Positions 1 to 64,000 of a stretch of 64,000 nucleotides of DNA are shown here, one piece after another. The notes under the pieces are model-generated. The model made no database searches. It saw only the letters and a list, made by a program, of their open reading frames with translations, and was not told the origin of the DNA. The stretch is from Pseudomonadota bacterium (GTDB lineage: Bacteria; Pseudomonadota; Gammaproteobacteria; Burkholderiales; Rhodocyclaceae), in assembly GCA_018261895.1 (NCBI GenBank), contig JAGTRT010000022.1:1-64000 (forward strand). Direction: 5' to 3'. Both the position numbers and the translations under genes were made by a program. Within the stretch, counting starts at the first letter, position 1. The number at the start of each line of letters is the position of its first letter.

Positions 1-1
1 G

Positions 2-694
2 ATCGTCGACCGCGGCGACAGCCTGAACTGGTACGACGGCCCGACCCTGCTCGAGATCCTCGAAGAAACCCCGGGCGCCCACACCGAGCACACCGAGAAG
101 TTCCGCTTCCCGGTCCAGTACGTCTGCCGCCCGCAGGATTCGGCCAATCCCGAGCTGCACGACTACCGCGGCTTCATGGGTCGCGTCGAAGCCGGTTCGC
201 TGAAAGTCGGCGACGCCGTCACCGTGCTGCCGAATGGCCTGACCTCGACCGTCAAGGCCATCCAGATCGGCGGCGTCGATATCCCGGAAGCCGTCACCGA
301 GCAATCCGTCACCATCCTGCTCGCCGATGAAATCGACACCTCGCGCGGCGACATGATCGTCAAGTCGAGCGAAGTCCCGGCCGCCGTCAAGCAGATCGAA
401 GCCACCGTCTGCTGGATGGCCGAAACTCCGATGGACCGTGCCCGCACCTACCTGATCCGCCACACGACCCGCGACTCGAAAGCCAAGCTGGCCGCCATCG
501 ACCATCGCCTCGACGTGAACACGCTGGAAAAGGTCCCGGCCGAGAAGCTGGCGATGAACGACATCGCCCAGGTCACCTTCAAGCTAGCCCAGCCGCTGTT
601 CGCCGACCCCTACCTGGAAAACCGCGGCACCGGCGCTTTCATCATCATCGACGAGAGCAACAACAACACGGTCGGCGCCGGGATGATTTTGTAG
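2..694 (+). CDS. cysN: Sulfate adenylyltransferase subunit 1 (CysN), C-terminal part
   Basis: This is the GTPase subunit of ATP sulfurylase, which with CysD makes adenosine 5'-phosphosulfate from sulfate and ATP in sulfate assimilation. The gene enters from the left edge, so its N-terminal GTP-binding domain is outside the window. The visible 230 residues begin in the linker (WYDGPTLLEILEE) and continue through the two beta-barrel domains, with the CysN-typical stretches FMGRVEAGSLKVGD and ENRGTGAFIIIDE near the end. The frame is open from base 2 to the TAG at 692-694. CysNC fusions carry an APS kinase domain here; this protein stops without one. A dispersed repeat copy and a terminator follow directly. 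Confidence 0.93.
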   Translation: MVDRGDSLNWYDGPTLLEILEETPGAHTEHTEKFRFPVQYVCRPQDSANPELHDYRGFMGRVEAGSLKVGDAVTVLPNGLTSTVKAIQIGGVDIPEAVTEQSVTILLADEIDTSRGDMIVKSSEVPAAVKQIEATVCWMAETPMDRARTYLIRHTTRDSKAKLAAIDHRLDVNTLEKVPAEKLAMNDIAQVTFKLAQPLFADPYLENRGTGAFIIIDESNNNTVGAGMIL

Positions 695-701
695 GCCTCT
701 C

Positions 702-734
702 ACGGTCAACCGGAAAAAATAGCCAAAATCGAAA
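702..734 (+). repeat. Dispersed repeat copy R1 (ACGGTCAACCGGAAAAAA family)
   Basis: The exact core ACGGTCAACCGGAAAAAA lies at 702-719, seven bases after the cysN stop. It is followed by the weaker tail TAGCCAAAATCGAAAA. It runs straight into a terminator hairpin. The same core recurs at 4343, 17123, 53266 and elsewhere in the window. Confidence 0.85.
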
Positions 735-760
735 ACGCCTCCAAATCCGGAGGCGTTTTT
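733..760 (+). terminator. Rho-independent terminator of cysN
   Basis: The arms CGCCTCC (736-742) and GGAGGCG (749-755) are extended by A-T pairs and close a six-base loop. A run of T residues follows. It sits 40 bases after the cysN stop. Confidence 0.88.
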
Positions 761-905
761 TATTTCGGACGGTCGCAATCGGCCACGGCAGCGCGACTGC
801 GGTGGGTGGGTGATATGCCCCAATTCGGGGGAACTGCCTGCCCCCAACCGGTGCCAGACTGCACAAAAATCGATTTTTCCGTTGTAAAACAAGGATTAGG
901 GTGAA

Positions 906-921
906 TGGCATGTCGCTTGCT
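906..921 (+). promoter_or_regulatory. Sigma54 (-24/-12) promoter of the PEP-CTERM gene
   Basis: TGGCATG-TCGC-TTGCT matches the RpoN consensus TGGCACG-N4-TTGCW, with GG (907-908) and GC (919-920) exactly ten bases apart. It lies 57 bases before the ATG at 979. PEP-CTERM genes of exopolysaccharide-forming proteobacteria are known to use sigma54 with the PrsK/PrsR two-component system, so the site fits the gene behind it. A perfect palindrome, AAAAATCGATTTTT, lies at 865-878; its role is unknown. Confidence 0.72.
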
Positions 922-978
922 GGGTAAGGAGCAAAACGTCGTTTCAGAATACCGCCCCAACCCCAACCGAGAATCCCC

Positions 979-1860
979 ATGCACAACAACAAGCCGGCGA
1001 TCGCCTTGGCCGTGGCTGCGTCCGCAACACTCTCCGCTCTGTTCTCCCCGTCGGCCCTGGCCGCCCCGGTCAACCTGCCCGCCGACCTGTCGACCTGGAC
1101 CTGCACGGGCAATTGCGGCGCGATGGCCGCTGCCGGCGATGTCGTGGCCTCTCCCCTGAACAACCCGAAGTACGGCTACGTCACGACCTTCAACTCGAGC
1201 AGCACGGGCGTCTCCCCGCTGGCGCTCGATGCCAACAACCGGGGCAACGGGACCGAGACGAATGGTTCGAAATTCGTGTCGAGCAGCTTCAGCGTCCAGG
1301 CGAACGACCAGCTGAACATCCATTTCAACTACGTCTCGACCGACGGCAAGGGCTTTGACGATTACGCCTAGGCCCGCCTCCTCAACGCCAGCGACAACAG
1401 CTTCGTGGCCTGGCTGTTTACGGCGCGCAGCTCGAATTCGGCCACCGGCAACATCGTCCCCGGCGACGTGGTGAGCAAGAAGGATTTCGACCCCGATGTG
1501 ACGATCACGAATTACAAGGACTTCGTCTTTACCTCCAAGACCACGGCCGACCCGGTCAACTGGTCGCCGCTCGGCGATTCGAACGGCACCTGCTGGCGCG
1601 ACAACGCGCCGGGCTGCGGCTTTACCGGCTGGCTCGAGTCGTCCCACACCTTCGCCAGCGGCGGAAGTTTCAAGCTCGAAATCGGCGTTACGAACTGGGG
1701 CGATGCGGCCTACGATTCCGGCCTCGCTTTCGATTACCAGAACCTGAACGCGGCCAACCTCGCGGCGGTTCCCGAGCCGAGCGTCTACGCCATGCTGCTG
1801 GCCGGCCTCGGCCTGCTGGGCCTGAGCATGCGCCGCTCGGCACAGCGCTCGGCCTTGTAA
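979..1860 (+). pseudogene. PEP-CTERM sorted exported protein (NF038132-like), interrupted by an in-frame TAG
   Basis: Two open stretches in the same frame (979-1371 and 1372-1860) together make a normal PEP-CTERM protein of about 293 residues. It has a signal peptide ending near SALAAPV, a beta-rich extracellular body, and the C-terminal sorting signal VPEPSVYAMLLAGLGLLGL followed by basic residues. Such signals direct proteins to the exosortase system. The TAG at 1369-1371 falls in FDDYA-stop-ARLLNA. As I recall the family, this position is tryptophan (DYAWARLLD), so one G-to-A change in TGG explains the stop. No frameshift is present and the downstream half looks well conserved. It is either a recent nonsense mutation, a base-call error, or an amber codon that is read through. 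A stem-loop follows at 1895-1923. Confidence 0.8.
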
Positions 1861-1894
1861 AAGCCGCGCCGACCAATGCCCGGCACGCCGCACC

Positions 1895-1926
1895 GGCCCG
1901 GCCACCTGACGGTGGGCCGGGCCTTA
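1895..1926 (+). terminator. Terminator hairpin after the PEP-CTERM gene
   Basis: A GC-rich stem (GGCCCGGCCACC pairing with GGTGGGCCGGGCC, one bulged G) closes a TGAC loop. It ends in a short T-rich stretch. It lies 35 bases after the stop codon. Confidence 0.7.
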
Positions 1927-2038
1927 TTCATTGCCGGCTGTTCAGGCTCGGCCAATCCCGGCTAACATAGGCGCTGTGCGCGCTCCGCGCATTTTTGTCG
2001 CGTCTTTGCGAGACCGGTTGCCGATGTGAGTTTCCAGC

Positions 2039-2854
2039 GTGCGTGTTCTGATTGTTGATGACAACGCCTCGATGCGGGCGATGCTGACGTCCCTGCTCTC
2101 CAGCCAGGGCTACCAGATGGTGGGCGCGCTGGAGGACGGCAATGGCGTCATCGAGGCCATCCGCCAGCATTCGCCGGAAATCGTCTGCCTCGACTACGAA
2201 TTGCCGGGGCGCAACGGGCTCGACATCCTGGGCGAGATCAATTCGACCTTTCCGAAGATCGACGTCCTGTTCATCACCGCCTCCGAGTCGCCGGACATCG
2301 AAGCCAGGGTCGCCGATGCCGGCGCCGCCGGCTTCCTGCGCAAACCCTTCGGGCAAAAGCAGGTCATCGACGAACTGCAGCAGGTGTGCGACACGCGTCG
2401 CCGCGCCTCGCTGGCCAAGGCAACGGAGAGCGCCCCTGCGGCCAGCGCCACGGCAGCGACTGCGCCCAAGGCCGCCCGGCGCAGCAGCGAGCGGCCCACT
2501 GCCGTCATCGCCGACGACAACAGTTCGGTGCGCCTGCTCATCAAGGGCCTGCTGGCCGAGTTGGGGATCAACGTCGTCGGCCAGGCTGCCAATGGCGAGG
2601 AAGCCGTTCGCGCCGCCCAGAACCTGAAGCCCAGTGTCATTTTTCTCGACGTCAACATGCCCATCATGTCGGGTCTTGAGGCCTTGCCGAAAATCATCGA
2701 AACTTCGCCCAGGACGGCGGTGGTCATGGTCACCGGCGACACCTCGCGGGCCATCGTCCAGCAGGCGGCCGGACTCGGTGCGCGGGGCTACATCGTCAAG
2801 CCGGTGCGGCCGGCCTATGTCGAGAATTTCCTGAAACAGCTGTTCAATCGCTGA
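2039..2854 (+). CDS. Response regulator with two receiver domains
   Basis: The 271-residue protein consists of two CheY-like receiver domains joined by an Ala/Thr-rich linker (about residues 124-150) and has no output domain. Receiver 1 (1-118) shows the acidic pair D7-D8, phospho-acceptor D52 (VCLDYELPG) and the conserved lysine in LRKPFG. Receiver 2 (about 152-271) shows ADDN, IFLDVNMP with its phospho-acceptor, a conserved threonine in VMVTGD, and KPVRP. It starts with GTG; no ATG fits the receiver N-terminus. Eighteen bases separate it from the HDOD gene behind it, so the two are probably co-transcribed and work in one signalling route. No kinase is adjacent, so its phosphate donor is unknown. 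Confidence 0.88.
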   Translation: MRVLIVDDNASMRAMLTSLLSSQGYQMVGALEDGNGVIEAIRQHSPEIVCLDYELPGRNGLDILGEINSTFPKIDVLFITASESPDIEARVADAGAAGFLRKPFGQKQVIDELQQVCDTRRRASLAKATESAPAASATAATAPKAARRSSERPTAVIADDNSSVRLLIKGLLAELGINVVGQAANGEEAVRAAQNLKPSVIFLDVNMPIMSGLEALPKIIETSPRTAVVMVTGDTSRAIVQQAAGLGARGYIVKPVRPAYVENFLKQLFNR

Positions 2855-2872
2855 ACCGAGAGGTATGCCTTC

Positions 2873-3733
2873 ATGACCTTGATGATCGATTTTCCCTTCC
2901 CCGGGCCAGGCCCGTGGGTGGATCACTTCAAGACCATCGACATTCCGGTCCTGCGCCATACCGTTCATCAGCTCAACGAGTTACGCGACGCCGCCGAAGA
3001 CATCAACACCCGGCAACTGGCCACCATCATCACGCACGACCCGCTGATGACCCTGCGCCTGTTCCAGACCATGCAGCGGATTCGCTCCAACAGCCAGTCG
3101 CGGGACATCACGACGGTCGAGCGCGCGCTGATCATGATGGGCACCCAGACCTTCTACAACAGCATCGAAAACCCGCCCATCGTCGAACAGCAGCTCAAGG
3201 GCTACCCGAAAGCCATGCTCGGCCTGCTCAAGGTCATCGCCCGCTCGCGCAACGCGTCGCGCTGGGCACTCGACTGGGCGCTGCTGCGCCAGAACGTCAG
3301 CTTCGACGAGATCGCCATGGCTGCGCTGCTCCACGACCTGGTCGAGATCCTGATGTGGTGCTTCGCGCCGAATCTTGCCATCCAGGCCCGCGACCGGCTG
3401 GTCACCGAGCCCGGACGGCGCAGCAGCCAGATCCACCAGGAAGTGTTCGGCAGCACGCTTGACGAGATCGCCGACGAACTCATTGCCTACTGGCAACTCC
3501 CGGCCCTGCTCCGCTCGCTGATCGACCCGGCCAACGCCGAGCTGGCCAATGTCAAGAACGTCCAGCTCGCCGTCGACCTCGCCCGTCACTCGGCCAACAG
3601 CTGGAACGACCCGGCGCTGCCGGACGACTACCGGGCCATCGAAACCCTGCTCCACATTGGTCACAGCAACCTGCTGGAACGTATCGGCGCGCCGGAAGAG
3701 CAGGTTCTGGCCGCCCGCCAGGCGGAGGGATAA
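2873..3733 (+). CDS. HDOD domain signalling protein
   Basis: The 286-residue protein carries an HDOD domain across most of its length. The characteristic start is IPVLRHTVHQLNELR, followed by DPLMTLRLFQTM, ALIMMGTQTF, and DEIAMAALLHDLVEILMWCF. HDOD proteins are catalytically degenerate relatives of HD phosphohydrolases and act in c-di-GMP and two-component regulation. Several are scaffolds rather than enzymes, and the complete HD-GYP metal-ligand set is not seen here. It sits 18 bases after a double-receiver regulator and 3 bases before a DUF4124 gene. A second HDOD gene at 18688-19551 has a similar layout. Confidence 0.85.
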   Translation: MTLMIDFPFPGPGPWVDHFKTIDIPVLRHTVHQLNELRDAAEDINTRQLATIITHDPLMTLRLFQTMQRIRSNSQSRDITTVERALIMMGTQTFYNSIENPPIVEQQLKGYPKAMLGLLKVIARSRNASRWALDWALLRQNVSFDEIAMAALLHDLVEILMWCFAPNLAIQARDRLVTEPGRRSSQIHQEVFGSTLDEIADELIAYWQLPALLRSLIDPANAELANVKNVQLAVDLARHSANSWNDPALPDDYRAIETLLHIGHSNLLERIGAPEEQVLAARQAEG

Positions 3734-3736
3734 GCC

Positions 3737-4303
3737 ATGTTGAAGACCAGCCTCGCACTCGCCCTGCTGGCGCTCAGCCCGCTGGCCGGTGCCGACATTT
3801 ACAAATGCCGGCTGCCGAATGGCTCGACGGAGATCTCAAACACGCCGTGCCCGACCGGCAGCGGCACGATCACCTCGCGCCCGGACGAGCGTGTATCGGA
3901 AGCGTCCCGCCGACAGGCCGAGCAGGAAGTCGAAAAGATGCGGCTTTTCGTCGAAAAACGGGAAGCCGCGCAGCGTGCCGAAGAAGCGGCAGAGCGCGAA
4001 GAGCGCGCCGCCAGCCAGCGGCAAAGCAACAGTGTCAGCCGGACGCCACGTCAATATGGCAGCCAGGACGAATGCCTGCGCGACCTCGAGCAGATGGCCC
4101 TGGAAAGCGCCCAGCGCGCCCAGATGGAGGCCGATTGCCGGGCCATCGCCAGACCGCAGACCATCTACGTTCCTGTCCCCGTGCCGGCCTATCCGACGCA
4201 CCGACCGCATCACGTCGAGCCACCGCTACAGCCGAAGCCCGCGCCCAAACCGGCAGCACCCAGCGCGCCCCAGATATCGGCGCCCCAGCTCAAGAAAAAC
4301 TAG
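3737..4303 (+). CDS. Exported DUF4124 domain protein
   Basis: The 188-residue protein starts with a signal peptide (MLKTSLALALLALSPLAGA) and then DIYKCRLPNGSTEISNTPCP, the DUF4124 pattern with a conserved cysteine pair. A charged Glu/Arg/Ala-rich probable coiled coil (about residues 55-100) follows, then a segment with two more cysteines, and a Pro-rich tail (PVPVPAYPTHRP and PKPAPKPAAP). It is expected in the periplasm. Its function is not known. It starts three bases after the HDOD gene, so it is probably in the same transcript. A dispersed repeat copy follows. Confidence 0.8.
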   Translation: MLKTSLALALLALSPLAGADIYKCRLPNGSTEISNTPCPTGSGTITSRPDERVSEASRRQAEQEVEKMRLFVEKREAAQRAEEAAEREERAASQRQSNSVSRTPRQYGSQDECLRDLEQMALESAQRAQMEADCRAIARPQTIYVPVPVPAYPTHRPHHVEPPLQPKPAPKPAAPSAPQISAPQLKKN

Positions 4304-4342
4304 GCGCTTACCAGCCCTTTTTCCCCGCCTGAGCCGAATTTC

Positions 4343-4377
4343 ACGGTCAACCGGAAAAAAAGCCCAAATTCGAAATC
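4343..4377 (+). repeat. Dispersed repeat copy R2
   Basis: The exact 18-base core ACGGTCAACCGGAAAAAA lies at 4343-4360, followed by the tail AGCCCAAATTCGAAATC. It fills most of the gap between two convergent genes and ends five bases before the stop of the minus-strand gene. GGCGCTTACC, 40 bases upstream of the core, is also found 32 bases upstream of copy R5. Confidence 0.85.
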
Positions 4378-4381
4378 CGGA

Positions 4382-4696
4382 TCAGACCGTTTCGTGGCCG
4401 CCGCCGTCTTTTTCCTGGCGGCCCAGCGTCAGTTCGGTGTTCTCGCTGAGCGCGAAGAAGAAGGCATCGACGGCATTCGGCTCGCCCGACGCAGCAAAGG
4501 TCGTCTGCCCGCACTCGCACTGACCGACCCAGATCGCATCGAGGCCGCGCAAGCCGCGCGTGCTGACCGGGTTGATGGTCGTCACATCGGCGCCGCAACC
4601 GTTGCACACCAGCTTTTCCGGACGGGTCGCTTCGATCTTGGCTTGCGCCTGGGCAATGCGGTCCGCCAGCGAACCCCGATTTTTGGCCTGTCCCAT
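4382..4696 (-). CDS. Conserved small protein with cysteine pairs
   Basis: The 104-residue soluble protein begins MGQAKNRGSLADRIAQAQAK. It carries CNGCG at about residue 34 and CECGQ at about residue 65, which could bind zinc. Similar MGQAKNRG proteins occur in betaproteobacteria, but I know of no assigned function. The ATG at 4696 is preceded by GGAG at normal spacing; a TTG five codons upstream lacks such a site and was not chosen. The gene is convergent with the DUF4124 gene. Confidence 0.75.
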   Translation of the reverse strand: MGQAKNRGSLADRIAQAQAKIEATRPEKLVCNGCGADVTTINPVSTRGLRGLDAIWVGQCECGQTTFAASGEPNAVDAFFFALSENTELTLGRQEKDGGGHETV

Positions 4697-4758
4697 GTCT
4701 TTACTCCGCAATTTTCAAAGGCTGGCAGGATACAGGACTTGCCCCTCCGGCGGCCAGC

Positions 4759-5928
4759 CTACTGGGCCAGGTGATAGCAACGCTTGCCGGCGGCCTTGGC
4801 GTTGTACATGGCCAGATCGGCGCAGCGGATGATCGCTTCCGGCGTGCTCTCCAGCCCGGCATGCGGGAACAGGCAGATGCCGACGCTGGCGCTGAGCGCC
4901 GGCGCATTGGGCAGGCCGGCGATGGGCTGCTCGATGATGCGGATGAGCTTGTCCGCCAGGTGCGCCGCGGCGTCGCAGGAACCGATGTCCTGAACGAGCA
5001 GGAAGAACTCGTCGCCGCCGAGCCGGGAAATGGTGTCGGTCTCCCGGGTGGCGGCCACCAGCCGCCGGGAAATCTCGCGCAGCGCGATGTCGCCGACGTC
5101 GTGCCCGAGCTGGTCATTGATGCTCTTGAAACCATCAAGGTCGACGAAGAATCCGGCATGCCGCTCGGAGTCCCGGCGCGCCAGCGCCAGGGCCTGCTTG
5201 AGGCGATCATAGAGCAGGTCGCGATTGGGCAGGCCGGTCAGCCGGTCGTGCAGGGAACGTTGCAGATGGATGCGACGTTCCCGGTCAAGCTGCAATTCGC
5301 GCAGGAAGAGCTGACGACGCTGGTATTCGACGAGATAGCCCGCCGCACCGCCAATCAGGTTGGCCGAGATCATGAAGAAATTCTGGCTCAGCAGCATGGG
5401 CTGCGGATAGGCGCCGAAATAGCCGAACAGCACGTTGTAGAGCACGAGCACGAAAAGATTGATACCCAGCGCCTGGATGAAACGCGCGCCGATCAGGTTG
5501 TAGGTATAGAACGTCGCCAGCATCAGCCCCGGGTAGTAGTAGGCACTGCTGCTCACCGGCAGATGCCAGAGCATGGCGATCAGGCCGAGCGAGGCCGACA
5601 GGCCAACCAGCGCCAGCAGGAACTGGTTGGCCTTCTCGAACCAGGACGTGAAACTCGCAACGAGCACCAGAAGCGGCACGGCCAGCGCAACCATGCGGAT
5701 GAACCAGACCAGCCCGAGCTGGGCGACCGGCACGAACAAGTGATCGAGCCCGCCATAAACGAAATAGACGAACACCCCGACCAGGATGGCGGCCCGCCCC
5801 TGCAGGCGCAGGCGTGGCAGAAACTGCCGGATGAAGGCACTTTCGGTTTCCTCGTCGCGGAAACTCAAGGTGAGCGGATGCATTCTGTTCATCGATGAAT
5901 CGCCCTGTGAAAGCTTCACGTCGACCAT
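4759..5928 (-). CDS. Membrane-bound diguanylate cyclase (GGDEF)
   Basis: This 389-residue protein makes c-di-GMP from two GTP. Residues about 45-210 hold some six hydrophobic segments, a membrane sensor of uncharacterised type. The GGDEF domain (about 225-385) has the intact active site RLGGDEFF and, five residues upstream, RETD, a match to the inhibitory I-site RxxD. It is therefore probably active and feedback-inhibited by product. The N-terminus is uncertain: an ATG at 5892 (MNRMHPLTL) is also possible, with AGGG upstream, while the ATG at 5928 lacks a clear ribosome site. It is divergent from the DUF599 gene across about 80 bases. Confidence 0.9.
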   Translation of the reverse strand: MVDVKLSQGDSSMNRMHPLTLSFRDEETESAFIRQFLPRLRLQGRAAILVGVFVYFVYGGLDHLFVPVAQLGLVWFIRMVALAVPLLVLVASFTSWFEKANQFLLALVGLSASLGLIAMLWHLPVSSSAYYYPGLMLATFYTYNLIGARFIQALGINLFVLVLYNVLFGYFGAYPQPMLLSQNFFMISANLIGGAAGYLVEYQRRQLFLRELQLDRERRIHLQRSLHDRLTGLPNRDLLYDRLKQALALARRDSERHAGFFVDLDGFKSINDQLGHDVGDIALREISRRLVAATRETDTISRLGGDEFFLLVQDIGSCDAAAHLADKLIRIIEQPIAGLPNAPALSASVGICLFPHAGLESTPEAIIRCADLAMYNAKAAGKRCYHLAQ

Positions 5929-6010
5929 AGGCAGGAAACCGGCAATGCAACTTGGGTATGACTTTCAGCATAGAGCAAGGTTCCTTTCAAGCGCAACAGG
6001 GATAACCACG

Positions 6011-6733
6011 ATGTCGCGAGCCCCTGGCCTATGGCAATATGCTGGCATGCATGCCTTGCCCCACCTCTCGCTCATCGACTGGATTTCCCTGGCCATTTTC
6101 TTTGCCAGTTGGGCCGGCTACGCCTGGTACTCCGAGCACAGCCAGTGGGGGGCGAACGGCCTGATCCACACCAGCCAGGGCTATCGCCTGCAGTGGGCCT
6201 ACCGCATGCTGGAACGCGACCTGCGCGTGGCCGATTCAACCTTGATCGGCAACCTCGTAACCAGCGTCTCCTTCTACGCCAACACGACGATCTACATCAT
6301 CGCCGGCCTCGTTGCGGCGCTCGGCGCCTCGGACAAGCTGCTCAGTTTTACAGCGGAACTACCCTTCGGCGGCGCCGGCAACCGCGAGCTGCTCGAAATC
6401 AAGCTCATGCTGCTGCTCGCCTCGTTTGTCTTCGCCTATTTCAAATTCACCTGGTCGCTGCGCCAGTTCAACCTGCTCTCCATCCTCGTCGGCGCTGCGC
6501 CGCTCGGCAAAACGGGCGAACCGGGCATCGACACCTACGCCAGGCGCGTCGCCGGGGCCAATAACCTGGCCGGCGACGACTTCAACCGCGGCATCCGGGC
6601 CTACTATTTCGGCCTCGCCGCCTCCGGCTGGCTGCTCAACCCTGCCCTGCTCGGGGCGCTCGCCATCGTCGTGCTGGTCGTGCTCTTCCGCCGCGACTAC
6701 CGCTCGCCGGCGCTGCAACTGCTGCGCGACTAA
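6011..6733 (+). CDS. DUF599 family membrane protein
   Basis: The 240-residue protein has about four membrane segments (near residues 22-42, 88-112, 132-152 and 210-230). It matches the DUF599 layout, with YRLQWAYRMLERDLRVADSTLIGNLVTS in the first loop and FNRGIRAYYFGLA before the last helix. The function of the family is unknown. The ATG at 6011 has AGGGA eight bases upstream; the ATG at 6047 (MHALPHL) is an alternative that fits the family length better. The frame is open well upstream, but that part reads across the divergent diguanylate cyclase gene and is not believed. rarD starts three bases after the stop. Confidence 0.82.
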   Translation: MSRAPGLWQYAGMHALPHLSLIDWISLAIFFASWAGYAWYSEHSQWGANGLIHTSQGYRLQWAYRMLERDLRVADSTLIGNLVTSVSFYANTTIYIIAGLVAALGASDKLLSFTAELPFGGAGNRELLEIKLMLLLASFVFAYFKFTWSLRQFNLLSILVGAAPLGKTGEPGIDTYARRVAGANNLAGDDFNRGIRAYYFGLAASGWLLNPALLGALAIVVLVVLFRRDYRSPALQLLRD

Positions 6734-6736
6734 ACC

Positions 6737-7621
6737 GTGCAGCCGAAAACCCAACTGGCCGGCATCGGCTTCGGCCTGCTCGCCTACGGCATCTGGGGCT
6801 TCTTCCCGCTCTTCTTCCGCCAGCTTTCGCACGTGCCGCCCATGGACGTGCTGTCCAACCGTGCCGTCTGGGCCTGCGTCTTCGTCGGCATCCTGCTCAC
6901 CCTGCGCGGCAACTGGGGCAAGGTCGTCGCCGTCTTCCGCACGCCTCGCCAGTTCGCCATGCTGGCGCTCGCCGCCCTGCTCGTCGGCAGCAACTGGCTC
7001 ATGTTCCTGTGGGCCGTCGCCCACGAGCAGGTCGTCGCCTCCAGCCTCGGCTATTTCCTGACACCACTCGTCAATGTGCTGCTCGGCCTCGTCGTGCTCA
7101 AGGAAAAGCTCAACCGGCTGGAATGGATCTCCGTCAGCCTCGCCGTCGCCGGCCTGGCCAATGAAGTCATTTCGCTAGGCAGTCTGCCCTGGATCTCGCT
7201 CTTCCTCGCCGCCACCTTCGGCACCTACGGCCTCGTCCGCAAGCAGGTGCCGGTCGATGCGCTGTCCGGACTATGGCTCGAAACCCTGGCCATGCTGCCG
7301 GTGTGCGGCATTTACGCATTGTGGATGGCGCAGAGCGGACACCTGGTCTTTGCCGACCACGACAGCTCGACCGCCCTCTGGCTGGTCGGCGCCGGCATCA
7401 TCACCGCCCTGCCGCTCATGGCCTTCGCCGCCGCCACCCAGCGCCTCGACCTCGCCACCGTCGGCATGCTCATGTACATCAACCCGACCATGCAGTTCGT
7501 CACCGCCATCTGGATTTTCGGCGAGCCGCTGCAGATCGAGCGGCTCGTCAGCTTCGGGCTGATCTGGCTCGGGCTGGGGGTCTTCAGCATCAGCATGTGG
7601 CAGAAGTTGCACCGCACCTGA
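6737..7621 (+). CDS. rarD: RarD/EamA-type transporter
   Basis: The 294-residue inner membrane protein has ten predicted hydrophobic segments in two EamA repeats. It carries the RarD hallmarks GIWGFFPLFFRQL near the N-terminus, SNWLMFLWAV, and LLMYINPTMQF-like sequence (MLMYINPTMQFVTAIWIFGEPL) in the second half. RarD proteins belong to the drug/metabolite transporter superfamily; the name comes from chloramphenicol resistance in relatives, and the natural substrate is unclear. The start is GTG, three bases after the DUF599 stop, so the two genes are likely coupled. Confidence 0.88.
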   Translation: MQPKTQLAGIGFGLLAYGIWGFFPLFFRQLSHVPPMDVLSNRAVWACVFVGILLTLRGNWGKVVAVFRTPRQFAMLALAALLVGSNWLMFLWAVAHEQVVASSLGYFLTPLVNVLLGLVVLKEKLNRLEWISVSLAVAGLANEVISLGSLPWISLFLAATFGTYGLVRKQVPVDALSGLWLETLAMLPVCGIYALWMAQSGHLVFADHDSSTALWLVGAGIITALPLMAFAAATQRLDLATVGMLMYINPTMQFVTAIWIFGEPLQIERLVSFGLIWLGLGVFSISMWQKLHRT

Positions 7622-7667
7622 GCCACAAAGGGGGATAATTCCCTGACCGGACAAGCCGAGGCACTGC

Positions 7668-8957
7668 ATGCTCGAAAGTACCCTCATCATCCTGTTGCTG
7701 ATCGCCGCCAGCGCCTTCTTCGCCACATCGGAAATCGCCCTGGCCGCCGCCCGCCGGCTCAAGCTCGAACAACTGGCCGGCGACGGTGATGCGCGGGCGC
7801 GGCAGGCCCTGGCGCTGCAGGCGCAGCCCGGCCACTTTTTCACGACCATCCAGATCGGCCTCAACGCCGTCGCCATCCTCGCCGGCATCCTCGGCGAAGG
7901 CGCCTACGCACCCTATTTCACTGCGCTGCTCGCCCCGCATTTCGCCAGCCTGGACACCGCCGAGACGCTGGCCACGGTGCTTTCCTTCGTGCTCGTCACC
8001 TCGGTATTCATCCTCTTCGCCGACCTCGTACCGAAGCGCATTGCCATCGTCGCCCCCGAGCGCATCGCGCTGCGCATCGCCGGGCCGATGACGCTATGCA
8101 TCCGCCTGCTGTCGCCGCTGATTTGGGCCTTCAACGGCATCGCCAGCCGCATCCTGGCGGCGCTCGGCCTGCCCCAGAAGCGCCCGGACGACGTCACGGC
8201 CGAAGACATCGTCGCCCTCGCCCAGGCCGGCGCTGATGCCGGCGTGGTCGCCGAGCAGGAGCAGCAGATGATCGAGAATGTGCTCGAACTCGACACGCGG
8301 ACGGCGCCATCGTCGATGACGCCGCGCGACGGCATCATCTGGCTCGACGTCGACGAGGACGAGACCAGCCTGCGCGCCAAGCTGGCGACGCATCCGCACT
8401 CGAAATACCCGGTCTGCCGCGACGAGATCGACCAGCCGCTCGGCTACGTCGATGCCAAGGACCTGCTCAGCCGTATCATCGCCGGCCAGCCGCTGGCCCT
8501 CGACGCGCCGCTGCTCAATCCGGCCCTGATCCTGCCCGACACGCTGACGCTGTCGGAAATCCTCGGCCATTTCCGCGATGGCCGCGAGGATTTCGCGCTG
8601 ATCATCAACGAGTATGCCCTGATCGTCGGCCTCATCACTCTCAACGACTTGACCAGCACGCTGGTCGGCGACCCGCTGATCGCCAGCGACGAAGCGCAGA
8701 TCGTCCGCCGCGACGCCGATTCGTGGTTGATCGACGGCCTGACGCCGATTGGCGATGTCGAAACCGAACTCGACCTGCCGCCCTTCCCGGATGACAGCCA
8801 GTACGAAACCGTCGCCGGCTTCATGATGTACATGCTGCGCAAGCTGCCCAAACGCACCGACAGCGTCGTACATGGCGGCTGCAAGTTCGAGGTCATCGAC
8901 GTCGACCGCAACCGCATCGACCAGCTGCTCGTCACCCGCCTGCCGCCGACCGCATAA
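7668..8957 (+). CDS. CNNM/CorC-HlyC family membrane protein
   Basis: The 429-residue protein has the three-part structure of this family. It comprises an N-terminal CNNM membrane domain (about 1-180, with FFATSEIALAAARRLKLEQL and FADLVPKRIAI), a CBS pair (about 200-325, with MTPRDGIIWLDVDE and YVDAKDLLSRI), and a C-terminal CorC_HlyC domain (about 345-425, with WLIDGLTPIGDVE). Relatives include the polyamine exporter PaeA (YtfL) and magnesium-linked CorC proteins; older names call them hemolysins. The next gene encodes a membrane-anchored spermidine-synthase-like protein 29 bases away. That makes a polyamine link attractive, but this is inference. Confidence 0.88.
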   Translation: MLESTLIILLLIAASAFFATSEIALAAARRLKLEQLAGDGDARARQALALQAQPGHFFTTIQIGLNAVAILAGILGEGAYAPYFTALLAPHFASLDTAETLATVLSFVLVTSVFILFADLVPKRIAIVAPERIALRIAGPMTLCIRLLSPLIWAFNGIASRILAALGLPQKRPDDVTAEDIVALAQAGADAGVVAEQEQQMIENVLELDTRTAPSSMTPRDGIIWLDVDEDETSLRAKLATHPHSKYPVCRDEIDQPLGYVDAKDLLSRIIAGQPLALDAPLLNPALILPDTLTLSEILGHFRDGREDFALIINEYALIVGLITLNDLTSTLVGDPLIASDEAQIVRRDADSWLIDGLTPIGDVETELDLPPFPDDSQYETVAGFMMYMLRKLPKRTDSVVHGGCKFEVIDVDRNRIDQLLVTRLPPTA

Positions 8958-8986
8958 AACCCGCCGCCGCAGGCGATAATTGCGGG

Positions 8987-10324
8987 ATGTCCCGTTTCCT
9001 CATCTACGCCATTGTCTTCATCGAAGGCTTCTGCTCGCTCGGCGCCGAAGTCATCGCGCTCCGGCGGCTCGTGCCGCACATCGGCAGTTCCATCGTCGTC
9101 ACGGCGCCGACCATCGGCTTCTTCCTGCTCGCGCTGGCGCTCGGTTACGCCTCGGGCGCCAGGGTCGCCGGCAACTACCTCAACATCGTCGCCCGCAATT
9201 TCCTGATCGCCGCCGCGCTCGCCGGCATCGGGCTGGCCGGCATCAGCGTCGACTGGATGTTCGCCCACCTGCAGCCGGTGCTCGTCGCCTACCTTGTCTT
9301 CATCGGCGGCGTGCTCTGCCCGCTGGCCTGGCTGCTCGGCCAGACCGTGCCAATCCTGACCAACCTCATGAAAGCCGAACGCACCGGCGAGGCGAGTGGC
9401 CTGGCTCTTTACTGGTCTACGCTCGGTTCCTTCCTCGGCTCGATCAGCCTATCGCTGCTCGTCATGCAGTGGCTCGGCGTTTCAGCGGCGGTCTTCGCCT
9501 GCGCCTTCGGGCTTCTCGTCGGCGCCGTTTTGCTAGCCGGGAAAAATTTCAAATTTTGGCTTTTTTCCGGGTTGACCGTGGGATTGTCTGCCGGACTCAA
9601 TCTGCAGCATGCCGTGACCGCCGACACGGCCTACGCCGAATACCTCATCGGCGCCGTCAATCTCCCGGGCCAGAAAGACCCGCGCGCCTTCTGGGTCAAC
9701 AAGTCGACCGCCTCGCTCATCGACAATTCCGAGCCGCCCAACTACACGCGCTACATCAGGCACCTGCGGCAGATCCTGCTCGACGACCTCGGCTTCTTCG
9801 ACAAGGACATCCTCGTCCTCGGCGCCGGCGGCTTCACGCTGTCGCACCGCGAACCGCTCAACCGCTACACCTACGTCGATATCGACCCGGCCATCAGGGA
9901 CATCGCCGAAAAGCACTTCCTGCGCGAACCGGCCCGTGGTGAATTCATCACCGACGACGCCCGCCGCTTCGTGGCGACCAGCGAACGTCGCTTCGACGCC
10001 GTCGTCGTCGATGTCTACAGCTCGCACACCTCGATTCCCAGCCACCTCGTCACCCGCGAGTTCTGGGCCGGCACGCGCCGCGTCCTCAAGCCGGACGGCG
10101 TGCTGCTCGCCAATCTGATCCTCGACGGCAAGCTCGAAAGCCCCTACGCCCGTAGCCTGCTCGCTACCATCGACAGCGTTTTCGGCCGCTGCGCCGTCGA
10201 CGTGCTGCACAAAGGCAAGGCGCTGGCCAACGTCGAAGTCAGCTGCTTCGCGAGCAGCCAGCCCAGCGAAACGGGCATCTACGTGGATGAGAAAAACCGG
10301 GCCGACCTCGACCGGGCAAAATGA
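8987..10324 (+). CDS. Membrane-fused spermidine-synthase-like protein
   Basis: The 445-residue protein combines an N-terminal membrane part with several helices (about residues 1-210) and a C-terminal class I methyltransferase-like, spermidine-synthase fold (about 235-430). The fold has the nucleotide-binding motif ILVLGAGGFTLS followed by YTYVDIDPAI, then FITDDARRF and DAVVVDVYSS. Such fusions exist in many bacteria and their aminopropyl-transfer activity is mostly unproven. Residues about 185-200 (KNFKFWLFSGLTVG) are encoded by a reversed copy of the dispersed repeat (R3) and fall in the last hydrophobic segment of the membrane part. Convergent with the small gene that follows, two bases away. 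Confidence 0.82.
   Translation: MSRFLIYAIVFIEGFCSLGAEVIALRRLVPHIGSSIVVTAPTIGFFLLALALGYASGARVAGNYLNIVARNFLIAAALAGIGLAGISVDWMFAHLQPVLVAYLVFIGGVLCPLAWLLGQTVPILTNLMKAERTGEASGLALYWSTLGSFLGSISLSLLVMQWLGVSAAVFACAFGLLVGAVLLAGKNFKFWLFSGLTVGLSAGLNLQHAVTADTAYAEYLIGAVNLPGQKDPRAFWVNKSTASLIDNSEPPNYTRYIRHLRQILLDDLGFFDKDILVLGAGGFTLSHREPLNRYTYVDIDPAIRDIAEKHFLREPARGEFITDDARRFVATSERRFDAVVVDVYSSHTSIPSHLVTREFWAGTRRVLKPDGVLLANLILDGKLESPYARSLLATIDSVFGRCAVDVLHKGKALANVEVSCFASSQPSETGIYVDEKNRADLDRAK
9541..9579 (-). repeat. Dispersed repeat copy R3, inside a coding sequence
   Basis: Read on the minus strand this is ACGGTCAACCCGGAAAAAAG (one extra C), then CCAAAATTTGAAATTTTT. It lies wholly inside the spermidine-synthase-like gene, opposite to the direction of transcription. 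It is translated there as a hydrophobic stretch (FKFWLFSGLTVG). Confidence 0.8.
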
Positions 10325-10326
10325 AT

Positions 10327-10572
10327 TCAGGGCGGCGGCAAGGCCCGCTGCGCCTTGTCAGGCAAGGACTTCCGGTCCAGGCCGGTGCCATGCCAGAAAA
10401 GCATTAGCCAGATCAGCGAGCCCAGCGGCAAAACCACGCCAACGCCAAACAGCCCGATTTTGAAGGATCGCCCCCAGGTCGAACGGGCCGCGAACATCAT
10501 GCCGGTGGCCTGTGGCAACTGGCGAACCAGCGTGGTGTAGCCGCGCACCAGATTGGCGGCGTATCGGATCAT
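10327..10572 (-). CDS. Small hypothetical membrane protein
   Basis: The 81-residue protein has an amphipathic start (MIRYAANLVRGYTTLVRQL), a hydrophobic helix at about 38-62 (FKIGLFGVGVVLPLGSLIWLML) and a Pro-rich end. I recognise no family. The ATG at 10572 has GAGG about eleven bases upstream. It ends two bases from the convergent spermidine-synthase-like gene and lies downstream of the TetR gene on the same strand, with 93 bases between. Only the reading frame, start site and membrane helix support it. Confidence 0.5.
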   Translation of the reverse strand: MIRYAANLVRGYTTLVRQLPQATGMMFAARSTWGRSFKIGLFGVGVVLPLGSLIWLMLFWHGTGLDRKSLPDKAQRALPPP

Positions 10573-10665
10573 GGCAGGGATATCCTCGTCGTCTATCGAC
10601 GTGAGTATGCCGGCCGCACATTGCCGGAAGATGACCGGAAAGCCGCGTTCCCGGCGTATCCGCGC

Positions 10666-11286
10666 TCAAGCCCGTCGGCGCAGCGCCATGTGCGTCGAGA
10701 TCATGGCCGGAATCTGCTTGTCGAGATCGGAGCCCTTCTGGCAGCCGAGCATCAGGTGCAGCAAACCGCTGGTGAAAGCCCAGGTATCGCGGGCAATGGC
10801 GGTCGGATCGAGCCCCTGGCGCAACATTCCCTTGTCCGCGGCCTTGCGGTAGATGCGCTCCATTTTCTCGAGAAACTCGTAGGCCGGGCGGCCCGCCTCT
10901 TCCTGCACGGCGGAAAACTCATCGACGTATTCGCAGCGGGAAATCATGATTTCGAACACTTCGCGCACGACCGGGCAGTCATCGAGCACGCGGAAAAATT
11001 CCTTGAGCGACGCCTCGATGGCATCGAGCGGATTGGCAAAATCGTCCGAGAGAAGCAGTGAATCGGTGCGCTCGACCATGGGCGCAAAAACGTCTTCGCG
11101 CATGGCGAAAAACAATTCGGCCTTGTCCTTGAAATGCCAGTAAATGGCGCCGCGCGTCACGCCGGCCTCCTTGGCAATCTTCTCCAGCGTCGAACGGCTG
11201 ACGCCGCATTGGTGAAACACGGCACGCGCCGATTCGATGATTTCCTTGCGGGTCTGCTCTGCTTCTTCCTTCGTTTTTCTGACCAT
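10666..11286 (-). CDS. TetR-family repressor of the RND efflux operon
   Basis: The 206-residue protein has an N-terminal TetR helix-turn-helix (about 14-60: RKEIIESARAVFHQCG, IAKEAGVTRGAIYWHFKDK). Its ligand-binding part resembles AcrR/TtgR/MtrR (FFRVLDDCPVVREVFEIM). Regulators of this group repress RND pumps and release DNA when they bind toxic compounds. It is divergent from a complete RND operon. The intergenic palindrome ACATTCATGAATGT (11368-11381) closely resembles the known AcrR/TtgR-type box. The target is inferred from position and operator; the inducing compound cannot be read from sequence. Confidence 0.9.
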   Translation of the reverse strand: MVRKTKEEAEQTRKEIIESARAVFHQCGVSRSTLEKIAKEAGVTRGAIYWHFKDKAELFFAMREDVFAPMVERTDSLLLSDDFANPLDAIEASLKEFFRVLDDCPVVREVFEIMISRCEYVDEFSAVQEEAGRPAYEFLEKMERIYRKAADKGMLRQGLDPTAIARDTWAFTSGLLHLMLGCQKGSDLDKQIPAMISTHMALRRRA

Positions 11287-11360
11287 CTTCTCTCCTGACC
11301 GAACAATCCGGCCTGCTTTTTATCTTACGACAGCCTGTCACCGTTCGTTACAAATACCTA

Positions 11361-11388
11361 TTTACATACATTCATGAATGTTTATAAT
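11361..11388 (+). promoter_or_regulatory. RND operon promoter with overlapping AcrR-type operator
   Basis: A -35 box TTTACA (11361-11366; five of six consensus bases) and a perfect -10 box TATAAT (11383-11388) are separated by 16 bases. The spacer contains the perfect 14-base palindrome ACATTCATGAATGT (11368-11381). It extends to a 26-base imperfect dyad at 11362-11387 with two mismatched pairs. A repressor bound there would cover both promoter boxes. The adaptor start codon lies 33 bases downstream. Confidence 0.82.
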
Positions 11389-11420
11389 TCATCACAGCAA
11401 AATTGACAAGGAGAATTCGC

Positions 11421-12578
11421 GTGGCCCCGACAACCCATTTCCGTCGCCCGGTACTGGCCGTGGCACTTTCCGCATTATTGGCCGGAGCCGCCCTCACCGG
11501 CTGCTCCGGTGACAAGTCGGCCGGCGGCCCGCCGAAGATGGGCCCGATGCCGGTCACGGCCATCGACATGCAGCCGCAGAAGGTGCCGACCAGCATCGAA
11601 ATCATGGCGCAGACCGAAGGCGCCCGCGAAACCGAAGTGCGCGCCCGCATCGGCGGCATCCTGACCAAGCGCCTGTACCAGGAAGGCGAAGTCGTCAAAT
11701 CCGGCCAGCCGCTCTTCCAGATTGACCGTACCTCCTACGAAATCGCCCTCGCCGAGGCCAAGGCCAAGGCCGACCAGACCGATCGCGAAATGAAACGCCT
11801 GAAGACGCTGATCGACGCCAAGGCGATCTCGCAGAAGGAATACGACGACGCCACCTCGAACAACGCCATGGCCCAGGCCGCCTTGCGCCAGGCCGAGTTG
11901 AACCTGTCGTGGACCACCGTCACGGCGCCCGTCGCCGGCACCACCGGCCGCGCCCTCAAGTCGGACGGCAACCTCGTGACCGTCGGCAGCGACAGCCTGC
12001 TCACCTCGATCTACCAGACCAACCCGATCTGGGTCCGCTTCAGCCTCGGCGAATCCGACCTCGCCAAGTTCCCGGCCGGTCGCGTCACCGACAAGGACGT
12101 CAAGGGCGTCGAACTGATCCAGGGCAACGGCCAGACCTACGAGAAGAAGGGCAAGCTCAACTTCCTCGCCACCAACATCGACACCACGCTCGGCACCCAG
12201 GCCCTGCGCGCCGAATTCGACAACGCCGGCGGCCAGCTGCTGCCCGGCCAGTTCGTCCGCGTCCGCCTGATCACCGGCGAGCGCGACGGCGTCTTCCTCG
12301 TGCCGCAAGCGGCCGTGCTGCAGACCGAAATGGGCACGCTGGTCATGACCGTCGGCCCCGAAAACAAGGTGGCACCGCGCCCGGTCAAGGCCGGCGAATG
12401 GTACGGCAAGGACTGGGTCATCCTCGGCGGCCTCAAGGCCGGCGACAAGGTCATTGTCGACAACCTGATCAAGCTGCGTCCAGGCGCTCCGGTTGATCCG
12501 CATCCGCCGGCTGCCGCCAAGCCGGCAGAAGAAGCCAAGGCACCGGCCAGCAACGCAGCGGCCGCCAAGAAGGACTAA
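11421..12578 (+). CDS. RND efflux periplasmic adaptor (AcrA/MexA type)
   Basis: This 385-residue lipoprotein links the inner membrane pump to the outer membrane channel. The signal peptide ends in the lipobox LTGC, so the mature N-terminal cysteine is expected to be lipidated. Family sequence includes TEVRARIGGILTKRLYQEG (lipoyl half), a coiled-coil hairpin around residues 100-150, APVAGTTGRALKSDGNLVT, and a C-terminal Ala/Pro/Lys-rich tail. The GTG at 11421 is chosen because AAGGAG lies seven bases upstream; a TTG six codons earlier would overlap that ribosome site. It is the first gene of a three-gene operon with the pump three bases downstream. Confidence 0.93.
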   Translation: MAPTTHFRRPVLAVALSALLAGAALTGCSGDKSAGGPPKMGPMPVTAIDMQPQKVPTSIEIMAQTEGARETEVRARIGGILTKRLYQEGEVVKSGQPLFQIDRTSYEIALAEAKAKADQTDREMKRLKTLIDAKAISQKEYDDATSNNAMAQAALRQAELNLSWTTVTAPVAGTTGRALKSDGNLVTVGSDSLLTSIYQTNPIWVRFSLGESDLAKFPAGRVTDKDVKGVELIQGNGQTYEKKGKLNFLATNIDTTLGTQALRAEFDNAGGQLLPGQFVRVRLITGERDGVFLVPQAAVLQTEMGTLVMTVGPENKVAPRPVKAGEWYGKDWVILGGLKAGDKVIVDNLIKLRPGAPVDPHPPAAAKPAEEAKAPASNAAAAKKD

Positions 12579-12581
12579 ACC

Positions 12582-15500
12582 ATGTCCAGATTCTTCATCA
12601 ACCGACCGATTTTCGCGTCGGTCATCTCGATCATCATCGTCATCGCCGGGCTGGTCGCCTCGCAGGTGCTGCCCATCGCGCAGTATCCGCAGATCGCCCC
12701 GCCGACCGTGCTGATCACCGCCACCTACCCGGGCGCCTCGGCTGAAACACTGGCCAAGACAGTCGCCGCGCCGATCGAGGAACAGCTCAACGGCGTCGAG
12801 AACATGGTGTATTTCAACTCGTCGGCCACTGCCAACGGCACGGTGACGATCACCGCCACCTTCGAAGTCGGCACCAACGTCGACATGGCTGCGGTCAACG
12901 TCAATAACCGCGTCAAGGCGGCCGAACCGCGCCTGCCGGAATCCGTCCGGCGCAACGGCGTGATCGTCCAGAAGCGCTCCAACGACATCCTGCAGGTCGT
13001 CGCCCTCAAGTCCGACGGCGGCAAGTACAGCACGCTCTACCTCTCCAACTACGCCAGCCTGAACATCGTCGACGAGTTGAAGCGGGTCAAGGGCGTCGGC
13101 GACGTAACCATCTTCGGTGCCCAGGACTACTCGATGCGCGTCTGGCTCAAGCCTGACCGCATGGCCCAGCTTGGCCTGACCAGCGCCGAGGTCGCCGCCG
13201 CGATCAGCGCCCAGAACGCCCAGAACGCGGCCGGCAAGATCGGTCAGGAACCGGCGCCGAACGACCAGCAACTGGTCTATACGGTGACCGCCAAGGGCCG
13301 CCTGCTGACCGAGGAAGAGTTCGGCAACATCGTCATCCGCGCCAGCGGCCCGGGCGGCCTGTTGCGCCTCAAGGACGTCGCCCGCATCGAGCTTGGTGCC
13401 TACAGCTACGACCAGCGCGTGACGCTCGACGGCCAGCCGACCATCGCCATGGGCGTCTTCCTGCAGACCGGCGCCAATGCGCTGGAAGTGGCTGAAGCCG
13501 TACGGGTCAAGATGGTCGAGTTGAAGGCCAAGTTCCCCGAGGCAATGGACTACGTCATTCCCTTCGATACGACCCGTTTCGTCTCGGCCTCGATCAAGGA
13601 AGTCCGCAACACGCTGATCGAAGCGATGATCCTGGTGCTCGCCGTGGTCTTCCTCTTCCTGCAAAGCTGGCGTGCCACGCTGATCCCGATGGTCGCCGTG
13701 CCCATTTCGCTGATCGGCACCTTCGCCGGCCTGTGGCTGTTCGGTTTCTCGATCAACACGCTGACGCTGTTCGCCATGGTCCTGGCCATCGGTATCGTGG
13801 TCGACGATGCCATCGTCGTGCTCGAGAACGTCGAGCGTCTGATGGCCGAAGAGAAGCTGCCGCCCAAGCAGGCCGCGATCAAGGCCATGCACCAGGTGAC
13901 CGGGGCGCTGATCGCCATCGTGCTGGTGCTGGTTTCGGTGTTCGTCCCGGTCGCCTTCCTCGGCGGCATCGCCGGCCAGCTGTACAAGCAGTTCGCCGTG
14001 ACCGTGGCCGTGGCCGTCGTGCTCTCCGGTGTCGTCGCGCTGACCCTGACACCGGCCCTGTGCGCCCTGCTGCTCAAGGCCCAGCACACCGAGAACAAGC
14101 TGTTCGCGCCGTTCAACCGCCTGTTCGAGCGCCTGACCAACAATTACACACGCACCGTCGGCCTGACGATGCGTCACGGCATCATCGGTACGCTGGTGTT
14201 CGCTGCCGTGATCGGCGTGACCGTGTTCTTCTTCCGCGTCATTCCGGGCAGCTTCGTGCCGGCCGAGGACCAGGGCTACCTGATTTCGGCCCTGATCCTG
14301 CCGGACGGCGCCACGCTCAAGCGCACGGAAAAGACCGGTGAAGGCATGCGCCAGATGATCGCCCAGGACGAAGCGGTCAAGCACACCTTCATCGTCTCCG
14401 GCTTCGACCTGATCGGCGGCGGCAACAAGCCCAACGCCGGCACCATGTTCATTCCGCTCAAGGACTGGTCCGAGCGCCAGGGCAAGGCGCAGGACCTGGC
14501 CGGCAAATTCATGGGCATCGGCATGATGCAGCCGGACGGCATGGGCCTCGTCTTCAACCCGCCCCCGATCATGGGCCTGGGCACCGCCGGCGGTTTCGAG
14601 GTGTATGTGCAGAACCGCGTGGATGGCGACGCCCGCCGCCTCAACGAGGTGACGCAGAACTTCATGGAAGAGCTGAAGAAGCACCCGGAATTCACCCGCA
14701 TTTCGACCTTCTTCCGCCCGACCGTGCCGCAATTGTTCGTCGAAGTCGACGAACAGAAGGCGCTGGCGCTGGGCATTCCTGTCGCCGACATCTACTCGAC
14801 GCTGCAAAGCACGATGGGTGCGCTCTACGTCAATGACTTCAACAAGGCCGGCCGCGTCTATCGCGTGCAGTTGCAGGCCGAGGCGCCCTACCGCATGAAG
14901 CCGGACGACATCGGCAAGGTTTACGTGCGCAGCACGACGACCAACGCCATGATTCCGCTGTCTGCCGTCAGCCGCGTCAAGAACATCGTCGGTCCGGAAC
15001 AGGTCGAGCGCTTCAACGGCTTCATCGCCGCCAAGGTCATGGGCGATTCCAAGCCGGGCGTCAGCTCGGGCGACGCCATCAAGATCGTCGAGGAAGTCGC
15101 CAACGCCACCCTGCCCGACGGCTTCGGCATCTCGTGGACCGGCCAGGCCTTCCAGGAAAAGCGCAGTTCCGGCTCGTCGGCCCAGGCCTTCGGCTTCGCC
15201 ATCATCATGGTCTTCCTGATCCTCGCCGCCCAGTATGAAAAGTGGTCGCTGCCGGTCGCCGTCGTCATGGCCGTGCCCTTCGCCCTGATGGGTGCGCTGA
15301 CGGCCATCTGGCTGCGTGGCATGCCGAACGACATCTACTTCCAGATCGGTCTCGTCGTGCTCATCGGCCTGGCGTCGAAAAACGCCATCCTGATCGTCGA
15401 GTTCGCCGCCCAGAAGTACGCCGAAGGCATGAGCGCGGCCGATGCGGCCATCGAAGCGGCCCGCCTGCGCCTGCGCCCGATCATCATGACCTCGCTGGCC

Positions 15501-15704
15501 TTCGTGCTCGGCGTCTTCCCGCTGGTCAAGGCCACCGGCGCCGGCGCTGCCGCCCGCCAGTCGATGGGGACCGGCGTCTTCGGCGGCATGCTCGCCGCCA
15601 CCTTCATCGCCACCATTTTCGTGCCGCTCTTCTTCAAGTGGCTGGAACGTGGCAAACAGATCGACCCCTCGCACTTTGAAGCGAACGAGGAGGAAAAAGC
15701 ATGA
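12582..15704 (+). CDS. RND multidrug efflux pump, inner membrane subunit (AcrB/MexB, HAE1)
   Basis: The 1040-residue proton-driven trimeric transporter has the standard length for hydrophobe/amphiphile efflux pumps. It starts MSRFFINRPIFASVISIIIVIAG (first membrane helix). Both periplasmic loops are complete, and the proton-relay helix carries the essential aspartate pair in GIVVDDAIVVLENVERLM. The second half has QIGLVVLIGLASKNAILIVEF and RLRPIIMTS. The closest well-studied relatives are AcrB, MexB and TtgB, pumps for antibiotics, dyes, solvents and detergents. Its own substrate range cannot be read from sequence. Confidence 0.96.
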   Translation: MSRFFINRPIFASVISIIIVIAGLVASQVLPIAQYPQIAPPTVLITATYPGASAETLAKTVAAPIEEQLNGVENMVYFNSSATANGTVTITATFEVGTNVDMAAVNVNNRVKAAEPRLPESVRRNGVIVQKRSNDILQVVALKSDGGKYSTLYLSNYASLNIVDELKRVKGVGDVTIFGAQDYSMRVWLKPDRMAQLGLTSAEVAAAISAQNAQNAAGKIGQEPAPNDQQLVYTVTAKGRLLTEEEFGNIVIRASGPGGLLRLKDVARIELGAYSYDQRVTLDGQPTIAMGVFLQTGANALEVAEAVRVKMVELKAKFPEAMDYVIPFDTTRFVSASIKEVRNTLIEAMILVLAVVFLFLQSWRATLIPMVAVPISLIGTFAGLWLFGFSINTLTLFAMVLAIGIVVDDAIVVLENVERLMAEEKLPPKQAAIKAMHQVTGALIAIVLVLVSVFVPVAFLGGIAGQLYKQFAVTVAVAVVLSGVVALTLTPALCALLLKAQHTENKLFAPFNRLFERLTNNYTRTVGLTMRHGIIGTLVFAAVIGVTVFFFRVIPGSFVPAEDQGYLISALILPDGATLKRTEKTGEGMRQMIAQDEAVKHTFIVSGFDLIGGGNKPNAGTMFIPLKDWSERQGKAQDLAGKFMGIGMMQPDGMGLVFNPPPIMGLGTAGGFEVYVQNRVDGDARRLNEVTQNFMEELKKHPEFTRISTFFRPTVPQLFVEVDEQKALALGIPVADIYSTLQSTMGALYVNDFNKAGRVYRVQLQAEAPYRMKPDDIGKVYVRSTTTNAMIPLSAVSRVKNIVGPEQVERFNGFIAAKVMGDSKPGVSSGDAIKIVEEVANATLPDGFGISWTGQAFQEKRSSGSSAQAFGFAIIMVFLILAAQYEKWSLPVAVVMAVPFALMGALTAIWLRGMPNDIYFQIGLVVLIGLASKNAILIVEFAAQKYAEGMSAADAAIEAARLRLRPIIMTSLAFVLGVFPLVKATGAGAAARQSMGTGVFGGMLAATFIATIFVPLFFKWLERGKQIDPSHFEANEEEKA

Positions 15705-17104
15705 TGCCCCGCATCGCAACCCGACTGACCCCGCTGGTCATCGCGCTGGCCATGGCCGGCTGCGCCCTCGGCCCGGACTACGTGCGCCCGGCGGCGCCGC
15801 TGCCGGCGGCCTACGCCGAAGCTGACCAGAACGCCGAGCAAAGCCTCGTCAATCCGCGCTGGTGGACGCTGTTCCAGGACGCCGACCTCGACGATCTCGT
15901 CGACCAGGCCCTGAAAAACAACGCCGACCTGCGTCAGGCCATCGCCCGCGTCGAGCAGGCCGATGCCGTCGCCCGCGAGGCCGGCGCCGCCCTCCTGCCG
16001 GCAATCAACGGCGATGCCGGCATCACGAACTCGAAGGCGAGTACCCGGACGTCGACCTACGTGTCGACCATGCCGCGCATCCGCCATTCGCGCAGCGCAG
16101 CGCTGAGCACCAGCTACGAAATCGACATCTGGGGCCGCGCCCGCCGTACCCGCGAGGCCTCGCAGGCCGCGCTGCTGGCCAGCGAGTATTCGCGTGACGC
16201 CATCCGGCTGTCGATCGCCGGCCTGGTCGCCAGCAACTACCTGGCCCTGCGCGCCCTCGACGCCCAGCTGGCGGTCAGCAGCGAAACGCTGGCCAGCCGC
16301 GAGGAAAGCCTGAAACTGGTGCGCAGCCGCAACGACGCCGGCCTGGTTTCGCCGCTCGACCTACATCAGGCCGAAAGCAGCCTGGCCGCCGTCCAGGCCC
16401 AGCAGGCCGACCTGCGTCGCCAGCGGGCGCTGACCGAGCACCAGCTGGCGCTCATCGTCGGCCAGCCGGATCTCAAGCTGGCGCCCGGCGACGTGCGTCA
16501 ATTGCCGCTGCCGCCGGCGCCGCCGGCCGGTCTGCCGGCCCAGCTCGTCGAGGCCCGCCCCGACGTTCGCCAGGCCGAGCAGGAGCTGGTCGCTGCCAAC
16601 GCCGGCATCGGCGTCGCCAAGGCCGGCTATTTCCCGCGCTTCACGCTGACCGGCAGTCTGGGCAGCGAGAGCAAGGCTCTGGGCGACCTCTTCTCGGCTG
16701 GCGCTGGTACTTGGGCGCTGGGTCTCGGCGCCACGGTACCGCTGCTCGATTTCGGCCGAACCACGGCGCGCGTCGACCAGGCCAAGGCGCTCACTCAGCA
16801 ATCTCTGATCGGCTGGGAACAGACGCTACAAACGGCCTACAAGGAAGTGCGCGACGCGCTGGTCAGCCTGCGCGAGAACGGCGAGGCCGAAACGGCGCAA
16901 GGCAAGCGCTACGTCGCCGCCAAACGCTCGCTCGACCTGGCCAACCTGCGCTACGAATCGGGTTACGTCGGCTACCTCGAGGTACTCGATGCCCAGCGCA
17001 GCAGCAACGACGCCCTGACCGCCCTGATCGCCACCCGCCAGGCCCGCCTGGCCTCGGCGGTCGATCTGTTCAAGGCGCTCGGTGGCGGCTGGAAGCCGGA
17101 ATAA
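15701..17104 (+). CDS. RND efflux outer membrane channel (OprM/TtgC/NodT family lipoprotein)
   Basis: The 467-residue TolC-like channel completes the tripartite pump. The signal peptide ends with the lipobox MAGC, followed by ALGPDYVRPA, a typical OprM start. Two outer membrane factor repeats follow (about 60-250 and 270-460), with VEARPDVRQAEQELVAANAGIGVAKAGYFPR at the repeat junction. The ATG overlaps the pump stop (ATGA at 15701-15704) and is preceded by GGAGG, so translation is coupled. Dispersed repeat R4 and a bidirectional terminator follow. Confidence 0.94.
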   Translation: MMPRIATRLTPLVIALAMAGCALGPDYVRPAAPLPAAYAEADQNAEQSLVNPRWWTLFQDADLDDLVDQALKNNADLRQAIARVEQADAVAREAGAALLPAINGDAGITNSKASTRTSTYVSTMPRIRHSRSAALSTSYEIDIWGRARRTREASQAALLASEYSRDAIRLSIAGLVASNYLALRALDAQLAVSSETLASREESLKLVRSRNDAGLVSPLDLHQAESSLAAVQAQQADLRRQRALTEHQLALIVGQPDLKLAPGDVRQLPLPPAPPAGLPAQLVEARPDVRQAEQELVAANAGIGVAKAGYFPRFTLTGSLGSESKALGDLFSAGAGTWALGLGATVPLLDFGRTTARVDQAKALTQQSLIGWEQTLQTAYKEVRDALVSLRENGEAETAQGKRYVAAKRSLDLANLRYESGYVGYLEVLDAQRSSNDALTALIATRQARLASAVDLFKALGGGWKPE

Positions 17105-17122
17105 GCCGGAATGGGCAATTTG

Positions 17123-17151
17123 ACGGTCAACCGGAAAAAATGCCCAAAATC
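17123..17151 (+). repeat. Dispersed repeat copy R4
   Basis: The exact core ACGGTCAACCGGAAAAAA lies at 17123-17140, followed by TGCCCAAAATC. It begins 18 bases after the channel gene stop and runs into a bidirectional terminator, the same arrangement as copy R1 behind cysN. Confidence 0.85.
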
Positions 17152-17177
17152 AAAAAGCCGGCGAATGCCGGCTTTTT
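17152..17177. terminator. Bidirectional terminator between the RND operon and rlmB
   Basis: A perfect 11-base-pair stem, AAAAAGCCGGC / GCCGGCTTTTT, closes a GAAT loop. It has a T run on each strand, so it can end transcription of the convergent genes on both sides. Confidence 0.9.
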
Positions 17178-17199
17178 CCGTTTCCGAGCCCCTGCGCGC

Positions 17200-17931
17200 T
17201 CAACCCAGCCGACGCCTGGCCTCGAACAGGCAAACCCCCGCCGCGACGGACACGTTGAGGCTCTCGACCGAGCCGTGCATGGGAATCTTGACTAGTTGGT
17301 CGCAGTTTTCGCGCGTCAGTCGGCGCATCCCTTCGCCTTCGGCACCGAGCACCCAGGCCGTCGCCTTCGGCCACTCGGCCGCGTAGAGATCGCTTTCCGC
17401 CTCGCCCGCCGTGCCGACCACCCAGATATCGCGCTCCTGCAACTCGCGCAGCGTCCGCGCCAGATTGGTCACCATCACGTAAGGCACCGTCTCGGCGGCG
17501 CCACAGGCCGTCTTGGCAGCCACATCGGTCAGGCCGACGGCTCTGTCCTTCGGCGCGATGACCGCATGCACGCCCGCCGCATCGGCGACGCGCAGGCAGG
17601 CACCCAGGTTGCGCGGGTCGGTAATGCCGTCGAGCACGAGCAGGAAGGCCGGTTCCTCCAGGGTATCGAGCACGTCATCGAGGTGAGCCAGCTTGCGGTC
17701 GCCTTCGATGCGGGCGATGACGCCCTGATGCCGGGCACCCGGCGCCATGCCGTCCAGCCGCTTGCCATCGGCCCCGATCACCTTGACGCCCTGCAATTCG
17801 GCGTGCGCCAGCAGGTCGCGGGCTCGCGCATCGTGGCGCGTCGCGTCGATGACGATTTCCTTGACCGATTCGGGATCATGGCGAAGTTTGGCAGTCACGG
17901 CGTGAAAGCCGTAGATGAGGCGCGAAGACAT
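17200..17931 (-). CDS. rlmB: 23S rRNA (guanosine-2'-O)-methyltransferase RlmB
   Basis: This 243-residue SPOUT-class enzyme methylates the ribose of G2251 (E. coli numbering) in the peptidyl-transferase P loop of 23S rRNA. The N-terminal substrate-binding domain starts [15 protein letters not shown]. The catalytic half carries the SPOUT motifs [21 protein letters not shown] (motif 1), [13 protein letters not shown] (motif 2) and [22 protein letters not shown] (motif 3). In many betaproteobacteria it follows rnr; here the hemerythrin-like and HDOD genes lie between rlmB and rnr. Minus strand, ending 23 bases from a shared terminator. Confidence 0.95.
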
Positions 17932-18001
17932 GGCTGCTTTCGAAATACGGAAGGCCGAATTTTACCGCGCCGGCACCGCCCGCCGGCAATTCTGCAAACG
18001 C

Positions 18002-18565
18002 CTAGCGATTCGAAATGACGGAATCGTCGCGCGCAATCCAGCGCGACAACAACATGTCGTGCAAGGCGATGTGGTGCGTGACCCAGCGCGCCAGCAGGGC
18101 ATCCAGTTCGCGGATGCGCGAAACGATGTGCTGCGGATCGAGGGACGAGACAATCTCCTGCACCACCGTCGAAATCGCCGCATGGTCTTCCATGTGGGCC
18201 TCGCAGACATCGCGGTCGACCATCAACAGCAGCGAGTCGCGCATGACGGCTTCCTCGGTCTTGAAGTGATCCAGGATGAATGCAAAAACGTCGCCCAGGA
18301 TGCTGACCACCGAGGACTCGCAAGTCTGCCGCTGTCCCGCGCTGCAGCCCGTGCAGTCCTGAAGATGGACATGATCGATACAGACCTGACGCAGGTTGGC
18401 AATGGCGGAAATCAGGAAACGGTGCTCGAAATCGATCAGCTTGTGGCCCGTCACCAGTGCCGGCGGCAGCTCGCCACGGGCCAGCCAGTACGCGGCGCTA
18501 TCGCTCACGACATCGAGCGAGGTTTCTGCACTGACAGGATTGGGAAGCTCCCGCTGCCGATTCAT
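18002..18565 (-). CDS. Hemerythrin-like protein
   Basis: The 187-residue soluble protein carries a di-iron hemerythrin pattern. Likely ligands are in LIDFEHRFL, ILDHFKTEEAVM, HMEDHAAI and WVTHHIALHDMLL. Bacteriohemerythrins bind oxygen or sense redox state, often alongside c-di-GMP or chemotaxis signalling. An inserted loop, CTGCSAGQRQTC, adds a cysteine cluster (C-x2-C-x8-C) between the first and second ligand helices, which may add redox sensing. The ATG at 18565 gives a domain-sized product; the frame is open upstream to 18661 but that part has no family character. It is divergent from an HDOD gene across 122 bases. Confidence 0.82.
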   Translation of the reverse strand: MNRQRELPNPVSAETSLDVVSDSAAYWLARGELPPALVTGHKLIDFEHRFLISAIANLRQVCIDHVHLQDCTGCSAGQRQTCESSVVSILGDVFAFILDHFKTEEAVMRDSLLLMVDRDVCEAHMEDHAAISTVVQEIVSSLDPQHIVSRIRELDALLARWVTHHIALHDMLLSRWIARDDSVISNR

Positions 18566-18687
18566 TGCTAATCCGAAAGTATTAGAGATTGCTATTTTAC
18601 CGATACATAACGAGTTGATGGTGCAGACATTTCGGAATCTGGTAATAATAGTGAACACCAAGCCGCTACATTGACCCGGGAACGCAC

Positions 18688-19551
18688 TTGCTGCAAGAAC
18701 ACCAGAAACGTTGGGGCGTTGATCAGTGGGCTGCCTACCTGAGCAGCCGGGAACTCCCTTGCATGCCCCGCTCGAAAGCGCGGCTGCTCGAACTGGAAGC
18801 GGAACGAGGCGAACGCCTGGCCGCCTGCGACCTCGCCGACATCGCCGCCGCCGACCCCTTCCTCTGTCTGCGCCTGCTCCGCGAGGCGGAAGATCACCGC
18901 GCCCAGCGCCTTGGGCACGAAACCACCAATCCCCTCGGCACGGTCATGCAACTGGGTACGGACGCCGTACACAAGCTCATGCTGCATGCGCCGGAAACCG
19001 ACGAGTCGAACCCCGGCCTCGCCGAGTGCGAAGCGCGCGCGCATCTGGCCAGCCGCCTGGCCTTGCGCTGGGGCGGGGCACGAGCCGACATTTCGCCCGA
19101 TGAAGTGGCAATGGCCGCGCTGCTCTCCGAAATTGGCGAACTGCTTCTGTGGTCCTTCGCCGAGGAATTGCCCCTGGCCGCCCGTGAGGCCTTGCTCTCG
19201 GGCGTGTCGCAACGTTCGCTGCAAGCCCAGGTCGATACCTGCGGCTTCCGTTTCAAGGACCTCACGCTCAAATGCGCCACGATCTGGCATCTGCCATCAC
19301 TGCTCACCCAACTCATCCGCGGCATCGACAATACCCGGGCCAACCTCTCCCGCCTCTGCGTGGATACGGCGCGCCATCTCAGCAGTGGCATTGACGACCC
19401 GGCGCTGCCTTCCGACATCGCCGCCGCCAAAACCATGATTCCCGGTGTTTCGCTGGAATGGCTGGCTCAGCAGCTTCCAGGACTCGACGAGGAGCAGGTG
19501 GCCGCCCTGGCACTCAAGGCGGCAGATCTGGTCGACCCAGCCCACCGCTGA
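18688..19551 (+). CDS. HDOD domain protein
   Basis: The 287-residue protein has HDOD features: WAAYLSSRELPCMPRSKARL at the start, ADPFLCLRLLREAED, MQLGTDAVHKLML, and DEVAMAALLSEIGELLLWSF. It matches the HDOD protein at 2873-3733 in length and layout, though the two are clearly diverged. The start is TTG at 18688, because no ATG precedes the conserved first helix; GGGA lies a few bases upstream. Divergence from the hemerythrin-like gene suggests a common oxygen or redox-linked signalling role, which is inference. It ends 15 bases from convergent rnr. Confidence 0.8.
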   Translation: MLQEHQKRWGVDQWAAYLSSRELPCMPRSKARLLELEAERGERLAACDLADIAAADPFLCLRLLREAEDHRAQRLGHETTNPLGTVMQLGTDAVHKLMLHAPETDESNPGLAECEARAHLASRLALRWGGARADISPDEVAMAALLSEIGELLLWSFAEELPLAAREALLSGVSQRSLQAQVDTCGFRFKDLTLKCATIWHLPSLLTQLIRGIDNTRANLSRLCVDTARHLSSGIDDPALPSDIAAAKTMIPGVSLEWLAQQLPGLDEEQVAALALKAADLVDPAHR

Positions 19552-19566
19552 GCGCAGCGAGGTCCC

Positions 19567-21996
19567 TCAGTGCTTTTTGGCGCCCGATTTGCGCGCCGGC
19601 TTGGCACCACCGGATTTGCCCCGGGGAGCAGCCGACTTTTTGACAGCGGATTTCTTGCCTGCCACCTTCTTTGCAACCGCTTTCTTGGCTGCAGGTTTGC
19701 CCGATTTGGGCGCAGGCTTGGCCAACACCGGACTGGGTGCCGACACTGCCGCCACCGGCCGAAGGCTGGATTGCTTGACGGCCGATTTGGGCAAGGTCCG
19801 CTTTCCGGCGTACGACTTGTCGCTGCCGGCCAGCACGAAATCGATCCGGTTCGATTCGAGATCGGCGCGCACCAGCTTGATCCGCACCCGGTCGCCCAGG
19901 CGGAAGCGCTGACCAGTACGCTCACCCAGCATCTGGTGCTTGATGTTGTCGAACTGGAAGTAATCGGCGCCCAGTTCCGAGACATGAACCAGTCCCTCGA
20001 CATACACGCTGTCCAGCGCCACAAAAATGCCGAAAGCGGTCACGCCGGAAATCGTGCCGTCAAACTCCTCGCCGATACGTTCCTTCATGTAGAAGGTCTT
20101 CAGCCAGTTCTCGACGTCGCGCGTAGCTTCGTCGGCCCGCCGCTCGGTACTCGAGCACTGCAGGCCGATATCGTCCCAGGAACGGTCCGGCGTATAGGTT
20201 TCACCCGCCAGCACCGCCTTGATCGCCCGATGCACCAGCAAGTCCGGATAACGCCGGATGGGCGACGTGAAGTGCGTGTAGTGCTCGTAGGCCAGACCGA
20301 AGTGCCCGACGTTGTCCGGGCTGTACATCGCCTGGCGCAGCGAACGCAGCATCACCGTTTGCAATAGCTGGAAGTCGGGGCGTTGCTTCACCTTGTCGAG
20401 CAAGATGGCGTAATCCTTGGCCCTGGGGTCATCACCGCCGCCCAGCGCCAGGCCGAATTCGCCAAGGAAGGTGCGCAAATTGGCCAGTTTTTCTTCCGAG
20501 GGCGCGGCATGTACGCGGTACAGGCAGGTCTGCTTGTGCTCGGCCAGGAAGTCCGAGGCGCAAACGTTGGCCGCCAGCATGCACTCCTCGATGATCCGGT
20601 GCGCATCGTTACGCACGACCGGCACGATGTTTTCGATCTTTCCATTCGCATTGAACAACATCTGTGTTTCGGTCGTCTCGAAATCGATCGCCCCGCGCTG
20701 ACCGCGCGCCTTGTGCAAGGCGGCGAACAGCTTGTACAGGTTCTGCACATGCGGCAGGACGCTGCGATGGACATCGGTTTCCGGCTGAGCCTCACCCGAC
20801 AGCCACGACCACACCAGGTTGTAGGTCAGCCGCGCATGCGACTTGAACACCGCCGGGTAAAAGCGATACTTGCCGATCTTGCCGGTCGAACTGATCTCCA
20901 TGTCGCAGACCATGGCCATGCGCTCAACATCCGGATTCAGTGAACAAATGCCGTTCGACAGCTTTTCCGGCAGCATCGGAATGACCCGGCGCGGGAAATA
21001 GACCGAATTGCCCCGTTCCACCGCCTCCTTGTCGAGCGCCATGCCCGGCTTGACGTAGTGCGAAACGTCGGCGATCGCCACAACCAGGCGCCAGCCCCGG
21101 CCCTTCTTTTCGCAGAAAACGGCGTCGTCGAAGTCACGCGCCGTCTCGCCATCGATCGTCACCAAGGGCACGTTCCGCAGGTCCTCCCGACCTTTCAGAT
21201 CCGCTTTCGTGACCTTGTCCGGCAGTGCCTTGTTTTCTTCGAGGGCGGCCTTCGAAAACTCGAAAGGCAGATCGTGCTTGCGAAGCGCAATTTCGATCTC
21301 CATACCCGGGTCGGCGTAATTACCCAGCACCTCGATGATCTTGCCGATCGGCTGCGAGAACTTGCTGGGCTGCTCGATGATCTCGACCATCACAACCTGG
21401 CCGGACTGCGGCTTGTTCTTTGCCTTTGGCTGCGGCGGCACCAGGATGTCCTGCGAGATGCGCTTGTTTTCAGGCGCAACGACCACCACGCCATGTTCGA
21501 CGAATACCCGTCCAACGATTCGCGAATTGGCCCGCTCGGTGACCTCGACAATGCCACCCTCCGGACGGCCCTTGCGGTCAATGCCGGTGACGCGGACCAG
21601 GGCCCGGTCGCCGTGCAGGACTTTCCCCATCTGGTGCTGATCCAGGAAAATGTCCGCACTGCCGTCATCGGGAATCAGGAAGCCATAGCCATCCGGATGC
21701 CCCTGAATACGGCCGGGCGTCAGACTCGCCCGTTCAGGCAGGATGTAGGCACCCTTGCGGTTGCGCATCAACTGACCTTCGCGCTCCATGGCACTCAGAC
21801 GACGCTGGAACATCTCGCGCTCGCCGCTCGTGATATCCAGCAATCCGGTCAGTTCTTCAAATTCGACCGGACGGCCTTCGTCGGCGAGGATCTGCGACAC
21901 ATACTCGCGTGAAGGCAAGGGAAATTCATAGCGCGCCAGCTCGCGCTCAAGGAAGGGGTCCGCACGACGCGTTTTCGACAGCTTTTTTCTTGACAT
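19567..21996 (-). CDS. rnr: Ribonuclease R
   Basis: This 809-residue 3'-to-5' exoribonuclease degrades structured RNA and takes part in RNA quality control. Order of domains: helix-turn-helix (about 20-75), cold-shock domains, RNB catalytic domain with the aspartate cluster in TIDGETARDFDDAVF, then an S1 domain (GTISGVTAFGIFVALDSVYVEGLVHVSEL). It ends in a long Lys/Ala-rich tail (about 70 residues, KKAVAKKVAGKKSAVKK), typical of RNase R. The ATG at 21996 (MSRKKLSKTRRADP) is chosen; the frame is open 67 codons further but that part is antisense to tRNA-Leu. Its start codon overlaps the -35 box of the tRNA promoter on the other strand. Confidence 0.95.
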   Translation of the reverse strand: MSRKKLSKTRRADPFLERELARYEFPLPSREYVSQILADEGRPVEFEELTGLLDITSGEREMFQRRLSAMEREGQLMRNRKGAYILPERASLTPGRIQGHPDGYGFLIPDDGSADIFLDQHQMGKVLHGDRALVRVTGIDRKGRPEGGIVEVTERANSRIVGRVFVEHGVVVVAPENKRISQDILVPPQPKAKNKPQSGQVVMVEIIEQPSKFSQPIGKIIEVLGNYADPGMEIEIALRKHDLPFEFSKAALEENKALPDKVTKADLKGREDLRNVPLVTIDGETARDFDDAVFCEKKGRGWRLVVAIADVSHYVKPGMALDKEAVERGNSVYFPRRVIPMLPEKLSNGICSLNPDVERMAMVCDMEISSTGKIGKYRFYPAVFKSHARLTYNLVWSWLSGEAQPETDVHRSVLPHVQNLYKLFAALHKARGQRGAIDFETTETQMLFNANGKIENIVPVVRNDAHRIIEECMLAANVCASDFLAEHKQTCLYRVHAAPSEEKLANLRTFLGEFGLALGGGDDPRAKDYAILLDKVKQRPDFQLLQTVMLRSLRQAMYSPDNVGHFGLAYEHYTHFTSPIRRYPDLLVHRAIKAVLAGETYTPDRSWDDIGLQCSSTERRADEATRDVENWLKTFYMKERIGEEFDGTISGVTAFGIFVALDSVYVEGLVHVSELGADYFQFDNIKHQMLGERTGQRFRLGDRVRIKLVRADLESNRIDFVLAGSDKSYAGKRTLPKSAVKQSSLRPVAAVSAPSPVLAKPAPKSGKPAAKKAVAKKVAGKKSAVKKSAAPRGKSGGAKPARKSGAKKH

Positions 21997-22017
21997 CAGT
22001 TCTTCTTTCTCTATAAT
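21990..22017 (+). promoter_or_regulatory. Consensus sigma70 promoter of tRNA-Leu
   Basis: The -35 box TTGACA (21990-21995) and -10 box TATAAT (22012-22017) are both perfect matches, 16 bases apart. The tRNA begins 20 bases after the -10 box. The -35 box overlaps the rnr start codon on the opposite strand (21994-21996). Confidence 0.88.
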
Positions 22018-22036
22018 GGCGGCTCTTCGCACCTGT

Positions 22037-22118
<82 letters not shown>

Positions 22119-22236
22119 GCCACCGCCTGAGCGTATGGCAGTAACAATCGATCACACACCGGTACAGAGCAGCGGTAATCCCCGGCGCCACTGCCACGTT
22201 ATTCGACTTGTCCCAACGACAATAACGAGTCGAACC

Positions 22237-22596
22237 ATGAAAAAGATCGCTGCCCTTTTAGTCGCTGCAACGCTGGCCCTGACCGGCGCCACATCAGCCC
22301 AGGCCGAATGGGGTCACCGCCATGGCGGCCATGGATACGGTCATCACGGCCACCACGGACATCGTGGCGGCCACGGTTGGGTTGGACCGGCTGCAGTTCT
22401 CGCCATCACCGGTCTGGCCATCGGCGCTGCTGTCGCCTCGCAGCACAGCTACGCTCCCGCCCCGGTCTATAGTGCGCCTCCCCGCCCGATGCCCAGCGCC
22501 GACTATGGTACGTGGTATTACTGCGGATCCTCCGGGCAGTACTATCCCTACACCAACGCCTGCCCTGAAGGCTGGCAGGCAGTTCCGGCACGCTAA
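22237..22596 (+). CDS. Small exported His/Gly-rich protein
   Basis: The 119-residue protein has a signal peptide cleaved near TSAQA-EWG, then a His/Gly-rich stretch (residues about 26-48, HGGHGYGHHGHHGHRGG) that could bind metal. A hydrophobic segment (VLAITGLAIGAAVAS) and a C-terminal domain with WYYCGSSGQYYPYTNACPEGW follow, a pattern shared by many small exported proteobacterial proteins of unknown role. The ATG at 22237 is chosen because it begins the signal peptide. The stop codon lies next to the purA terminator, whose hairpin it nearly touches. Confidence 0.78.
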   Translation: MKKIAALLVAATLALTGATSAQAEWGHRHGGHGYGHHGHHGHRGGHGWVGPAAVLAITGLAIGAAVASQHSYAPAPVYSAPPRPMPSADYGTWYYCGSSGQYYPYTNACPEGWQAVPAR

Positions 22597-22622
22597 AAAC
22601 AAAACGGGCCCAAGGGCCCGTT
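22597..22622 (-). terminator. Terminator of the purA transcript
   Basis: AACGGGCCC (22603-22611) and GGGCCCGTT (22614-22622) form a stable hairpin. On the minus strand it is followed by TTTTGTTTTT, so it serves the minus-strand purA operon that ends at 22646. On the plus strand no T run follows. Confidence 0.82.
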
Positions 22623-22645
22623 GAACTGGAACAACTGGTTCTCAA

Positions 22646-23956
22646 CTAGTTGTTGAACGGATGCTGCTTGAGAATGGTCTCGTCACGCTCCGGACCGGTC
22701 GAAACGATGGCGATCGGCACTTCGCACAGGGTTTCCAGACGATCCAGATAAGCGCGCGCCTCGGCCGGCAGATCTTCCCAGCGCTTCACACCAAAGGTGG
22801 TCGCACTCCAGCCCGGCATCGTTTCATAGATCGGCTCGCAACGAGCAACTTCGTCAGCCCCGATCGGCAACAGATCGATCACCTTGCCGTCCAGCTTGTA
22901 GCCGGTACAGATGTTCAGCTCCTTGAGTCCGTCCAGCACATCCAGCTTGGTAATGCACAGCCCGGTCAATCCGTTGATCCGACCGGAACGACGCAGCGCA
23001 GCAGCGTCGAACCAACCACAACGGCGCTTGCGACCGGTAACGGTGCCAAACTCGCGGCCGACCTGCGACATCTGGTAACCCGGCGCACCTTCGGTCTCTA
23101 TATCCAGCTCACTGGGGAACGGCCCACCGCCAACGCGCGTGCAGTAAGCCTTGGTGATCCCTAGGACGTAATGCAGCATGCCGGGACCAATTCCCGAACC
23201 CGCTGCCGCCTGGCCGGCGACACAATTCGAGGACGTAACGAAGGGATAGGTACCATGGTCGATATCGAGCAGGGTGCCCTGTGCGCCTTCAAACAGCAGA
23301 TTGGCACCCGCCTTGTTGGCAGCATACAAGGCTGCTGAAACGTCAGCCACCATGGGTCGAATCTGCTCCGCGTCGGCCATCGCCTGATCATAGACGGACT
23401 GGAAATCAACAGCAGGCGCCTTGAAGTACTGAGTCAGCACGAAATTGTGATACTCAAGAACCTCTTTCAATTTTTCCGCAAATCGTTCCGGATGGAAGAG
23501 GTCATAAACCCGCAGGCCGCGGCGAGAGACCTTGTCCTCGTAGGTCGGACCGATTCCCTTGCCGGTCGTACCAATCTTCTTGTCTTCGGACTTGGCACCT
23601 TCACGCGCCCGATCAATGGCCGAATGGTAAGGAAGAATCAGCGGGCATCCCGGGCTGATTTTCAGCCGGGAACGAACGTCGATCCCACCCTTTTCCAACT
23701 CGGCAATTTCTGACAGGAGGTGGTGAATATCCAAGACAACACCGTTGCCGATGTAGCACTCGACTCCGTCACGCACAATGCCCGAAGGAACCAGGTTCAG
23801 CTTATATACCTGCTCACCCACCACCAGCGTGTGACCCGCGTTATGACCGCCCTGAAAACGTACCACTCCCTTGGCATGGTCGGTTAGCCAGTCGACGATT
23901 TTGCCCTTTCCCTCGTCGCCCCACTGGGTACCCACCACGATGACATTCTTGGCCAT
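22646..23956 (-). CDS. purA: Adenylosuccinate synthase
   Basis: This 436-residue cytoplasmic enzyme joins IMP and aspartate with GTP to form adenylosuccinate, the first committed step to AMP. The N-terminus carries the GTP-binding and catalytic signature [14 protein letters not shown] and the phosphate contact [24 protein letters not shown] and [18 protein letters not shown] follow as in all PurA proteins. Normal length. It is the last gene of the long minus-strand run, three bases after hisZ; hisZ-purA adjacency is common in betaproteobacteria. Confidence 0.98.
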
Positions 23957-23959
23957 TTA

Positions 23960-25114
23960 TTAGTCCTCTTGTATTGCTTCAATAATCCAGTGTTCGCCGA
24001 CCAGCGCCAGTTTCCGGTCACAGACCGGCCCTTCGCAGGCTGTTTCGCCCGGTAGCAACTGAACAACAATTTCACCCTGTTCGCGCAAGGCTGCCACATG
24101 AGCTGCCAGACGCTTGTCATGGCTGGCGTGCGGAGCCAGTATTGCCCCCATCGACTTGGGCGCAGGCGCCAAACGGGCAACCTCCCGCAAGTCCATCGAG
24201 AAACCTGTTGCCGGCCGCGCCCGACCAAAGGCCTTGCCAGCGCCGTCGTAGCGCCCACCCATGGCGATCGCCGCCGGATACCCGGTGCAATAGGCGGCAA
24301 AAACAACACCATTATGATAGTGATAGCCGCGCAGATCCGAGAGATCAATCGAAAACGGCAGGTCCGGCGCGCCATTCAAAAGGTGGCGCAAACCTTCCAG
24401 GGCCGCAACAATCTTGGGCAATGCCGGCAAGGCTTCCGCAGCGCGCTCGATTACCTCCACGCCACCGTAGAGCAGCGGCAAGCGAAGCAGTGCTTCGCGA
24501 TAGGGCGACGGAACATCAGCGCATGCCTCCTCCAACCCGGGGACGTCCTTGGACTGCAGCAGGCTCAATACGGAATCTTCCGCCTCTTGCGGTAAACCAG
24601 CCGCCTCAGCCAACGCCTGGAAAATCCCGACATGCCCAAGGTCGATCCTGCTGACTGGCAACTTAATGCCCTCAAACGCTCCGGCCATCAACCGAATGAT
24701 GTCGAGATCCGCCTCAATTCCACCATAGCCGTAAAGCTCGGCACCAATCTGAATTGGCTCTCGACCGGCGGAAATCGTCGCCGGCAGGGTATGCAGCACG
24801 CTTCCGCAATAACACAGCCTCGTTACGCCCTGATGATTGAGTAGATGGGCATCAATACGCGCTGCCTGTGTGGTCATGTCGGCGCGAACGCCCAGAGTCC
24901 GCCCAGAAAGCTGATCTACGAGCTTGAAAGTACGAAGTTTCAAATCCTGCCCGGCGCCAGTCAGAAGTGACTCCAGATATTCGAGCGTCGGCGGCACAAC
25001 CAGTTCGTAACCTCGACCACGAAAATGGTCCAGAACGGTTCTGCGCAAGGTCTCAATGCGAGTAGCCTCAGCAGGTAACGCATCGGCAAGGTATTCGGGT
25101 AGCAGCCAGTTCAT
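23960..25114 (-). CDS. hisZ: ATP phosphoribosyltransferase regulatory subunit HisZ
   Basis: This 384-residue paralogue of histidyl-tRNA synthetase partners short-form HisG in the first step of histidine biosynthesis. It shows class II synthetase-like sequence ([58 protein letters not shown]) but lacks the anticodon-binding domain. The true HisRS is present separately at 32183. No hisG is in the window. Its start overlaps the stop of the DUF2065 gene by four bases (ATGA), so translation is coupled. Confidence 0.94.
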
Positions 25115-25296
25115 GAAAAAATAATCAGTAGGATCAGGCCTATCAGCATCGACGTCAGGCCGACGAATCGAATTTGCCCATCCGAAAATTGAATTAGGCG
25201 ACGAAAGGTTTCACGCCACGCCGCCGGAGCAATAAATGGCATCAGGCCTTCGAGCACCAACATCAGCGCGAAGGCCAGCAACAGGGTTGAATTCAT
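25111..25296 (-). CDS. DUF2065 family small membrane protein (YjeT-like)
   Basis: The 61-residue protein has two hydrophobic helices ([18 protein letters not shown] and [17 protein letters not shown]) around a short basic loop with WRETFRRL. This is the DUF2065 layout; in E. coli yjeT sits between hflC and purA. It overlaps hflC on one side and hisZ on the other by four bases each. It is probably an accessory of the HflKC complex, but no function is established. Confidence 0.88.
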
Positions 25297-26180
25297 TTGC
25301 CTTTTTCGGCCCCGCGTCCACCACTCTTCATGTACTTGAAGAAATCGGAATTCGGCTCGACAACCAAAAGGTCACTCTTGTTTCTGAAACTGCCGCGATA
25401 TGCCTCAAGGCTGCGATAGAAAGCATAAAACTCGGGATTCTGACTGAAAGCCTGGGCATAGGTATTCGTGGCCTTGGCATCCCCCTCACCCTTGATTTTC
25501 TGGGCATCGCGATAAGCTTCAGCAACAATGATTTCACGCTGACGATCTGCATCAGCTCGAATTTTCTCTGCCTCAGCCGAACCTTCCGAGCGTAACTCGT
25601 TGGCAACGCGCTTCCGCTCAGCCTCCATTCGGCGGTAAACGGCCTCGCTAACTTCCGTTGGAAGTTCGACACGTTTCAAACGGACGTCAACAATCTGGAC
25701 TCCGATTTTGCGCGCATCGGTGTCAGCTTTCTCGCGCATTTGATTCATGATTTTGTCACGTTCGCCGGAAACCACATCGTGTACGGTGCGCTTGCCGAAC
25801 TCCTCGCGCAACCCGGCATTCACCGTCTGGTTAAGGCGAGTCTTTGCCCGCGACTCATCTCCACCAACCGAAATGTAGTAAAGCTGTGGATCGACAATGC
25901 GCCACTTGATATAGGAATCGACCAGAACGTTCTTCTTTTCGGAGGTAATGAAGCGCTCAGGTTCCGCATTATCTAGCGTGATGATGCGCTTTTCGAAATA
26001 GCGAACGTTCTGAACCATCGGTATCTTGAAATAGAGACCAGGCTCGCTAATTGCGCGCTTTACCTCACCAAGTTGAAAAACCACGGCATATTGTCGCTGG
26101 TCAACCGTAAAAATCGACATGGCCAGAACAACCAATATGGTTGCAAAAACGGCCCCAAACAAATTGATACGCGGACTCAT
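25293..26180 (-). CDS. hflC: FtsH protease modulator HflC
   Basis: This 295-residue prohibitin/stomatin-type protein forms with HflK a membrane cage around FtsH that limits its action. One N-terminal helix (INLFGAVFATILVVLAMSIFTV) precedes the SPFH domain (about 25-190, QYAVVFQLGEVKRAI, VDSYIKWRIVDPQLYY). A charged helical region (about 190-260, VYRRMEAERKRVANELRSEG) and a short tail follow. The ATG at 26180 overlaps the hflK stop (ATGA); a TTG one codon earlier would not form that overlap and was rejected. Confidence 0.95.
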   Translation of the reverse strand: MSPRINLFGAVFATILVVLAMSIFTVDQRQYAVVFQLGEVKRAISEPGLYFKIPMVQNVRYFEKRIITLDNAEPERFITSEKKNVLVDSYIKWRIVDPQLYYISVGGDESRAKTRLNQTVNAGLREEFGKRTVHDVVSGERDKIMNQMREKADTDARKIGVQIVDVRLKRVELPTEVSEAVYRRMEAERKRVANELRSEGSAEAEKIRADADRQREIIVAEAYRDAQKIKGEGDAKATNTYAQAFSQNPEFYAFYRSLEAYRGSFRNKSDLLVVEPNSDFFKYMKSGGRGAEKGK

Positions 26181-27487
26181 CAACGTCCCTCCCGATCACG
26201 CGAACGCAGCGAACCTTCGCGCGAACTAGAAGAATACGAACCCCCACCGACCTTGGGCGCACTTTCAAGTTGTGGAGGTGCTTCGTTTGAAAGCGGCGCA
26301 GTCGGCTTTACTGTAGACGGTGCCACTGATGCATCAGGAGCAGCCTGAGCAGCGGGCGTTACACTGGCTGCCTGCATCAGTTTATCAAGCGGAAGATAGA
26401 GCAAATTACCCTGCCCCTTGGCATCAACCATGACCTTGGTGGTATTGGCATAGATTTGCTGCATCGTTTCCAGATACATACGCTGGCGGGTCACTTCAGG
26501 TGCCTTTGCATATTCGGTCAGCACCTGCTTGAAGCGCGACGCATCCCCTTCCGCTGACGAAATGACCCTTTGCTTGTAGCCGTTAGCCTCTTCAAGAAGC
26601 CGTGCGGCCGTACCCTTGGCTTTGGGAATGACGTCATTGGCATATGCCTGCCCTTCGTTCTTCTGGCGCTCGCGGTCCTGCCCCGCCTTTACGGCATCAT
26701 CAAACGCAGCCTGAACCTGCTCGGGTGGCTGTGCGTTCTGCATGGTCACTTTGGAAATCATGATGCCACTCTGGTAGCGGTCAAGGATATCCTGCATCAG
26801 TTTGGCTGCCTGAGTAGCAATCTGCTCACGCCCCTCGTAAAGCACGAAGTCCATCTTGCTCTTGCCAACAATCTCGCGAACGGCTGTCTCTGCCGCCCCC
26901 ATCACAGCCTCATCGGTGGAACGATTATTGAACAGATATTCAACTGGGTCCTTGAGGATGTACTGAACTGCAAACTGGATGTTCACGATGTTTTCATCAT
27001 CGGTGAGCATCAATGCTTCCTTCAGCACCTTGTTTCGCTCACTACCCCGGTAGCCAATTTCAATCGTACGAACCCCGGTCAGATTGACAAGTTCGTGGGA
27101 CTGAATCGGATAAGGCAATCGCCAGCGCAACCCAGGTTCGGTCGCCTCCTTGAAACTACCGAACTGGAGCACCAAACCCCGCTGGGAAGCATCAACAATG
27201 TAGAAGCCGGATGCCAGCCATACAACAGCCACCAATCCAATCAGGAGGCCAACTCCACCGCCGATAAACTTTGGGTTGAAGTCAATGTTCGGCATTCGAG
27301 GACCTTCTCCGCCACCGTTGCCGCCACCGCCGCCCTTTTTGCCAAACATTCCTGACAATTTGCGATTGAAATCCCGCCAGAGCTCTTCAAGGTCAGGGGG
27401 GCCGTCATTTGGACGGCGCGGGCCGCCACTGGGTTTATCACCGTCATTGCTGCCACGGTTGCCCCACTGCGGGTCATTTAGCGACAT
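26180..27487 (-). CDS. hflK: FtsH protease modulator HflK
   Basis: This 435-residue partner of HflC begins with a cytoplasmic Gly-rich segment (residues about 10-60, including KKGGGGGNGGG). A membrane helix (about 75-97, VGLLIGLVAVVWLASGFYIV), the SPFH domain (about 98-280) and a long charged helix follow. The C-terminus is low-complexity Ser/Gly/Arg-rich. The ATG at 27487 (MSLNDPQWGNRG) is chosen, with TAGG seven bases upstream; the family begins at MSLNDPQWG. It is followed by hflC with a four-base overlap. Confidence 0.95.
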   Translation of the reverse strand: MSLNDPQWGNRGSNDGDKPSGGPRRPNDGPPDLEELWRDFNRKLSGMFGKKGGGGGNGGGEGPRMPNIDFNPKFIGGGVGLLIGLVAVVWLASGFYIVDASQRGLVLQFGSFKEATEPGLRWRLPYPIQSHELVNLTGVRTIEIGYRGSERNKVLKEALMLTDDENIVNIQFAVQYILKDPVEYLFNNRSTDEAVMGAAETAVREIVGKSKMDFVLYEGREQIATQAAKLMQDILDRYQSGIMISKVTMQNAQPPEQVQAAFDDAVKAGQDRERQKNEGQAYANDVIPKAKGTAARLLEEANGYKQRVISSAEGDASRFKQVLTEYAKAPEVTRQRMYLETMQQIYANTTKVMVDAKGQGNLLYLPLDKLMQAASVTPAAQAAPDASVAPSTVKPTAPLSNEAPPQLESAPKVGGGSYSSSSREGSLRSRDREGR

Positions 27488-27523
27488 GAAAATACCTAAG
27501 GTCGGGATCATGAGTGTCGGGAT

Positions 27524-28678
27524 TCAGTTGATGTAGTCGTGTTTTGCATCGTTTTCAGCTTCAGCCATCGCCCTGCTACGCAATTCCGCCTTGGCTTGTG
27601 CGAATTCAGCCAAGGCACTACGTAGCAGGCTCAAGCCCTCTCCAGTACGCGCACTGACTCGAACGCGCGCGATATTACCATATTCGTCCCGCTCGACGCC
27701 TGGCATGGCTTCGGTCAGGTCAATCTTGTTCCATGCCACAAGCTGAGTCACTTGATCTGCACCAATCTCGCGAAGCACCTTGTTAACCTCGTCGATCTGC
27801 TCATCCCGAGCATGGCTCGCACTATCAACAACGTGCAACAATAGATCGGCATGTATTGCCACCTCGAGAGTGGCATGAAACGCGTCGACGAGGGAGTGGG
27901 GTAGGTCACGAATAAACCCCACGGTATCAGAAACAACAATATTTCCCCCACCTTCGATCCATAGCTTCCGGGAGGTTGTATCAAGTGTGGCAAACAACTG
28001 ATCTGCGGCAAATACCCCCGCATGAGTCATGGCATTGAACAATGTTGACTTTCCTGCATTGGTATAGCCAACCAGCGACACATTGAGGACATCGCCACGC
28101 ATCCTTGCCTTGCGCTGGACTCCACGCTGCCTGGAAAGTTTTCCAAGTCGATCTTTTAGCAATTTGACTCGGTTGCCGAGAAGACGCCGGTCCGTCTCCA
28201 ATTGTTTCTCACCGGGGCCACGCATCCCGATGCCACCGCGTTGCCGCTCAAGGTGAGTCCAGCCACGCACCAGCCGCGTCGACAGATGCTCAAGTTGCGC
28301 AAGCTCCACCTGCAACTTACCCTCGGCACTTGAAGCCCGCAAGGCGAATATGTCAAGTATCAGGCTAGTTCTATCGATCACCCGGCATTTGAGTGCGCGC
28401 TCTAAATTGCGTTCCTGAGCAGGAGACAATTCGTGGTTAAAAATAACCAGATTTGCCTCTCCGGCCGAAACCACCGCAGCAATCTCGTCGACCTTTCCTT
28501 TGCCCACATATGTTTTGGGATCTGGACTGTGACGCTTGCCAAAAACCTCCCCAATAACCGCCCCACCAGCAGATTCGGCAAGCAAACGCACTTCTTCCAC
28601 CTGATCCTGAAGATCGGGTTGGCCAAAATCTAGCTGAACGATCACCGCACGCTCTCCAACGGCTGGTCGTTCAGTCAT
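27524..28678 (-). CDS. hflX: Ribosome-associated GTPase HflX
   Basis: This 384-residue GTPase splits stalled ribosomes after stress. The N-terminal HflX domain (about 10-195) includes GEVFGKRHSPDPKTYVGKGK and FNHELSPAQERNLE. The G domain (about 200-365) carries GYTNAGKSTLFNAMT (G1), DTVGFIRDLPHSLVDAFHATLEE-like sequence (G3) and NKID (G4). The ATG at 28678 (MTERPAVGERAVIVQ) is preferred; a GTG 11 codons upstream is possible, and neither has a strong ribosome site. hfq-hflX-hflK-hflC order is conserved across proteobacteria. Confidence 0.95.
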   Translation of the reverse strand: MTERPAVGERAVIVQLDFGQPDLQDQVEEVRLLAESAGGAVIGEVFGKRHSPDPKTYVGKGKVDEIAAVVSAGEANLVIFNHELSPAQERNLERALKCRVIDRTSLILDIFALRASSAEGKLQVELAQLEHLSTRLVRGWTHLERQRGGIGMRGPGEKQLETDRRLLGNRVKLLKDRLGKLSRQRGVQRKARMRGDVLNVSLVGYTNAGKSTLFNAMTHAGVFAADQLFATLDTTSRKLWIEGGGNIVVSDTVGFIRDLPHSLVDAFHATLEVAIHADLLLHVVDSASHARDEQIDEVNKVLREIGADQVTQLVAWNKIDLTEAMPGVERDEYGNIARVRVSARTGEGLSLLRSALAEFAQAKAELRSRAMAEAENDAKHDYIN

Positions 28679-28740
28679 GGGGAAATTCGAAAAGGAGGCA
28701 AGAGGCCCCACCGACTCTGTGGGGCACCTGGATAGTTGGA

Positions 28741-28977
28741 TTATTCCGCAGCCTGTTCCTGCTGGAGGTTTACCGGACGAGCGGGCACCACCGTGGAAAT
28801 TGCATGCTTGTAAACCATCTGAGTAACAGTGTTCTTGAGCAGAACGACGTACTGATCGAACGATTCAACCTGGCCCTGCAATTTGATTCCGTTCACCAGG
28901 TAAATTGAAACAGGAACATGCTCGCGACGGAGAGCGTTGAGGAAGGGGTCTTGTAACAGTTGCCCTTTGTTGCTCAT
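28741..28977 (-). CDS. hfq: RNA chaperone Hfq
   Basis: The 78-residue hexameric Sm-like protein pairs small RNAs with mRNAs. It has the Sm1 motif ([27 protein letters not shown]), the Sm2 motif YKHAIST, and the distal N-terminus [16 protein letters not shown]. The C-terminal tail is short, as usual in betaproteobacteria. GGAG lies upstream of the ATG. A 76-base gap separates it from der, which leaves room for its own promoter, but I found no convincing boxes. Confidence 0.98.
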
Positions 28978-29053
28978 GGTGTGGACTCCATGTAGTTGTT
29001 ATGAGGGTCCTAATGTACCCAAATTTATAAGGTGACGCCAAAGATTTCGCAGT

Positions 29054-30385
29054 TTATTTCTTGTCTTTGTCGGCAAAAGGATTTGTTGCAGTAACACACT
29101 GGATACGCAATGGCGTTCCCTGCAACTTGAACGCCTCCCGAAAGGTATGCTCAAGATAACGCCGATAGCTATCCGTCATTTTATCAACGGCATTGCCATG
29201 AATAACGATGATGGGCGGATTTGATCCGCCCTGATGAGCATAACGTGGCTTAGGCCTGAAAAGTCCATGTTTTGCCGGCGCCTGCTTGGCGACGGCATCA
29301 ATCAGAACACGCGTAAGTCGAGGCGTGGTCATTTTGGACATGGCAGCAGCGTATGCGGTATCAACGGAGCGGAACAAGGCCTCCAGACCGACATTTTCCC
29401 TTGCAGACACGAAGTGGAACTTGGCGAAATTAAGGAACTGCAATTTGCGTTGAAGAATCAGGCGAGTCTGCTCACGTTGATAGGCGTCCAGGCCATCCCA
29501 TTTATTGACAGCCACGACCAGCGCACGGCCAGACTGAACAATAAAGTCGGCGATGTGTGCATCCTGATCGGAGACATCCGCCTGCGCATCCACCATCAGG
29601 ATCACAACATTTGCGTCTTCAATCGCTTGAAGCGTCTTGACTACTGAGAATTTTTCAATTGTCTCAAAAACCTTGCCGCGCTTTCGCATTCCCGCGGTGT
29701 CCACGAGCACGTATTTTCTGCCGCCCCGCTCGAAATCAATCTCAATCGAATCCCTCGTCGTTCCTGGCGCATCGAATGCGATCACTCGCTCTTCACCTAA
29801 CAAGGTATTGATCAATGTTGATTTGCCGACATTGGGGCGACCAACAATGGCCACCCGAATGGCGTCCGAATGCCATTCATCATCGTCCGGCTCAGGAAAT
29901 CCCTCTAATGCCAACTCGACGATCCCACGCACTCCCTCGCCATGAGCAGCAGATATCGCATAGGGTTCGCCGAGTCCGAGTTCATGAAACTCGGCTTCAA
30001 CCATCCCCGCATTCATACCTTCGGACTTGTTGACCGCGACAATGACCGGGCAACTTATCCTGCGAAGCTTGTTCGCAATCTCTTTGTCATGCGGAGTCAG
30101 CCCAGTTCGACCATCGACAACGAAAATGACCGAGTCCGCTTCCGCAATCGCCTGTTCAGTCTGACGTGCCATTTCATGCAAGATACCTTCCTTGATAAGG
30201 GGCTCAAAACCACCGGTATCCACCACGAGATGAGGCTTTTTCCCCAATTTGCCGTGACCATAGTGACGGTCACGGGTTAAGCCAGGCAAGTCAGCAACAA
30301 TCGCGTCGCGGGACTTGGTCAAGCGATTGAACAGTGTGGATTTGCCAACGTTTGGCCGACCGACCAGAACAAGGGTAGGTTTCAT
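29054..30385 (-). CDS. der: Ribosome biogenesis GTPase Der (EngA)
   Basis: This 443-residue essential GTPase acts in 50S subunit assembly. It has two tandem G domains, with [15 protein letters not shown] (near residue 8) and [15 protein letters not shown] (near residue 185). Switch regions are DTGGFEP and DTAGMRKRG, and the base-recognition motifs are NKSE and NKWD. A C-terminal KH-like domain (about 360-440) follows. The start overlaps the bamB stop by four bases. Confidence 0.98.
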
Positions 30386-31539
30386 TGAGCCTCGATTGCA
30401 CTTACAGTGCCGCCAGCGGTCTGAACCAGAACGCCGTTGCCAAGTCCTTGCAGCGCAGCTCGAATTGGCGTTCCATCAGTTTTTTGGCGTGCGGCAAAAC
30501 TGCCATCTTCGCGAGAGAGGAAGTGAACAATACCCTCTGCGTCAGCCACGGCAACCAAGCCACGGTGTACCACTACGGGCGATAGTCGACGATTTTTCAG
30601 TTTATCCTGCTTCCAGAGGCTGCTACCGGATTGGCGGTCCATGGCATACACAACCCCCTTGTCGTCTGCGACAAACAAATATCGGCTATCCATGGCCATG
30701 CCAACGACAGAAGACAGATCGCGCGACCACATCATGGCACCGCCCTGCCCCATGTCAAAGCAAGCGACGCGCCCCTGAAACGCAACTGCGCATATTTGCC
30801 TGCCATCAACGATTGGTGGCGCGACAATATCGGCCACACGATCAAGTTCAGTCGCACCTTTTGGCAAAGCCACGGCACCTTCCCAAACAGGGGCACCATT
30901 CTGAACTGCAAGTGCCACCAGCTTGCCGCCAGGATACCCAATAAAGATATAGCGATCCGCAAACACGGGAACACCAGCACTGCGCACCGACAATGTTGGA
31001 GTAGAGCGCTGATACACCCATTTCCGGCCACCATCGCCGGAATCTAAAAGGTGGATTCGATTGTCACCACTTTTGATCGCAACCCCATCATCGCCGACGA
31101 CCGGTGCCGCCAATACTTCGCTGGAAACCCTGGCCTGCCAGAGAGCTTTGCCATCTTCAGGCGAAAAAGCCAATACATCGCCTTTGGAGGTAGCCACAAC
31201 CAGCAGACGACTGCTCGCGCCGACGCCTGCTGACAAAGGCTGCCCGACATCAATCTTCCAGACAGCTTTGCCGTCTTCCAATTTTGAAAGCGTTCCGTTT
31301 CGATTTGCCACGAAAACAGAACTCCCCACAACCGCGGGCGTGAACGTGTAGTCCCCTGCTTTCCCGATACTGGTCGACCACGCAGTCCGCACCTCAGCTG
31401 TAGCGGAAAATGGTAACAGAGGCCCCATTTTCGGACCTGAACTTGCAAACGGATTTATCGAATCGAATGCATCCGACACCGTTGCACAGCCCGCCAAAAT
31501 GCCAACAGCGATAACCGTAGCAGCTAGGTTACGCACCAT
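30382..31539 (-). CDS. bamB: Outer membrane assembly lipoprotein BamB
   Basis: The 385-residue lipoprotein of the BAM complex helps insert beta-barrel proteins into the outer membrane. The signal peptide ends with lipobox LAGC. An eight-bladed propeller of PQQ-like repeats follows, visible as recurring [33 protein letters not shown] and [17 protein letters not shown]. The ATG overlaps the yfgM stop as TGATG. yfgM-bamB-der is a conserved proteobacterial trio. Confidence 0.96.
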
Positions 31540-32177
31540 CAGACAGCCTCCCCTAAATTATCTAGCTTTTGCTGTAACAATTCACGACCGGCGCCCTGCT
31601 GGCTCGTCAGTTTTTCCAATGCAGCCCGGTAAGCCGTCCGAGCTTCAAGCTTTTTGCCTTGTGCCGAATAAACATCACCCCTAAGCTCCTGGAAACGGGC
31701 GTCAAATGCTGGAGCATGTGCCATATCCAGCTGTTTAATTGCTTCATCATATGCCTGCTCGTCCATTTGGACGGATGCCAGACGTAAGCGCGCCAAATCC
31801 CTGATCTCGTCTTTCCCGTTTTCCGCCACCCAACCAAACTGAGCCTTGGCTGTCTTCAAATCGCCGGCTTCAAATGACTGTTTGCCCGCCAGCATCGCCC
31901 CCAATGAAGCGTAGCTGGTTCCGCCAAATTTCTCGGCCAATTCACCTGCCGCCGCTTTCACTTTCTGAGTATCCCCTTCGCCAGCAGCCTGTTCCAGCAC
32001 GCCATAGATGGCAGATGCCTGGGCCGACTGCCCTCGCTGATACCAATTCCAGCCCTGCCACGCAACAACACCAAGCGAAGCCGCAACGACGACGCTTGTC
32101 ACGAGGTTGCCATACATCTTCCACCAGGTTTTCAGAGTATCTATCTGTTCCTGCTCTTCGAGGTCGTAATGCGCCAT
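31539..32177 (-). CDS. YfgM family tetratricopeptide membrane protein
   Basis: The 212-residue protein has a cytoplasmic N-terminus (MAHYDLEEQEQIDTLKTWWK), one membrane helix (VTSVVVAASLGVVAWQGWNWY) and a periplasmic tetratricopeptide region. This matches YfgM/AncA, an ancillary SecYEG translocon protein that contacts periplasmic chaperones. It lies between hisS (five bases) and bamB (overlap), the position of yfgM in E. coli. Confidence 0.93.
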   Translation of the reverse strand: MAHYDLEEQEQIDTLKTWWKMYGNLVTSVVVAASLGVVAWQGWNWYQRGQSAQASAIYGVLEQAAGEGDTQKVKAAAGELAEKFGGTSYASLGAMLAGKQSFEAGDLKTAKAQFGWVAENGKDEIRDLARLRLASVQMDEQAYDEAIKQLDMAHAPAFDARFQELRGDVYSAQGKKLEARTAYRAALEKLTSQQGAGRELLQQKLDNLGEAV

Positions 32178-32182
32178 CCTGC

Positions 32183-33472
32183 TTATTCCTCTTCGTCCGA
32201 ATCAATTATTTGGCCGATGATCGCATCCGCCAGGTCATCAACATTTAGCTTTCGCTGTTCGATACCCCCCTCCCGCAGAGACTTCAATTGAGCCTCACCG
32301 GTCGAAGCTTCGTCATCCCCAATAATTACCGCAAATGTGGCACCACAACCATCGGCTTTCTTCATCTGCGATTTGAAACTACCACCACCGCAATGAAGCA
32401 GTACGTCGATTCCATTGTCACGCAAATTTTCTGCGACGCGGAATGCCAAACGAGCAGCTTCGTCTCCCTGATGGACTAGATAAACGTCCGGCACTTGGGG
32501 CTCAGGCTCGCCTCCCGATTCCTTGATCAAGGCAATCAGACGCTCAACGCCCATGGCAAAGCCGCAAGCAGGCGTTGGTTTTCCGCCAAGCTGCTCGACA
32601 AGTCCATCATAGCGTCCGCCAGCGCAGACTGTTCCTTGGGCACCGAGCTTGTCAGTAACCCATTCGAAAACTGTCAAATTGTAATAATCCAAGCCACGTA
32701 CCAAACGCGGGTTGATCTTGAACGGGATGCCAGCATCACGCAATACTCTCTGCACGCCTTCAAAGTGAGCAAGCGATTCCGCTCCAAGGTAATCAATCAG
32801 TTTGGGGGCGGCCGAACAAATATCCTGCATAGCAGGATTTTTGGTATCCAGGATACGCAGCGGATTCGTGTGCAACCGACGCTTGGCATCCTCATCGAGC
32901 AATTCGGCATTTTCCTCAAAATAGGCAATCAGCGCAGCCCGATGGTTGGCACGTTCGTCCGGTTGACCAAGGCTGTTGATTTGCAGCTCAATATTGTCTA
33001 GGCCGAGATCTGCCCATAACCGGGCCCCCATCAAAATCATTTCAGCATCAATATCCGGACCGGACATACCGAATGATTCGACACCCACCTGATGAAACTG
33101 GCGATATCTTCCCTTTTGCGGACGCTCGTGGCGGAACATCTGCCCGATGTAATAGAGGCGCTGCGTCTGACGAGCTGCCAGACTATGCTCAATTACTGCT
33201 CGCACACACCCCGCAGTCCCTTCCGGGCGCAGAGTCAGCGCTTCGCCATTCAAGCCATCAATGAAGGAATACATTTCCTTCTCAACAATATCAGTCACTT
33301 CACCAATTGCTCGCTTGAATAGCGGTGTCGGCTCAACGATTGGCATACGAATAGGGCGATAACCGTAACTCTTGAGCCACGAACGAATGGTCTCTTCAAA
33401 TATTTCCCAGAATGCGGCTTCGTCAGGCAGGATGTCGTTCATCCCGCGAACGGCTTGCAAGGTTTGACTCAT
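32183..33472 (-). CDS. hisS: Histidyl-tRNA synthetase
   Basis: This 429-residue class II synthetase charges tRNA-His. Visible motifs are [17 protein letters not shown] and [19 protein letters not shown] (motif 2), the HisRS-specific [13 protein letters not shown] and [22 protein letters not shown] (motif 3), and a C-terminal anticodon-binding domain (about 330-425). The start overlaps the ispG stop (ATGA). The phrase LGQPDERAN produces a chance partial match to the dispersed repeat. Confidence 0.98.
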
Positions 33473-34698
33473 GACTTCAATTTCTTGGTATAGGTGCGCT
33501 CGACATAGCGCTCAATGATTTCTTTGAACTCGGTGGCAATGTTGTCACCTTTGAGGGTGACCGTTTTTTCACCGTCTTCGTACACAGGTGCAGATGGCGC
33601 CTCCCCCGTCCCAGGGAGCGAAATGCCGATATTTGCATGCTTTGACTCACCGGGCCCGTTCACGATGCAGCCCATCACGGCCAGTGTCATGTTCTCCGCA
33701 CCATCGTAGCGAAGTTTCCATTCTGGCATTCGGGCTCGAACAAACTCCTGTACCTCTCCAGCCAACTCCTGGAAAAACGTGCTGGTCGTACGACCACAAC
33801 CCGGGCAAGCCGCAACCATTGGTGTGAATGCGCGCAACCCCATGGTTTGCAAGATTTCCTGAGCAACAATGACTTCTTGTGATCGAGAGCCGCCTGGCTC
33901 TGGTGTCAATGAAACACGGATCGTATCGCCAATGCCTTCCTGCAATAAAACCGCCAATGCCGCCGTTGAAGCAACAATTCCTTTCGACCCCATGCCTGCC
34001 TCGGTCAACCCAAGGTGCAATGCATAGTTGGCACGTTTTGAAAGCTCGCGATAAATGGCAATCAAATCCTGCACACTGGAAACCTTGCAGGACAGAATGA
34101 TCTTCTCCCCGGCCAACCCAACGTCCTCTGCTTTGGCAGCCGACTCGAGAGCCGAAGTCACCATCGCGTGGCGCATGATCTCGGTCGCATCCAATGGATG
34201 CTGTCGTCCGGAATTTTCGTCCATTATTCGAGCCAGCAACTCCTGATCTAGGCTCCCCCAATTGACACCAATACGGACCGGTTTGTCATATTTGCAGGCC
34301 AGTTCAACCATCTGGGCAAACTGTTCGTCCTTCTTTTTCCCAAAGCCCACATTGCCTGGGTTGATCCGGTACTTGGCAAGCGCTTCCGCACAGGCGGGAT
34401 GTTCAGTCAGCAGACGATGGCCGTTGTAGTGAAAATCGCCAATCAGCGGAACCTTGCAATTCATCCTGTCGAGGTGCTCGCGGATTCTCGGTACGGCTGC
34501 AGCCGCCTCAGGGGAATTAACCGTGATTCGAACCAATTCTGATCCCGCCCGAGCAAGTTCGGCTGTTTGCAATGCTGTTGCGAGATAGTCAGCCGTATCC
34601 GTGTTGGTCATTGACTGAACAACGATAGGCGCATCGCCACCTAATTTCACATGTCCGACCATGCATGATCGGGTAAGTCGCTTTTCGATTCGGCTCAC
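33469..34698 (-). CDS. ispG: 4-hydroxy-3-methylbut-2-enyl diphosphate synthase (IspG/GcpE)
   Basis: This 409-residue iron-sulfur enzyme performs the penultimate step of the MEP isoprenoid pathway. The N-terminal barrel starts with [19 protein letters not shown]. The C-terminal part carries the [4Fe-4S] cysteines in ACPGCGRTT and GCIVNGPGE. The middle insert characteristic of plastid and Chlamydia enzymes is absent. The rodZ-ispG-hisS order is widely conserved in proteobacteria. Confidence 0.97.
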
Positions 34699-34701
34699 GA
34701 C

Positions 34702-35628
34702 TTACTCCAGAACGAGGCGAGCAACATCACCGCGTGTATGAGGCGCAAGATCCACTGCCTCTCCATGCCAGAAGACACGGACACCCGGCGCATAGCCAAT
34801 CGTTACCGAGAGCGGCCCCTGTCCTGAGAGGGCCTGCTCTGTACCCGCCGTTAGCTTTTGCGAAAACACCACTTTATTATCGCGGTCCCGTACCTCCAAC
34901 CAAGAGTCTTTCTCGAAAAGGAAGCGCATTTGGGGCGCATTGTTGGTTGGCTTAGCAGAATCCCGTGCTTCCGTAGAACCCGACGATGCGACTGTTCCAG
35001 AAGGCGATGACGAAGCTTGGACCTCGGCCGGCGCAAGCACTTGCGGATTCATGACCTGCTGAGGCGTTGCACCAGGCGGAAAAACAGGTTCTGAAGCCGG
35101 TGCAACCGGCGCAGCCACCCCACCTTCAGAATCCTTGCGTGCTAGAGAGTCGAGCAGTGTCTGTGTGCTTTCCCGAAGCGACGACAGATCGCTTGGCATC
35201 AGAAAATATGCCATTCCTGCCAAAACGACTGAAGCAGCACCAATCAGCACAACCAACTTGCTTCGCTGCGACCCAACACTGCCACTATGTGGCATCGCAG
35301 TGGGCGCAACATCGGAAACACCCAAACTGTTAATTGGCTTTTCCAGAACCTGATCCAAGAGAAGCATCAGCGGTGCAGAATCAATTTGGATCAGTCGGGC
35401 ATAGTTGCGAACAAAGCCCCGGATGAAAGTGTTGCCAGGTAGATTTCCCCAGTCACCACTTTCCAGCGCCTCAACTTGACGCTGTCCGAGTTTCAGCGTT
35501 TGCGCTATGTCAGCCACCTGAAGACCACGCGCCTCCCGGGCCAAACGAAGCTGCTCACCGACGGAAGGAGTAGATACTGGAACAAGCTCTTCCGAGACGA
35601 CGTCTGGCGTATTCTCCTGCTCACTCAT
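34702..35628 (-). CDS. rodZ: RodZ-like cytoskeletal protein
   Basis: This 308-residue bitopic protein is expected to link MreB to the cell-wall elongation machinery. It has an N-terminal Xre-type helix-turn-helix (about 22-90, EQLRLAREARGLQVADIAQTLKLGQRQVEALE), a membrane helix (about 123-145, LVVLIGAASVVLAGMAYFLM), a Ser/Pro/Ala-rich linker, and a C-terminal DUF4115 domain (about 230-308). It overlaps the pilW stop by four bases. I did not verify the MreB-contacting residues. Confidence 0.9.
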   Translation of the reverse strand: MSEQENTPDVVSEELVPVSTPSVGEQLRLAREARGLQVADIAQTLKLGQRQVEALESGDWGNLPGNTFIRGFVRNYARLIQIDSAPLMLLLDQVLEKPINSLGVSDVAPTAMPHSGSVGSQRSKLVVLIGAASVVLAGMAYFLMPSDLSSLRESTQTLLDSLARKDSEGGVAAPVAPASEPVFPPGATPQQVMNPQVLAPAEVQASSSPSGTVASSGSTEARDSAKPTNNAPQMRFLFEKDSWLEVRDRDNKVVFSQKLTAGTEQALSGQGPLSVTIGYAPGVRVFWHGEAVDLAPHTRGDVARLVLE

Positions 35629-36425
35629 TCAAAATTACCCTTAAGGAATTCCTGATACTCCTGCGAGGTAGGATAGCGCCCCCGCAATTGCGACGCATAA
35701 CCACCTTCTCCTGAGCGATTGCCCGCTCTGCGTTCAAGGCGCAACCCCAGCCAGAGCGCGTCAGCAGTTGGCGGCTCCATCATCCGGAGTGCATCAGCCA
35801 AATAAATACGGGACTCTTCGTAAATACCACGCTGATAAAAAACCTTGGCCAGTTGCAGACGTGCCGAAACGGCGCCATCGCGAGAAAGCTGCAACGCCTT
35901 CAATAAATAGTTTTGGGCGCCATCCAAGTCACCAGCCTTGAATGCACAAGTTCCTGCATTGGTATAAGCGCGATCAGGCGTCTCATAGAGCGGACTCTTC
36001 AATGCATTCAGAAAATAGGCGATCGACTGCCGTTCCTTGCCCGTTTCACAAAGATACCAACCATAGTTGTTATTGACCTCAGGGTCATTCGGGGCCAGAT
36101 TCAGCGCCCGCCGAAAATCGTCTTCGGCCTTGCCATATTCCTTTAGGGAAGTATGTACCAACCCTCGGACACTGTAGGCTTGCACATAGCTGGAATCGGC
36201 ATCTAGCGCTATGCGCAGTTCGTCCAGAGCAACGGCGGGATTGCCCGCCTGAAAGTACATCGATCCCAACTCTGTATGAATCTTGGCTCGATTGCGAGGA
36301 TCGGTAGATTTCTGAGACTGCCCAGTCGCCGAGGGGTTGAAGTCGTATTGCGCCTGCACTGGCATGACACACAGGACTCCCAGGAAAATCAATGCCAAAC
36401 GATTTTTCAGCATAAGGAATTTCAC
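35625..36425 (-). CDS. pilW: Type IV pilus biogenesis/stability protein PilW (PilF)
   Basis: The 266-residue exported tetratricopeptide protein acts as the pilotin for the PilQ secretin. A signal peptide ([21 protein letters not shown]) is followed by six or so TPR units, e.g. [22 protein letters not shown] and [22 protein letters not shown]. The usual lipobox cysteine is not obvious: the cleavage region reads [10 protein letters not shown], which is odd for a pilotin. GTG at 36425 is chosen: GGAGG lies seven bases upstream and the codon overlaps the rlmN stop as GTGA. Other pilus genes are outside the window. Confidence 0.88.
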
Positions 36426-37516
36426 GATCTCGCCTCCATTAACGGAATCACTCGTCCAACAGTACGTTTTGTCTTGTCGGCGATTTGTCCGGCCAACTGA
36501 CCGCAAGCTGCATCAATATCGTCTCCACGCGTCTTGCGTGTCGTTGTCACCACACCAGCCCCCATCAATATCTCAGCAAAGCTGCGCACCCTGTCGGCTG
36601 GAGAGCGCCTGAACGGTGAACCGGGAAACGGGTTGAAGGGAATCAGGTTCAACTTGCAGTGAACATTCTTGACCAGTGTCAGCAATTCGCGCGCATGGGC
36701 ATCGCTGTCATTGATGCCGTCAAGCATGATGTACTCGAAGGTGATGAAATCGCGCGGCGCCTTGTCAAGATAGCGACGGCACGCGGCCATTAGTTCCTTC
36801 AACGGATACTTCTGGTTTATGGGGACAATCTGGTCACGCAACTTGTCGTTGGGTGCATGCAATGACACCGCCAAGGCCACCGGACAGGCATCGCCCAGCC
36901 GATCAATGTTCGGCACCAACCCCGACGTTGAAACGGTAACGCGCCGGCGAGACAAGCCATATGCGTTGTCATCAAGCATCAGCTTCAAAGCGGTAACAGC
37001 ATTGTCAAAATTGGCCAGGGGCTCGCCCATTCCCATGAGAACCACGTTCGAGATGACGCGCTCGCTACCGTGAACTGCGCCCAGTGCATGATTGGCCTGC
37101 CAAAGCTGACCAATGATTTCTGCGACAGTCAGATTGCGATTGAACCCTTGTTTTCCGGTCGAGCAAAATGCGCAATCAAGGGCACAGCCGGCCTGCGTCG
37201 AAATGCACAGTGTCCCGCGATCGTCCTCGGGAATGAATACTGTTTCGACTGCATTTCCATTTCCGACATCAATCAGAAATTTGCGGGTACCGTCGCCGGA
37301 CAATTTGTCCGACACAACGGCAGGCGGCGCCACGACCGCCCTTGCCTTGAGCTTCTCGCGAAGGCTCTTGGCGATGTCGGTCATGGCATCGAAGTCCGCC
37401 ACGCCGGAGCGATGGATCCAGCGCAAGACCTGCTTGGCGCGGAAGGGTTTTTCACCCTGTTCGGCAAACCAGGCAGTCAGGCTTTCGCCATCAAGATCCA
37501 GCAGATTGACGGTCAT
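36422..37516 (-). CDS. rlmN: Dual 23S rRNA/tRNA adenine-C2 methyltransferase RlmN
   Basis: This 364-residue radical SAM enzyme methylates A2503 of 23S rRNA and A37 of certain tRNAs. It shows the cluster motif [14 protein letters not shown] (CxxxCxxC), [16 protein letters not shown], and a C-terminal CGQLAG whose cysteine is the methyl-carrying residue. An N-terminal RNA-binding domain precedes the barrel (about 1-90). It lies 10 bases after ndk and its stop overlaps the pilW start. Confidence 0.97.
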
Positions 37517-37526
37517 TCAGTGTTGC

Positions 37527-37955
37527 TTATCGGCCGCTGTAGACGTTCATGCCGGGGAAGAAGAAGGCGATTTCCACGGCAGCGGTCTCTGGGGCATCGG
37601 AGCCGTGAACAGCATTGGCGTCGATGGATTCGGCGAAGTCAGCGCGAATGGTGCCAGCGTCAGCCTTCTTCGGATCGGTTGCGCCCATCAGCTCGCGATT
37701 CTTGGCAATGGCATTTTCGCCTTCGAGCACTTGAATCATGACTGGGCCAGAGATCATGAATGCCACCAGATCCTTGAAGAAGGGGCGCTCTTTGTGCACA
37801 GCGTAGAACTGACCAGCTTCCTGCGGAGACAGCCAAGCCATCTTGGAAGCAACAATCTTCAGACCATTGGTTTCAAAACGGGAGTAAATCTTGCCGATAA
37901 CGTTCTTCGCAACTGCATCGGGTTTGATGATGGAAAGGGTGCGTTCGATAGCCAT
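37527..37955 (-). CDS. ndk: Nucleoside diphosphate kinase
   Basis: The 142-residue enzyme passes the terminal phosphate from ATP to other nucleoside diphosphates. It has the start [12 protein letters not shown], the substrate loop, and the active-site signature [13 protein letters not shown] with the phospho-histidine. It is the first gene of the long minus-strand run, so an operon promoter is expected in the 70 bases before it. I could not single out clear boxes there. Confidence 0.98.
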
Positions 37956-38027
37956 GTAATTGCTCCGGGAAAGCTAGTTAGTTGAAAAACGGGCGATTTT
38001 AGCAGATTCAGAACGTAAGCGCCTGCA

Positions 38028-38714
38028 TCACTGCTGCTGCCGCTTCTCAGCATCAACATGGTTCAACGGCTCACGCAGCACAGCGAAATCTCTTGGCGCA
38101 ACGTACTGCATCAACTCCTTGCCATCGGCATCGACCACTACATCAAGCCCCTTGTCCGGATAGAGCAAATGCACGCGCTTTTCCGAAACGACAAGCCGCT
38201 CGCCGGGCTTCCCAAAACGCTGAGTGACCGTCTCTTCATCCAGGTTGACGGTGGGTATGACACTAATCGCCTTAACGGCCATCTTTTCGATCGCCAGCAG
38301 GTCATCGGGGTGCAAGGTAATCTTCCGCGTCACGCTTTCCATGTGCTTGGCTTTCAGTGCGCGTTCCCGCATTTCCAGAATTGCCTCATTTTTCGCGTCG
38401 ACCGTAACAATCACCTTGGCCAGCACAAAACCTAACGCCACTTGCGAGTAATAGCCTTCAAGGGTGCCAATTTCGTTGGGTTCCGCAATAATCGCCAGAT
38501 CGATCTCGGCACCCAGCTTTTTGCGTACGTCACCGACAGTGCTGACTCCTGGCTGCAAACCAAAAACCGCACTCCCGCCCTTTCCGTCTAGTTCGATTTG
38601 CCAGGGTAAATTGGCATTGGGGTCCACGCCTGCTTGCTTGCCGGTACCCGGTAACAAGAAGGGAATGACCAGGGCAGCAACGATCAAGGCGATTATCGAC
38701 AAGGCGAATTTCAT
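38028..38714 (-). CDS. Exported conserved protein of unknown function
   Basis: The 228-residue protein has an N-terminal hydrophobic segment (FALSIIALIVAALVIPFLL) that is a signal anchor or signal peptide. A soluble domain follows, with GLQPGVSTVGDVRKKLGAE and later VTQRFGKPGERLVVSEKRVHLLYPDKGLDVVVD. The two parts look like paired beta-rich repeats of the SmpA/BamE-like type, where a GxS/T-x(n)-V-x-x-x-x-G phrase sets the distance to a strand; this is a weak resemblance. I know of no function. It sits between ndk and the TRAP operon with gaps on both sides and is probably transcribed alone. Confidence 0.7.
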   Translation of the reverse strand: MKFALSIIALIVAALVIPFLLPGTGKQAGVDPNANLPWQIELDGKGGSAVFGLQPGVSTVGDVRKKLGAEIDLAIIAEPNEIGTLEGYYSQVALGFVLAKVIVTVDAKNEAILEMRERALKAKHMESVTRKITLHPDDLLAIEKMAVKAISVIPTVNLDEETVTQRFGKPGERLVVSEKRVHLLYPDKGLDVVVDADGKELMQYVAPRDFAVLREPLNHVDAEKRQQQ

Positions 38715-38769
38715 GGTTTCCTAACAGACGCTCCGGGGAGCGGATTGTGCCATACGAGTTCGGAAAATG

Positions 38770-38797
38770 AACAAGCCCCGGACTCAGCCGGGGCTTG
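38770..38797 (-). terminator. Terminator of the dctPQM operon
   Basis: CAAGCCCCGG (38772-38781) and CCGGGGCTTG (38788-38797) form a 10-base-pair stem with a six-base loop. On the minus strand it is followed by TTCATTTTCC. It lies 28 bases after the dctM stop. Confidence 0.78.
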
Positions 38798-38824
38798 CAA
38801 ACAACACTGAACCTGCAGGCAGAC

Positions 38825-40108
38825 TTAGATCATGCCGAGTTGCTGTGGCAGCCAAAGGGACAATGCAGGCCAGTACGTCACCACGAGCAGGAAGCCCAGC
38901 ATGGAGAGCAACCATGGCCAGACTGCGATAGTGAGTTCTGTAATCCCCATTTTGGTAATCCCCGACGCGACATAGAGATTCAGTCCGACCGGCGGGTGGC
39001 ACATACCAACCTCCATATTTACCACCATCAGGATGCCAAAATGCACGGGGTGGATGCCGAGCGCAACTGCAACCGGGAATAGGATGGGAGCGAAGATCAG
39101 GACAATTGATGACGGCTCCATGAAGTTACCAGCCAGAAGCAGGATCACATTGACCGCCAGCAGGAAGGTGATCACCCCCAAACCATTGCCCAACATCCAG
39201 TCCGCCAGTGCCTGCGGAATATTTTCGTTGGTCATGATGAACGAGAACAACACGGCATTGGTGATGATGTAGAGCAACATTGCCGACATGTTCGCCGAGT
39301 TGAGCAACACCTTTGGCACGTCCTTCAACCCGAGATCCTTGTAGATGAACACGGCGCAAATAAAGGCATAGACTGCAGACATGGCCGCAGCCTCTGTCGG
39401 CGTGAAAATACCTGAATAGATTCCACCCATGACAACAACGATGAGCAACAGCCCCCAAACCGAAGCGCGGAAGGCTCTCCAGCGCTCTCCCCAAGTGGCC
39501 TTCGGTTGGCGTGGGTAGTTGAATTTCTTGGCGCGATACCAGGTAACACCACCCAACACACCTGCCAACGCCAAGCCCGGAATTACGCCGGCCATAAATA
39601 GCGCGCCGACCGATGTATTGGTCGCCACCGAGTACATCACCATGACGATGGACGGCGGAATGAGGATGCCAAGGGCCCCGGAAGTCGCAATGACGCCGGC
39701 GCCGAACTTGTTCGGGAACCCTGCCTTGACCATAGCCGGCAGGAGAATGGAACCGATAGCCACGACCGTCGCGGGACTGGAACCAGAGACTGCCGCGAAC
39801 AGCGCACAGGCCAACACGCCGGCCAAGCCAAGACCACCATACCAATGGCCGACCATGGATGTCGCGAAATTGATCATCCGTTTCGCCACCCCGCCGTGTG
39901 TCAGAAAGTTACCGGCCAGGATGAAAAACGGAATGGCCATGATTTCGAACTTCTCGATGCCGGTGAAGAGCTTAAGCGCCACCGATTCGAGCGGCACTTC
40001 TGTCATCGTAAAGAGGAAGGTCAGCACAGTCAGACCGAGCGAAATGGAGATCGGCATGCCGGACAGCATGAGCACGGCGAGCAGACCGAAAATTACCAGA
40101 GCGTTCAT
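38825..40108 (-). CDS. dctM: TRAP transporter large permease DctM
   Basis: The 427-residue inner membrane protein has about 11-12 helices and is the ion-coupled channel of a tripartite ATP-independent periplasmic transporter. Family features include VALKLFTGIEKFEIMAIPFFILAGNFLTHGG, SGSSPATVVAIGSILLPAM and GVIATSGALGILIPPSIVMVMYSV. It overlaps dctQ by four bases (ATGA). The adjacent DctP and DctS/DctR-type genes make C4-dicarboxylates the likely substrate. Confidence 0.95.
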   Translation of the reverse strand: MNALVIFGLLAVLMLSGMPISISLGLTVLTFLFTMTEVPLESVALKLFTGIEKFEIMAIPFFILAGNFLTHGGVAKRMINFATSMVGHWYGGLGLAGVLACALFAAVSGSSPATVVAIGSILLPAMVKAGFPNKFGAGVIATSGALGILIPPSIVMVMYSVATNTSVGALFMAGVIPGLALAGVLGGVTWYRAKKFNYPRQPKATWGERWRAFRASVWGLLLIVVVMGGIYSGIFTPTEAAAMSAVYAFICAVFIYKDLGLKDVPKVLLNSANMSAMLLYIITNAVLFSFIMTNENIPQALADWMLGNGLGVITFLLAVNVILLLAGNFMEPSSIVLIFAPILFPVAVALGIHPVHFGILMVVNMEVGMCHPPVGLNLYVASGITKMGITELTIAVWPWLLSMLGFLLVVTYWPALSLWLPQQLGMI

Positions 40109-40884
40109 TGCTGCTCCCCCTTCTCGTTTTTGTTGCGGCGCTCACCCTGGCGGCGCTCTTGATCCTGACCGCTCATCTCCACCTGCCGGCGATCTTCACC
40201 TGAACGGCGCTCACCAACCATTGGGTGCTTCAAGTCGTGCATGTGCAGGTTATCGTCCATTCCATAAAGATTGACATCGACAGGCGGCTTTTCATCTTCC
40301 AGACCATCGACGTGCCCATGATCATGATGTGGTAGCTCACCCGTACGAATGAACGAAATACAAACCTGCAAGAAGCGGAAACACATCAGCGAAGAGCCAA
40401 GCGGAATAGCGCTATAGACGATCCAGGTAGGCCATTCAAGGTCCGGTGTCGTCGGCCCCTCATAGTTGTCCCCGGTATCGATCCCGAGGAACTGGAATAT
40501 GGCGTAATGGGCACCGTTTTCCCAGACAAAATGCCCACCAAGTGTCGCCACGATGCCGGTAAACAAGGCGCCGGCCAACAAGCCGAAAACAATGGCCTTG
40601 CCCCGGGCTCCATCATCGAGTCGGTTGATCAGCACATCGACGCCAACGTGGATGCCGGTACGCACGCCATAGGCGGCGCCAAATTTCGCCATCCAGACAA
40701 ACATGATGATGCAGAGCTCCTGAGCCCAGCCGAAATTGAGTGTCAGCAGCCAGTCCTGCAGACCGGGAATATCCATCCCTGCCAGATAGCGGTGCATGAC
40801 GGAAAGAAAAATTATGAGTGTGGCAGCCCCCATCAGGAAGGTGACCAGCAACTCTTCAAGGTGATTCAACGCCTTGTTGATCAT
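40105..40884 (-). CDS. dctQ: TRAP transporter small permease DctQ with a long charged tail
   Basis: The 259-residue protein has the normal four-helix DctQ core (about residues 1-190; LEELLVTFLMGAATLIIFLSVMHRY, WAQELCIIMFVWMAKFGAAYGVR). A roughly 70-residue soluble tail follows. The tail is rich in His, Asp, Arg and Glu, includes HHDHGHVDG, and ends in ERR-type repeats (GERRSGEDRR and QERRQGERR). Typical DctQ proteins are 160-230 residues, so the tail is unusual. The ATG at 40884 has GGGGGA upstream; the frame extends 16 codons further without support. Confidence 0.92.
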   Translation of the reverse strand: MINKALNHLEELLVTFLMGAATLIIFLSVMHRYLAGMDIPGLQDWLLTLNFGWAQELCIIMFVWMAKFGAAYGVRTGIHVGVDVLINRLDDGARGKAIVFGLLAGALFTGIVATLGGHFVWENGAHYAIFQFLGIDTGDNYEGPTTPDLEWPTWIVYSAIPLGSSLMCFRFLQVCISFIRTGELPHHDHGHVDGLEDEKPPVDVNLYGMDDNLHMHDLKHPMVGERRSGEDRRQVEMSGQDQERRQGERRNKNEKGEQQ

Positions 40885-40945
40885 GACGAGTTCCCCCGTT
40901 GTGACGAGGGGGCCGTGGCCCCCTGCGTTCAAGTTGCAGCTACGG

Positions 40946-41950
40946 TCAGAGGCTATCCGGCTTGAAGCCGATATCCTTGTAAACCGCCTGGATCACTTCC
41001 TTGCCAACGCGGCCTTCCATCTTCTGATGGACCGGCACCAGCGCCTTCTTGAATGCCAGACGTTCTTCCTTGGTCGGTGTATAGACAGTTGTCTTTCCGC
41101 TCTTCTTAACCGCATCCAGTGCGCTATCGTTTTCGACCTTGGCGATCTGGTTTGCGTAACGCGTTGCCTGCTCCATGGCATCCTCAAGTTGCCCGCGCAC
41201 ATCGGCCGGCAGACCATCCCAGAATTTCTTGTTAACAATGACCGCGTAACCGAGGTAACCGTGCTCAGTCAGCGTCAAATGTTTCTGCACTTCATGCATC
41301 TTCTGGGTATAGAGGTTCGAAATCGGATTCTCCGTACCATCTACAACGCCCGTCTGCAGCGCCTGATACACCTCAGAGAAAGCCATGACTTGAGGCAAGC
41401 CGCCCAGCGCGCGCACTTCTTCCTCGAGCACCTTGGAAGACTGGATACGCAACTTCTTACCCTTGAGGTCTGCAGGCGTCTTGATTGGAGTATTCAGCGA
41501 AAAGGACTTGAATCCGTTGTCCCAGTAGCCCAGACCACGAATTCCCTTGGGCTCCAGCTTGCTCAGCAACTGCTTGCCAACCGGACCATTGGTAACTTTG
41601 CGCAGATCTTCGTAGCCGCTGAAGATGAAAGGCAGATCGAACACTTCAAATTCCTTGACACCCAACGGGCCAAATTTGGCCAACGAAGGCGCAAGCATCT
41701 GGACAGCACCGAGTTGCAGCGCTTCCATTTCTTCCTTGTCCTTGTAAAGCGTCGAGTTCGCATAGACCTCAACCTTGACCTTGCCCTTGGTCAGTTCGCC
41801 GGCCTTCTTGGCAAACATTTCGGCCGCTTTGCCTTTCGGGGTATCGGCAGCCACGACATGACTGAACTTGATGACAATCGGCGCCTGGGCATAGGCGCTC
41901 AGCGACACGACACCTGCGAACAAAGCGATCAATAATTTGGATACTTTCAT
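40946..41950 (-). CDS. dctP: TRAP transporter substrate-binding protein DctP
   Basis: The 334-residue periplasmic receptor delivers substrate to DctQM. The signal peptide ends at SLSAYAQAP. The DctP family core follows: IVIKFSHVVAADTPKGKAAEMF, KLRIQSSKVLEEEVRALGG (with the conserved arginine that binds the carboxylate), FSEVYQALQTGVVDGTENP, and KHLTLTEHGYLGY. GGAGGAGA lies just upstream of the ATG at 41950. The promoter region holds an inverted repeat TTGTGG-N4-CCACAT that is also found between dctA and dctS. Confidence 0.95.
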   Translation of the reverse strand: MKVSKLLIALFAGVVSLSAYAQAPIVIKFSHVVAADTPKGKAAEMFAKKAGELTKGKVKVEVYANSTLYKDKEEMEALQLGAVQMLAPSLAKFGPLGVKEFEVFDLPFIFSGYEDLRKVTNGPVGKQLLSKLEPKGIRGLGYWDNGFKSFSLNTPIKTPADLKGKKLRIQSSKVLEEEVRALGGLPQVMAFSEVYQALQTGVVDGTENPISNLYTQKMHEVQKHLTLTEHGYLGYAVIVNKKFWDGLPADVRGQLEDAMEQATRYANQIAKVENDSALDAVKKSGKTTVYTPTKEERLAFKKALVPVHQKMEGRVGKEVIQAVYKDIGFKPDSL

Positions 41951-42035
41951 TGTTGTCTCCTCCAATAAATTGAGAAAGCGAAATTAATCAATTTCAGCTG
42001 GATGAAATTATTACGAAAGAGATAACTGCCGCGTA

Positions 42036-42051
42036 TTGTGGTTTTCCACAT
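42036..42051 (-). promoter_or_regulatory. Inverted repeat upstream of dctP, candidate DctR site
   Basis: TTGTGG-TTTT-CCACAT lies about 90 bases upstream of the dctP start and just below the dctA terminator. It shares the arms TGTGG/CCACA and the four-base spacer with the perfect repeat at 43557-43576. Assignment to the DctR-like regulator is inference from position. Confidence 0.55.
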
Positions 42052-42062
42052 AGCGCTCGCCC

Positions 42063-42093
42063 ATAAAAAAACCGCCGGAACAGCCGGCGGTTT
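42063..42093 (-). terminator. Terminator of dctA
   Basis: AAACCGCCGG (42069-42078) and CCGGCGGTTT (42084-42093) form the stem. On the minus strand it is followed by a run of seven T residues. It separates dctA from the dctPQM promoter. Confidence 0.9.
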
Positions 42094-42111
42094 GAGGGCG
42101 ATAAAAACCGA

Positions 42112-43461
42112 TCAGTGGTGCTCGACAATCGGGCGAGGAACGTGGGGGATAACCACCTCCGGCGCATCGTCCAAAACCAGCTCAGGGTTGTCCGCTTCAT
42201 CATCGGTTTCGTTGTTGAGAACAGCGTTCATTCGCTCGACATCCAATGCCTTACACCACTTGGCGACCACCAATGTTGCGACGCTGTTGCCGATAAAGTT
42301 TGTCAATGCGCGAGCCTCGGACATGAAACGATCGATACCAAGAATCAGTGCCAATCCGGCAACCGGGACCGTGCCCACAGCCGACAGCGTCGCCGCCAAC
42401 ACGATGAATCCACTTCCAGTAACGCCCGCCGCCCCTTTGGAGGTAAGGAGCAGGATTAGCAACAGCGTAATTTGTTGCCCAAGATCCATCGGCGTATTGG
42501 TAGCCTGAGCAATGAACACGGCCGCCATCGTGAGATAAATCGATGTTCCGTCAAGGTTGAAGGAATAGCCCGTCGGCACGACCAGACCGACGACCGATTT
42601 CTGGGCGCCGGCATTTTCCATCTTGGCCATCAGGCGAGGCAACGCAGACTCCGATGATGACGTGCCAAGTACCAGGAACAACTCTTCCTTGATGTATTTG
42701 ATCAGCTTGATGATCGAGAATCCATGAGCGGCGGCGATACTGCCCAGCACGCCCAGAATGAAAATCACGCAAGTCAGGTAGAAGGCGCCCATCAGGCTGG
42801 CCAGTTGCGCCAGACTACCGACACCGTGCTTGCCAATGGTATAGGCCATTGCACCAAAAGCACCGATCGGAGCGACCTTCATGATGACGCCAACGATACC
42901 GAACAGCACGTGAGACAGCTTTTCAATCAACTCGAATACAGGCTTGCCGCGCTCACCAAAGGCGTGCATGGCATAGCCGAAAAGGATCGAGAAGAACAGC
43001 ACCTGCAGCATGTCCCCCTTGGCAAACGCATCGACAACGCTGGTCGGGATGATGTTCAGCAAAAAATCCACGGTCGACTGCATCTTGCCCGGCTCGGCAT
43101 ATTTCGCGATGCCTTTTGTATCGAGCGTCGAAACATCGACGTTCATGCCAACACCCGGCGCCCACAAATTGACAACAATCAAGCCGATGATCAGTGCAAT
43201 CGTGCTGACAATTTCGAAATACAAAACGGCAAGCCCGCCTGTCTTGCCAACCTTCTTCATGTCCTCCATGCCGGCAATGCCAACGACAATGGTGCAGAAG
43301 ATGATCGGGGCAATGATCATTTTGATCAACTTGATAAACCCGTCACCCAGCGGCTTCATCGCCGCACCGGTTTCGGGATAGAAATGTCCGAGCAACACGC
43401 CGATGACGATCGCGACAATTACCTGGAAATAGAGACTCTTGAATATTGCTTTTTTGGCCAC
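42112..43461 (-). CDS. dctA: C4-dicarboxylate:cation symporter DctA
   Basis: This 449-residue secondary transporter of the DAACS/SLC1 family takes up succinate, fumarate and malate aerobically. Family motifs are [18 protein letters not shown] (serine-rich hairpin), [25 protein letters not shown], and [24 protein letters not shown] at 43461 is chosen because AAGGAGGG lies eight bases upstream and the protein then begins at [15 protein letters not shown] like its relatives. The frame is open 48 codons further, across the regulatory region. It is divergent from the dctS-like kinase. Confidence 0.96.
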
Positions 43462-43543
43462 GGGGCTTGCCCTCCTTTGGTAGCGCCATCCGGAAAGTCC
43501 GGAAAGTGGGCGGCAGTATCCCCAACGCAATGCCTTCAAACCA

Positions 43544-43576
43544 TTGTGGATTTCCGAATTGTGGATAGCCACAATT
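43544..43576. promoter_or_regulatory. Inverted repeat pair between dctA and dctS, candidate DctR sites
   Basis: A perfect dyad AATTGTGGATAGCCACAATT (43557-43576; eight-base arms, four-base spacer) is preceded by a half-conserved copy TTGTGG-ATTT-CCGAAT (43544-43559). The centres are 15 bases apart. The same arms occur upstream of dctP. The pair sits about 90-115 bases before dctA and 40-70 before the kinase gene, a suitable place for an activator of a transporter promoter. Confidence 0.65.
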
Positions 43577-43612
43577 ACGTATCGTGAAATGACGTGATGT
43601 ACCATTTTGACA

Positions 43613-45598
43613 ATGAGCCAAACTCTTCAGATACCAAGTGGAAACTCCCGTCGACTCCGATGGCTGCTTGCTTTACCCAAAATGGGCATTGTCCTGCTGC
43701 TTATTGCCGTACTCGCACTGATTTGGCTACTCCACCGCAATGAGGCTGAAGAAGAGCGTTCCGCACTGATAAAGGATGTGCTGTGGCTTGAACAGAATCT
43801 TCGTTTTCATCTGGGCAGCAACGAAGAACAATTGCAGCAGTTGGCGCTGGACATGGCCAATGCGCCTGATCGCCAAAAGCTTTTCAGAATACGCGCCGAA
43901 CACATGCTGAAAAATTCGTCGGATATTGCCCAAATCCTCTGGCTGGACAACAACCGACATGTTCTGGATGCGCTGCCAACGACCAAACACCCGGATAGCG
44001 ACATTGAATCTTTTGGTCCGCCAGTCACAGCAAAAGCTTTCGAACTGGCCCATCGCCTAGGTAAACAGCAATACAGCGAACCATTTTTTCTTGAGGATAA
44101 TCGCGCCTATATCGAGCTGCTTGTTCCGCTATTCAATGAGCGCCGTATTGTCGGGATGCTCGCGCTTCTTTACCCACTGGAAACCCTTCTTGCCAATCAG
44201 GTACCATGGTGGTTCACCGAAAAATACAAGGTCGAAATAGTCGACGACAATGATCGTCAGTTTGCGACGAAGACCCACATATCGGGCAACCGAAGCCAAA
44301 GCTACGAAATACCCTTCGACCCGCCGGGATGGGGTTTGTTGCTACGCGTCACAAGTTACAACGCGCCAGACAACACCCTTCAGCGCCTGCTGGTTGCGGC
44401 AATCATATTGCTCGCCGCAGGCGTTTTCTGGAGCCTGTGGCTGGTTCGTGACCTGATGAAGAAGCGTTCTCTGGCAGAGGATGCACTCAGGGAAGAACAC
44501 GCCTTCCGGGCTGCCATGGAGGATTCCTTAACCGTCGGCATGCGCGCCAGGGATTTAAAAGGACGAGTCATTTATGTCAATCCGGCATTCTGCAGAATGA
44601 CTGGTTTCAGTGCCGCCGAACTCGTCAATCGAGCCCCACCGATGCCTTATTGGGCCCCCGAGCAACTGGAAGAAACATTTGCCATGCACCAAACCGTTCT
44701 GGCCGGAGAAGCCCCGCCTGACGGTTTTGAAATCACCTTCATGCGCAAAAATGGAGAACGTTTCCACGCGCTGATCTACGAAGCAAAACTGATTGACGGG
44801 AGCGGTCGGCACACCGGCTGGATGGCGTCCGTCCTTGACATCACGGAACGCAAGCATGCCGAGGAGCTGGCCCGCCAGCAACAGGACAAACTGCAATTCA
44901 CATCGCGACTGGTCACCATGGGCGAAATGGCATCGACACTTGCCCATGAACTCAACCAACCCCTGGCTGCAATCGCCAGCTATAACACGGGATGCCAAAA
45001 CCTGCTATCCAGCGGAAAGGCTAACCCCCAGGACATTCTTCCTGCCTTGGAAAAAATCGGCGTACAAGCCCAGCGCGCGGGGAAAATCATCCGCCGAGTA
45101 CATGACTTCGTTCGCAAAAGCGAACCCAAGCGCGCCCCTTGCCTGATCGGGGAGGTCATTGAGGACTGCCTGGGCTTTGTGGAAGCGGAAGCGCGCAAAC
45201 GCCACGTCCGGATTGACTGCGAAATCCCCAATCTGGCGCCCATACCCGCTGATCGCCTGATGCTTGAACAGGTTCTGCTCAACCTGATCCGCAACGGAAT
45301 GGAAGCCATGGCGGGAAACGAAGAGGCAGATCGCGTTCTGAACATCTCGACGGTAACGATCGACTCGGAAATACAGATCCAGGTAAGCGACTGTGGCAGC
45401 GGCATCTCGCCAGAAATTCGGGACAAGTTATTTACGGCATTCTTCACAACCAAGCCAGAAGGGATGGGGATCGGACTTTCCATCTGCCGGTCCATTGTTG
45501 AATTCCATCGAGGCAGACTTTGGGCTGAAGACAATATCCACTCCCCAACCGGAAGCGGTACGATATTCATATTCACCCTGCCAATGGAAAGCGAATGA
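43613..45598 (+). CDS. dctS: C4-dicarboxylate sensor histidine kinase (DctS/DctB-like)
   Basis: This 661-residue membrane kinase has one helix near the N-terminus ([17 protein letters not shown]) and a periplasmic sensor of about 220 residues. A second helix ([20 protein letters not shown]), a PAS domain (about 300-415), HisKA with the phospho-histidine in [16 protein letters not shown], and HATPase_c ([30 protein letters not shown]) follow. Overall it resembles DctS/DctB. The ATG at 43613 is preferred to a TTG two codons upstream. It overlaps the regulator gene by four bases and faces dctA, so its signal is probably external C4-dicarboxylate. Confidence 0.9.
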
Positions 45599-46191
45599 CT
45601 TCCCCCAAAGCGCATCTGGTTGACGACGACGACGCGATTCGCGATGCTTTGGCCTGGTTGCTCACATCGCGCGGCATTGCCAATGCCGCCTACGATTCGG
45701 CGGAAAGCTTCTTGTCTGCCTGGACGCCAAGTACCAGCGGTTGCGTCGTCCTCGACATGCGAATGACGGGCATGAGCGGACTGGACTGCTTTGATCAGCT
45801 ACGAGAGAGGAAATCAACCCTTCCCGTCATTTTCCTGACGGGTCACGGTGACGTTCCCCTGGCGGTCAATACGCTCAAAAAAGGCGCTTTCGATTTCTTC
45901 GAAAAACCGCTCAACGACAATGAGCTGGCCACCCGCATCGAAGAAGCGATGAATCTTGATGCCCGCCAGCGAGCGGCCAATGCCTCGGCAGACTCTGTCA
46001 ATGCAAGAATTTCCACATTGACCACGCGCGAGCGCCAGATCATGGACCTCGTGCTGATGGGCAAATTCAACAAGGTCATCGCTGACGAACTGAACATCAG
46101 CATGCGCACCGTCGAGGTGCATCGCGCCAACCTTTTCGACAAGATGAAGGTCAAAACAGCGGTCGAACTAGCCAATCTGCTTAAACCCTGA
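45595..46191 (+). CDS. dctR: FixJ-family response regulator (DctR-like)
   Basis: The 198-residue regulator has a receiver domain (about 1-120; VDDDDAIRD, phospho-acceptor aspartate in VVLDMRMTGMSG, LTGHGDVPLAV, FEKPL). A LuxR-type helix-turn-helix follows (about 135-198; LTTRERQIMDLVLMGKFNKVIADELNIS, RTVEVHRANLFDKM). This is the FixJ/TodT class, to which Rhodobacter DctR belongs, and not the sigma54-dependent DctD class. It overlaps the kinase gene (ATGA). The inverted repeats before dctA and dctP are its likely targets. Confidence 0.9.
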   Translation: MTSPKAHLVDDDDAIRDALAWLLTSRGIANAAYDSAESFLSAWTPSTSGCVVLDMRMTGMSGLDCFDQLRERKSTLPVIFLTGHGDVPLAVNTLKKGAFDFFEKPLNDNELATRIEEAMNLDARQRAANASADSVNARISTLTTRERQIMDLVLMGKFNKVIADELNISMRTVEVHRANLFDKMKVKTAVELANLLKP

Positions 46192-46298
46192 TGTCGATGC
46201 TTCCCTACAGCCTCTTTTTTCGCTAGCATCACGCAACATTCACGTCGCCAATCCGGCGCGATCTCACCGATTCGTTTTACCCATCCCATGAGGCAACC

Positions 46299-46625
46299 AT
46301 GAGCGAGCACATTCATTACGTAACCGACGACACCTTTGAAGCGGAAGTGCTGCAATCGCAGCAACCGGTTCTCGTCGACTACTGGGCAGAGTGGTGTGGG
46401 CCCTGCAAGATGATTGCTCCCATCCTCGACGAAGTGGCAAACGAGTATGCCGGCAAACTGAAGGTAGCCAAGGTCAATATTGACGACAATCAGGCTACTC
46501 CCGCCAAGTACGGCATCCGCGGCATTCCGACCCTGATGATTTTCAAGAACGGCAACATCGAAGCGACCAAGGTTGGTGCATTGTCCAAATCCCAACTTGC
46601 TGCCTTTATTGACAGCAACCTGTAA
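46299..46625 (+). CDS. trxA: Thioredoxin 1
   Basis: The 108-residue cytoplasmic protein-disulfide reductant has the active site [13 protein letters not shown], the cis-proline loop [11 protein letters not shown], and the usual length. trxA-rho adjacency is conserved across proteobacteria. A strong hairpin follows in the gap before rho. Confidence 0.97.
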
Positions 46626-46642
46626 TCTCCGTAGTCTCCTGC

Positions 46643-46669
46643 CCTGAAGGTGCGTCCTGCACCTTCAGG
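46643..46669 (+). terminator. Stable hairpin between trxA and rho
   Basis: CCTGAAGGTGC (46643-46653) and GCACCTTCAGG (46659-46669) pair over 11 bases with a five-base loop. No T run follows, so it is not a standard intrinsic terminator. It may protect the trxA mRNA end or take part in attenuation before rho. Confidence 0.5.
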
Positions 46670-46782
46670 CAGATACCATCGGCTTAGCGCCCGGGTATCA
46701 CTCCCCTCTCAAAAGCTACCAAGCTCTCGCGCCCCCGGTTTCGGGCTGCAGCCCGGCCCTCCATTAGGCGCCATACTCCCAC

Positions 46783-48042
46783 ATGCAACTTTCCGAACTC
46801 AAAACACTACACGTCAGCAAACTGCTGGATATGGCGACCGAATTGGCGATCGAAAACGCCAACCGGATGCGCAAACAGGAATTGATTTATGCCATCCTGA
46901 AGGCCAAGGCCAAAAACGGCGACACCATTTACGGCGATGGCACCCTCGAAGTACTGTCCGATGGCTTCGGCTTTCTTCGCTCGGCCGATACCTCATACCT
47001 GGCCAACCCGGACGATATCTATGTTTCGCCGTCGCAAGTCAGGCGTTTCAACCTGCGCACGGGCGATACGGTTGAAGGCGAAATTCGTACCCCCAAGGAT
47101 GGCGAACGCTACGTTGCATTGACGAAGCTTGACCGCATCAATGGCTTCCCGCCCGAAGCCAACAAAAACAAGATCATGTTCGAGAACCTGACGCCGCTGC
47201 ATCCGACGCGTCACCTCAAGCTCGAACGCGACATCAAGTCCGACGAAAACATTACCAGCCGTGTCATCGACATGATCGCCCCGATCGGCTGCGGCCAGCG
47301 TGGCCTGCTCGTTGCACCGCCGAAGACCGGCAAGACCGTGATGCTGCAGAACATCGCCCACGCGATTACCGCCAATCATCCGGAAGTCGTGTTGATCGTG
47401 CTGCTTATCGACGAGCGTCCGGAAGAAGTCACCGAAATGACCCGCACCGTCAAGGGTGAGGTCGTCGCCTCTACCTTCGACGAACCGGCCACCCGCCACG
47501 TCGCAGTTGCCGAGATGGTCATCGAGAAAGCCAAGCGCCTGGTCGAGCACAAGAAGGACGTCGTGATCCTGCTCGACTCGATCACTCGCCTGGCCCGCGC
47601 CTACAACACCGTACAACCGGCTTCCGGCAAGGTGCTGACGGGTGGTGTCGACGCCAATGCCCTGCAGAAGCCCAAGCGCTTCTTCGGTGCAGCACGCAAC
47701 ATCGAGGAAGGCGGCTCGCTGACCATCCTCGCCACGGCGCTGATCGATACCGGCTCGCGCATGGACGAAGTGATTTACGAAGAATTCAAGGGTACCGGCA
47801 ATTCCGAAATCCATCTTGACCGTCGCATGGCGGAAAAGCGGATGTATCCCGCGGTCAACGTCAACCGCTCCGGCACCCGCCGCGAAGAGCTGCTGCTCAA
47901 GCCGGATGTGCTGCAGAAGATGTGGGTCCTGCGCAAACTCTGCTACCCGATGGATGATCTGGAAGCCATGGAATTCCTGCTCGACAAGGTCAAATCGACC
48001 AAGGGCAACCAGGAGTTTTTTGACGCCATGCGCCGCGGCTAA
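46783..48042 (+). CDS. rho: Transcription termination factor Rho
   Basis: The 419-residue hexameric RNA helicase ends factor-dependent transcription. It has an N-terminal Rho-N domain ([20 protein letters not shown]), a cold-shock-like RNA-binding domain (about 50-120; [14 protein letters not shown]), and an ATPase core. The core carries the Walker A motif [12 protein letters not shown], Walker [17 protein letters not shown], the Q loop, and the R-loop [11 protein letters not shown]. The 157-base leader contains a hairpin; rho leaders are commonly sites of self-termination. Its own ribosome site is weak. Confidence 0.98.
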
Positions 48043-48175
48043 AGCCGCATCGCAACGGCAGCTTTGGCTTCGGCCGCCCTCCTGCGCGGGCTTAACTTCG
48101 CTAACAAAGTTGGCCTTCGCCGCAACAAGCCGTGGGGTGCGTTGTGACGCCAGACAGCGCGGCCGACAAAAAACA

Positions 48176-48204
48176 TTGCAAGCCGGTGATTATTCAACGA
48201 TAAT
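48176..48204 (+). promoter_or_regulatory. Sigma70 promoter of rpmE
   Basis: The -35 box TTGCAA (48176-48181) and -10 box GATAAT (48199-48204) are 17 bases apart. They lie 55 bases before the rpmE start, in the 216-base gap after rho. The rest of that gap shows GC-rich short inverted repeats but no gene. Confidence 0.65.
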
Positions 48205-48258
48205 GACCGGCTTACTAGATCGGCCACATCCGCCGGTCGCTTGACTTAAGGACTAAAG

Positions 48259-48480
48259 ATGAAAGCCAATATCCATCCGGATTACAACGAGATTCAGGTG
48301 ACCTGCTCCTGTGGCAGCACCTTCACGACCAAATCGACCATGAAGAAGGCGCTTCACGTCGAAGTCTGTTCCCTCTGCCACCCGTTCTACACCGGCAAGC
48401 AGAAGATCGTCGACACGGCTGGCCGTGTTGAGCGCTTCAACCAGAAATTCGGCGCGATGCGCGGCAAGGCTGCTGCCTGA
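48259..48480 (+). CDS. rpmE: 50S ribosomal protein L31, zinc-binding form
   Basis: The 73-residue protein keeps all four zinc-binding cysteines (C16, C18, C37, C40 in VTCSCGST and [13 protein letters not shown]), so it is the C+ form rather than the zinc-free paralogue YkgM. It is therefore expected to be the main L31 under zinc-replete conditions. A terminator follows immediately. It lies downstream of rho, as in many proteobacteria. Confidence 0.97.
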
Positions 48481-48498
48481 TCACCCGAATTACGGTAT

Positions 48499-48525
48499 AA
48501 AAGGCAGCCATATGGCTGCCTTTTT
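48499..48525 (+). terminator. Terminator of rpmE
   Basis: AAAAGGCAGCC and GGCTGCCTTTTT form a stem around the ATAT loop and end in a T run. It lies about 20 bases after the rpmE stop and 15 before the next gene. Confidence 0.92.
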
Positions 48526-48539
48526 CATTTCTGGCCGAC

Positions 48540-50174
48540 ATGCCTGAACTATTTGCCCTGATTCGCCAGACCATGCGTCGCGGCATCCAACTGCCGCCCG
48601 CCGGCTGGGTGCTGGCTGCGATCCTGGCTTTCTACGTGATGGCCGGCCTTTTTGGCCGCGATCCCTGGAAAGGCGAAGACGCCATCCACATTGGTACGGC
48701 GTGGCACATGCTGAATTACGGGGACTGGCTGTCGCCCGATCTGGCAGGCCGCCCCTTCCACGAGCCGCCGCTTTATTACTGGAGCGCAGCGCTGACCGGA
48801 CATCTGTTCGGATGGCTATTGCCGCTTCATGAGGCGATGCGTCTGGCCAGCGGCATCTGGGTTGCCCTGGCCTTGATCGGGCTGTATTACGCCGGCCGGG
48901 AACTGTACGGCGAGGATAGCGCCGCGGCCAGCCCGCTGCTCTTGGCCGGCTGCGCCGGACTACTCTTTCATGCGCACGATGCGCAGCCCATGTTGATTGC
49001 GCTGGCAGCCTACGCCGGTGGCCTGGGCGGACTCGCCGCGATCGGGCGCAAACCTCGCCTGACGGGCATTTTTTATGGTCTGGCGGTAGCAGGCTGCCTG
49101 CTTGGCACCGGCATTGCGCCGACGCTACCGCTACTGGCCATCGCCCCGGTTGCCTGGTGGCTCTCTCCGGATCGTCAAAAGGCCCTGCACACCTTGTTGA
49201 TCGGACTGGCGCTGGCCATCGTCCTGATATTGCCCTGGCCCCTGCTTCTTCTCTTTCTGGAACCGGCACGCTTCCACGGCTGGCTGGCGACCGAACTGGC
49301 ACCCTTGAAGACGCCATTTTCGATGGTCGGCGGCGGTCGTTTCCTGGCCATGCTGCCCTGGTTCGCATTCCCGGCGTTCCCGCTGGCTGCGTGGACGCTA
49401 TGGATCAGGCGAAAAACGCTCCGTGCTCCGGAACAGCTTCTTCCCCTCGCCTTCTTGCTGATGACCTTGTTGCTGCTGGCCTGGGGTTACCGTCCACGCC
49501 AGATTCCGGCGCTCCTCTTGCTGCCGCCGCTGGCCCTGCTGGCCACCCCGGGCGCGCTGGCGTTGCGGCGCGGCGCGGCCAATGCCTTCGACTGGTTCGC
49601 CATGTCGACTTTCAGTGTCTTTGTCGGCCTGGTCTGGCTGGGCTGGTCGGCGATGGCATTGGGTTGGCCGGCACAGATGGCGAAGCGGGCCGTGGTGTTG
49701 CGGCCGGGATTTGTCGGACAATTCGATCTGCTGGCGATGCTGGTCGGCGTGGCGGCCACGGCTTGGTGGATCTGGCTGATCGTCACGGCACCACGCTCAC
49801 CCTATCGCAGCCTGACCCACTGGACGCTGGGCTGCACCACCCTGTGGCTGCTGGCAACGACGCTGATCATGCCCTGGTTCGACTTCAACAAGTCCTATCG
49901 CCCCGTTGCCCAGGCCATCGCCCAGCGCCTGCCTGCCGATCACGGCTGCCTGGCAGAACGCGGTCTGAACAACACGCAACTGGCCTCGCTGGCTTATTTC
50001 GTCGGCATCGAACCGGCGGCCGAGGACTCGAAGGCAGGCCAGGCCTGCAACTGGCTGCTGGTGGTCGGCGACACCCGGAAGGAACTGGCTGCGCCCAATG
50101 GCCACTGGACCAAGGTCTGGGAAGGCAACCGGCCGGGCGACCGCAAGGAGACCTTCCGTCTCCTCCGCCGCTGA
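48540..50174 (+). CDS. ArnT-like membrane glycosyltransferase (GT83/PMT-like)
   Basis: The 544-residue integral membrane protein has about 12 helices. The first periplasmic loop reads GRDPWKGEDAIHIGTAWHMLNYGDWLSPDLAGRPFHEPPLYYW, which carries the acidic residues and the P-L-x-Y-W phrase typical of ArnT and other undecaprenyl-linked glycosyltransferases. Such enzymes move a sugar from a lipid carrier to lipid A or protein. No arn genes are nearby, so the donor and acceptor are unknown. The C-terminal part (about 455-544) is soluble. It is convergent with orn, 19 bases away. Confidence 0.8.
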   Translation: MPELFALIRQTMRRGIQLPPAGWVLAAILAFYVMAGLFGRDPWKGEDAIHIGTAWHMLNYGDWLSPDLAGRPFHEPPLYYWSAALTGHLFGWLLPLHEAMRLASGIWVALALIGLYYAGRELYGEDSAAASPLLLAGCAGLLFHAHDAQPMLIALAAYAGGLGGLAAIGRKPRLTGIFYGLAVAGCLLGTGIAPTLPLLAIAPVAWWLSPDRQKALHTLLIGLALAIVLILPWPLLLLFLEPARFHGWLATELAPLKTPFSMVGGGRFLAMLPWFAFPAFPLAAWTLWIRRKTLRAPEQLLPLAFLLMTLLLLAWGYRPRQIPALLLLPPLALLATPGALALRRGAANAFDWFAMSTFSVFVGLVWLGWSAMALGWPAQMAKRAVVLRPGFVGQFDLLAMLVGVAATAWWIWLIVTAPRSPYRSLTHWTLGCTTLWLLATTLIMPWFDFNKSYRPVAQAIAQRLPADHGCLAERGLNNTQLASLAYFVGIEPAAEDSKAGQACNWLLVVGDTRKELAAPNGHWTKVWEGNRPGDRKETFRLLRR

Positions 50175-50193
50175 CGGCCGCCGAAGCGGGGCG

Positions 50194-50739
50194 TCAGCCC
50201 TTCAGGAAGTGCTCGCGGTAGTACTTCAGCTCATCGATGGATTCATAGATGTCGGCCAGCGCCGTGTGCTTGCTCTTTTTCTTGAAGCCTTTGTAAATCT
50301 CCGGTTGCCAGCGCTTGCACAACTCTTTCAGGGTGCTGACGTCGAGATTGCGATAGTGGAAAAAGGCTTCCAGCGTCGGCATGTAGCGCGCCATGAAGCG
50401 GCGATCCTGACCGATGGAGTTGCCGCACATGGGTGAATGGCCGGCCAGCGAATACTTCTTGAGGAATTCGAGGGCTTCGGCTTCGACGGCGGCTTCATCC
50501 ATCGTCGAGGCCTTGACCTTGTCGATCAGGCCGGAACGACCGTGGGTCTTCTGATTCCAGTCGTCCATGCCGGCCAGCACGGCATCGGACTGATGGACGA
50601 CCCAGGCCGGCGATTCGGCGACCATTTCCAGTTCGGAATTGGTGACGACCATGGCCATTTCGATGATGCGATCGCCATCCGGGTTCAACCCGGTCATTTC
50701 CATGTCCAGCCAGACGAGGTTGTTTGCAGTGCCTGCCAT
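50194..50739 (-). CDS. orn: Oligoribonuclease
   Basis: This 181-residue DEDDh exonuclease degrades RNA dinucleotides, including pGpG formed from c-di-GMP. Catalytic residues are in [15 protein letters not shown] (D and E), [11 protein letters not shown] (D), and [14 protein letters not shown] (H and D). In a region with a diguanylate cyclase and an HD-GYP regulator it would complete c-di-GMP turnover, but it is a housekeeping gene in most proteobacteria. It is divergent from the M48 protease gene. Confidence 0.97.
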
Positions 50740-50795
50740 ATAATTGCCCGAATCCTTGAAAACCGCGATTTTCGCACAGCTTTGGCCCCGTATCC

Positions 50796-52046
50796 GTGAC
50801 GCCTGATTTCACTTTCGTTTTTCTCGTTTTTTTCCTGTTGACCGTCACAGTCCGCCTGTGGCTCAAGCGTCGGCACATTCGCTTCGTAGACGCGCATCGC
50901 AACGCCGTACCGGCCGACTTCGCCGAACGCATTGCCCTCGCTGACCATCAAAAAGCCGCCGCCTACACGGTGGACCGCAGCAAGATCGCCATGGTCGGCA
51001 CCCTGATCGAGGCGGCCATGTTGATTGCCTTCACGCTGGGTGGCGGCCTCGCGGCGCTGCACGATATCTGGTCGGTCCGCCTTGACGGCCTCGCCTACGG
51101 ACTGGCGATGATTTTCAGCCTGATGTTCATTTCCGGCCTGATCGACTTGCCGCTATCGCTCTACAGCCAGTTCGTGGTCGAGGCTCGCCACGGCTTCAAC
51201 CGCATGACGCTGGGCCTGTTCTTCACGGACTTGCTCAAGCAGACCGTGCTGGGCGTCGCCATCGGCGCCCCGGTCATAGCCGCCGTCCTTTGGCTCATGG
51301 GCGCGATGGGCGAATACTGGTGGCTTTACGTCTGGCTGTTCTGGAGCGGTTTCAACCTGCTCATCATGTTCGTTTACCCGACCTGGATTGCACCGCTCTT
51401 CAACAAGTTCTCGCCGCTCGAAGAGGGTGAGATGAAATCGCGCATCGAGGCGCTGCTGGGGCGTTGCGGCTTTCGCTCCTCGGGCCTCTTCGTGATGGAT
51501 GGCTCGAAGCGTTCCAGCCACGGCAACGCCTATTTCACGGGCTTTGGCAACAACAAGCGGATCGTCTTCTTCGACACCCTGCTCGCCCGCCTCGCGCCGA
51601 CCGAGGTCGAGGCCGTGCTGGCCCATGAACTGGGTCATTTCCGGAAAAAGCACGTGGTCAAGCGCATGGTCCTGATGTTCGCCGGATCGCTCGGTTTTCT
51701 CTGGCTGCTCGGCCAGTTGATCGACGCCCCCTGGTTCTATGCCGGGCTCGGCGTACCGGCGCAGAACACGACGTTGGCGCTGATCCTGTTCTTCCTTGTC
51801 ATGCCGGTATTCACCTTCCCGCTCAGCCCGCTGATGAGCCACTTTTCCCGCCAGCATGAATTCGAGGCGGACGCCTATGCGGCGGAGAATGCCTCGGCCG
51901 ACGATCTCGTGCACGCCCTGGTCAAGCTCTATCAGGACAATGCTTCTACCCTGACGCCCGACCCGCTACACTCGTTGTTTTACGACTCCCATCCACCGGC
52001 AGCCCAGCGCATCGCGCACCTGCAAGCCCAGGAGAATCCCGCATGA
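50796..52046 (+). CDS. M48-family membrane metalloprotease (Ste24/CAAX-protease type)
   Basis: This 416-residue zinc protease has an N-terminal membrane domain (about 1-190, several helices) of the M48 N-terminal family. The catalytic part carries HELGH (in [15 protein letters not shown]) and the distal zinc ligand in [10 protein letters not shown]. Eukaryotic Ste24 relatives cut prenylated proteins; bacterial members probably process or degrade membrane proteins. The start is GTG. The codons for residues about 11-17 (VFFLLTV) overlap a weaker reversed copy of the dispersed repeat (R8). It overlaps the cytochrome gene by four bases. Confidence 0.88.
50827..50845 (-). repeat. Possible degenerate repeat copy R8 in the M48 protease gene
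   Basis: Read on the minus strand this is ACGGTCAACAGGAAAAAAA, one mismatch from the core (A for C). It is followed by a less similar A-rich tail. It is read as hydrophobic residues in the first helix of the protease. Since Leu/Phe-rich helices favour such bases, it could be chance. Confidence 0.45.
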
Positions 52047-52357
52047 AGACGCTCTACGCACTGCTTGCCGCCACCCTGGCACCGCCGCTCGTCGCAGCTG
52101 CGGAACCCTGGGGCGACGCCGATCCAAAAAACGGCAAGGAACATCATGACAAGGCGTGCATCGCCTGCCACGTCCGCTATTACGGCGGCGACGGCAGCAA
52201 GATGTACACCCGCGACGGCCGCCTGCTGTCGACCCAGCTCGACGTCCTGCAACGCGTCGCCACCTGCAATTCGCAGGTCAAGGCCGGCTGGTTTCCGGAA
52301 GAGGAAGCCGAGGTCGCGGCCTATCTGAACCAGCAGTACTACCGCTTCAAAAACTGA
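52043..52357 (+). CDS. Small periplasmic monohaem cytochrome c
   Basis: The 104-residue protein has a signal peptide ([22 protein letters not shown]) and one haem-binding motif CIACH at about residues 39-43. A mature domain of about 84 residues follows. A possible distal methionine is in GSKMYTRDG. It is a class I-like electron carrier of unknown partner. It overlaps the protease stop (ATGA) and the rsgA start (TGATG), so all three genes are translationally coupled. Confidence 0.85.
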   Translation: MKTLYALLAATLAPPLVAAAEPWGDADPKNGKEHHDKACIACHVRYYGGDGSKMYTRDGRLLSTQLDVLQRVATCNSQVKAGWFPEEEAEVAAYLNQQYYRFKN

Positions 52358-53223
52358 TGGAAGGACGCGTCATCGCCGCGCATGGCCGCCAGTACATCGT
52401 CGAACTGGCGGATGCCAGGCGACTGAGCTGTTTCCCCCGGGGCAAGAAAAGCGACGTCGCCTGCGGTGACCGCGTCAATATCCAGCAGACCGCCGACGAC
52501 CAGGGCGTGATCGAGGCAATCGAGCCGCGCAGCAGCCTGCTCTACCGCTCCAACGAAATCCGCCAGAAACTGATTGCCGCCAATGTCGATCAGCTGATCA
52601 TCGTCGTTGCCACCGAACCGGCCTTTTCCGACGAGTTGATCAGCCGCGCCCTGGTGGCCGCGGAAAGCGAGGAGATCAGCGCGCTCATCATCCTCAACAA
52701 GTGTGACCTCACCGACCGGCTGGCCGGCGCCCGCCAGCGGCTGGCGGTCCTCGCCGCGCAGGGCTATCGCGTCCTCGAACTCTCCGCCCGCGACCACGCC
52801 GATGACCTGCGTCCCTGGCTTGCCGGCCAGACCAGCGTGCTCGTCGGCCAGTCCGGCATGGGCAAATCGACCCTGGTCAATGCGCTGATTCCCGAAGCCC
52901 GGGCGGCGACCCGCGAGATATCGCTGGCGCTCGACTCCGGCAAGCACACCACGACGCACGCCACGCTCTACCACCTTGACGCCGACTCGCACCTGATCGA
53001 CTCGCCCGGCCTGCAGGAATTCGGTCTGGGCCACCTCGACCGCCAGGAAATCGAAATCGCCTTTCCCGAGTTCCGCCCATTTCTCGGCAAATGCCGCTTT
53101 CGCGATTGCCACCACCACAAGGAACCCGACTGCGCCCTGATCGCGGCCGTCGACGCCGGCCACATCGACAAGGCGCGCTTTGCCATCTATCACCGCATCG
53201 TCGGCAACCAGCGCGACAACTGA
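52357..53223 (+). CDS. rsgA: Ribosome small subunit-dependent GTPase RsgA
   Basis: This 288-residue circularly permuted GTPase checks late 30S maturation. It has an N-terminal OB fold (about 1-65) and G motifs in permuted order (NKCD, then GQSGMGKSTLVNAL, then DSPGLQEFGL). A C-terminal zinc knuckle follows (CRFRDCHHHKEPDC). The ATG at 52357 overlaps the cytochrome stop as TGATG; a longer frame upstream is antisense-like and was not used. rsgA near orn is a common proteobacterial association. Confidence 0.95.
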   Translation: MEGRVIAAHGRQYIVELADARRLSCFPRGKKSDVACGDRVNIQQTADDQGVIEAIEPRSSLLYRSNEIRQKLIAANVDQLIIVVATEPAFSDELISRALVAAESEEISALIILNKCDLTDRLAGARQRLAVLAAQGYRVLELSARDHADDLRPWLAGQTSVLVGQSGMGKSTLVNALIPEARAATREISLALDSGKHTTTHATLYHLDADSHLIDSPGLQEFGLGHLDRQEIEIAFPEFRPFLGKCRFRDCHHHKEPDCALIAAVDAGHIDKARFAIYHRIVGNQRDN

Positions 53224-53265
53224 GACGCAGCCTGGCGCTTACCGGGACCGGCAATTCGCGATTTC

Positions 53266-53300
53266 ACGGTCAACCGGAAAAAAAGCCCAAAATTGAAATT
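53266..53300 (+). repeat. Dispersed repeat copy R5
   Basis: The exact core ACGGTCAACCGGAAAAAA lies at 53266-53283, followed by AGCCCAAAATTGAAATT, the fullest form of the tail. It lies 43 bases after the rsgA stop. A small AT-rich hairpin (GGTTTTT/AAAAACC, 53311-53329) follows, without a T run. Confidence 0.85.
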
Positions 53301-53429
53301 TGCCCGATAAGGTTTTTTCCCCAAAAACCGCCCCAGAGCGTCGGAAAGCGTTTTCCGCCATAGCTATTTTTCGGCCTTAAGGTGATAATTTTGTGAAATT
53401 CGCCATTAAAAGGCGACTGGAGACAGCGA

Positions 53430-54515
53430 ATGAGCGAGAGACCACCGACCATACTCATCGTCGACGACACGCCGGAGAACCTCAGTGTCCTCGGTGAGTT
53501 GTTGCAACCCACCTATCGGGTACGCGCCGCCAACTCCGGCCGGCGCGCCCTGCAGATCGCGCAGGGCACCCCGACGCCGGACCTCATCCTGCTCGACGTC
53601 ATGATGCCGGAGATGGATGGTTACGACGTGCTGGCCGAACTGCGCGCCTCGCCGCTCACCCGCAACATCCCCGTAATCTTCGTGACTGCCATGGACGGCA
53701 CCGAGGACGAGGAACGCGGGCTGGATCACGGCGCCGTCGACTACATCACCAAACCGATCCGCCCCAGCATCGTCCTCGCCCGCATCCGGACCCAGCTCGA
53801 CCTCAAGCAGGCCCGCGACATCCTCAGCGACCAGAACAGCTACCTGGAAGCCGAAGTGGTCCGCCGCATGGGCGAAAACCAGTTGATCCAGGAAGTCAGC
53901 ATTCACGCACTGGCCCGCCTGGCCGAGACCCGCGACCCGGAAACCGGCAAGCACCTCCGGCGCACGCAGGAATACGTTCTGACGCTGGCCAGGGCCCTGC
54001 GCAATCACTCGCGCTTCAGCGCGTATCTCGACGAACGCACCATCAATGCCCTCGCGCAGTCCGCACCGCTGCACGACATCGGCAAGGTCGGCATTCCCGA
54101 CCACATCCTCCTCAAGCCCGGCAAACTGACGCCGGAAGAGTGGACGATCATGAAGACCCATGCCGAACTGGGCAGCAACGCCATCGCCCAAGCCGAGGCT
54201 GATGCCGAAAAGCCAGTCGAATTCCTGGCGATCGCCAAATTGATTGCCCGCTCGCATCACGAAAAATGGGATGGCACGGGCTACCCCGACGGACTCAAGG
54301 GCGACGCCATCCCCGTCGCCGCGCGCCTGATGGCCTTGGCCGACGTGTTCGACGCCCTGACCTGCAAGCGCGTCTACAAGCAGGCCTTTTCCTTCGATGA
54401 AGCCTATCGCATCATCGTCGAGGGAAGAGGAACCCATTTCGACCCCGACATCGCCGAGGCTTTCGTGCGCGAGTACGCCACCTTCATCACGATCGCCAAA
54501 ACCTACGCCGAATAA
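53430..54515 (+). CDS. HD-GYP response regulator, predicted c-di-GMP phosphodiesterase
   Basis: The 361-residue protein joins a receiver domain (about 1-125; VDDTPEN, phospho-acceptor in LILLDVMMPEMDG, FVTAMDG, ITKPI) to an HD-GYP domain (about 150-355). The HD-GYP signature is complete: HDIGKVGIPD and SHHEKWDGTGYPDGLKGD. It is therefore expected to hydrolyse c-di-GMP when phosphorylated. It leads an operon with two hybrid kinases (the first three bases downstream), which makes them its probable phosphate donors. Confidence 0.93.
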   Translation: MSERPPTILIVDDTPENLSVLGELLQPTYRVRAANSGRRALQIAQGTPTPDLILLDVMMPEMDGYDVLAELRASPLTRNIPVIFVTAMDGTEDEERGLDHGAVDYITKPIRPSIVLARIRTQLDLKQARDILSDQNSYLEAEVVRRMGENQLIQEVSIHALARLAETRDPETGKHLRRTQEYVLTLARALRNHSRFSAYLDERTINALAQSAPLHDIGKVGIPDHILLKPGKLTPEEWTIMKTHAELGSNAIAQAEADAEKPVEFLAIAKLIARSHHEKWDGTGYPDGLKGDAIPVAARLMALADVFDALTCKRVYKQAFSFDEAYRIIVEGRGTHFDPDIAEAFVREYATFITIAKTYAE

Positions 54516-54518
54516 GAC

Positions 54519-57500
54519 ATGCCGCCCCCCCAACGCACCGATCAGCACAAGGAACTGAACCGGGCCATCGCCCAGGTCGTCCTTCCCTACGTTGCGCTGG
54601 CGGCCTTGTGGATTCTCGTTTCGGACCAGCTCGTCGCCTACCTGATCTCCGATCCGGCGGCGCGGATCACCGCCAGCATGTTCAAGGGCTGGTTCTTCAT
54701 CGCCACCACGGCAGGCCTCCTCTACCTGCTCCTGCACCGTCTCCTGCGCGACAACATGTCGCGCCGGGCAGCAGCCGAAGAAGCGAAAGCCATCCTCGAG
54801 CAGGAGCGCGGCCAATTGCGCACCCTGTTCGACACCATCCCCGACCTGATCTGGCTGAAGGACCCCGATGGCGTCTATCTGAGCTGCAACAGGCGCTTCG
54901 AGCAATTTTTCGGGGCGGACGAAGCCAGTATCCGGGGCAAAACCGATTTCGATTTCGTCGACCCCGAACTCGCCAGATTCTTCCGTGCCAACGACCTCGC
55001 CGCCCTGCTCGCCAACGGCCCCTGCCGCAACGACGAATGGGTGACCTTCGCCAGCGACGGCCATCGCGAGTTGCTGCAGACCATCAAGGCACCGATACGC
55101 GATAGCGCCGGTCATCTGATCGGCGTTCTCGGCATCGGTCGCGACATGACGCAAACCCACGAACTGCAGGAGCGATTCACCGTCGCCTTCAACGGCAGTC
55201 CGGCAGCCATCTCCCTGAGCACCCTCGACGATGGCACCTTCCTGGACGTCAATCCGCGCTACCTGGAATTGCTCGGCTGGGCGCGGGAAGAGCTGCTGGG
55301 CAAGAGCGCGCTCGATTTCCACCTGTGGCCGAGCGACGAGGCGCGCGAAATCTGGCGCCAGCAATTGATGAAAACCGGCTTGCTGCAGGACTATCAGACC
55401 GAGTGGCGACGCCGCGATGGCTCGCCGATCCAGATCAGCGTATCCGCCGAAGTCGTCCACCTGGGCGGAAACCCCTACGTTCTGGCATTCATTCTCGACA
55501 TTTCCGAACGCGTGCGGGCAGCGGAGCAGATCGATCAGCTTCAGCAGCGGCTGGCCATCGCCTTCCGCGCCGCCCCGGTCGCTGCCTGCATCACCCGTCA
55601 GACCGACGGCAAGCTCGTCGAGGCCAATGCCCGCCTGCTCAGCGAATATGGCTGGACGCGCGAGGACTTGATCGGCAAGACGACGCTGGAGGCCGGGCTT
55701 TGGGGCAGCGCGGCCGATCGAACCAAAATGGTCGAGTTGCTGCGCCGGGATGGCCGGGTCGTCGACTACCCCAGCATCGGCGTCGGACGCGATGGCCGGC
55801 AACGGGAGATCAGTCTCTCGGCAGAAAATGTCATGATGGACGGCGTTCCCCATCTCGTCGTGTACATCGTCGACACCTCGGCGCGCATGGCGGCAGAGCG
55901 TGCATTGCGCGAACGAGAGGAGAGCTACCGCAACATCGTCAACCACGCGCAGGATGGCATCTGCCTGGTCGACCCCGAAACGCTGAAGATCCTCGAAATC
56001 AACGATGCCGCCTTGCGGGACCTGGGCTATTCCCGTGACGAATTCGTCGACAAGACGCTGGACAGCATCCAGGCCACCATGAGCCGGGCCGACCTTCAGG
56101 CCTCGATCCGCCGGATCATGGAAATAGGCAATGCGGTGTTCGAAAACCAGCACATCCGCAAGGATGGCAGCATCCAGATTGCCCGCGTCGGCGCCTCGCT
56201 GGTCACGGTCGGCGGCAAACCGATGGTCAGCAGCATCTGGCAGGACATTACCGAAGCCAAGCGCACGGCCAAGGAACTCGAACAGTACCGGGAACACCTC
56301 GAAGATCTCGTGGCGGCCCGCACAGCCGAGCTGGATGCCGCCAAAAATGCCGCCGAACAGGCCAATCGCGCCAAGAGCGAGTTTCTGGCGAACATGAGCC
56401 ATGAAATTCGAACCCCGATGAACGCCATCATCGGACTGACCCACCTTGCCGAGCAGCACACCCAGGACACTGACCAGCTCGGCCGCCTGAACAAGGTCGG
56501 GGATGCCGCTCACCACCTGCTGGCCATCATCAACCAGATCCTAGACATCTCGAAAATCGAGGCCGGGAAAATGGAACTCGCGCCGGTCGACTTCCGTGTC
56601 GCCAACCTGCTCGACACGACCTGCGAACTGCTCATCGACCGACTCGAATCCCGGGGGCTTCGCCTTCGCAAGCAAATCGACCCTGCCCTGCCCGCCGTCC
56701 TGCATGGCGACCCCTTGCGCATCGGTCAGATCCTGCTCAACTATTTGGGAAATGCCGTCAAGTTCACCGAAAAGGGCAGCATTTCCATCGCCATCGAACT
56801 GATCGACAGGAAGGGCGACGATCTGATCGTCCGCTTCGCCGTGACCGATACCGGAATCGGCATCGCCCCGGAGCATCAGAGCCGCCTCTTCAAGGCCTTC
56901 GAACAGGCCGACAATTCGACCACGCGGCGTTTCGGCGGCACCGGCCTGGGACTCGCCATTGCCTATCAGCTGGCCCACCTGATGGATGGCGACGCCGGCG
57001 TTTCAAGCAGTCTTGGAGAAGGAAGCACCTTCTGGTTTACGGCCAGACTCAAAGTCGGCAAATCTGCCGGCGAGCTGCCCGCCCCCTGCCTGACAGCCAG
57101 CGAAGCGGCGCGGGTCATTGCCAGCCATTGCCCGCAAGCCCGCCTGTTGCTGGTCGAAGACAACCCGATCAACCAGGAAGTGGCGCTGGAACTCCTCAGG
57201 GAAATCGGCCTCCAGGTGGAACTCGCGGAAGATGGCGAGATTGCCGTAAAAATGGCGGCTGAAAACGCCTATGACCTGATCCTGATGGACATTCAGATGC
57301 CGGTCATGGACGGCCTGACTGCTACCCGACTGATTCGGGGCAGCGCAAGCGGACGCAAGGTGCCCATTCTGGCCATGACGGCGAACGCCTTCGGCGAGGA
57401 CCGCCAGCGTTGCATCGAAGCAGGCATGAACGATCATATTGCCAAGCCGGTCAACCCGGGCGCGCTCTATGCAGCCTTGATCAAATGGATCGTCCCCGAC

Positions 57501-57944
57501 GCACTGGCGACCGTGTCGTCGCCAGCCCCTGCCATCGTATCCCCGTCCGATTCAGCAAAAGCGCTGTCGGCCGGACTGAACTCGGTTCCCGGACTGGATT
57601 ACGCCTACGGGCTGAAAGCCATGCGCGGCAAGCTGTCCAGCTATTTGCGCCTGCTCAGGATTTTTGTAGAAACCCACGGTGATGACGCCGGGAAAATCAG
57701 TGATGCCCTGGATCGGGACGACATGTCCCAGGTGGAACATCTCTCGCATGGCCTGAAAGGCGTTTCAGGGACACTTGGCCTGAAAGGCATCCACGATGCT
57801 GCCCAGGCACTCAACGATGCCTTGCATCAACACGCGGAACGGCCCACTATTTCACGTCTCCTGACGGCGCTTGCCGAGACCATGCAGACCACTTGCAACG
57901 CCCTGACACCGATCATTTCGGCAAACAAAACGGAATCCAAATGA
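54519..57944 (+). CDS. Membrane hybrid histidine kinase (4 PAS, HisKA, HATPase, receiver, Hpt)
   Basis: The 1141-residue protein starts with two membrane helices (about 22-45 and 55-80; [20 protein letters not shown] and [17 protein letters not shown]). Four PAS domains (about 100-215, 220-335, 345-460, 470-585) and a coiled coil follow. HisKA carries the phospho-histidine in [15 protein letters not shown], and HATPase_c is about 735-850 ([12 protein letters not shown]). A receiver (about 880-1000; [13 protein letters not shown]) and an Hpt domain ([14 protein letters not shown]) end the protein. All four phosphorelay sites are present, so phosphate can pass on to a separate regulator such as the upstream HD-GYP protein. 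The stop overlaps the next gene start (ATGA). Confidence 0.92.
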
Positions 57945-60900
57945 GCGCCCGTCCCTCCAATACGCTCCGTGAGATCATGACCCGAAACGTGCGCAGCCTG
58001 CCGACGGATGCGACGCTCTTCGATGCTGCCCAGTTGATGTCACGAGAGCATATTTCCAGCCTGGTCGTCATGGGCGATGGAGAAGTACAGGGCATCATCA
58101 CCGAAAGCAACATCCTGCGGACCCTGCACGAACACCAGTCGGGCGAGGTGCAACTGCATGCCATCATGTCGCGTCCGGTCATTACGGCGCCAGCCGAACT
58201 CGACCTGACCAGCGCCCGGCAACTCGTCGAGGACAACGGGATACGTCACCTCATTGTCACGGAAGACGACGGCACCCTCTGCGGCATTGTCAGCGAAACC
58301 GATTTCCGCCTCCATCTGGGCACGGATGCCTTTCGCCATTTGCGGACGCTGGATGGCGTCATGGACCGCAACATCCCGCAACTGCCCCCCGATGCAACGC
58401 TGGGTGAGGCGCTGGCCAGCATGGTCAGACACTCGTCGGACTACCTGATCGTTTCCGAAGGCGACCATGCGCTCGGCATCATCACCGAACGCGACATCCC
58501 GCGTCTGATCACGGCTTACCAGGAGCCGCATCGCGCCAGCCTGCGCGAGACGATGAGCGCCCCCTTGCGCAGCATCCATGTCTCCGCCTCGGTCAGCACG
58601 GCGCTGGAAACGATGAATGTATTTCATCTCCGGCACATGGTTGTCCTTTCGCCCGACGACAGCATCATTGGCGTCATCAGCCAGCACCGCCTGTTTGAGC
58701 AGTTGGCACTGGACCGCCTCGAATCCGCCTTGCTGCACGCCCAGAAGGAACGCGAACGCCTGCGCCTCGAGACGCACCTGCGCCTGGCGCTGGACGGCGC
58801 TGCTGCGGGCAGTTGGGAATACAGCCACCGGACCGGCTGCCTGATCGCCAGCGATGGCTTGCTGACGATACTGGGGCTGACGCGGGAGAACGCCCCCGAA
58901 ACAAAAATGGCGTGGATGAACCTGATCCACCCCGATGATCGTCACCTGCTGAGCAAGCCGGCAAACAACGACAAGGACCACAAGGGTCACTCCCGGGTCG
59001 TCGAATACCGGATCATGCATTGCGACGGCAACTGGCGCTGGGTGGAAGACCGCAGCTGCATCGTCGAACGCAATGCCGACGGCAGCCCCAGCGTCACCGC
59101 CGGTGTCGTCAATGACATTACCGAGCGCCAGCATACCCGCCAGCAGATCACCCGCCAGAATCGCGCCTTGCGCATGATGAGCGGCGTTTCCCAGGCACTG
59201 GTTCGCCACGACGACAAGCAGCGGATGCTGGCCGACGTTTGCTCGGTCCTCGGCGAGATCGGTGGCTACTTCATGGCCTGGATCGGCGAGATCGTTGACG
59301 GCGAAAAACTCGTCCTGGCGCCCATGGCCAGTGCCAACGCCGGCAGCACTGAGCCCTCATTGGCGGATTTGTTCGGCAACGATGTCTCGGCTTTTCAGGC
59401 ACTCGGGCAACGCGCGATACGCAGTGGCGAACCGGCTATCGCCGTCGATGTCGAGAAGGATCCCTCCTTCAAGGCATGGCGAGCGACGGCTCAGGCCCAG
59501 GGAATTCGTTCGGCCATTTCGCTGCCGCTCTACGTCGACGGCAAGATCATTGGCGTCCTGAATCTCTACGCGACGACGGCCGACTGCTTCGACCAGGAAG
59601 AGGTGGCACTGCTTTCCAGCGTCTCAGGCGAGCTCAGCCTGGGTCTGGGCATGCAAAGCTCCAGACAGACCCTGGCGCAGAGCGAGGCGATGCTCCTGCA
59701 GGCCCAGCGCCTGGCCCGGCTTGGCCACTTTACCTTCGATACCGCCAGCGACAAATTGACCGGCTCGCCGACGCATAACGAAATATTTGGCATCCCCGAA
59801 AATGAACGCCTCGATACCGAAGGCTGGCGTCAACTGATCCACCCCGACGACCGCGAGCGGATGAGCAATTACTCGCGCGACCATGTATTTCGGGGCGGCC
59901 AGCCTTTCGACAACGAATACCGGCTGGTTCGCCGCAGCGATGGCGAAGAGCGCTGGGTACATACCGTCGGACACCTTGTCTATGGCAGCGATGGCCGGGT
60001 CAGCCGCCTCTTCGGCACCAGCCAGGACATCACCGAGCGCAAGCAATTCGAGCAGCGCCTTAGCCAGAGCGAGGCCGAGCTCAAGGAAGCCCAGGCCGTC
60101 GCCCATCTCGGCAGCTGGACGCTCGACATCGTCAATGACATCCTCAACTGGAGCGACGAGGTCCATCACATCTTCGGCCTCCCCTTCGATCATCAGCTGC
60201 GGCTGGCCGATTTCCTGGCCTGCATCCATCCTGACGATCGCGAACGGGTGCAGGCCGACTGGCAGGCTGCCCTGAAAGGGGCCAAGTACGACAGCGAGCA
60301 TCGAATTTTCGTCGACCAACAGGTTCGCTGGGTACGCGAGCGGGCCCACGTCCGTTACGACGATTCCGGAAAAGCCGTTTTTGCCGTCGGCACCGTGCAG
60401 GACGTTACCGAGCGCCACCTGGCGGAAGAGCAGTTGAGCAAGCTGTCGCTGGCCATCGAGCAGAGCCCGCACAGCATTGTGATTACCAATGCGAAGGCCG
60501 ACATCGAATACGTCAACGAAGCCTTCGTGCTCAATACCGGGTACAGCCGCCATGAGGTCATTGGTTCCAATCCGCGCGTCCTGCATTCCGAGGAAACGCC
60601 GAAGGAAACCTTTGCCCAGATGTGGAAGACCCTCGTTTCCGGGCAGACCTGGCGAGGCGAGTTCATCAATCGGCGCAAGGATGGCTCCACCTTCACTGAG
60701 TTCGCGATCATTTCGCCGGTTCGCCAGCTCGACGGTCAAGTCACGAATTACCTCGCCATCAAGGAAGACATTACCGAGAAGAAGCGGAACCAGTCGGAAC
60801 TGGAAAACTATCGCCATCATCTCGAAACCCTGGTGGCCGAACGGACCGAGCAGCTGATTTCGGCCAAGGAAGAAGCCGAATCGGCCAGCCGCGCCAAGAG

Positions 60901-62623
60901 CGCCTTCCTGGCCAACATCAGCCACGAGATCCGGACGCCGATGAACGCCATCATCGGCCTCACCCACATTGCCCAGCGCAGTGCCGGCAGCAGCGAGCAG
61001 CAGGAACGCCTGGGCAAGGTGGCGGAGGCGGCGCAACACCTCATGAGCATCATCAACGATGTGCTCGACATTTCGAAAATCGAAGCCGGCAAGCTGCAAC
61101 TGGAAAGCACCGTCTTCTCGCTGGCCCATATCTGCGAAAGCACCTGCGAAATGGTCGCCGAGCGCGCCCATGCCAAGAATTTGCCGGTCAAATACCACCT
61201 CGATCCGAGCGTCCCCGCCAGCCTGTTCGGCGACCCCCTGCGGGTGCAGCAGATCCTGCTCAACTTCCTGTCAAACGCGATCAAATTCACCCATCGCGGC
61301 TCGATCGATGTCCGCATGAAACTGCTCAGCCAGCGAGGCGGCAATGCCGTGATTCGTTGCGAAGTCAGCGACACCGGTATCGGCATCACGCCGGAGGCCA
61401 TGACCAAGCTTTTCCTGCCGTTCGAGCAGGGCGACACCTCGACCACCCGCCGCTACGGTGGCACCGGCCTGGGGCTCGCGATCAGCCGCCGCCTGGCCGA
61501 AGCGATGAACGGTGAAATCGGCGTTGACAGCCAGATCGGCAAAGGCAGCACCTTCTGGTTCACGGCCCAGTTCGGCGTGACGAACGAGCGCGAAGCTTCG
61601 CCCGCGCCGGGTGCCGGCAAGGCCAGCACCTATCAGCGGGGTGCGCATGTGCTGGTTGCCGAAGACAATGCCATCAATGCCGAAGTGGCCAGCGAACTGC
61701 TGCAGACCGCCGGCTTCAAGGTCGACCTCGCCGAAAACGGTGCCCAGGCGCTCGAGCTCGCGCGTCGACGCCACTACGACCTCGTGCTCATGGACATGCA
61801 GATGCCGGTGATGGATGGTCTGGAGGCGACCCGCCAGATCCGCTCGCTGCCTGGCTGGAGCAAGATTCCGATTCTGGCCATGACGGCCAACGCCTTCGAC
61901 GAGGACCGCGACGTCTGCCTGGCAGCCGGCATGAACGACCACGTCGCCAAGCCGGTCGCCCCGAACGTGCTCTACGAAGCCCTTGCCCGCTGGTTGCCGA
62001 CCAAGGAACCGGCGCCGCCCGCGGTCGAAGTCAAAGTTGCCAGCGGTAATGAACTCGCCGGCATTTCCGGCCTGGACGCCCATTTCGGCCTGCAATCGGT
62101 ACGCGGACGGATGGACAGCTACCTCCGGCTGCTGAGCAAATTCTCGGAACACCATCAGGACGACTTTGTCGGCATCCGCAAGAACCTGGCGAACGGGAAT
62201 ACAGCAGAAGCCCGGCGCCTGGCCCATTCGCTCAAGGGCGTTTCGGCCACGCTCGGTGCGGTTCACATCAACAAGACCTCGATGGCCCTGGAAACGGCCA
62301 TCAAGGAAGAGCGGACGATGGCCGAGATCGAGCCGCTGATCGTCGCGGCGGAAGAAGCCTACTCGTCCCTGTGCCGCGATCTGGCGGCCGTTTCGCAACC
62401 GCAGGAGTCGGCCGACGAAGGCGTCGATGCCGCCGCCACCGCGGCGCTCGTCGAAAAACTCCGGCGCGAATTGCAGCAGGGTGAAATGAGTGTGCAGGAT
62501 CTCGTTCGCCAACACGCCCGCAGCCTGAGCAAGCACATCGGCGACAAGTACCGGGCCTTCGAGGAGTGCATCTTTGCCTTCGACTTCGAAGGTGCGCTGG
62601 CCATCCTCAACGACGGCAACTGA
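57941..62623 (+). CDS. Cytoplasmic hybrid histidine kinase with four CBS domains, PAS and GAF sensors
   Basis: This 1560-residue protein has no membrane helix. Domains in order: four CBS repeats (about 10-65, 72-130, 140-190, 200-260), PAS (280-400), GAF (415-560), three PAS (590-705, 715-825, 835-950), HisKA ([16 protein letters not shown]), HATPase_c ([16 protein letters not shown]), receiver ([13 protein letters not shown]) and Hpt ([13 protein letters not shown]). A C-terminal helical piece of about 60 residues closes it. CBS pairs usually bind adenine nucleotides, so the kinase may read cell energy state along with PAS/GAF signals. The ATG at 57941 overlaps the upstream stop as ATGA; an earlier in-frame ATG lies inside the previous gene. 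Confidence 0.92.
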
Positions 62624-62638
62624 GCTGGCGGGGACGGC

Positions 62639-63871
62639 CTAGCCCGCCTGCCCTTCCAGCCAGCGTGCGGCCCCCAGTCCGGCAGCGCGGCCGCTGGCGA
62701 AACAGGCGGTGAGCAGATAGCCGCCGGTCGGCGCCTCCCAGTCCAGCATCTCGCCGGCGCAAAAAACGCCGGGCATGCGGCGCAGCATCAGCGACTCGTC
62801 CACCGCCTCGAAGGTCACGCCGCCCGCCGTGCTGATCGCCTCGTCGATCGGCCGCGTCGCCGTCACCCGCAGCGGCAGGGCCTTGATGGCCGCCGCCAGG
62901 GCGCCCGGCGCATTCAAGCTTGCCGCCTCGCAGCATTCGCGCAGCAAGCCGGCCTTGACGCCCTCGATGCCGGCATGACGGCGCAGATGATTGGCCAGCG
63001 AATCGCGCCCGCGCGGCCGCGACAGGTCGGCGAGCAGGCGTTCGTGGCTGCGCCCGGGTGCCAGATCGAGGTGGAGGACGGCCGAACCGTCACGGGCCAG
63101 CGCATCGCGCAAAGGGGCCGACACCGCGTAGATCAGGCCGCCCTCGACGCCGGTCGCCGAAATATTGAATTCGCCCTTTTTTTCCGGTTGACCGTCAAAT
63201 CGGGCCGTAACCGCCTTGACCGGAGCGCCGGCGAAACGCTCGCTGAAATACGGGCTCCACGCCACGTCGAAACCGCAATTGGCCGGCTTGAGCGGCGCCA
63301 CGTCGATGCCGCGATCGGCCAGCATGGGCACCCAGGTGCCATCCGAACCGAGCTTGGCCCAGCTGCCGCCACCCAGCGCCAGAATGACCGCATCGGCGTG
63401 GACGACAATCTCGCCGGCGGGCGTTGCGAAGCGCAGGCTGCCGTCGGCCGCCCAGCCCAGCCAGCGGTGGCGCACATGAAAGCTCACGCCCTGCCCGCGC
63501 AGGCGGTGCAGCCAGGCGCGCAGGAGCGGTGCCGCCTTCATTTCGGAGGGAAAGACCCGGCCCGAGGTGCCGACGAAGGTATCGATGCCCAGCCCGTGGA
63601 TCCATTCGCGCAGTTGCGTCGGGCCGAAGGCGTCGAGCAGCGGCGCGATCTGCGCCGAGCGCTCGCCGTAGCGCCCGATGAAATCGGGCAGCGGTTCGGC
63701 GTGCGTGATGTTCATGCCGCCCTTGCCGGCCATCAGGAACTTGCGGCCGACCGAGGGCATGGATTCGTAAATTTGAATAATTTTCCGGTTGACCGTCAAA
63801 TCGCTGGTCGCCAGCATTTCAGCCGCCATGAGCCCGGCCGGACCGCCGCCGATGATGGCGACGCGCTGCAT
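62639..63871 (-). CDS. FAD-dependent oxidoreductase of the TIGR03862/BaiN type
   Basis: The 410-residue flavoprotein starts with the FAD-binding motif AIIGGGPAGLMAAEML and continues MPSVGRKFLMAGKGGMNITHAE. It ends GVFCAGEMLDWEAPTGGYLLTACFASGRAAG, matching the HI0933/BaiN group of uncertain substrate. Two copies of the dispersed repeat lie inside the gene in the sense direction but in different frames. R7 encodes DLTVNRK after the first helix, and R6 encodes FDGQPEKK in the middle domain. The ATG at 63871 is chosen; the frame stays open to the window edge (acidic VTVIPLDEEEIPEELL), so a longer protein or an upstream gene in the same frame cannot be excluded. Confidence 0.85.
   Translation of the reverse strand: MQRVAIIGGGPAGLMAAEMLATSDLTVNRKIIQIYESMPSVGRKFLMAGKGGMNITHAEPLPDFIGRYGERSAQIAPLLDAFGPTQLREWIHGLGIDTFVGTSGRVFPSEMKAAPLLRAWLHRLRGQGVSFHVRHRWLGWAADGSLRFATPAGEIVVHADAVILALGGGSWAKLGSDGTWVPMLADRGIDVAPLKPANCGFDVAWSPYFSERFAGAPVKAVTARFDGQPEKKGEFNISATGVEGGLIYAVSAPLRDALARDGSAVLHLDLAPGRSHERLLADLSRPRGRDSLANHLRRHAGIEGVKAGLLRECCEAASLNAPGALAAAIKALPLRVTATRPIDEAISTAGGVTFEAVDESLMLRRMPGVFCAGEMLDWEAPTGGYLLTACFASGRAAGLGAARWLEGQAG
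63161..63198 (-). repeat. Dispersed repeat copy R6, inside the flavoprotein gene
   Basis: On the minus strand the exact 18-base core lies at 63195-63178, preceded by ATTTG as in R4 and R7. It is followed by a less conserved A/T-rich tail. It is translated as RFDGQPEKKGEF. Confidence 0.83.
63770..63799 (-). repeat. Dispersed repeat copy R7, inside the flavoprotein gene
   Basis: On the minus strand the first 16 bases of the core (ACGGTCAACCGGAAAA) are exact, then TTATTCAAATTT. It is translated as DLTVNRKIIQI, one frame different from R6 in the same gene. Confidence 0.82.
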
Positions 63872-64000
63872 CACTTCTCTTTCGCGCCGGCTTCCGGACC
63901 ATCCGGCGCCTTCGGATTCGAGCAGTTCCTCGGGAATCTCTTCCTCGTCAAGCGGAATGACCGTCACGGCGACATCCGGCTCGGTGCCGCCACCGCCCAG

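What the first reader, a model, noticed from the sequence alone, without database searches (positions are those of the whole stretch)
702..63796. A dispersed repeat family with core ACGGTCAACCGGAAAAAA
I see four exact copies of the 18-base core on the plus strand (702, 4343, 17123, 53266), one exact minus copy (63178-63195), two near-exact minus copies (9561-9579, 63779-63796) and one weaker copy (50827-50845). A 16-base word is expected far less than once by chance in 64 kb. Most copies share an extended form: ATTT(C/G) before the core and GCCCAAAATTGAAA after it. The element is neither a simple palindrome nor a known uptake signal that I recognise. It could be a short non-autonomous mobile element, a DNA uptake or chromosome-organisation signal, or a transcript-end element.
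Basis: seen in the sequence. Interest (0 to 1): 0.78.

Follow-up and report, generated by a model that had tools for sequence, protein, structure and literature searches.

The report
DNA-uptake-like signal in Azonexus bacteria
A 40-letter DNA motif scattered hundreds of times through the genomes of many Azonexus (Dechloromonas-type) bacteria looks like an address label that tells cells which free DNA to take up, a kind of label so far reported for two other bacterial families.

Summary
The repeat is real and genome-wide. The window holds 8 copies (0.03 expected); the draft genome holds 402 at up to 2 mismatches, 205/197 by strand, reversed-pattern control 0. The 18-mer is the middle of an ungapped ~40-bp motif: a GC-rich core (ACGGTCAACCGG) followed by stiff A-tracts about 11 bp apart. 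Copies lie in genes and, more densely, between them. Perfect copies outnumber one-mismatch copies.

A relaxed pattern has at least 40 copies in 46 of 76 genomes of the genus, taken to be Azonexus/Dechloromonas. A stricter one has at most 3 in 393 genomes of other genera in the order. Species carry dialects with the same A-tract register. At sites in genes, relatives lacking the motif show no element-sized gap.

This is the anatomy of the Pasteurellaceae uptake signal sequence, in a third family. Uptake was not tested and no receptor was identified. Against it: 30 of 76 genus genomes have few or no copies although 22 of those 30 keep an uninterrupted comEC domain, and six motif-rich genomes lack ComEA over its cut-off.

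The parts
694..737 (+). element copy, intergenic; core 702-719 exact; a hairpin-like sequence with a T-run follows
   Evidence: 59.6 bits
4335..4378 (+). element copy, intergenic between convergent genes; core 4343-4360 exact
   Evidence: 70.3 bits
9544..9587 (-). element copy inside the gene 8987-10324(+) (spermine-synthase/methyltransferase-like), antisense to it; core 9562-9579, 2 mismatches
   Evidence: 57.8 bits
17115..17158 (+). element copy, intergenic between convergent genes, just after the outer membrane efflux gene 15701-17104(+); core exact
   Evidence: 66.8 bits
50810..50853 (-). element copy inside the M48 peptidase gene 50796-52046(+), antisense; core 50828-50845, 1 mismatch
   Evidence: 43.6 bits
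53258..53301 (+). element copy, intergenic between tandem genes; core exact
   Evidence: 69.3 bits
63160..63203 (-). element copy inside the HI0933-like flavoprotein gene 62639-63967(-); core 63178-63195 exact; most aligned relatives are one residue shorter here, none lacks an element-sized piece
   Evidence: 53.0 bits
63761..63804 (-). second element copy in the same flavoprotein gene; core 63779-63796, 2 mismatches; most aligned relatives lack 4-5 residues here
   Evidence: 42.4 bits

Best explanation
The element is a DNA uptake signal of natural transformation. Inferred mechanism: a type IV pilus minor pilin, or another outer-surface receptor, of competent Azonexus cells binds the [A/G]CGGTC core plus the phased, stiff A-tracts on free double-stranded DNA. 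The pilus pulls the DNA in, the Com proteins pass one strand on, and it recombines. Fragments with a better match are taken up more often, so recombination spreads better matches and the motif accumulates by small mutations and biased transmission, in genes and between them, on both strands. A shift in receptor specificity gives a new dialect; loss of competence or specificity lets the motif decay. Shown here: abundance, anatomy, dialects, restriction to the genus within the order sample, strand neutrality, no element-sized insertion footprint at the sites compared, presence of machinery genes in most genomes. Inferred: binding, uptake preference, receptor, and the evolutionary drive.
For: Genome-wide abundance with a zero control. 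One ungapped ~40-bp motif with flat columns outside it. Perfect copies outnumber one-mismatch copies (50 vs 14 for the 15-mer), an anomaly that PMC1626085 describes for USS and DUS (passages). A-tracts about 11 bp apart: 63 of 68 first tracts are all A/T and 2 of those 63 hold a TpA step against 23.6 expected. A strong second tract at +24..27 in 13 of 15 sampled genus genomes with several core dialects, the first tract weaker in G010, G014 and G030; both tracts again in G028 with core ACGGTC[A/G]GC. A word of this motif is the most over-represented word found de novo in 13 of 17 sampled genus genomes (sampled for contig length and model hits, not at random). At most 3 copies in 393 genomes of other genera. 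No orientation bias (205/197; adjacent same strand 25 of 49). 34 of 72 sites in genes in both orientations and all frames; 38 of 72 in the ~11% between genes. Relatives show no element-sized gap. ComEC in 71 of 76, ComEA over its cut-off in 67 of 76 and a ComP-family pilin in 70 of 76 genus genomes.
Against: No uptake or binding data exist. By the relaxed pattern 30 of 76 genus genomes (18 of 51 good ones) have fewer than 40 copies; 22 of these 30 have most or all of the comEC Competence domain in one open frame, so machinery presence does not predict the motif. comEC looks broken or interrupted in three poor genomes (G017, G034, G458) but is also interrupted or split in rich ones (G002, G008, G018), so it gives no clear support. 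Nine genomes have no ComEA match over the curated cut-off; six of them are motif-rich (G003, G014, G445, G457, G464, G467), and G467 is a single-contig genome with 745 copies. ComP-family pilin and FimT-like matches occur in rich and poor genomes alike. Density (one per 5-8 kb in rich genomes) is below the roughly one per kb of USS and DUS. Ortholog comparisons cover few independent genes; small indels are common, net -18 to +14 residues.
Confidence: 0.77

Rival explanations
1. Binding site of a nucleoid-associated or chromosome-organising protein, scattered through the chromosome and read through the A-tracts.
For: Hundreds of sites with stiff A-tracts; no element-sized insertion footprint.
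Against: No strand bias or polarity along contigs. Few or no copies in 30 of 76 congeners and dialect shifts between species would be unusual for an essential organiser. Perfect copies exceed near-perfect ones. A ~34-kb island in G002 has no copy of the gapped pattern.
Confidence: 0.12
2. Short non-autonomous mobile element (MITE- or REP-like) that inserted copies of itself.
For: Strong consensus and dispersed copies.
Against: The consensus ends are not inverted repeats and flanks are unrelated; 34 of 72 copies in genes; relatives lacking the motif show no element-sized gap, some replacements are of equal length; species dialects. Target-site duplications were not searched for.
Confidence: 0.02
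3. Transcription terminator or 3'-end processing element.
For: 12 of 38 intergenic copies lie between convergent genes; 46 of 72 flanking gene ends are 3' ends; window copies 702 and 17123 sit next to hairpin-like sequences.
Against: Convergent spacers already make up 30% of intergenic bases (12,310 of 41,580), so 12 of 36 placeable copies is close to background. 4 of 38 intergenic copies have a strict hairpin plus T4 within 60 bp (a lower bound, perfect stems only). 34 of 72 copies are inside genes in both orientations.
Confidence: 0.04
4. Binding site of a global transcription regulator of this genus.
For: A conserved core and intergenic enrichment.
Against: 2 of 38 intergenic copies are between divergent genes, which make up 19% of intergenic bases; 34 of 72 copies in genes; up to 798 copies per genome.
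Confidence: 0.04

Closest known systems
Uptake signal sequence (USS) of Pasteurellaceae (Hin type AAGTGCGGT, Apl type ACAAGCGGT)
   Same: GCGG inner core in several Azonexus dialects (TGCGGTC...), two AT segments about 11-12 bp apart 3' of the core, strong consensus with more perfect than singly mismatched copies, no orientation bias, enrichment between genes but many copies in genes, lineage dialects, some closely spaced inverted pairs. The Apl segment AAAATTTTGCAAAT resembles the AAAATTGAAAT here (PMC1626085, passages).
   Different: Betaproteobacterial genus; core is [A/G]CGGTC[A/G]AC or ACGGTC[A/G]GC; first AT-tract about 6 bp further from the CGG core (my arithmetic from the paper's numbering); longer motif; density 1 per 5-8 kb in rich genomes instead of about 1 per kb; uptake bias not demonstrated.
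DNA uptake sequence (DUS) of Neisseriaceae
   Same: Also in betaproteobacteria; hundreds of copies; dialects by lineage; a minor pilin of the ComP_DUS Pfam family (PF16732) present in most genomes.
   Different: DUS core is CTG within GCCGTCTGAA with no flanking motifs (PMC1626085 and PMC12616744, passages); no sequence similarity to the motif here.

Membership tests
Pasteurellaceae USS | hundreds to thousands of genomic copies, far above chance | tested here: met
   402 copies vs control 0; up to 798 in congeners, control at most 6
Pasteurellaceae USS | core AAGTGCGGT or ACAAGCGGT | tested here: not met
   cores are [A/G]CGGTC[A/G]AC or ACGGTC[A/G]GC
Pasteurellaceae USS | inner core GCGG | tested here: inconclusive
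   GCGG prevails in G033, G019, G008, G010, G014, G029, G031, G023, G013; ACGG in G000, G002, G011, G028; G030 is mixed (40 A, 34 G)
Pasteurellaceae USS | two AT-rich segments 3' of the core, about a helical turn apart | tested here: met
   positions +12..17 and +23..27 in G000; second tract in 13 of 15 genomes, first tract weaker in G010, G014, G030; offset from the core differs from USS
Pasteurellaceae USS | perfect copies outnumber singly mismatched ones | tested here: met
   50 vs 14 for the 15-mer in 462 kb
Pasteurellaceae USS | arises by substitution, not insertion | tested here: inconclusive
   no element-sized gap; some equal-length replacements, but small indels in both directions and few independent genes
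Pasteurellaceae USS | no orientation bias; present in genes, enriched between them | tested here: met
   205/197; 34 genic and 38 intergenic of 72 with 89% coding
Pasteurellaceae USS | about one copy per kb | tested here: not met
   mean spacing 6.5 kb in G000
Pasteurellaceae USS | preferential uptake of motif-bearing DNA | not testable with these tools
   needs competent cells
Neisseriaceae DUS | core CTG in GCCGTCTGAA, no flanking AT-tracts | tested here: not met
Neisseriaceae DUS | ComP minor pilin as receptor | tested here: inconclusive
   PF16732 pilin in 70 of 76 genomes, in motif-rich and motif-poor alike; the 18 PDB chains it matches are type IV pilins, none named ComP
Mobile element (MITE/REP) | element-sized gap in relatives that lack it | tested here: not met
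   (few independent genes)
Mobile element (MITE/REP) | target-site duplication | not tested
   flank columns are flat, but direct flanking repeats were not searched for

The most novel reading that the evidence does not exclude
A third family of bacteria has evolved sequence-specific DNA uptake. The Azonexus motif converges on the Pasteurellaceae USS design (CGG core read together with two or three phased, stiff A-tracts) and has radiated into dialects within one genus. Element-rich stretches of three genomes are also more GC-rich, which could mean that uptake-driven recombination itself raises GC content.
Probability: 0.55. Interest if true: 0.9.

Novelty: new variant of a known kind. Interest (0 to 1): 0.8.

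Why it matters
The literature seen here names Pasteurellaceae and Neisseriaceae as the families that pick self-DNA by a sequence label (PMC12616744 and PMC7811141, passages). A third, environmental genus with 76 held genomes, several dialects, and motif-rich and motif-poor relatives would let one test how uptake specificity arises, changes and is lost, and which protein reads the label. The likeness in CGG core plus phased A-tracts suggests that DNA stiffness or bending is part of how DNA enters. It could also give a route to transform denitrifying and perchlorate-reducing bacteria of this group (that use is recalled).

Tried and rejected
Free EM motif search drifted to codon periodicity in 6 of 15 genomes (G002, G008, G014, G030, G017, G034) and was replaced by counts anchored on the core. 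DNA-level comparison of 254 sites with held relatives was noisy (misaligned intergenic stretches; output cut) and was replaced by the protein-level comparison. The idea that loss of the motif follows loss of comEC was not borne out: broken, interrupted or split comEC occurs in rich and poor genomes. A ComP-family pilin or FimT-like match does not separate rich from poor genomes. Strand bias along contigs: none seen. The listing looked strand-biased for G002, but an exact minus copy seen (L031) is missing from that partial list, so nothing was concluded. Literature searches: searches found 0 papers; others (20 of 156 listed; 15 of 79; 12 of 1,588; 15 of 24; 10 of 589; 1 of 1) listed no paper on an uptake sequence in Azonexus, Dechloromonas or Rhodocyclales; these are partial lists of CC-licensed PMC papers.
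Full report
Observation. The window lies in G000, a draft of 3.30 Mb in 93 contigs, 85% complete, which holds 402 copies at up to 2 mismatches (205 forward, 197 reverse; reversed-pattern control 0). Of the 80 loci listed for the exact 18-mer in named genome contigs (97 stretches; the scan stopped at its limit), 44 are titled Azonexus, Dechloromonas, Azonexaceae or Rhodocyclaceae, 35 bear only Beta- or Gammaproteobacteria, and 1 Pseudodesulfovibrio. The genus is therefore taken to be Azonexus/Dechloromonas; that is an inference.

Anatomy. I took 20 stretches of G000 within contig bounds known from hits, otherwise irrespective of element position (398 kb), plus the window: 462 kb. The 66 sites at up to 3 mismatches give an ungapped motif from about -6 to +33: [A][A/T]T[C/T][C/T]nACGGTCAACCGGAAAWWWnGCCCAAAATTGAAAT; beyond it the columns are flat. 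A matrix built from these same sites finds 74 sites at 8 bits or more, 72 at 16 or more, 68 at 40 or more, and 0 in the reversed sequence. The first tract is AAAAAA in 44 of 68 and AAATTT in 12 of 68; 63 of 68 are all A/T, and 2 of those 63 hold a TpA step, against 23.6 on average and a minimum of 15 in 1000 column shuffles. TpA avoidance marks stiff, narrow-groove A-tracts (general knowledge; PMC7811141 passages describe USS AT-tracts as rigid and slightly bent). For the 15-mer ACGGTCAACCGGAAA, copies with 0, 1, 2, 3 mismatches number 50, 14, 8, 24.

Placement. With a simple codon-usage gene caller of my own (89% coding), 34 of 72 sites lie in genes (20 on the gene's strand, 14 opposite, all frames) and 38 between genes: 22 tandem, 12 convergent, 2 divergent, 2 at stretch edges. 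Density per base is about nine times higher between genes. By length, spacers of 60 bp or more are 51% tandem, 30% convergent, 19% divergent, so copies avoid divergent spacers but are not clearly enriched at convergent ones. Spacing averages 6.5 kb; neighbours share a strand in 25 of 49 pairs. Some copies form close inverted pairs (L025 7353/7389; G000 contig 41, 21670/21696).

Relatives. The 18-mer at up to 1 mismatch in 60 genomes (G000 and 59 relatives) gave 346 in G002, 109 in G003, 44 in G005, 42 in G033, 18 or fewer in the other same-genus genomes, and 0 in the 24 genomes of 24 other genera. Because dialects were visible (G033 mostly GCGG), I took stretches of 14 further genus genomes, chosen for contig length and model hits and so not at random, and ranked words de novo against a Markov model. 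The top word contains [A/G]CGGTC in 12 of 15 genomes. G013's top word is TGCGGTGGAC with TGCGGTCAAC second; G017 and G034 show none. One search added G028 (AATGCTACGGTC[A/G]GC dialect, 11 matches in 60 kb with the same A-tracts; its top word is part of the motif) and G433 (none). Anchored on [A/G]CGGTC[A/G]AC, 13 of 15 genomes show an AT peak at +24..27, whose best column reaches 77-95% AT against 34-42% background; the peak at +13..17 is clear in most but weak in G010, G014 and G030; G013 rests on 13 sites; G017 and G034 have no excess over the reversed control.

Range. The pattern RCGGTCRACNNNNWWWWNNNNNNNWWWW was counted in 399 genomes drawn from the order (G000 included): 6 of 6 of this genus have 36-614; 393 others (7 of the same family) have at most 3, while the reversed control reaches 8. 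A relaxed core (CGGTCRNC) was counted in all 76 held genus genomes: 43 have 80 or more, 3 have 42-49, 4 have 23-32, 26 have fewer than 20, with the reversed control at most 6; among 51 good genomes 33 have 40 or more. Relaxing the core rescued G028 (6 to 266), G452 (23 to 321) and G464 (17 to 304) compared, so some of the 30 poor genomes may hide further dialects.

Origin of copies. The flavoprotein gene 62639-63967(-) holds two copies. 29 of 36 searched genomes have a match to the protein, some only distant; 24 relatives besides G000 were aligned at the sites. They differ by substitutions and small in-frame indels: at the copy near 63779 most relatives lack 4-5 residues (12-15 bp), at the copy near 63178 most lack one; none lacks a piece of the element's size. 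Over all held sequence, 99 of 228 sites lie in apparent genes; 19 of them (duplicates of one gene included) have a relative without the motif, 103 site-partner pairs; the net size difference spreads from -18 to +14 residues with peaks at +1 and +4 that come from the flavoprotein gene. The single +14 pair (L119 against G019) is of about element size but aligns poorly. Equal-length replacements occur for example in L250, comEC (L254), L033 and window 50810. This argues against a fixed inserted cassette but is a small set in indel-prone loops; gradual mutation is the simplest reading, as shown for USS (PMC1626085, passages). A tree of the flavoprotein groups the ACGGTCAAC genomes with the poor G007 and scatters poor genomes among rich ones, with 4 of 21 inner branches well supported, in line with several losses.

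Machinery. ComEC's Competence domain is found in 71 of 76 genus genomes (51 of 51 good). ComEA (TIGR00426) is over its cut-off in 67 of 76; of the 51 good genomes G014 and G467 fall below, and the sub-threshold matches look like another protein. A ComP_DUS-family (PF16732) minor pilin is in 70 of 76 (51 of 51 good; 0 of 14 control genomes). In G000 this pilin sits in one pilus cluster on contig 35 with FimT/GspH and PilW. FimT is the family of the predicted Pasteurellaceae receptor ComN/PpdA and ComP is the Neisseria receptor (PMC12616744, passages), so either is a candidate. But both kinds of match occur in motif-poor genomes too (the FimT matches are partly over the pilin N-terminus only), and in PDB sequence searches the ComP-family protein matches type IV pilins of which none is named ComP. 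The receptor is not identified.

Results against the reading. G002 (rich) has comEC interrupted by a ~34-kb island, and G008 and G018 (rich) have it split over contigs. Six rich genomes lack ComEA over the cut-off, among them the single-contig G467 with 745 copies. In the 17-50 kb gap of the window without copies, the 10 genes scanned are housekeeping or transport genes, not an island. Copy density is several-fold below that of USS and DUS.

Comparison with the known. [quoted passage not shown] passages only). Each has a counterpart here except the exact core, the offset of the first tract and the density. DUS shares neither core nor AT-tracts. So the element works like a USS (inferred) but is not a member of the Pasteurellaceae USS family. 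Common origin was not tested. PMC12616744 states that Neisseriaceae and Pasteurellaceae are the only families known; my searches (mostly partial lists) showed no report for this genus, and subscription papers are not held.

Side result. Element density (gapped pattern) rises with regional GC in three genomes: 5-kb windows, Spearman 0.48 (G000, 90 windows), 0.48 (G002, 40), 0.49 (G033, 40); not in G011 (-0.21, 20 windows) or G019 (0.15, 20); the other 10 sampled genomes had too few sites for the test. Possible causes: a GC-rich core arises more easily there, recently acquired low-GC DNA lacks copies, or recombination raises GC. Not resolved.

Noticed in passing
window 22001-48000: A 26-kb stretch with housekeeping genes (Pfam: adenylosuccinate synthetase, HisS-like, HflK, HflX-type and EngA-type GTPases, BamB, RodZ) and transporters has GC 0.52-0.58 against 0.60-0.68 around it and no good copy of the element.
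   Followed up: partly
L257:3612 to L258:17310 (G002 contig 33, about 109.6-143.3 kb): comEC is interrupted by a ~34-kb island; of 10 of its proteins scanned, hits were a phage-type integrase, a B-family DNA polymerase (DNA_pol_B_2), a D5/VapE-like protein, CHAT, DUF4917/SIR2-like and NADAR proteins. The island has no copy of the gapped pattern. In G458 the two parts of comEC lie ~32 kb apart; its insert was not annotated.
   Followed up: partly
L254:7189-7232 and L257:3134-3177: comEC itself carries a copy of the element at the corresponding place in G000 and G002; G458 has an equal-length segment without it.
   Followed up: yes
G000, G002, G033 stretches: Element density rises with regional GC although most of the element outside its core is AT-rich.
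   Followed up: partly
L102 (CAMYLL010000183.1), 2711-2728: One exact 18-mer in a contig labelled Pseudodesulfovibrio, perhaps a binning error.
   Followed up: no
L328:9696-9713: The only exact 18-mer match found in the viral contig collection, in a 37.6-kb contig, with part of the extended motif.
   Followed up: no
L242, L263-L292: FimT of the pilus cluster is very divergent within the genus: 54% between G000 and G003 against 82% for the flavoprotein.
   Followed up: partly

What the first reader, a model, noticed from the sequence alone, without database searches (positions are those of the whole stretch)
702..63796. A dispersed repeat family with core ACGGTCAACCGGAAAAAA
I see four exact copies of the 18-base core on the plus strand (702, 4343, 17123, 53266), one exact minus copy (63178-63195), two near-exact minus copies (9561-9579, 63779-63796) and one weaker copy (50827-50845). 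A 16-base word is expected far less than once by chance in 64 kb. Most copies share an extended form: ATTT(C/G) before the core and GCCCAAAATTGAAA after it. The element is neither a simple palindrome nor a known uptake signal that I recognise. It could be a short non-autonomous mobile element, a DNA uptake or chromosome-organisation signal, or a transcript-end element.
Basis: seen in the sequence. Interest (0 to 1): 0.78.

Follow-up and report, generated by a model that had tools for sequence, protein, structure and literature searches.

The report
Uptake-signal-like DNA tag in Azonexus
Many bacteria of the Azonexus/Dechloromonas group carry hundreds of copies of one short DNA word that looks and evolves like the self-recognition tags by which some naturally transformable bacteria choose which DNA to take up, a kind of system described so far in two other bacterial families.

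Summary
The repeat is real and genome-wide: 402 copies (up to 2 mismatches) in the own genome, 0 for the reversed word. The full unit is about 42 bp: a core (ACGGTCAACCGG here) followed by A/T tracts about one helical turn apart. In the genus, 40 of 76 genomes hold 120-787 copies of this architecture, 26 hold 0-14; none of 369 other genomes of the class exceeds 7. Core dialects differ between species, and at a gene inside the window all 15 carriers compared keep a dialect copy at the same codons, 11 low-copy genomes none. Two coding copies show no gap against their 240 aligned homologues, so they arose by substitution. Copies show no strand bias, are denser outside genes, spaced more regularly than random, and perfect cores outnumber one-off cores; a 34-kb integrated island has none. 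These are published hallmarks of DNA uptake sequences (USS of Pasteurellaceae, DUS of Neisseriaceae); a mobile element or terminator fits poorly. Best reading: a third family of DNA-uptake signals. Uptake and receptor are untested; comEC integrity does not separate carriers from non-carriers, and opposed pairs are not enriched.

The parts
695..736 (+). copy 1 (62 bits), between a 172-aa frame with an EF-Tu-type C-terminal domain (176-694) and the frame 760-1905 (-)
   Evidence: a separate hairpin with T run follows at 736-761
4336..4377 (+). copy 2 (68 bits), just 3' of frame 3805-4332
9545..9586 (-). copy 3 (57 bits), inside the spermidine-synthase-like gene 8987-10324, antisense; no gap in 120 aligned homologues
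17116..17157 (+). copy 4 (65 bits), 3' of the outer-membrane efflux protein gene 15701-17104
   Evidence: a separate hairpin follows from 17152
50811..50852 (-). copy 6 (44 bits), at the 5' end of the M48 peptidase frame 50796-52046, antisense
53259..53300 (+). copy 7 (68 bits), between the RsgA GTPase gene 52156-53223 and the frame 53430-54515
63161..63202 (-). copy 8 (49 bits), in the HI0933-like flavoprotein gene 62639-63967; present in 9 of 15 carriers and 0 of 11 low-copy genomes
63762..63803 (-). copy 9 (40 bits), same gene; core RCGGTSRAC in 15 of 15 carriers, each in its own dialect, and 0 of 11 low-copy genomes

Best explanation
The element is a DNA uptake signal: a self-recognition tag read by a DNA receptor of the type IV pilus/competence machinery, working like the USS of Pasteurellaceae. 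A receptor would bind the GC core (R CGGT S R AC), and the downstream A/T tracts, about one helical turn apart, would ease bending or melting during uptake. Fragments with a good match are taken up and recombined more often, so matches accumulate in place by mutation plus biased uptake (molecular drive). When the receptor changes, the genome drifts to a new dialect at the same positions; when it is lost, the sites erode. Shown here: sequence, architecture, dialects, conserved positions, gap-free origin at two coding copies, patchy absence, no copy in one integrated island. Inferred: uptake function, receptor, drive.
For: Architecture: at all core matches, the second tract is wholly A/T in 45-64% in six carrier genomes against 0-4% at control positions, and in 0-15% in non-carriers G017, G034, G071 (dialects). 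Abundance: 40 of 76 genus genomes with 120-787 copies, strands about equal, reversed control at most 4. Dialects at the same positions. Orthologous retention: 36 of 37 site-by-genome comparisons in carriers (10 sites of one contig), 1 of 26 in other genomes. In-place origin: no gap at two coding copies in 240 aligned rows, the two queries included; at the flavoprotein gene RCGGTSRAC stands at the same codons in 15 of 15 carriers and 0 of 11 others (read), and the Val/Ile codon in the second tract ends in T in 15 of 15 versus 1 of 11. Hallmarks given in PMC1626085 (Background read) and met here: no orientation bias, spacing more regular than random (CV 0.67, KS p 0.001), excess in non-coding DNA (38 of 77 and 44 of 98 sites), more perfect than singly mismatched 12-bp cores (56 vs 19; 54 vs 28). 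Foreign DNA: 0 sites in a 33.7-kb recombinase-bearing island that splits comEC in G002, 6 in the 26.3 kb around it. ComEC and ComP_DUS-family pilins occur in 26 of 27 genomes each.
Against: I found no uptake or transformation datum for these bacteria. ComEC integrity does not predict carriage: an open frame of 700 aa or more in 33 of 40 carriers and 15 of 26 low-copy genomes (6 and 7 shorter, 1 and 4 without a hit), Fisher p 0.19 without the hitless. No receptor was identified; PF16732 and PF12019 homologues occur in carriers and non-carriers alike. Density is about 1 per 4-6 kb, lower than the about 1 per kb given for USS and DUS in PMC1626085. Pairs closer than 100 bp are not enriched (1 seen, 2.4 expected). 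For the bare 9-mer ACGGTCAAC one-off words outnumber perfect ones (147 vs 77, 165 vs 82), though the reversed 9-mer shows a like background (154 vs 7, 127 vs 8). Some gains in non-coding DNA or linkers come with length differences near element size (36-37 bp upstream of a FabG-like gene). The core is partly palindromic. Regular spacing would also suit a chromosome-organising site.
Confidence: 0.7

Rival explanations
1. Chromosome-organisation sites: several hundred binding sites of a sequence-specific nucleoid protein (in the manner of Noc, SlmA or MatP, named from recall) that bends DNA with phased A-tracts.
For: Partly palindromic core, up to ACGGTCGACCGT in G086 and G030; spacing more regular than random; retention at orthologous places.
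Against: The unit is directional, tracts on one side only; perfect 12-bp cores outnumber one-off cores, which PMC1626085 contrasts with sites of intracellular regulators; dialects change while positions stay; no orientation bias relative to GC skew of the blocks (78 versus 97, p 0.17, though single blocks run 15:2 or 1:11); nearly the whole set is missing from 26 of 76 congeneric genomes. PMC1939737 (passages) argues against chromosome compaction for known uptake sequences.
Confidence: 0.17
2. A short non-autonomous mobile element (MITE-like, REP-like or like Rickettsia palindromic elements, all recalled) that spread by copying and inserting.
For: Very uniform consensus, 53 and 49 bits in two genomes; presence and absence accompanied by 36-37 bp length difference at one intergenic site, and by a length-variable linker at another.
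Against: No gap at two coding copies; at window 63162-63195 the second tract is the GAATTC of a conserved GEFNI stretch that low-copy genomes have too; carriers of different dialects share positions; no match beyond chance in plasmid or phage records. Target duplications and an autonomous relative were not searched for.
Confidence: 0.04
3. A transcript-end or RNA-level regulatory element in 3' untranslated regions.
For: Non-coding copies are enriched between convergent genes (21 seen, 10.4 expected) and rarer between divergent genes (10 seen, 19.2 expected).
Against: 39 of 77 and 54 of 98 copies lie inside coding sequence, in both orientations relative to the gene (19:20 and 33:21); no Rfam family at the copies; the two copies folded (695-736, 17116-17157) form no more structure than shuffles, while separate hairpins with T runs stand directly after them (the pattern scan did not list those two hairpins). 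Avoidance of promoters would give the same bias.
Confidence: 0.04

Closest known systems
Uptake signal sequence (USS) of Pasteurellaceae: Hin type AAGTGCGGT, Apl type ACAAGCGGT
   Same: GCGGT in several Azonexus dialects (inner core GCGG in USS); two A/T tracts on the 3' side about one turn apart, A's and T's mixed; hundreds of copies, no orientation bias, regular spacing, non-coding excess, strong consensus, dialects, origin by substitution (USS features as given in PMC1626085 and PMC12616744).
   Different: Seven further conserved bases (CRACCGG in the own clade) between GGT and the first tract; longer, more informative unit (about 50 bits); own-clade core is ACGGT; about 1 per 4-6 kb instead of about 1 per kb; opposed pairs not enriched; another lineage; uptake not tested.
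DNA uptake sequence (DUS) of Neisseriaceae, receptor ComP
   Same: Dialects, genome-wide abundance; ComP_DUS-family pilins present in 26 of 27 genomes.
   Different: DUS has no flanking A/T motifs and another core (GCCGTCTGAA, inner core CTG; PMC1626085, PMC12616744); the pilin hits do not track carriage.
Rickettsia palindromic elements, REP and MITE elements (recalled)
   Same: Short, dispersed, in genes and between genes.
   Different: Those insert; the two coding copies tested by the gap test did not.

Membership tests
DNA uptake signal sequences (USS/DUS) | Hundreds to thousands of copies of one short directional motif per genome, far above chance | tested here: met
   402 copies at up to 2 mismatches, reversed control 0; 518 by architecture pattern, control 0
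DNA uptake signal sequences (USS/DUS) | No orientation bias | tested here: met
   259 forward, 259 reverse; 78 versus 97 relative to block GC skew, p 0.17; ori/ter not mapped
DNA uptake signal sequences (USS/DUS) | Excess in non-coding DNA, with many copies in genes | tested here: met
   38 of 77 and 44 of 98 not wholly inside CDS, expected 11.7% and 8%; gene calls are from my own simple finder
DNA uptake signal sequences (USS/DUS) | More perfect than singly mismatched cores | tested here: met
   56 vs 19 and 54 vs 28 for the 12-bp core, reversed word 0 vs 8 and 0 vs 11; not so for the bare 9-mer, whose one-off words are near background
DNA uptake signal sequences (USS/DUS) | Spacing somewhat more regular than random | tested here: met
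   CV 0.67 over 99 sites in 400 kb of G002, KS p 0.001 with the mean taken from the data
DNA uptake signal sequences (USS/DUS) | Some closely spaced, oppositely oriented pairs | tested here: not met
   one pair under 100 bp in G002, 2.4 expected for any orientation; a pair also at G000 C41; no enrichment shown
DNA uptake signal sequences (USS/DUS) | Arises by substitution, not insertion | tested here: met
   no gap at two coding copies in 240 aligned rows (best 120 of 1,382 and 1,059 hits, carriage known for few); flavoprotein copies: substitution with one residue more at copy 8 in the close carriers and longer inserts in G067 and G033; some non-coding gains differ by indels
DNA uptake signal sequences (USS/DUS) | Related dialects within the clade | tested here: met
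DNA uptake signal sequences (USS/DUS) | Preferential uptake of DNA that carries the motif | not testable with these tools
   needs a competent strain
DNA uptake signal sequences (USS/DUS) | Cell-surface receptor that reads the motif | not tested
   candidate minor pilins located; no binding or coevolution test made
Pasteurellaceae USS in the strict sense | Core ANNNGCGGT followed directly by an A/T segment | tested here: not met
   GCGGT in several dialects, but a CRAC-type stretch separates it from the first tract, and the own clade has ACGGT
Mobile repeat (MITE/REP/RPE) | Gain by insertion | tested here: inconclusive
   not met at two coding copies; a few non-coding or linker gains come with length differences
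Intrinsic terminator or RNA family | Hairpin with T run, or an Rfam family, formed by the element itself | tested here: not met

The most novel reading that the evidence does not exclude
Azonexus/Dechloromonas possess a third, so far undescribed family of DNA-uptake signals, with at least five species dialects and repeated loss within one genus. Its GCGGT core plus two A/T tracts resembles the Pasteurellaceae USS design, so that either the same class of minor-pilin receptor was recruited twice or the mechanics of pilus-driven DNA uptake favour this shape of signal.
Probability: 0.6. Interest if true: 0.88.

Novelty: new variant of a known kind. Interest (0 to 1): 0.82.

Why it matters
[quoted passage not shown] A third family, in bacteria from water, sludge and groundwater MAGs, would show that such codes arise outside the two host-associated families. 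A genus with 40 carriers, 26 near-empty genomes and several dialects is a natural experiment on how uptake codes arise, switch and die, and matched dialect and receptor sets could point to the receptor, which that paper still calls unidentified for the USS.

Tried and rejected
Mobile-element reading: orthologous empty sites and the protein gap test; rejected for the coding copies tested, open for a few non-coding gains; no search for target duplications or a parent element was made. Terminator/RNA reading: Rfam, pattern scan, folds; rejected. Replication polarity (Chi/KOPS-like, recalled): counts and GC-skew test; not supported at this resolution; a complete-genome ori/ter map was asked for and not obtained. 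Plasmid or phage origin: chance-level only; one exact copy in one viral contig, in a phage-like reading frame, not followed further. Loss of comEC as the cause of absence: 76 genomes, no significant association. Pilin families as receptor: PF16732 and PF12019 occur regardless of carriage.

Literature: phrase pairs gave 0 papers for 'DNA uptake sequence' + Dechloromonas and 'uptake sequence' + Rhodocyclaceae, and one for 'uptake sequence' + Azonexus (PMC7593972, listing only, on a Neisseria pilus factor). Searches returned capped lists (20 of 119, 20 of 49, 15 of 2,275) and no listed title joins uptake sequences with this group; one search gave 0; one search was on spacing. Subscription papers and preprints are not in that library.

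Rows dropped: one search kept only comparisons with both flanks aligned (63 rows from 77 query sites); the 37 carrier rows come from 10 sites, all on contig C5, and the 26 other rows from 5 sites; loci fetched because they held the motif were left out there. In one search genome G035 had only a paralogue and is left out (26 of 27 used). The tree rests on few proteins of one region (one present in 28, one in 3 of 39 genomes).
Full report
WHAT WAS CHECKED. The own genome (3.3 Mb, 93 contigs) holds 402 copies at up to 2 mismatches, 205 forward and 197 reverse, reversed word 0. A profile built from 463 kb of the own genome gives 77 sites at 14 bits or more, one per 6 kb, and one from 400 kb of the relative G002 gives 98, one per 4 kb, with no hit at that threshold in reversed sequence.

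ANATOMY. Conserved columns run from about -6 to +34: a T at -3, the core ACGGTCAACCGG, an A/T tract at 13-18 (AAAAAA, AAATTT, AAATAA), a GGCC-like spacer, a second A/T tract at 24-28 and, in this clade, a third at 31-34. Conservation falls off sharply on both sides. Interchange of A and T in the tracts suggests that the property, not the letters, is kept.

WHERE IT IS. 39 of 77 sites in G000 and 54 of 98 in G002 lie wholly inside predicted genes, in both orientations (gene calls by a simple codon-usage finder of my own). Against the small non-coding fraction this is a strong non-coding excess. Non-coding sites prefer convergent gaps and are rarer in divergent ones. The copies at 702 and 17123 stand directly before separate hairpins with T runs; the copies themselves fold no better than shuffles.

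GENUS-WIDE PICTURE. The architecture pattern RCGGTSRAC-N6-WWW-N6-WWWW was counted in the 76 genus genomes given: 40 have 120-787 copies, 10 have 21-93, 26 have 0-14; reversed control at most 4 per genome. In 369 other genomes of the class (4 of them of the same order) none has more than 7, where reversed controls reach 13; 24 genomes of other families of the order have at most 2 copies of the 18-mer. On a tree of 39 genomes from one 20-kb region, carriers and low-copy genomes are intermixed, and three relatives of carriers (G005, G007, G072) keep reduced numbers (93, 33, 35), which reads as repeated loss with erosion.

DIALECTS. Word counts in 60-120 kb per genome found CTGCGGTC(A/G)AC in G033, CTGCGGT(C/G)(A/G)AC in G013 and TTGCGGTCGAC in G019, while G017, G034 and G071 gave no such word. 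Each dialect keeps both tracts. At core matches the second tract is entirely A/T in 45-64% in six carriers against 0-4% at control positions; in non-carriers G017, G034 and G071 it is 0-15%, in the reduced G072 45% and in G005 7%.

SAME PLACE, DIFFERENT DIALECT. Of 37 site-by-genome comparisons in carriers, from 10 sites of contig C5 ascertained in the own genome, 36 keep an element; of 26 in the other genomes (three of them reduced carriers), one does. At the HI0933-like flavoprotein gene in the window (62639-63967, Pfam) the 15 carriers with an orthologue have RCGGTSRAC at the codons of copy 9, in their own dialect, and none of 11 low-copy genomes (1-93 copies) do (read). There the second tract falls on a Val/Ile codon that ends in T in 15 of 15 carriers and 1 of 11 others, p 2e-6, not corrected for kinship. 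The one exception, G034, lies inside a carrier clade (support 1.0 for the clade, 0.6 for its place in it). Copy 8 of the same gene is confined to 9 of the 15 carriers.

ORIGIN. At copy 8 the second tract is the GAATTC of a conserved GEFNI stretch that low-copy genomes have too; the close carriers have one residue more there, G067 and G033 longer inserts. Against a pure substitution story, one intergenic copy (L100:983) differs from the empty relative G035 by 36-37 bp, and a linker copy sits in a length-variable segment.

FOREIGN DNA. In G002, comEC is split by a 33.7-kb stretch of lower GC (0.515) with a serine recombinase and a phage-type integrase. It holds no site; the 26.3 kb around it hold six. 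The motif was not found above chance in 72,556 plasmid or 50,697 phage records; one viral contig holds one exact copy.

READING. The Background of PMC1626085 (read) lists for USS and DUS: no orientation bias, spacing somewhat more regular than random, preference for non-coding DNA, more perfect than singly mismatched copies, opposed pairs; its passages add A/T segments 3' of the core and origin by substitution. All but the pairs are met here, the substitution test at two to four coding copies. The Introduction of PMC12616744 (read) names Neisseriaceae and Pasteurellaceae as the only families known, with inner cores CTG and GCGG; GCGGT is in several Azonexus dialects. I therefore take the element for an uptake signal, at 0.7. 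What is missing is any uptake experiment and a receptor: ComEC and pilin families are present nearly everywhere and do not track carriage.

PAPERS. PMC1626085: passages and the Background section. PMC12616744: abstract, outline, Introduction. PMC1939737 and PMC3630211: passages only. PMC7811141, PMC2397512, PMC7593972: listing with the start of the abstract. Statements on Noc, SlmA, MatP, Chi, KOPS, REP and Rickettsia elements are recalled.

Noticed in passing
G002 C33:109609-143310 (L305-L307): comEC is split by a 33.7-kb island with a serine recombinase; comEC hits are similarly split about 32.5 kb apart in G068, and shorter comEC frames occur in G018, G028, G088, G035, G081 and G005; contig ends were not excluded for those drafts. 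comEC may be a repeated integration site in this genus.
   Followed up: partly
   Followed up: no
orthologues of G000 C5:25732 in G067 (L145), G005 (L151), G072 (L150): A different GC-rich dispersed-looking repeat (GGGGAGAGGGGCCGGGGGAGAGGGG) sits in the same protein linker where carriers have the uptake-like element.
   Followed up: no
G079, orthologue of G000 C5:40984 (L141): One copy of the element is interrupted by a 16-bp insertion.
   Followed up: no
ispH-argG interval (L308, L309, L310, L314, L315): The minor-pilin cluster near this place differs strongly in gene order and size between species, including PilY1-like large proteins (gene names from recall of the sequences, not from a family search): a place to look for the receptor.
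   Followed up: no
L319:9696-9713 (IMGVR_UViG_3300033565_000011): Single exact copy of the 18-mer in a viral contig, in a reading frame that reads GQPEKK as in the host gene at 63162-63195.
   Followed up: no
window 17158-50810: Only one weak site (38372) lies in this stretch, the longest sparse stretch of the window; not tested whether it is acquired DNA.
   Followed up: no
L024: An exact copy in a 6-kb contig labelled uncultured Pseudodesulfovibrio; binning error or transfer, not checked.
   Followed up: no
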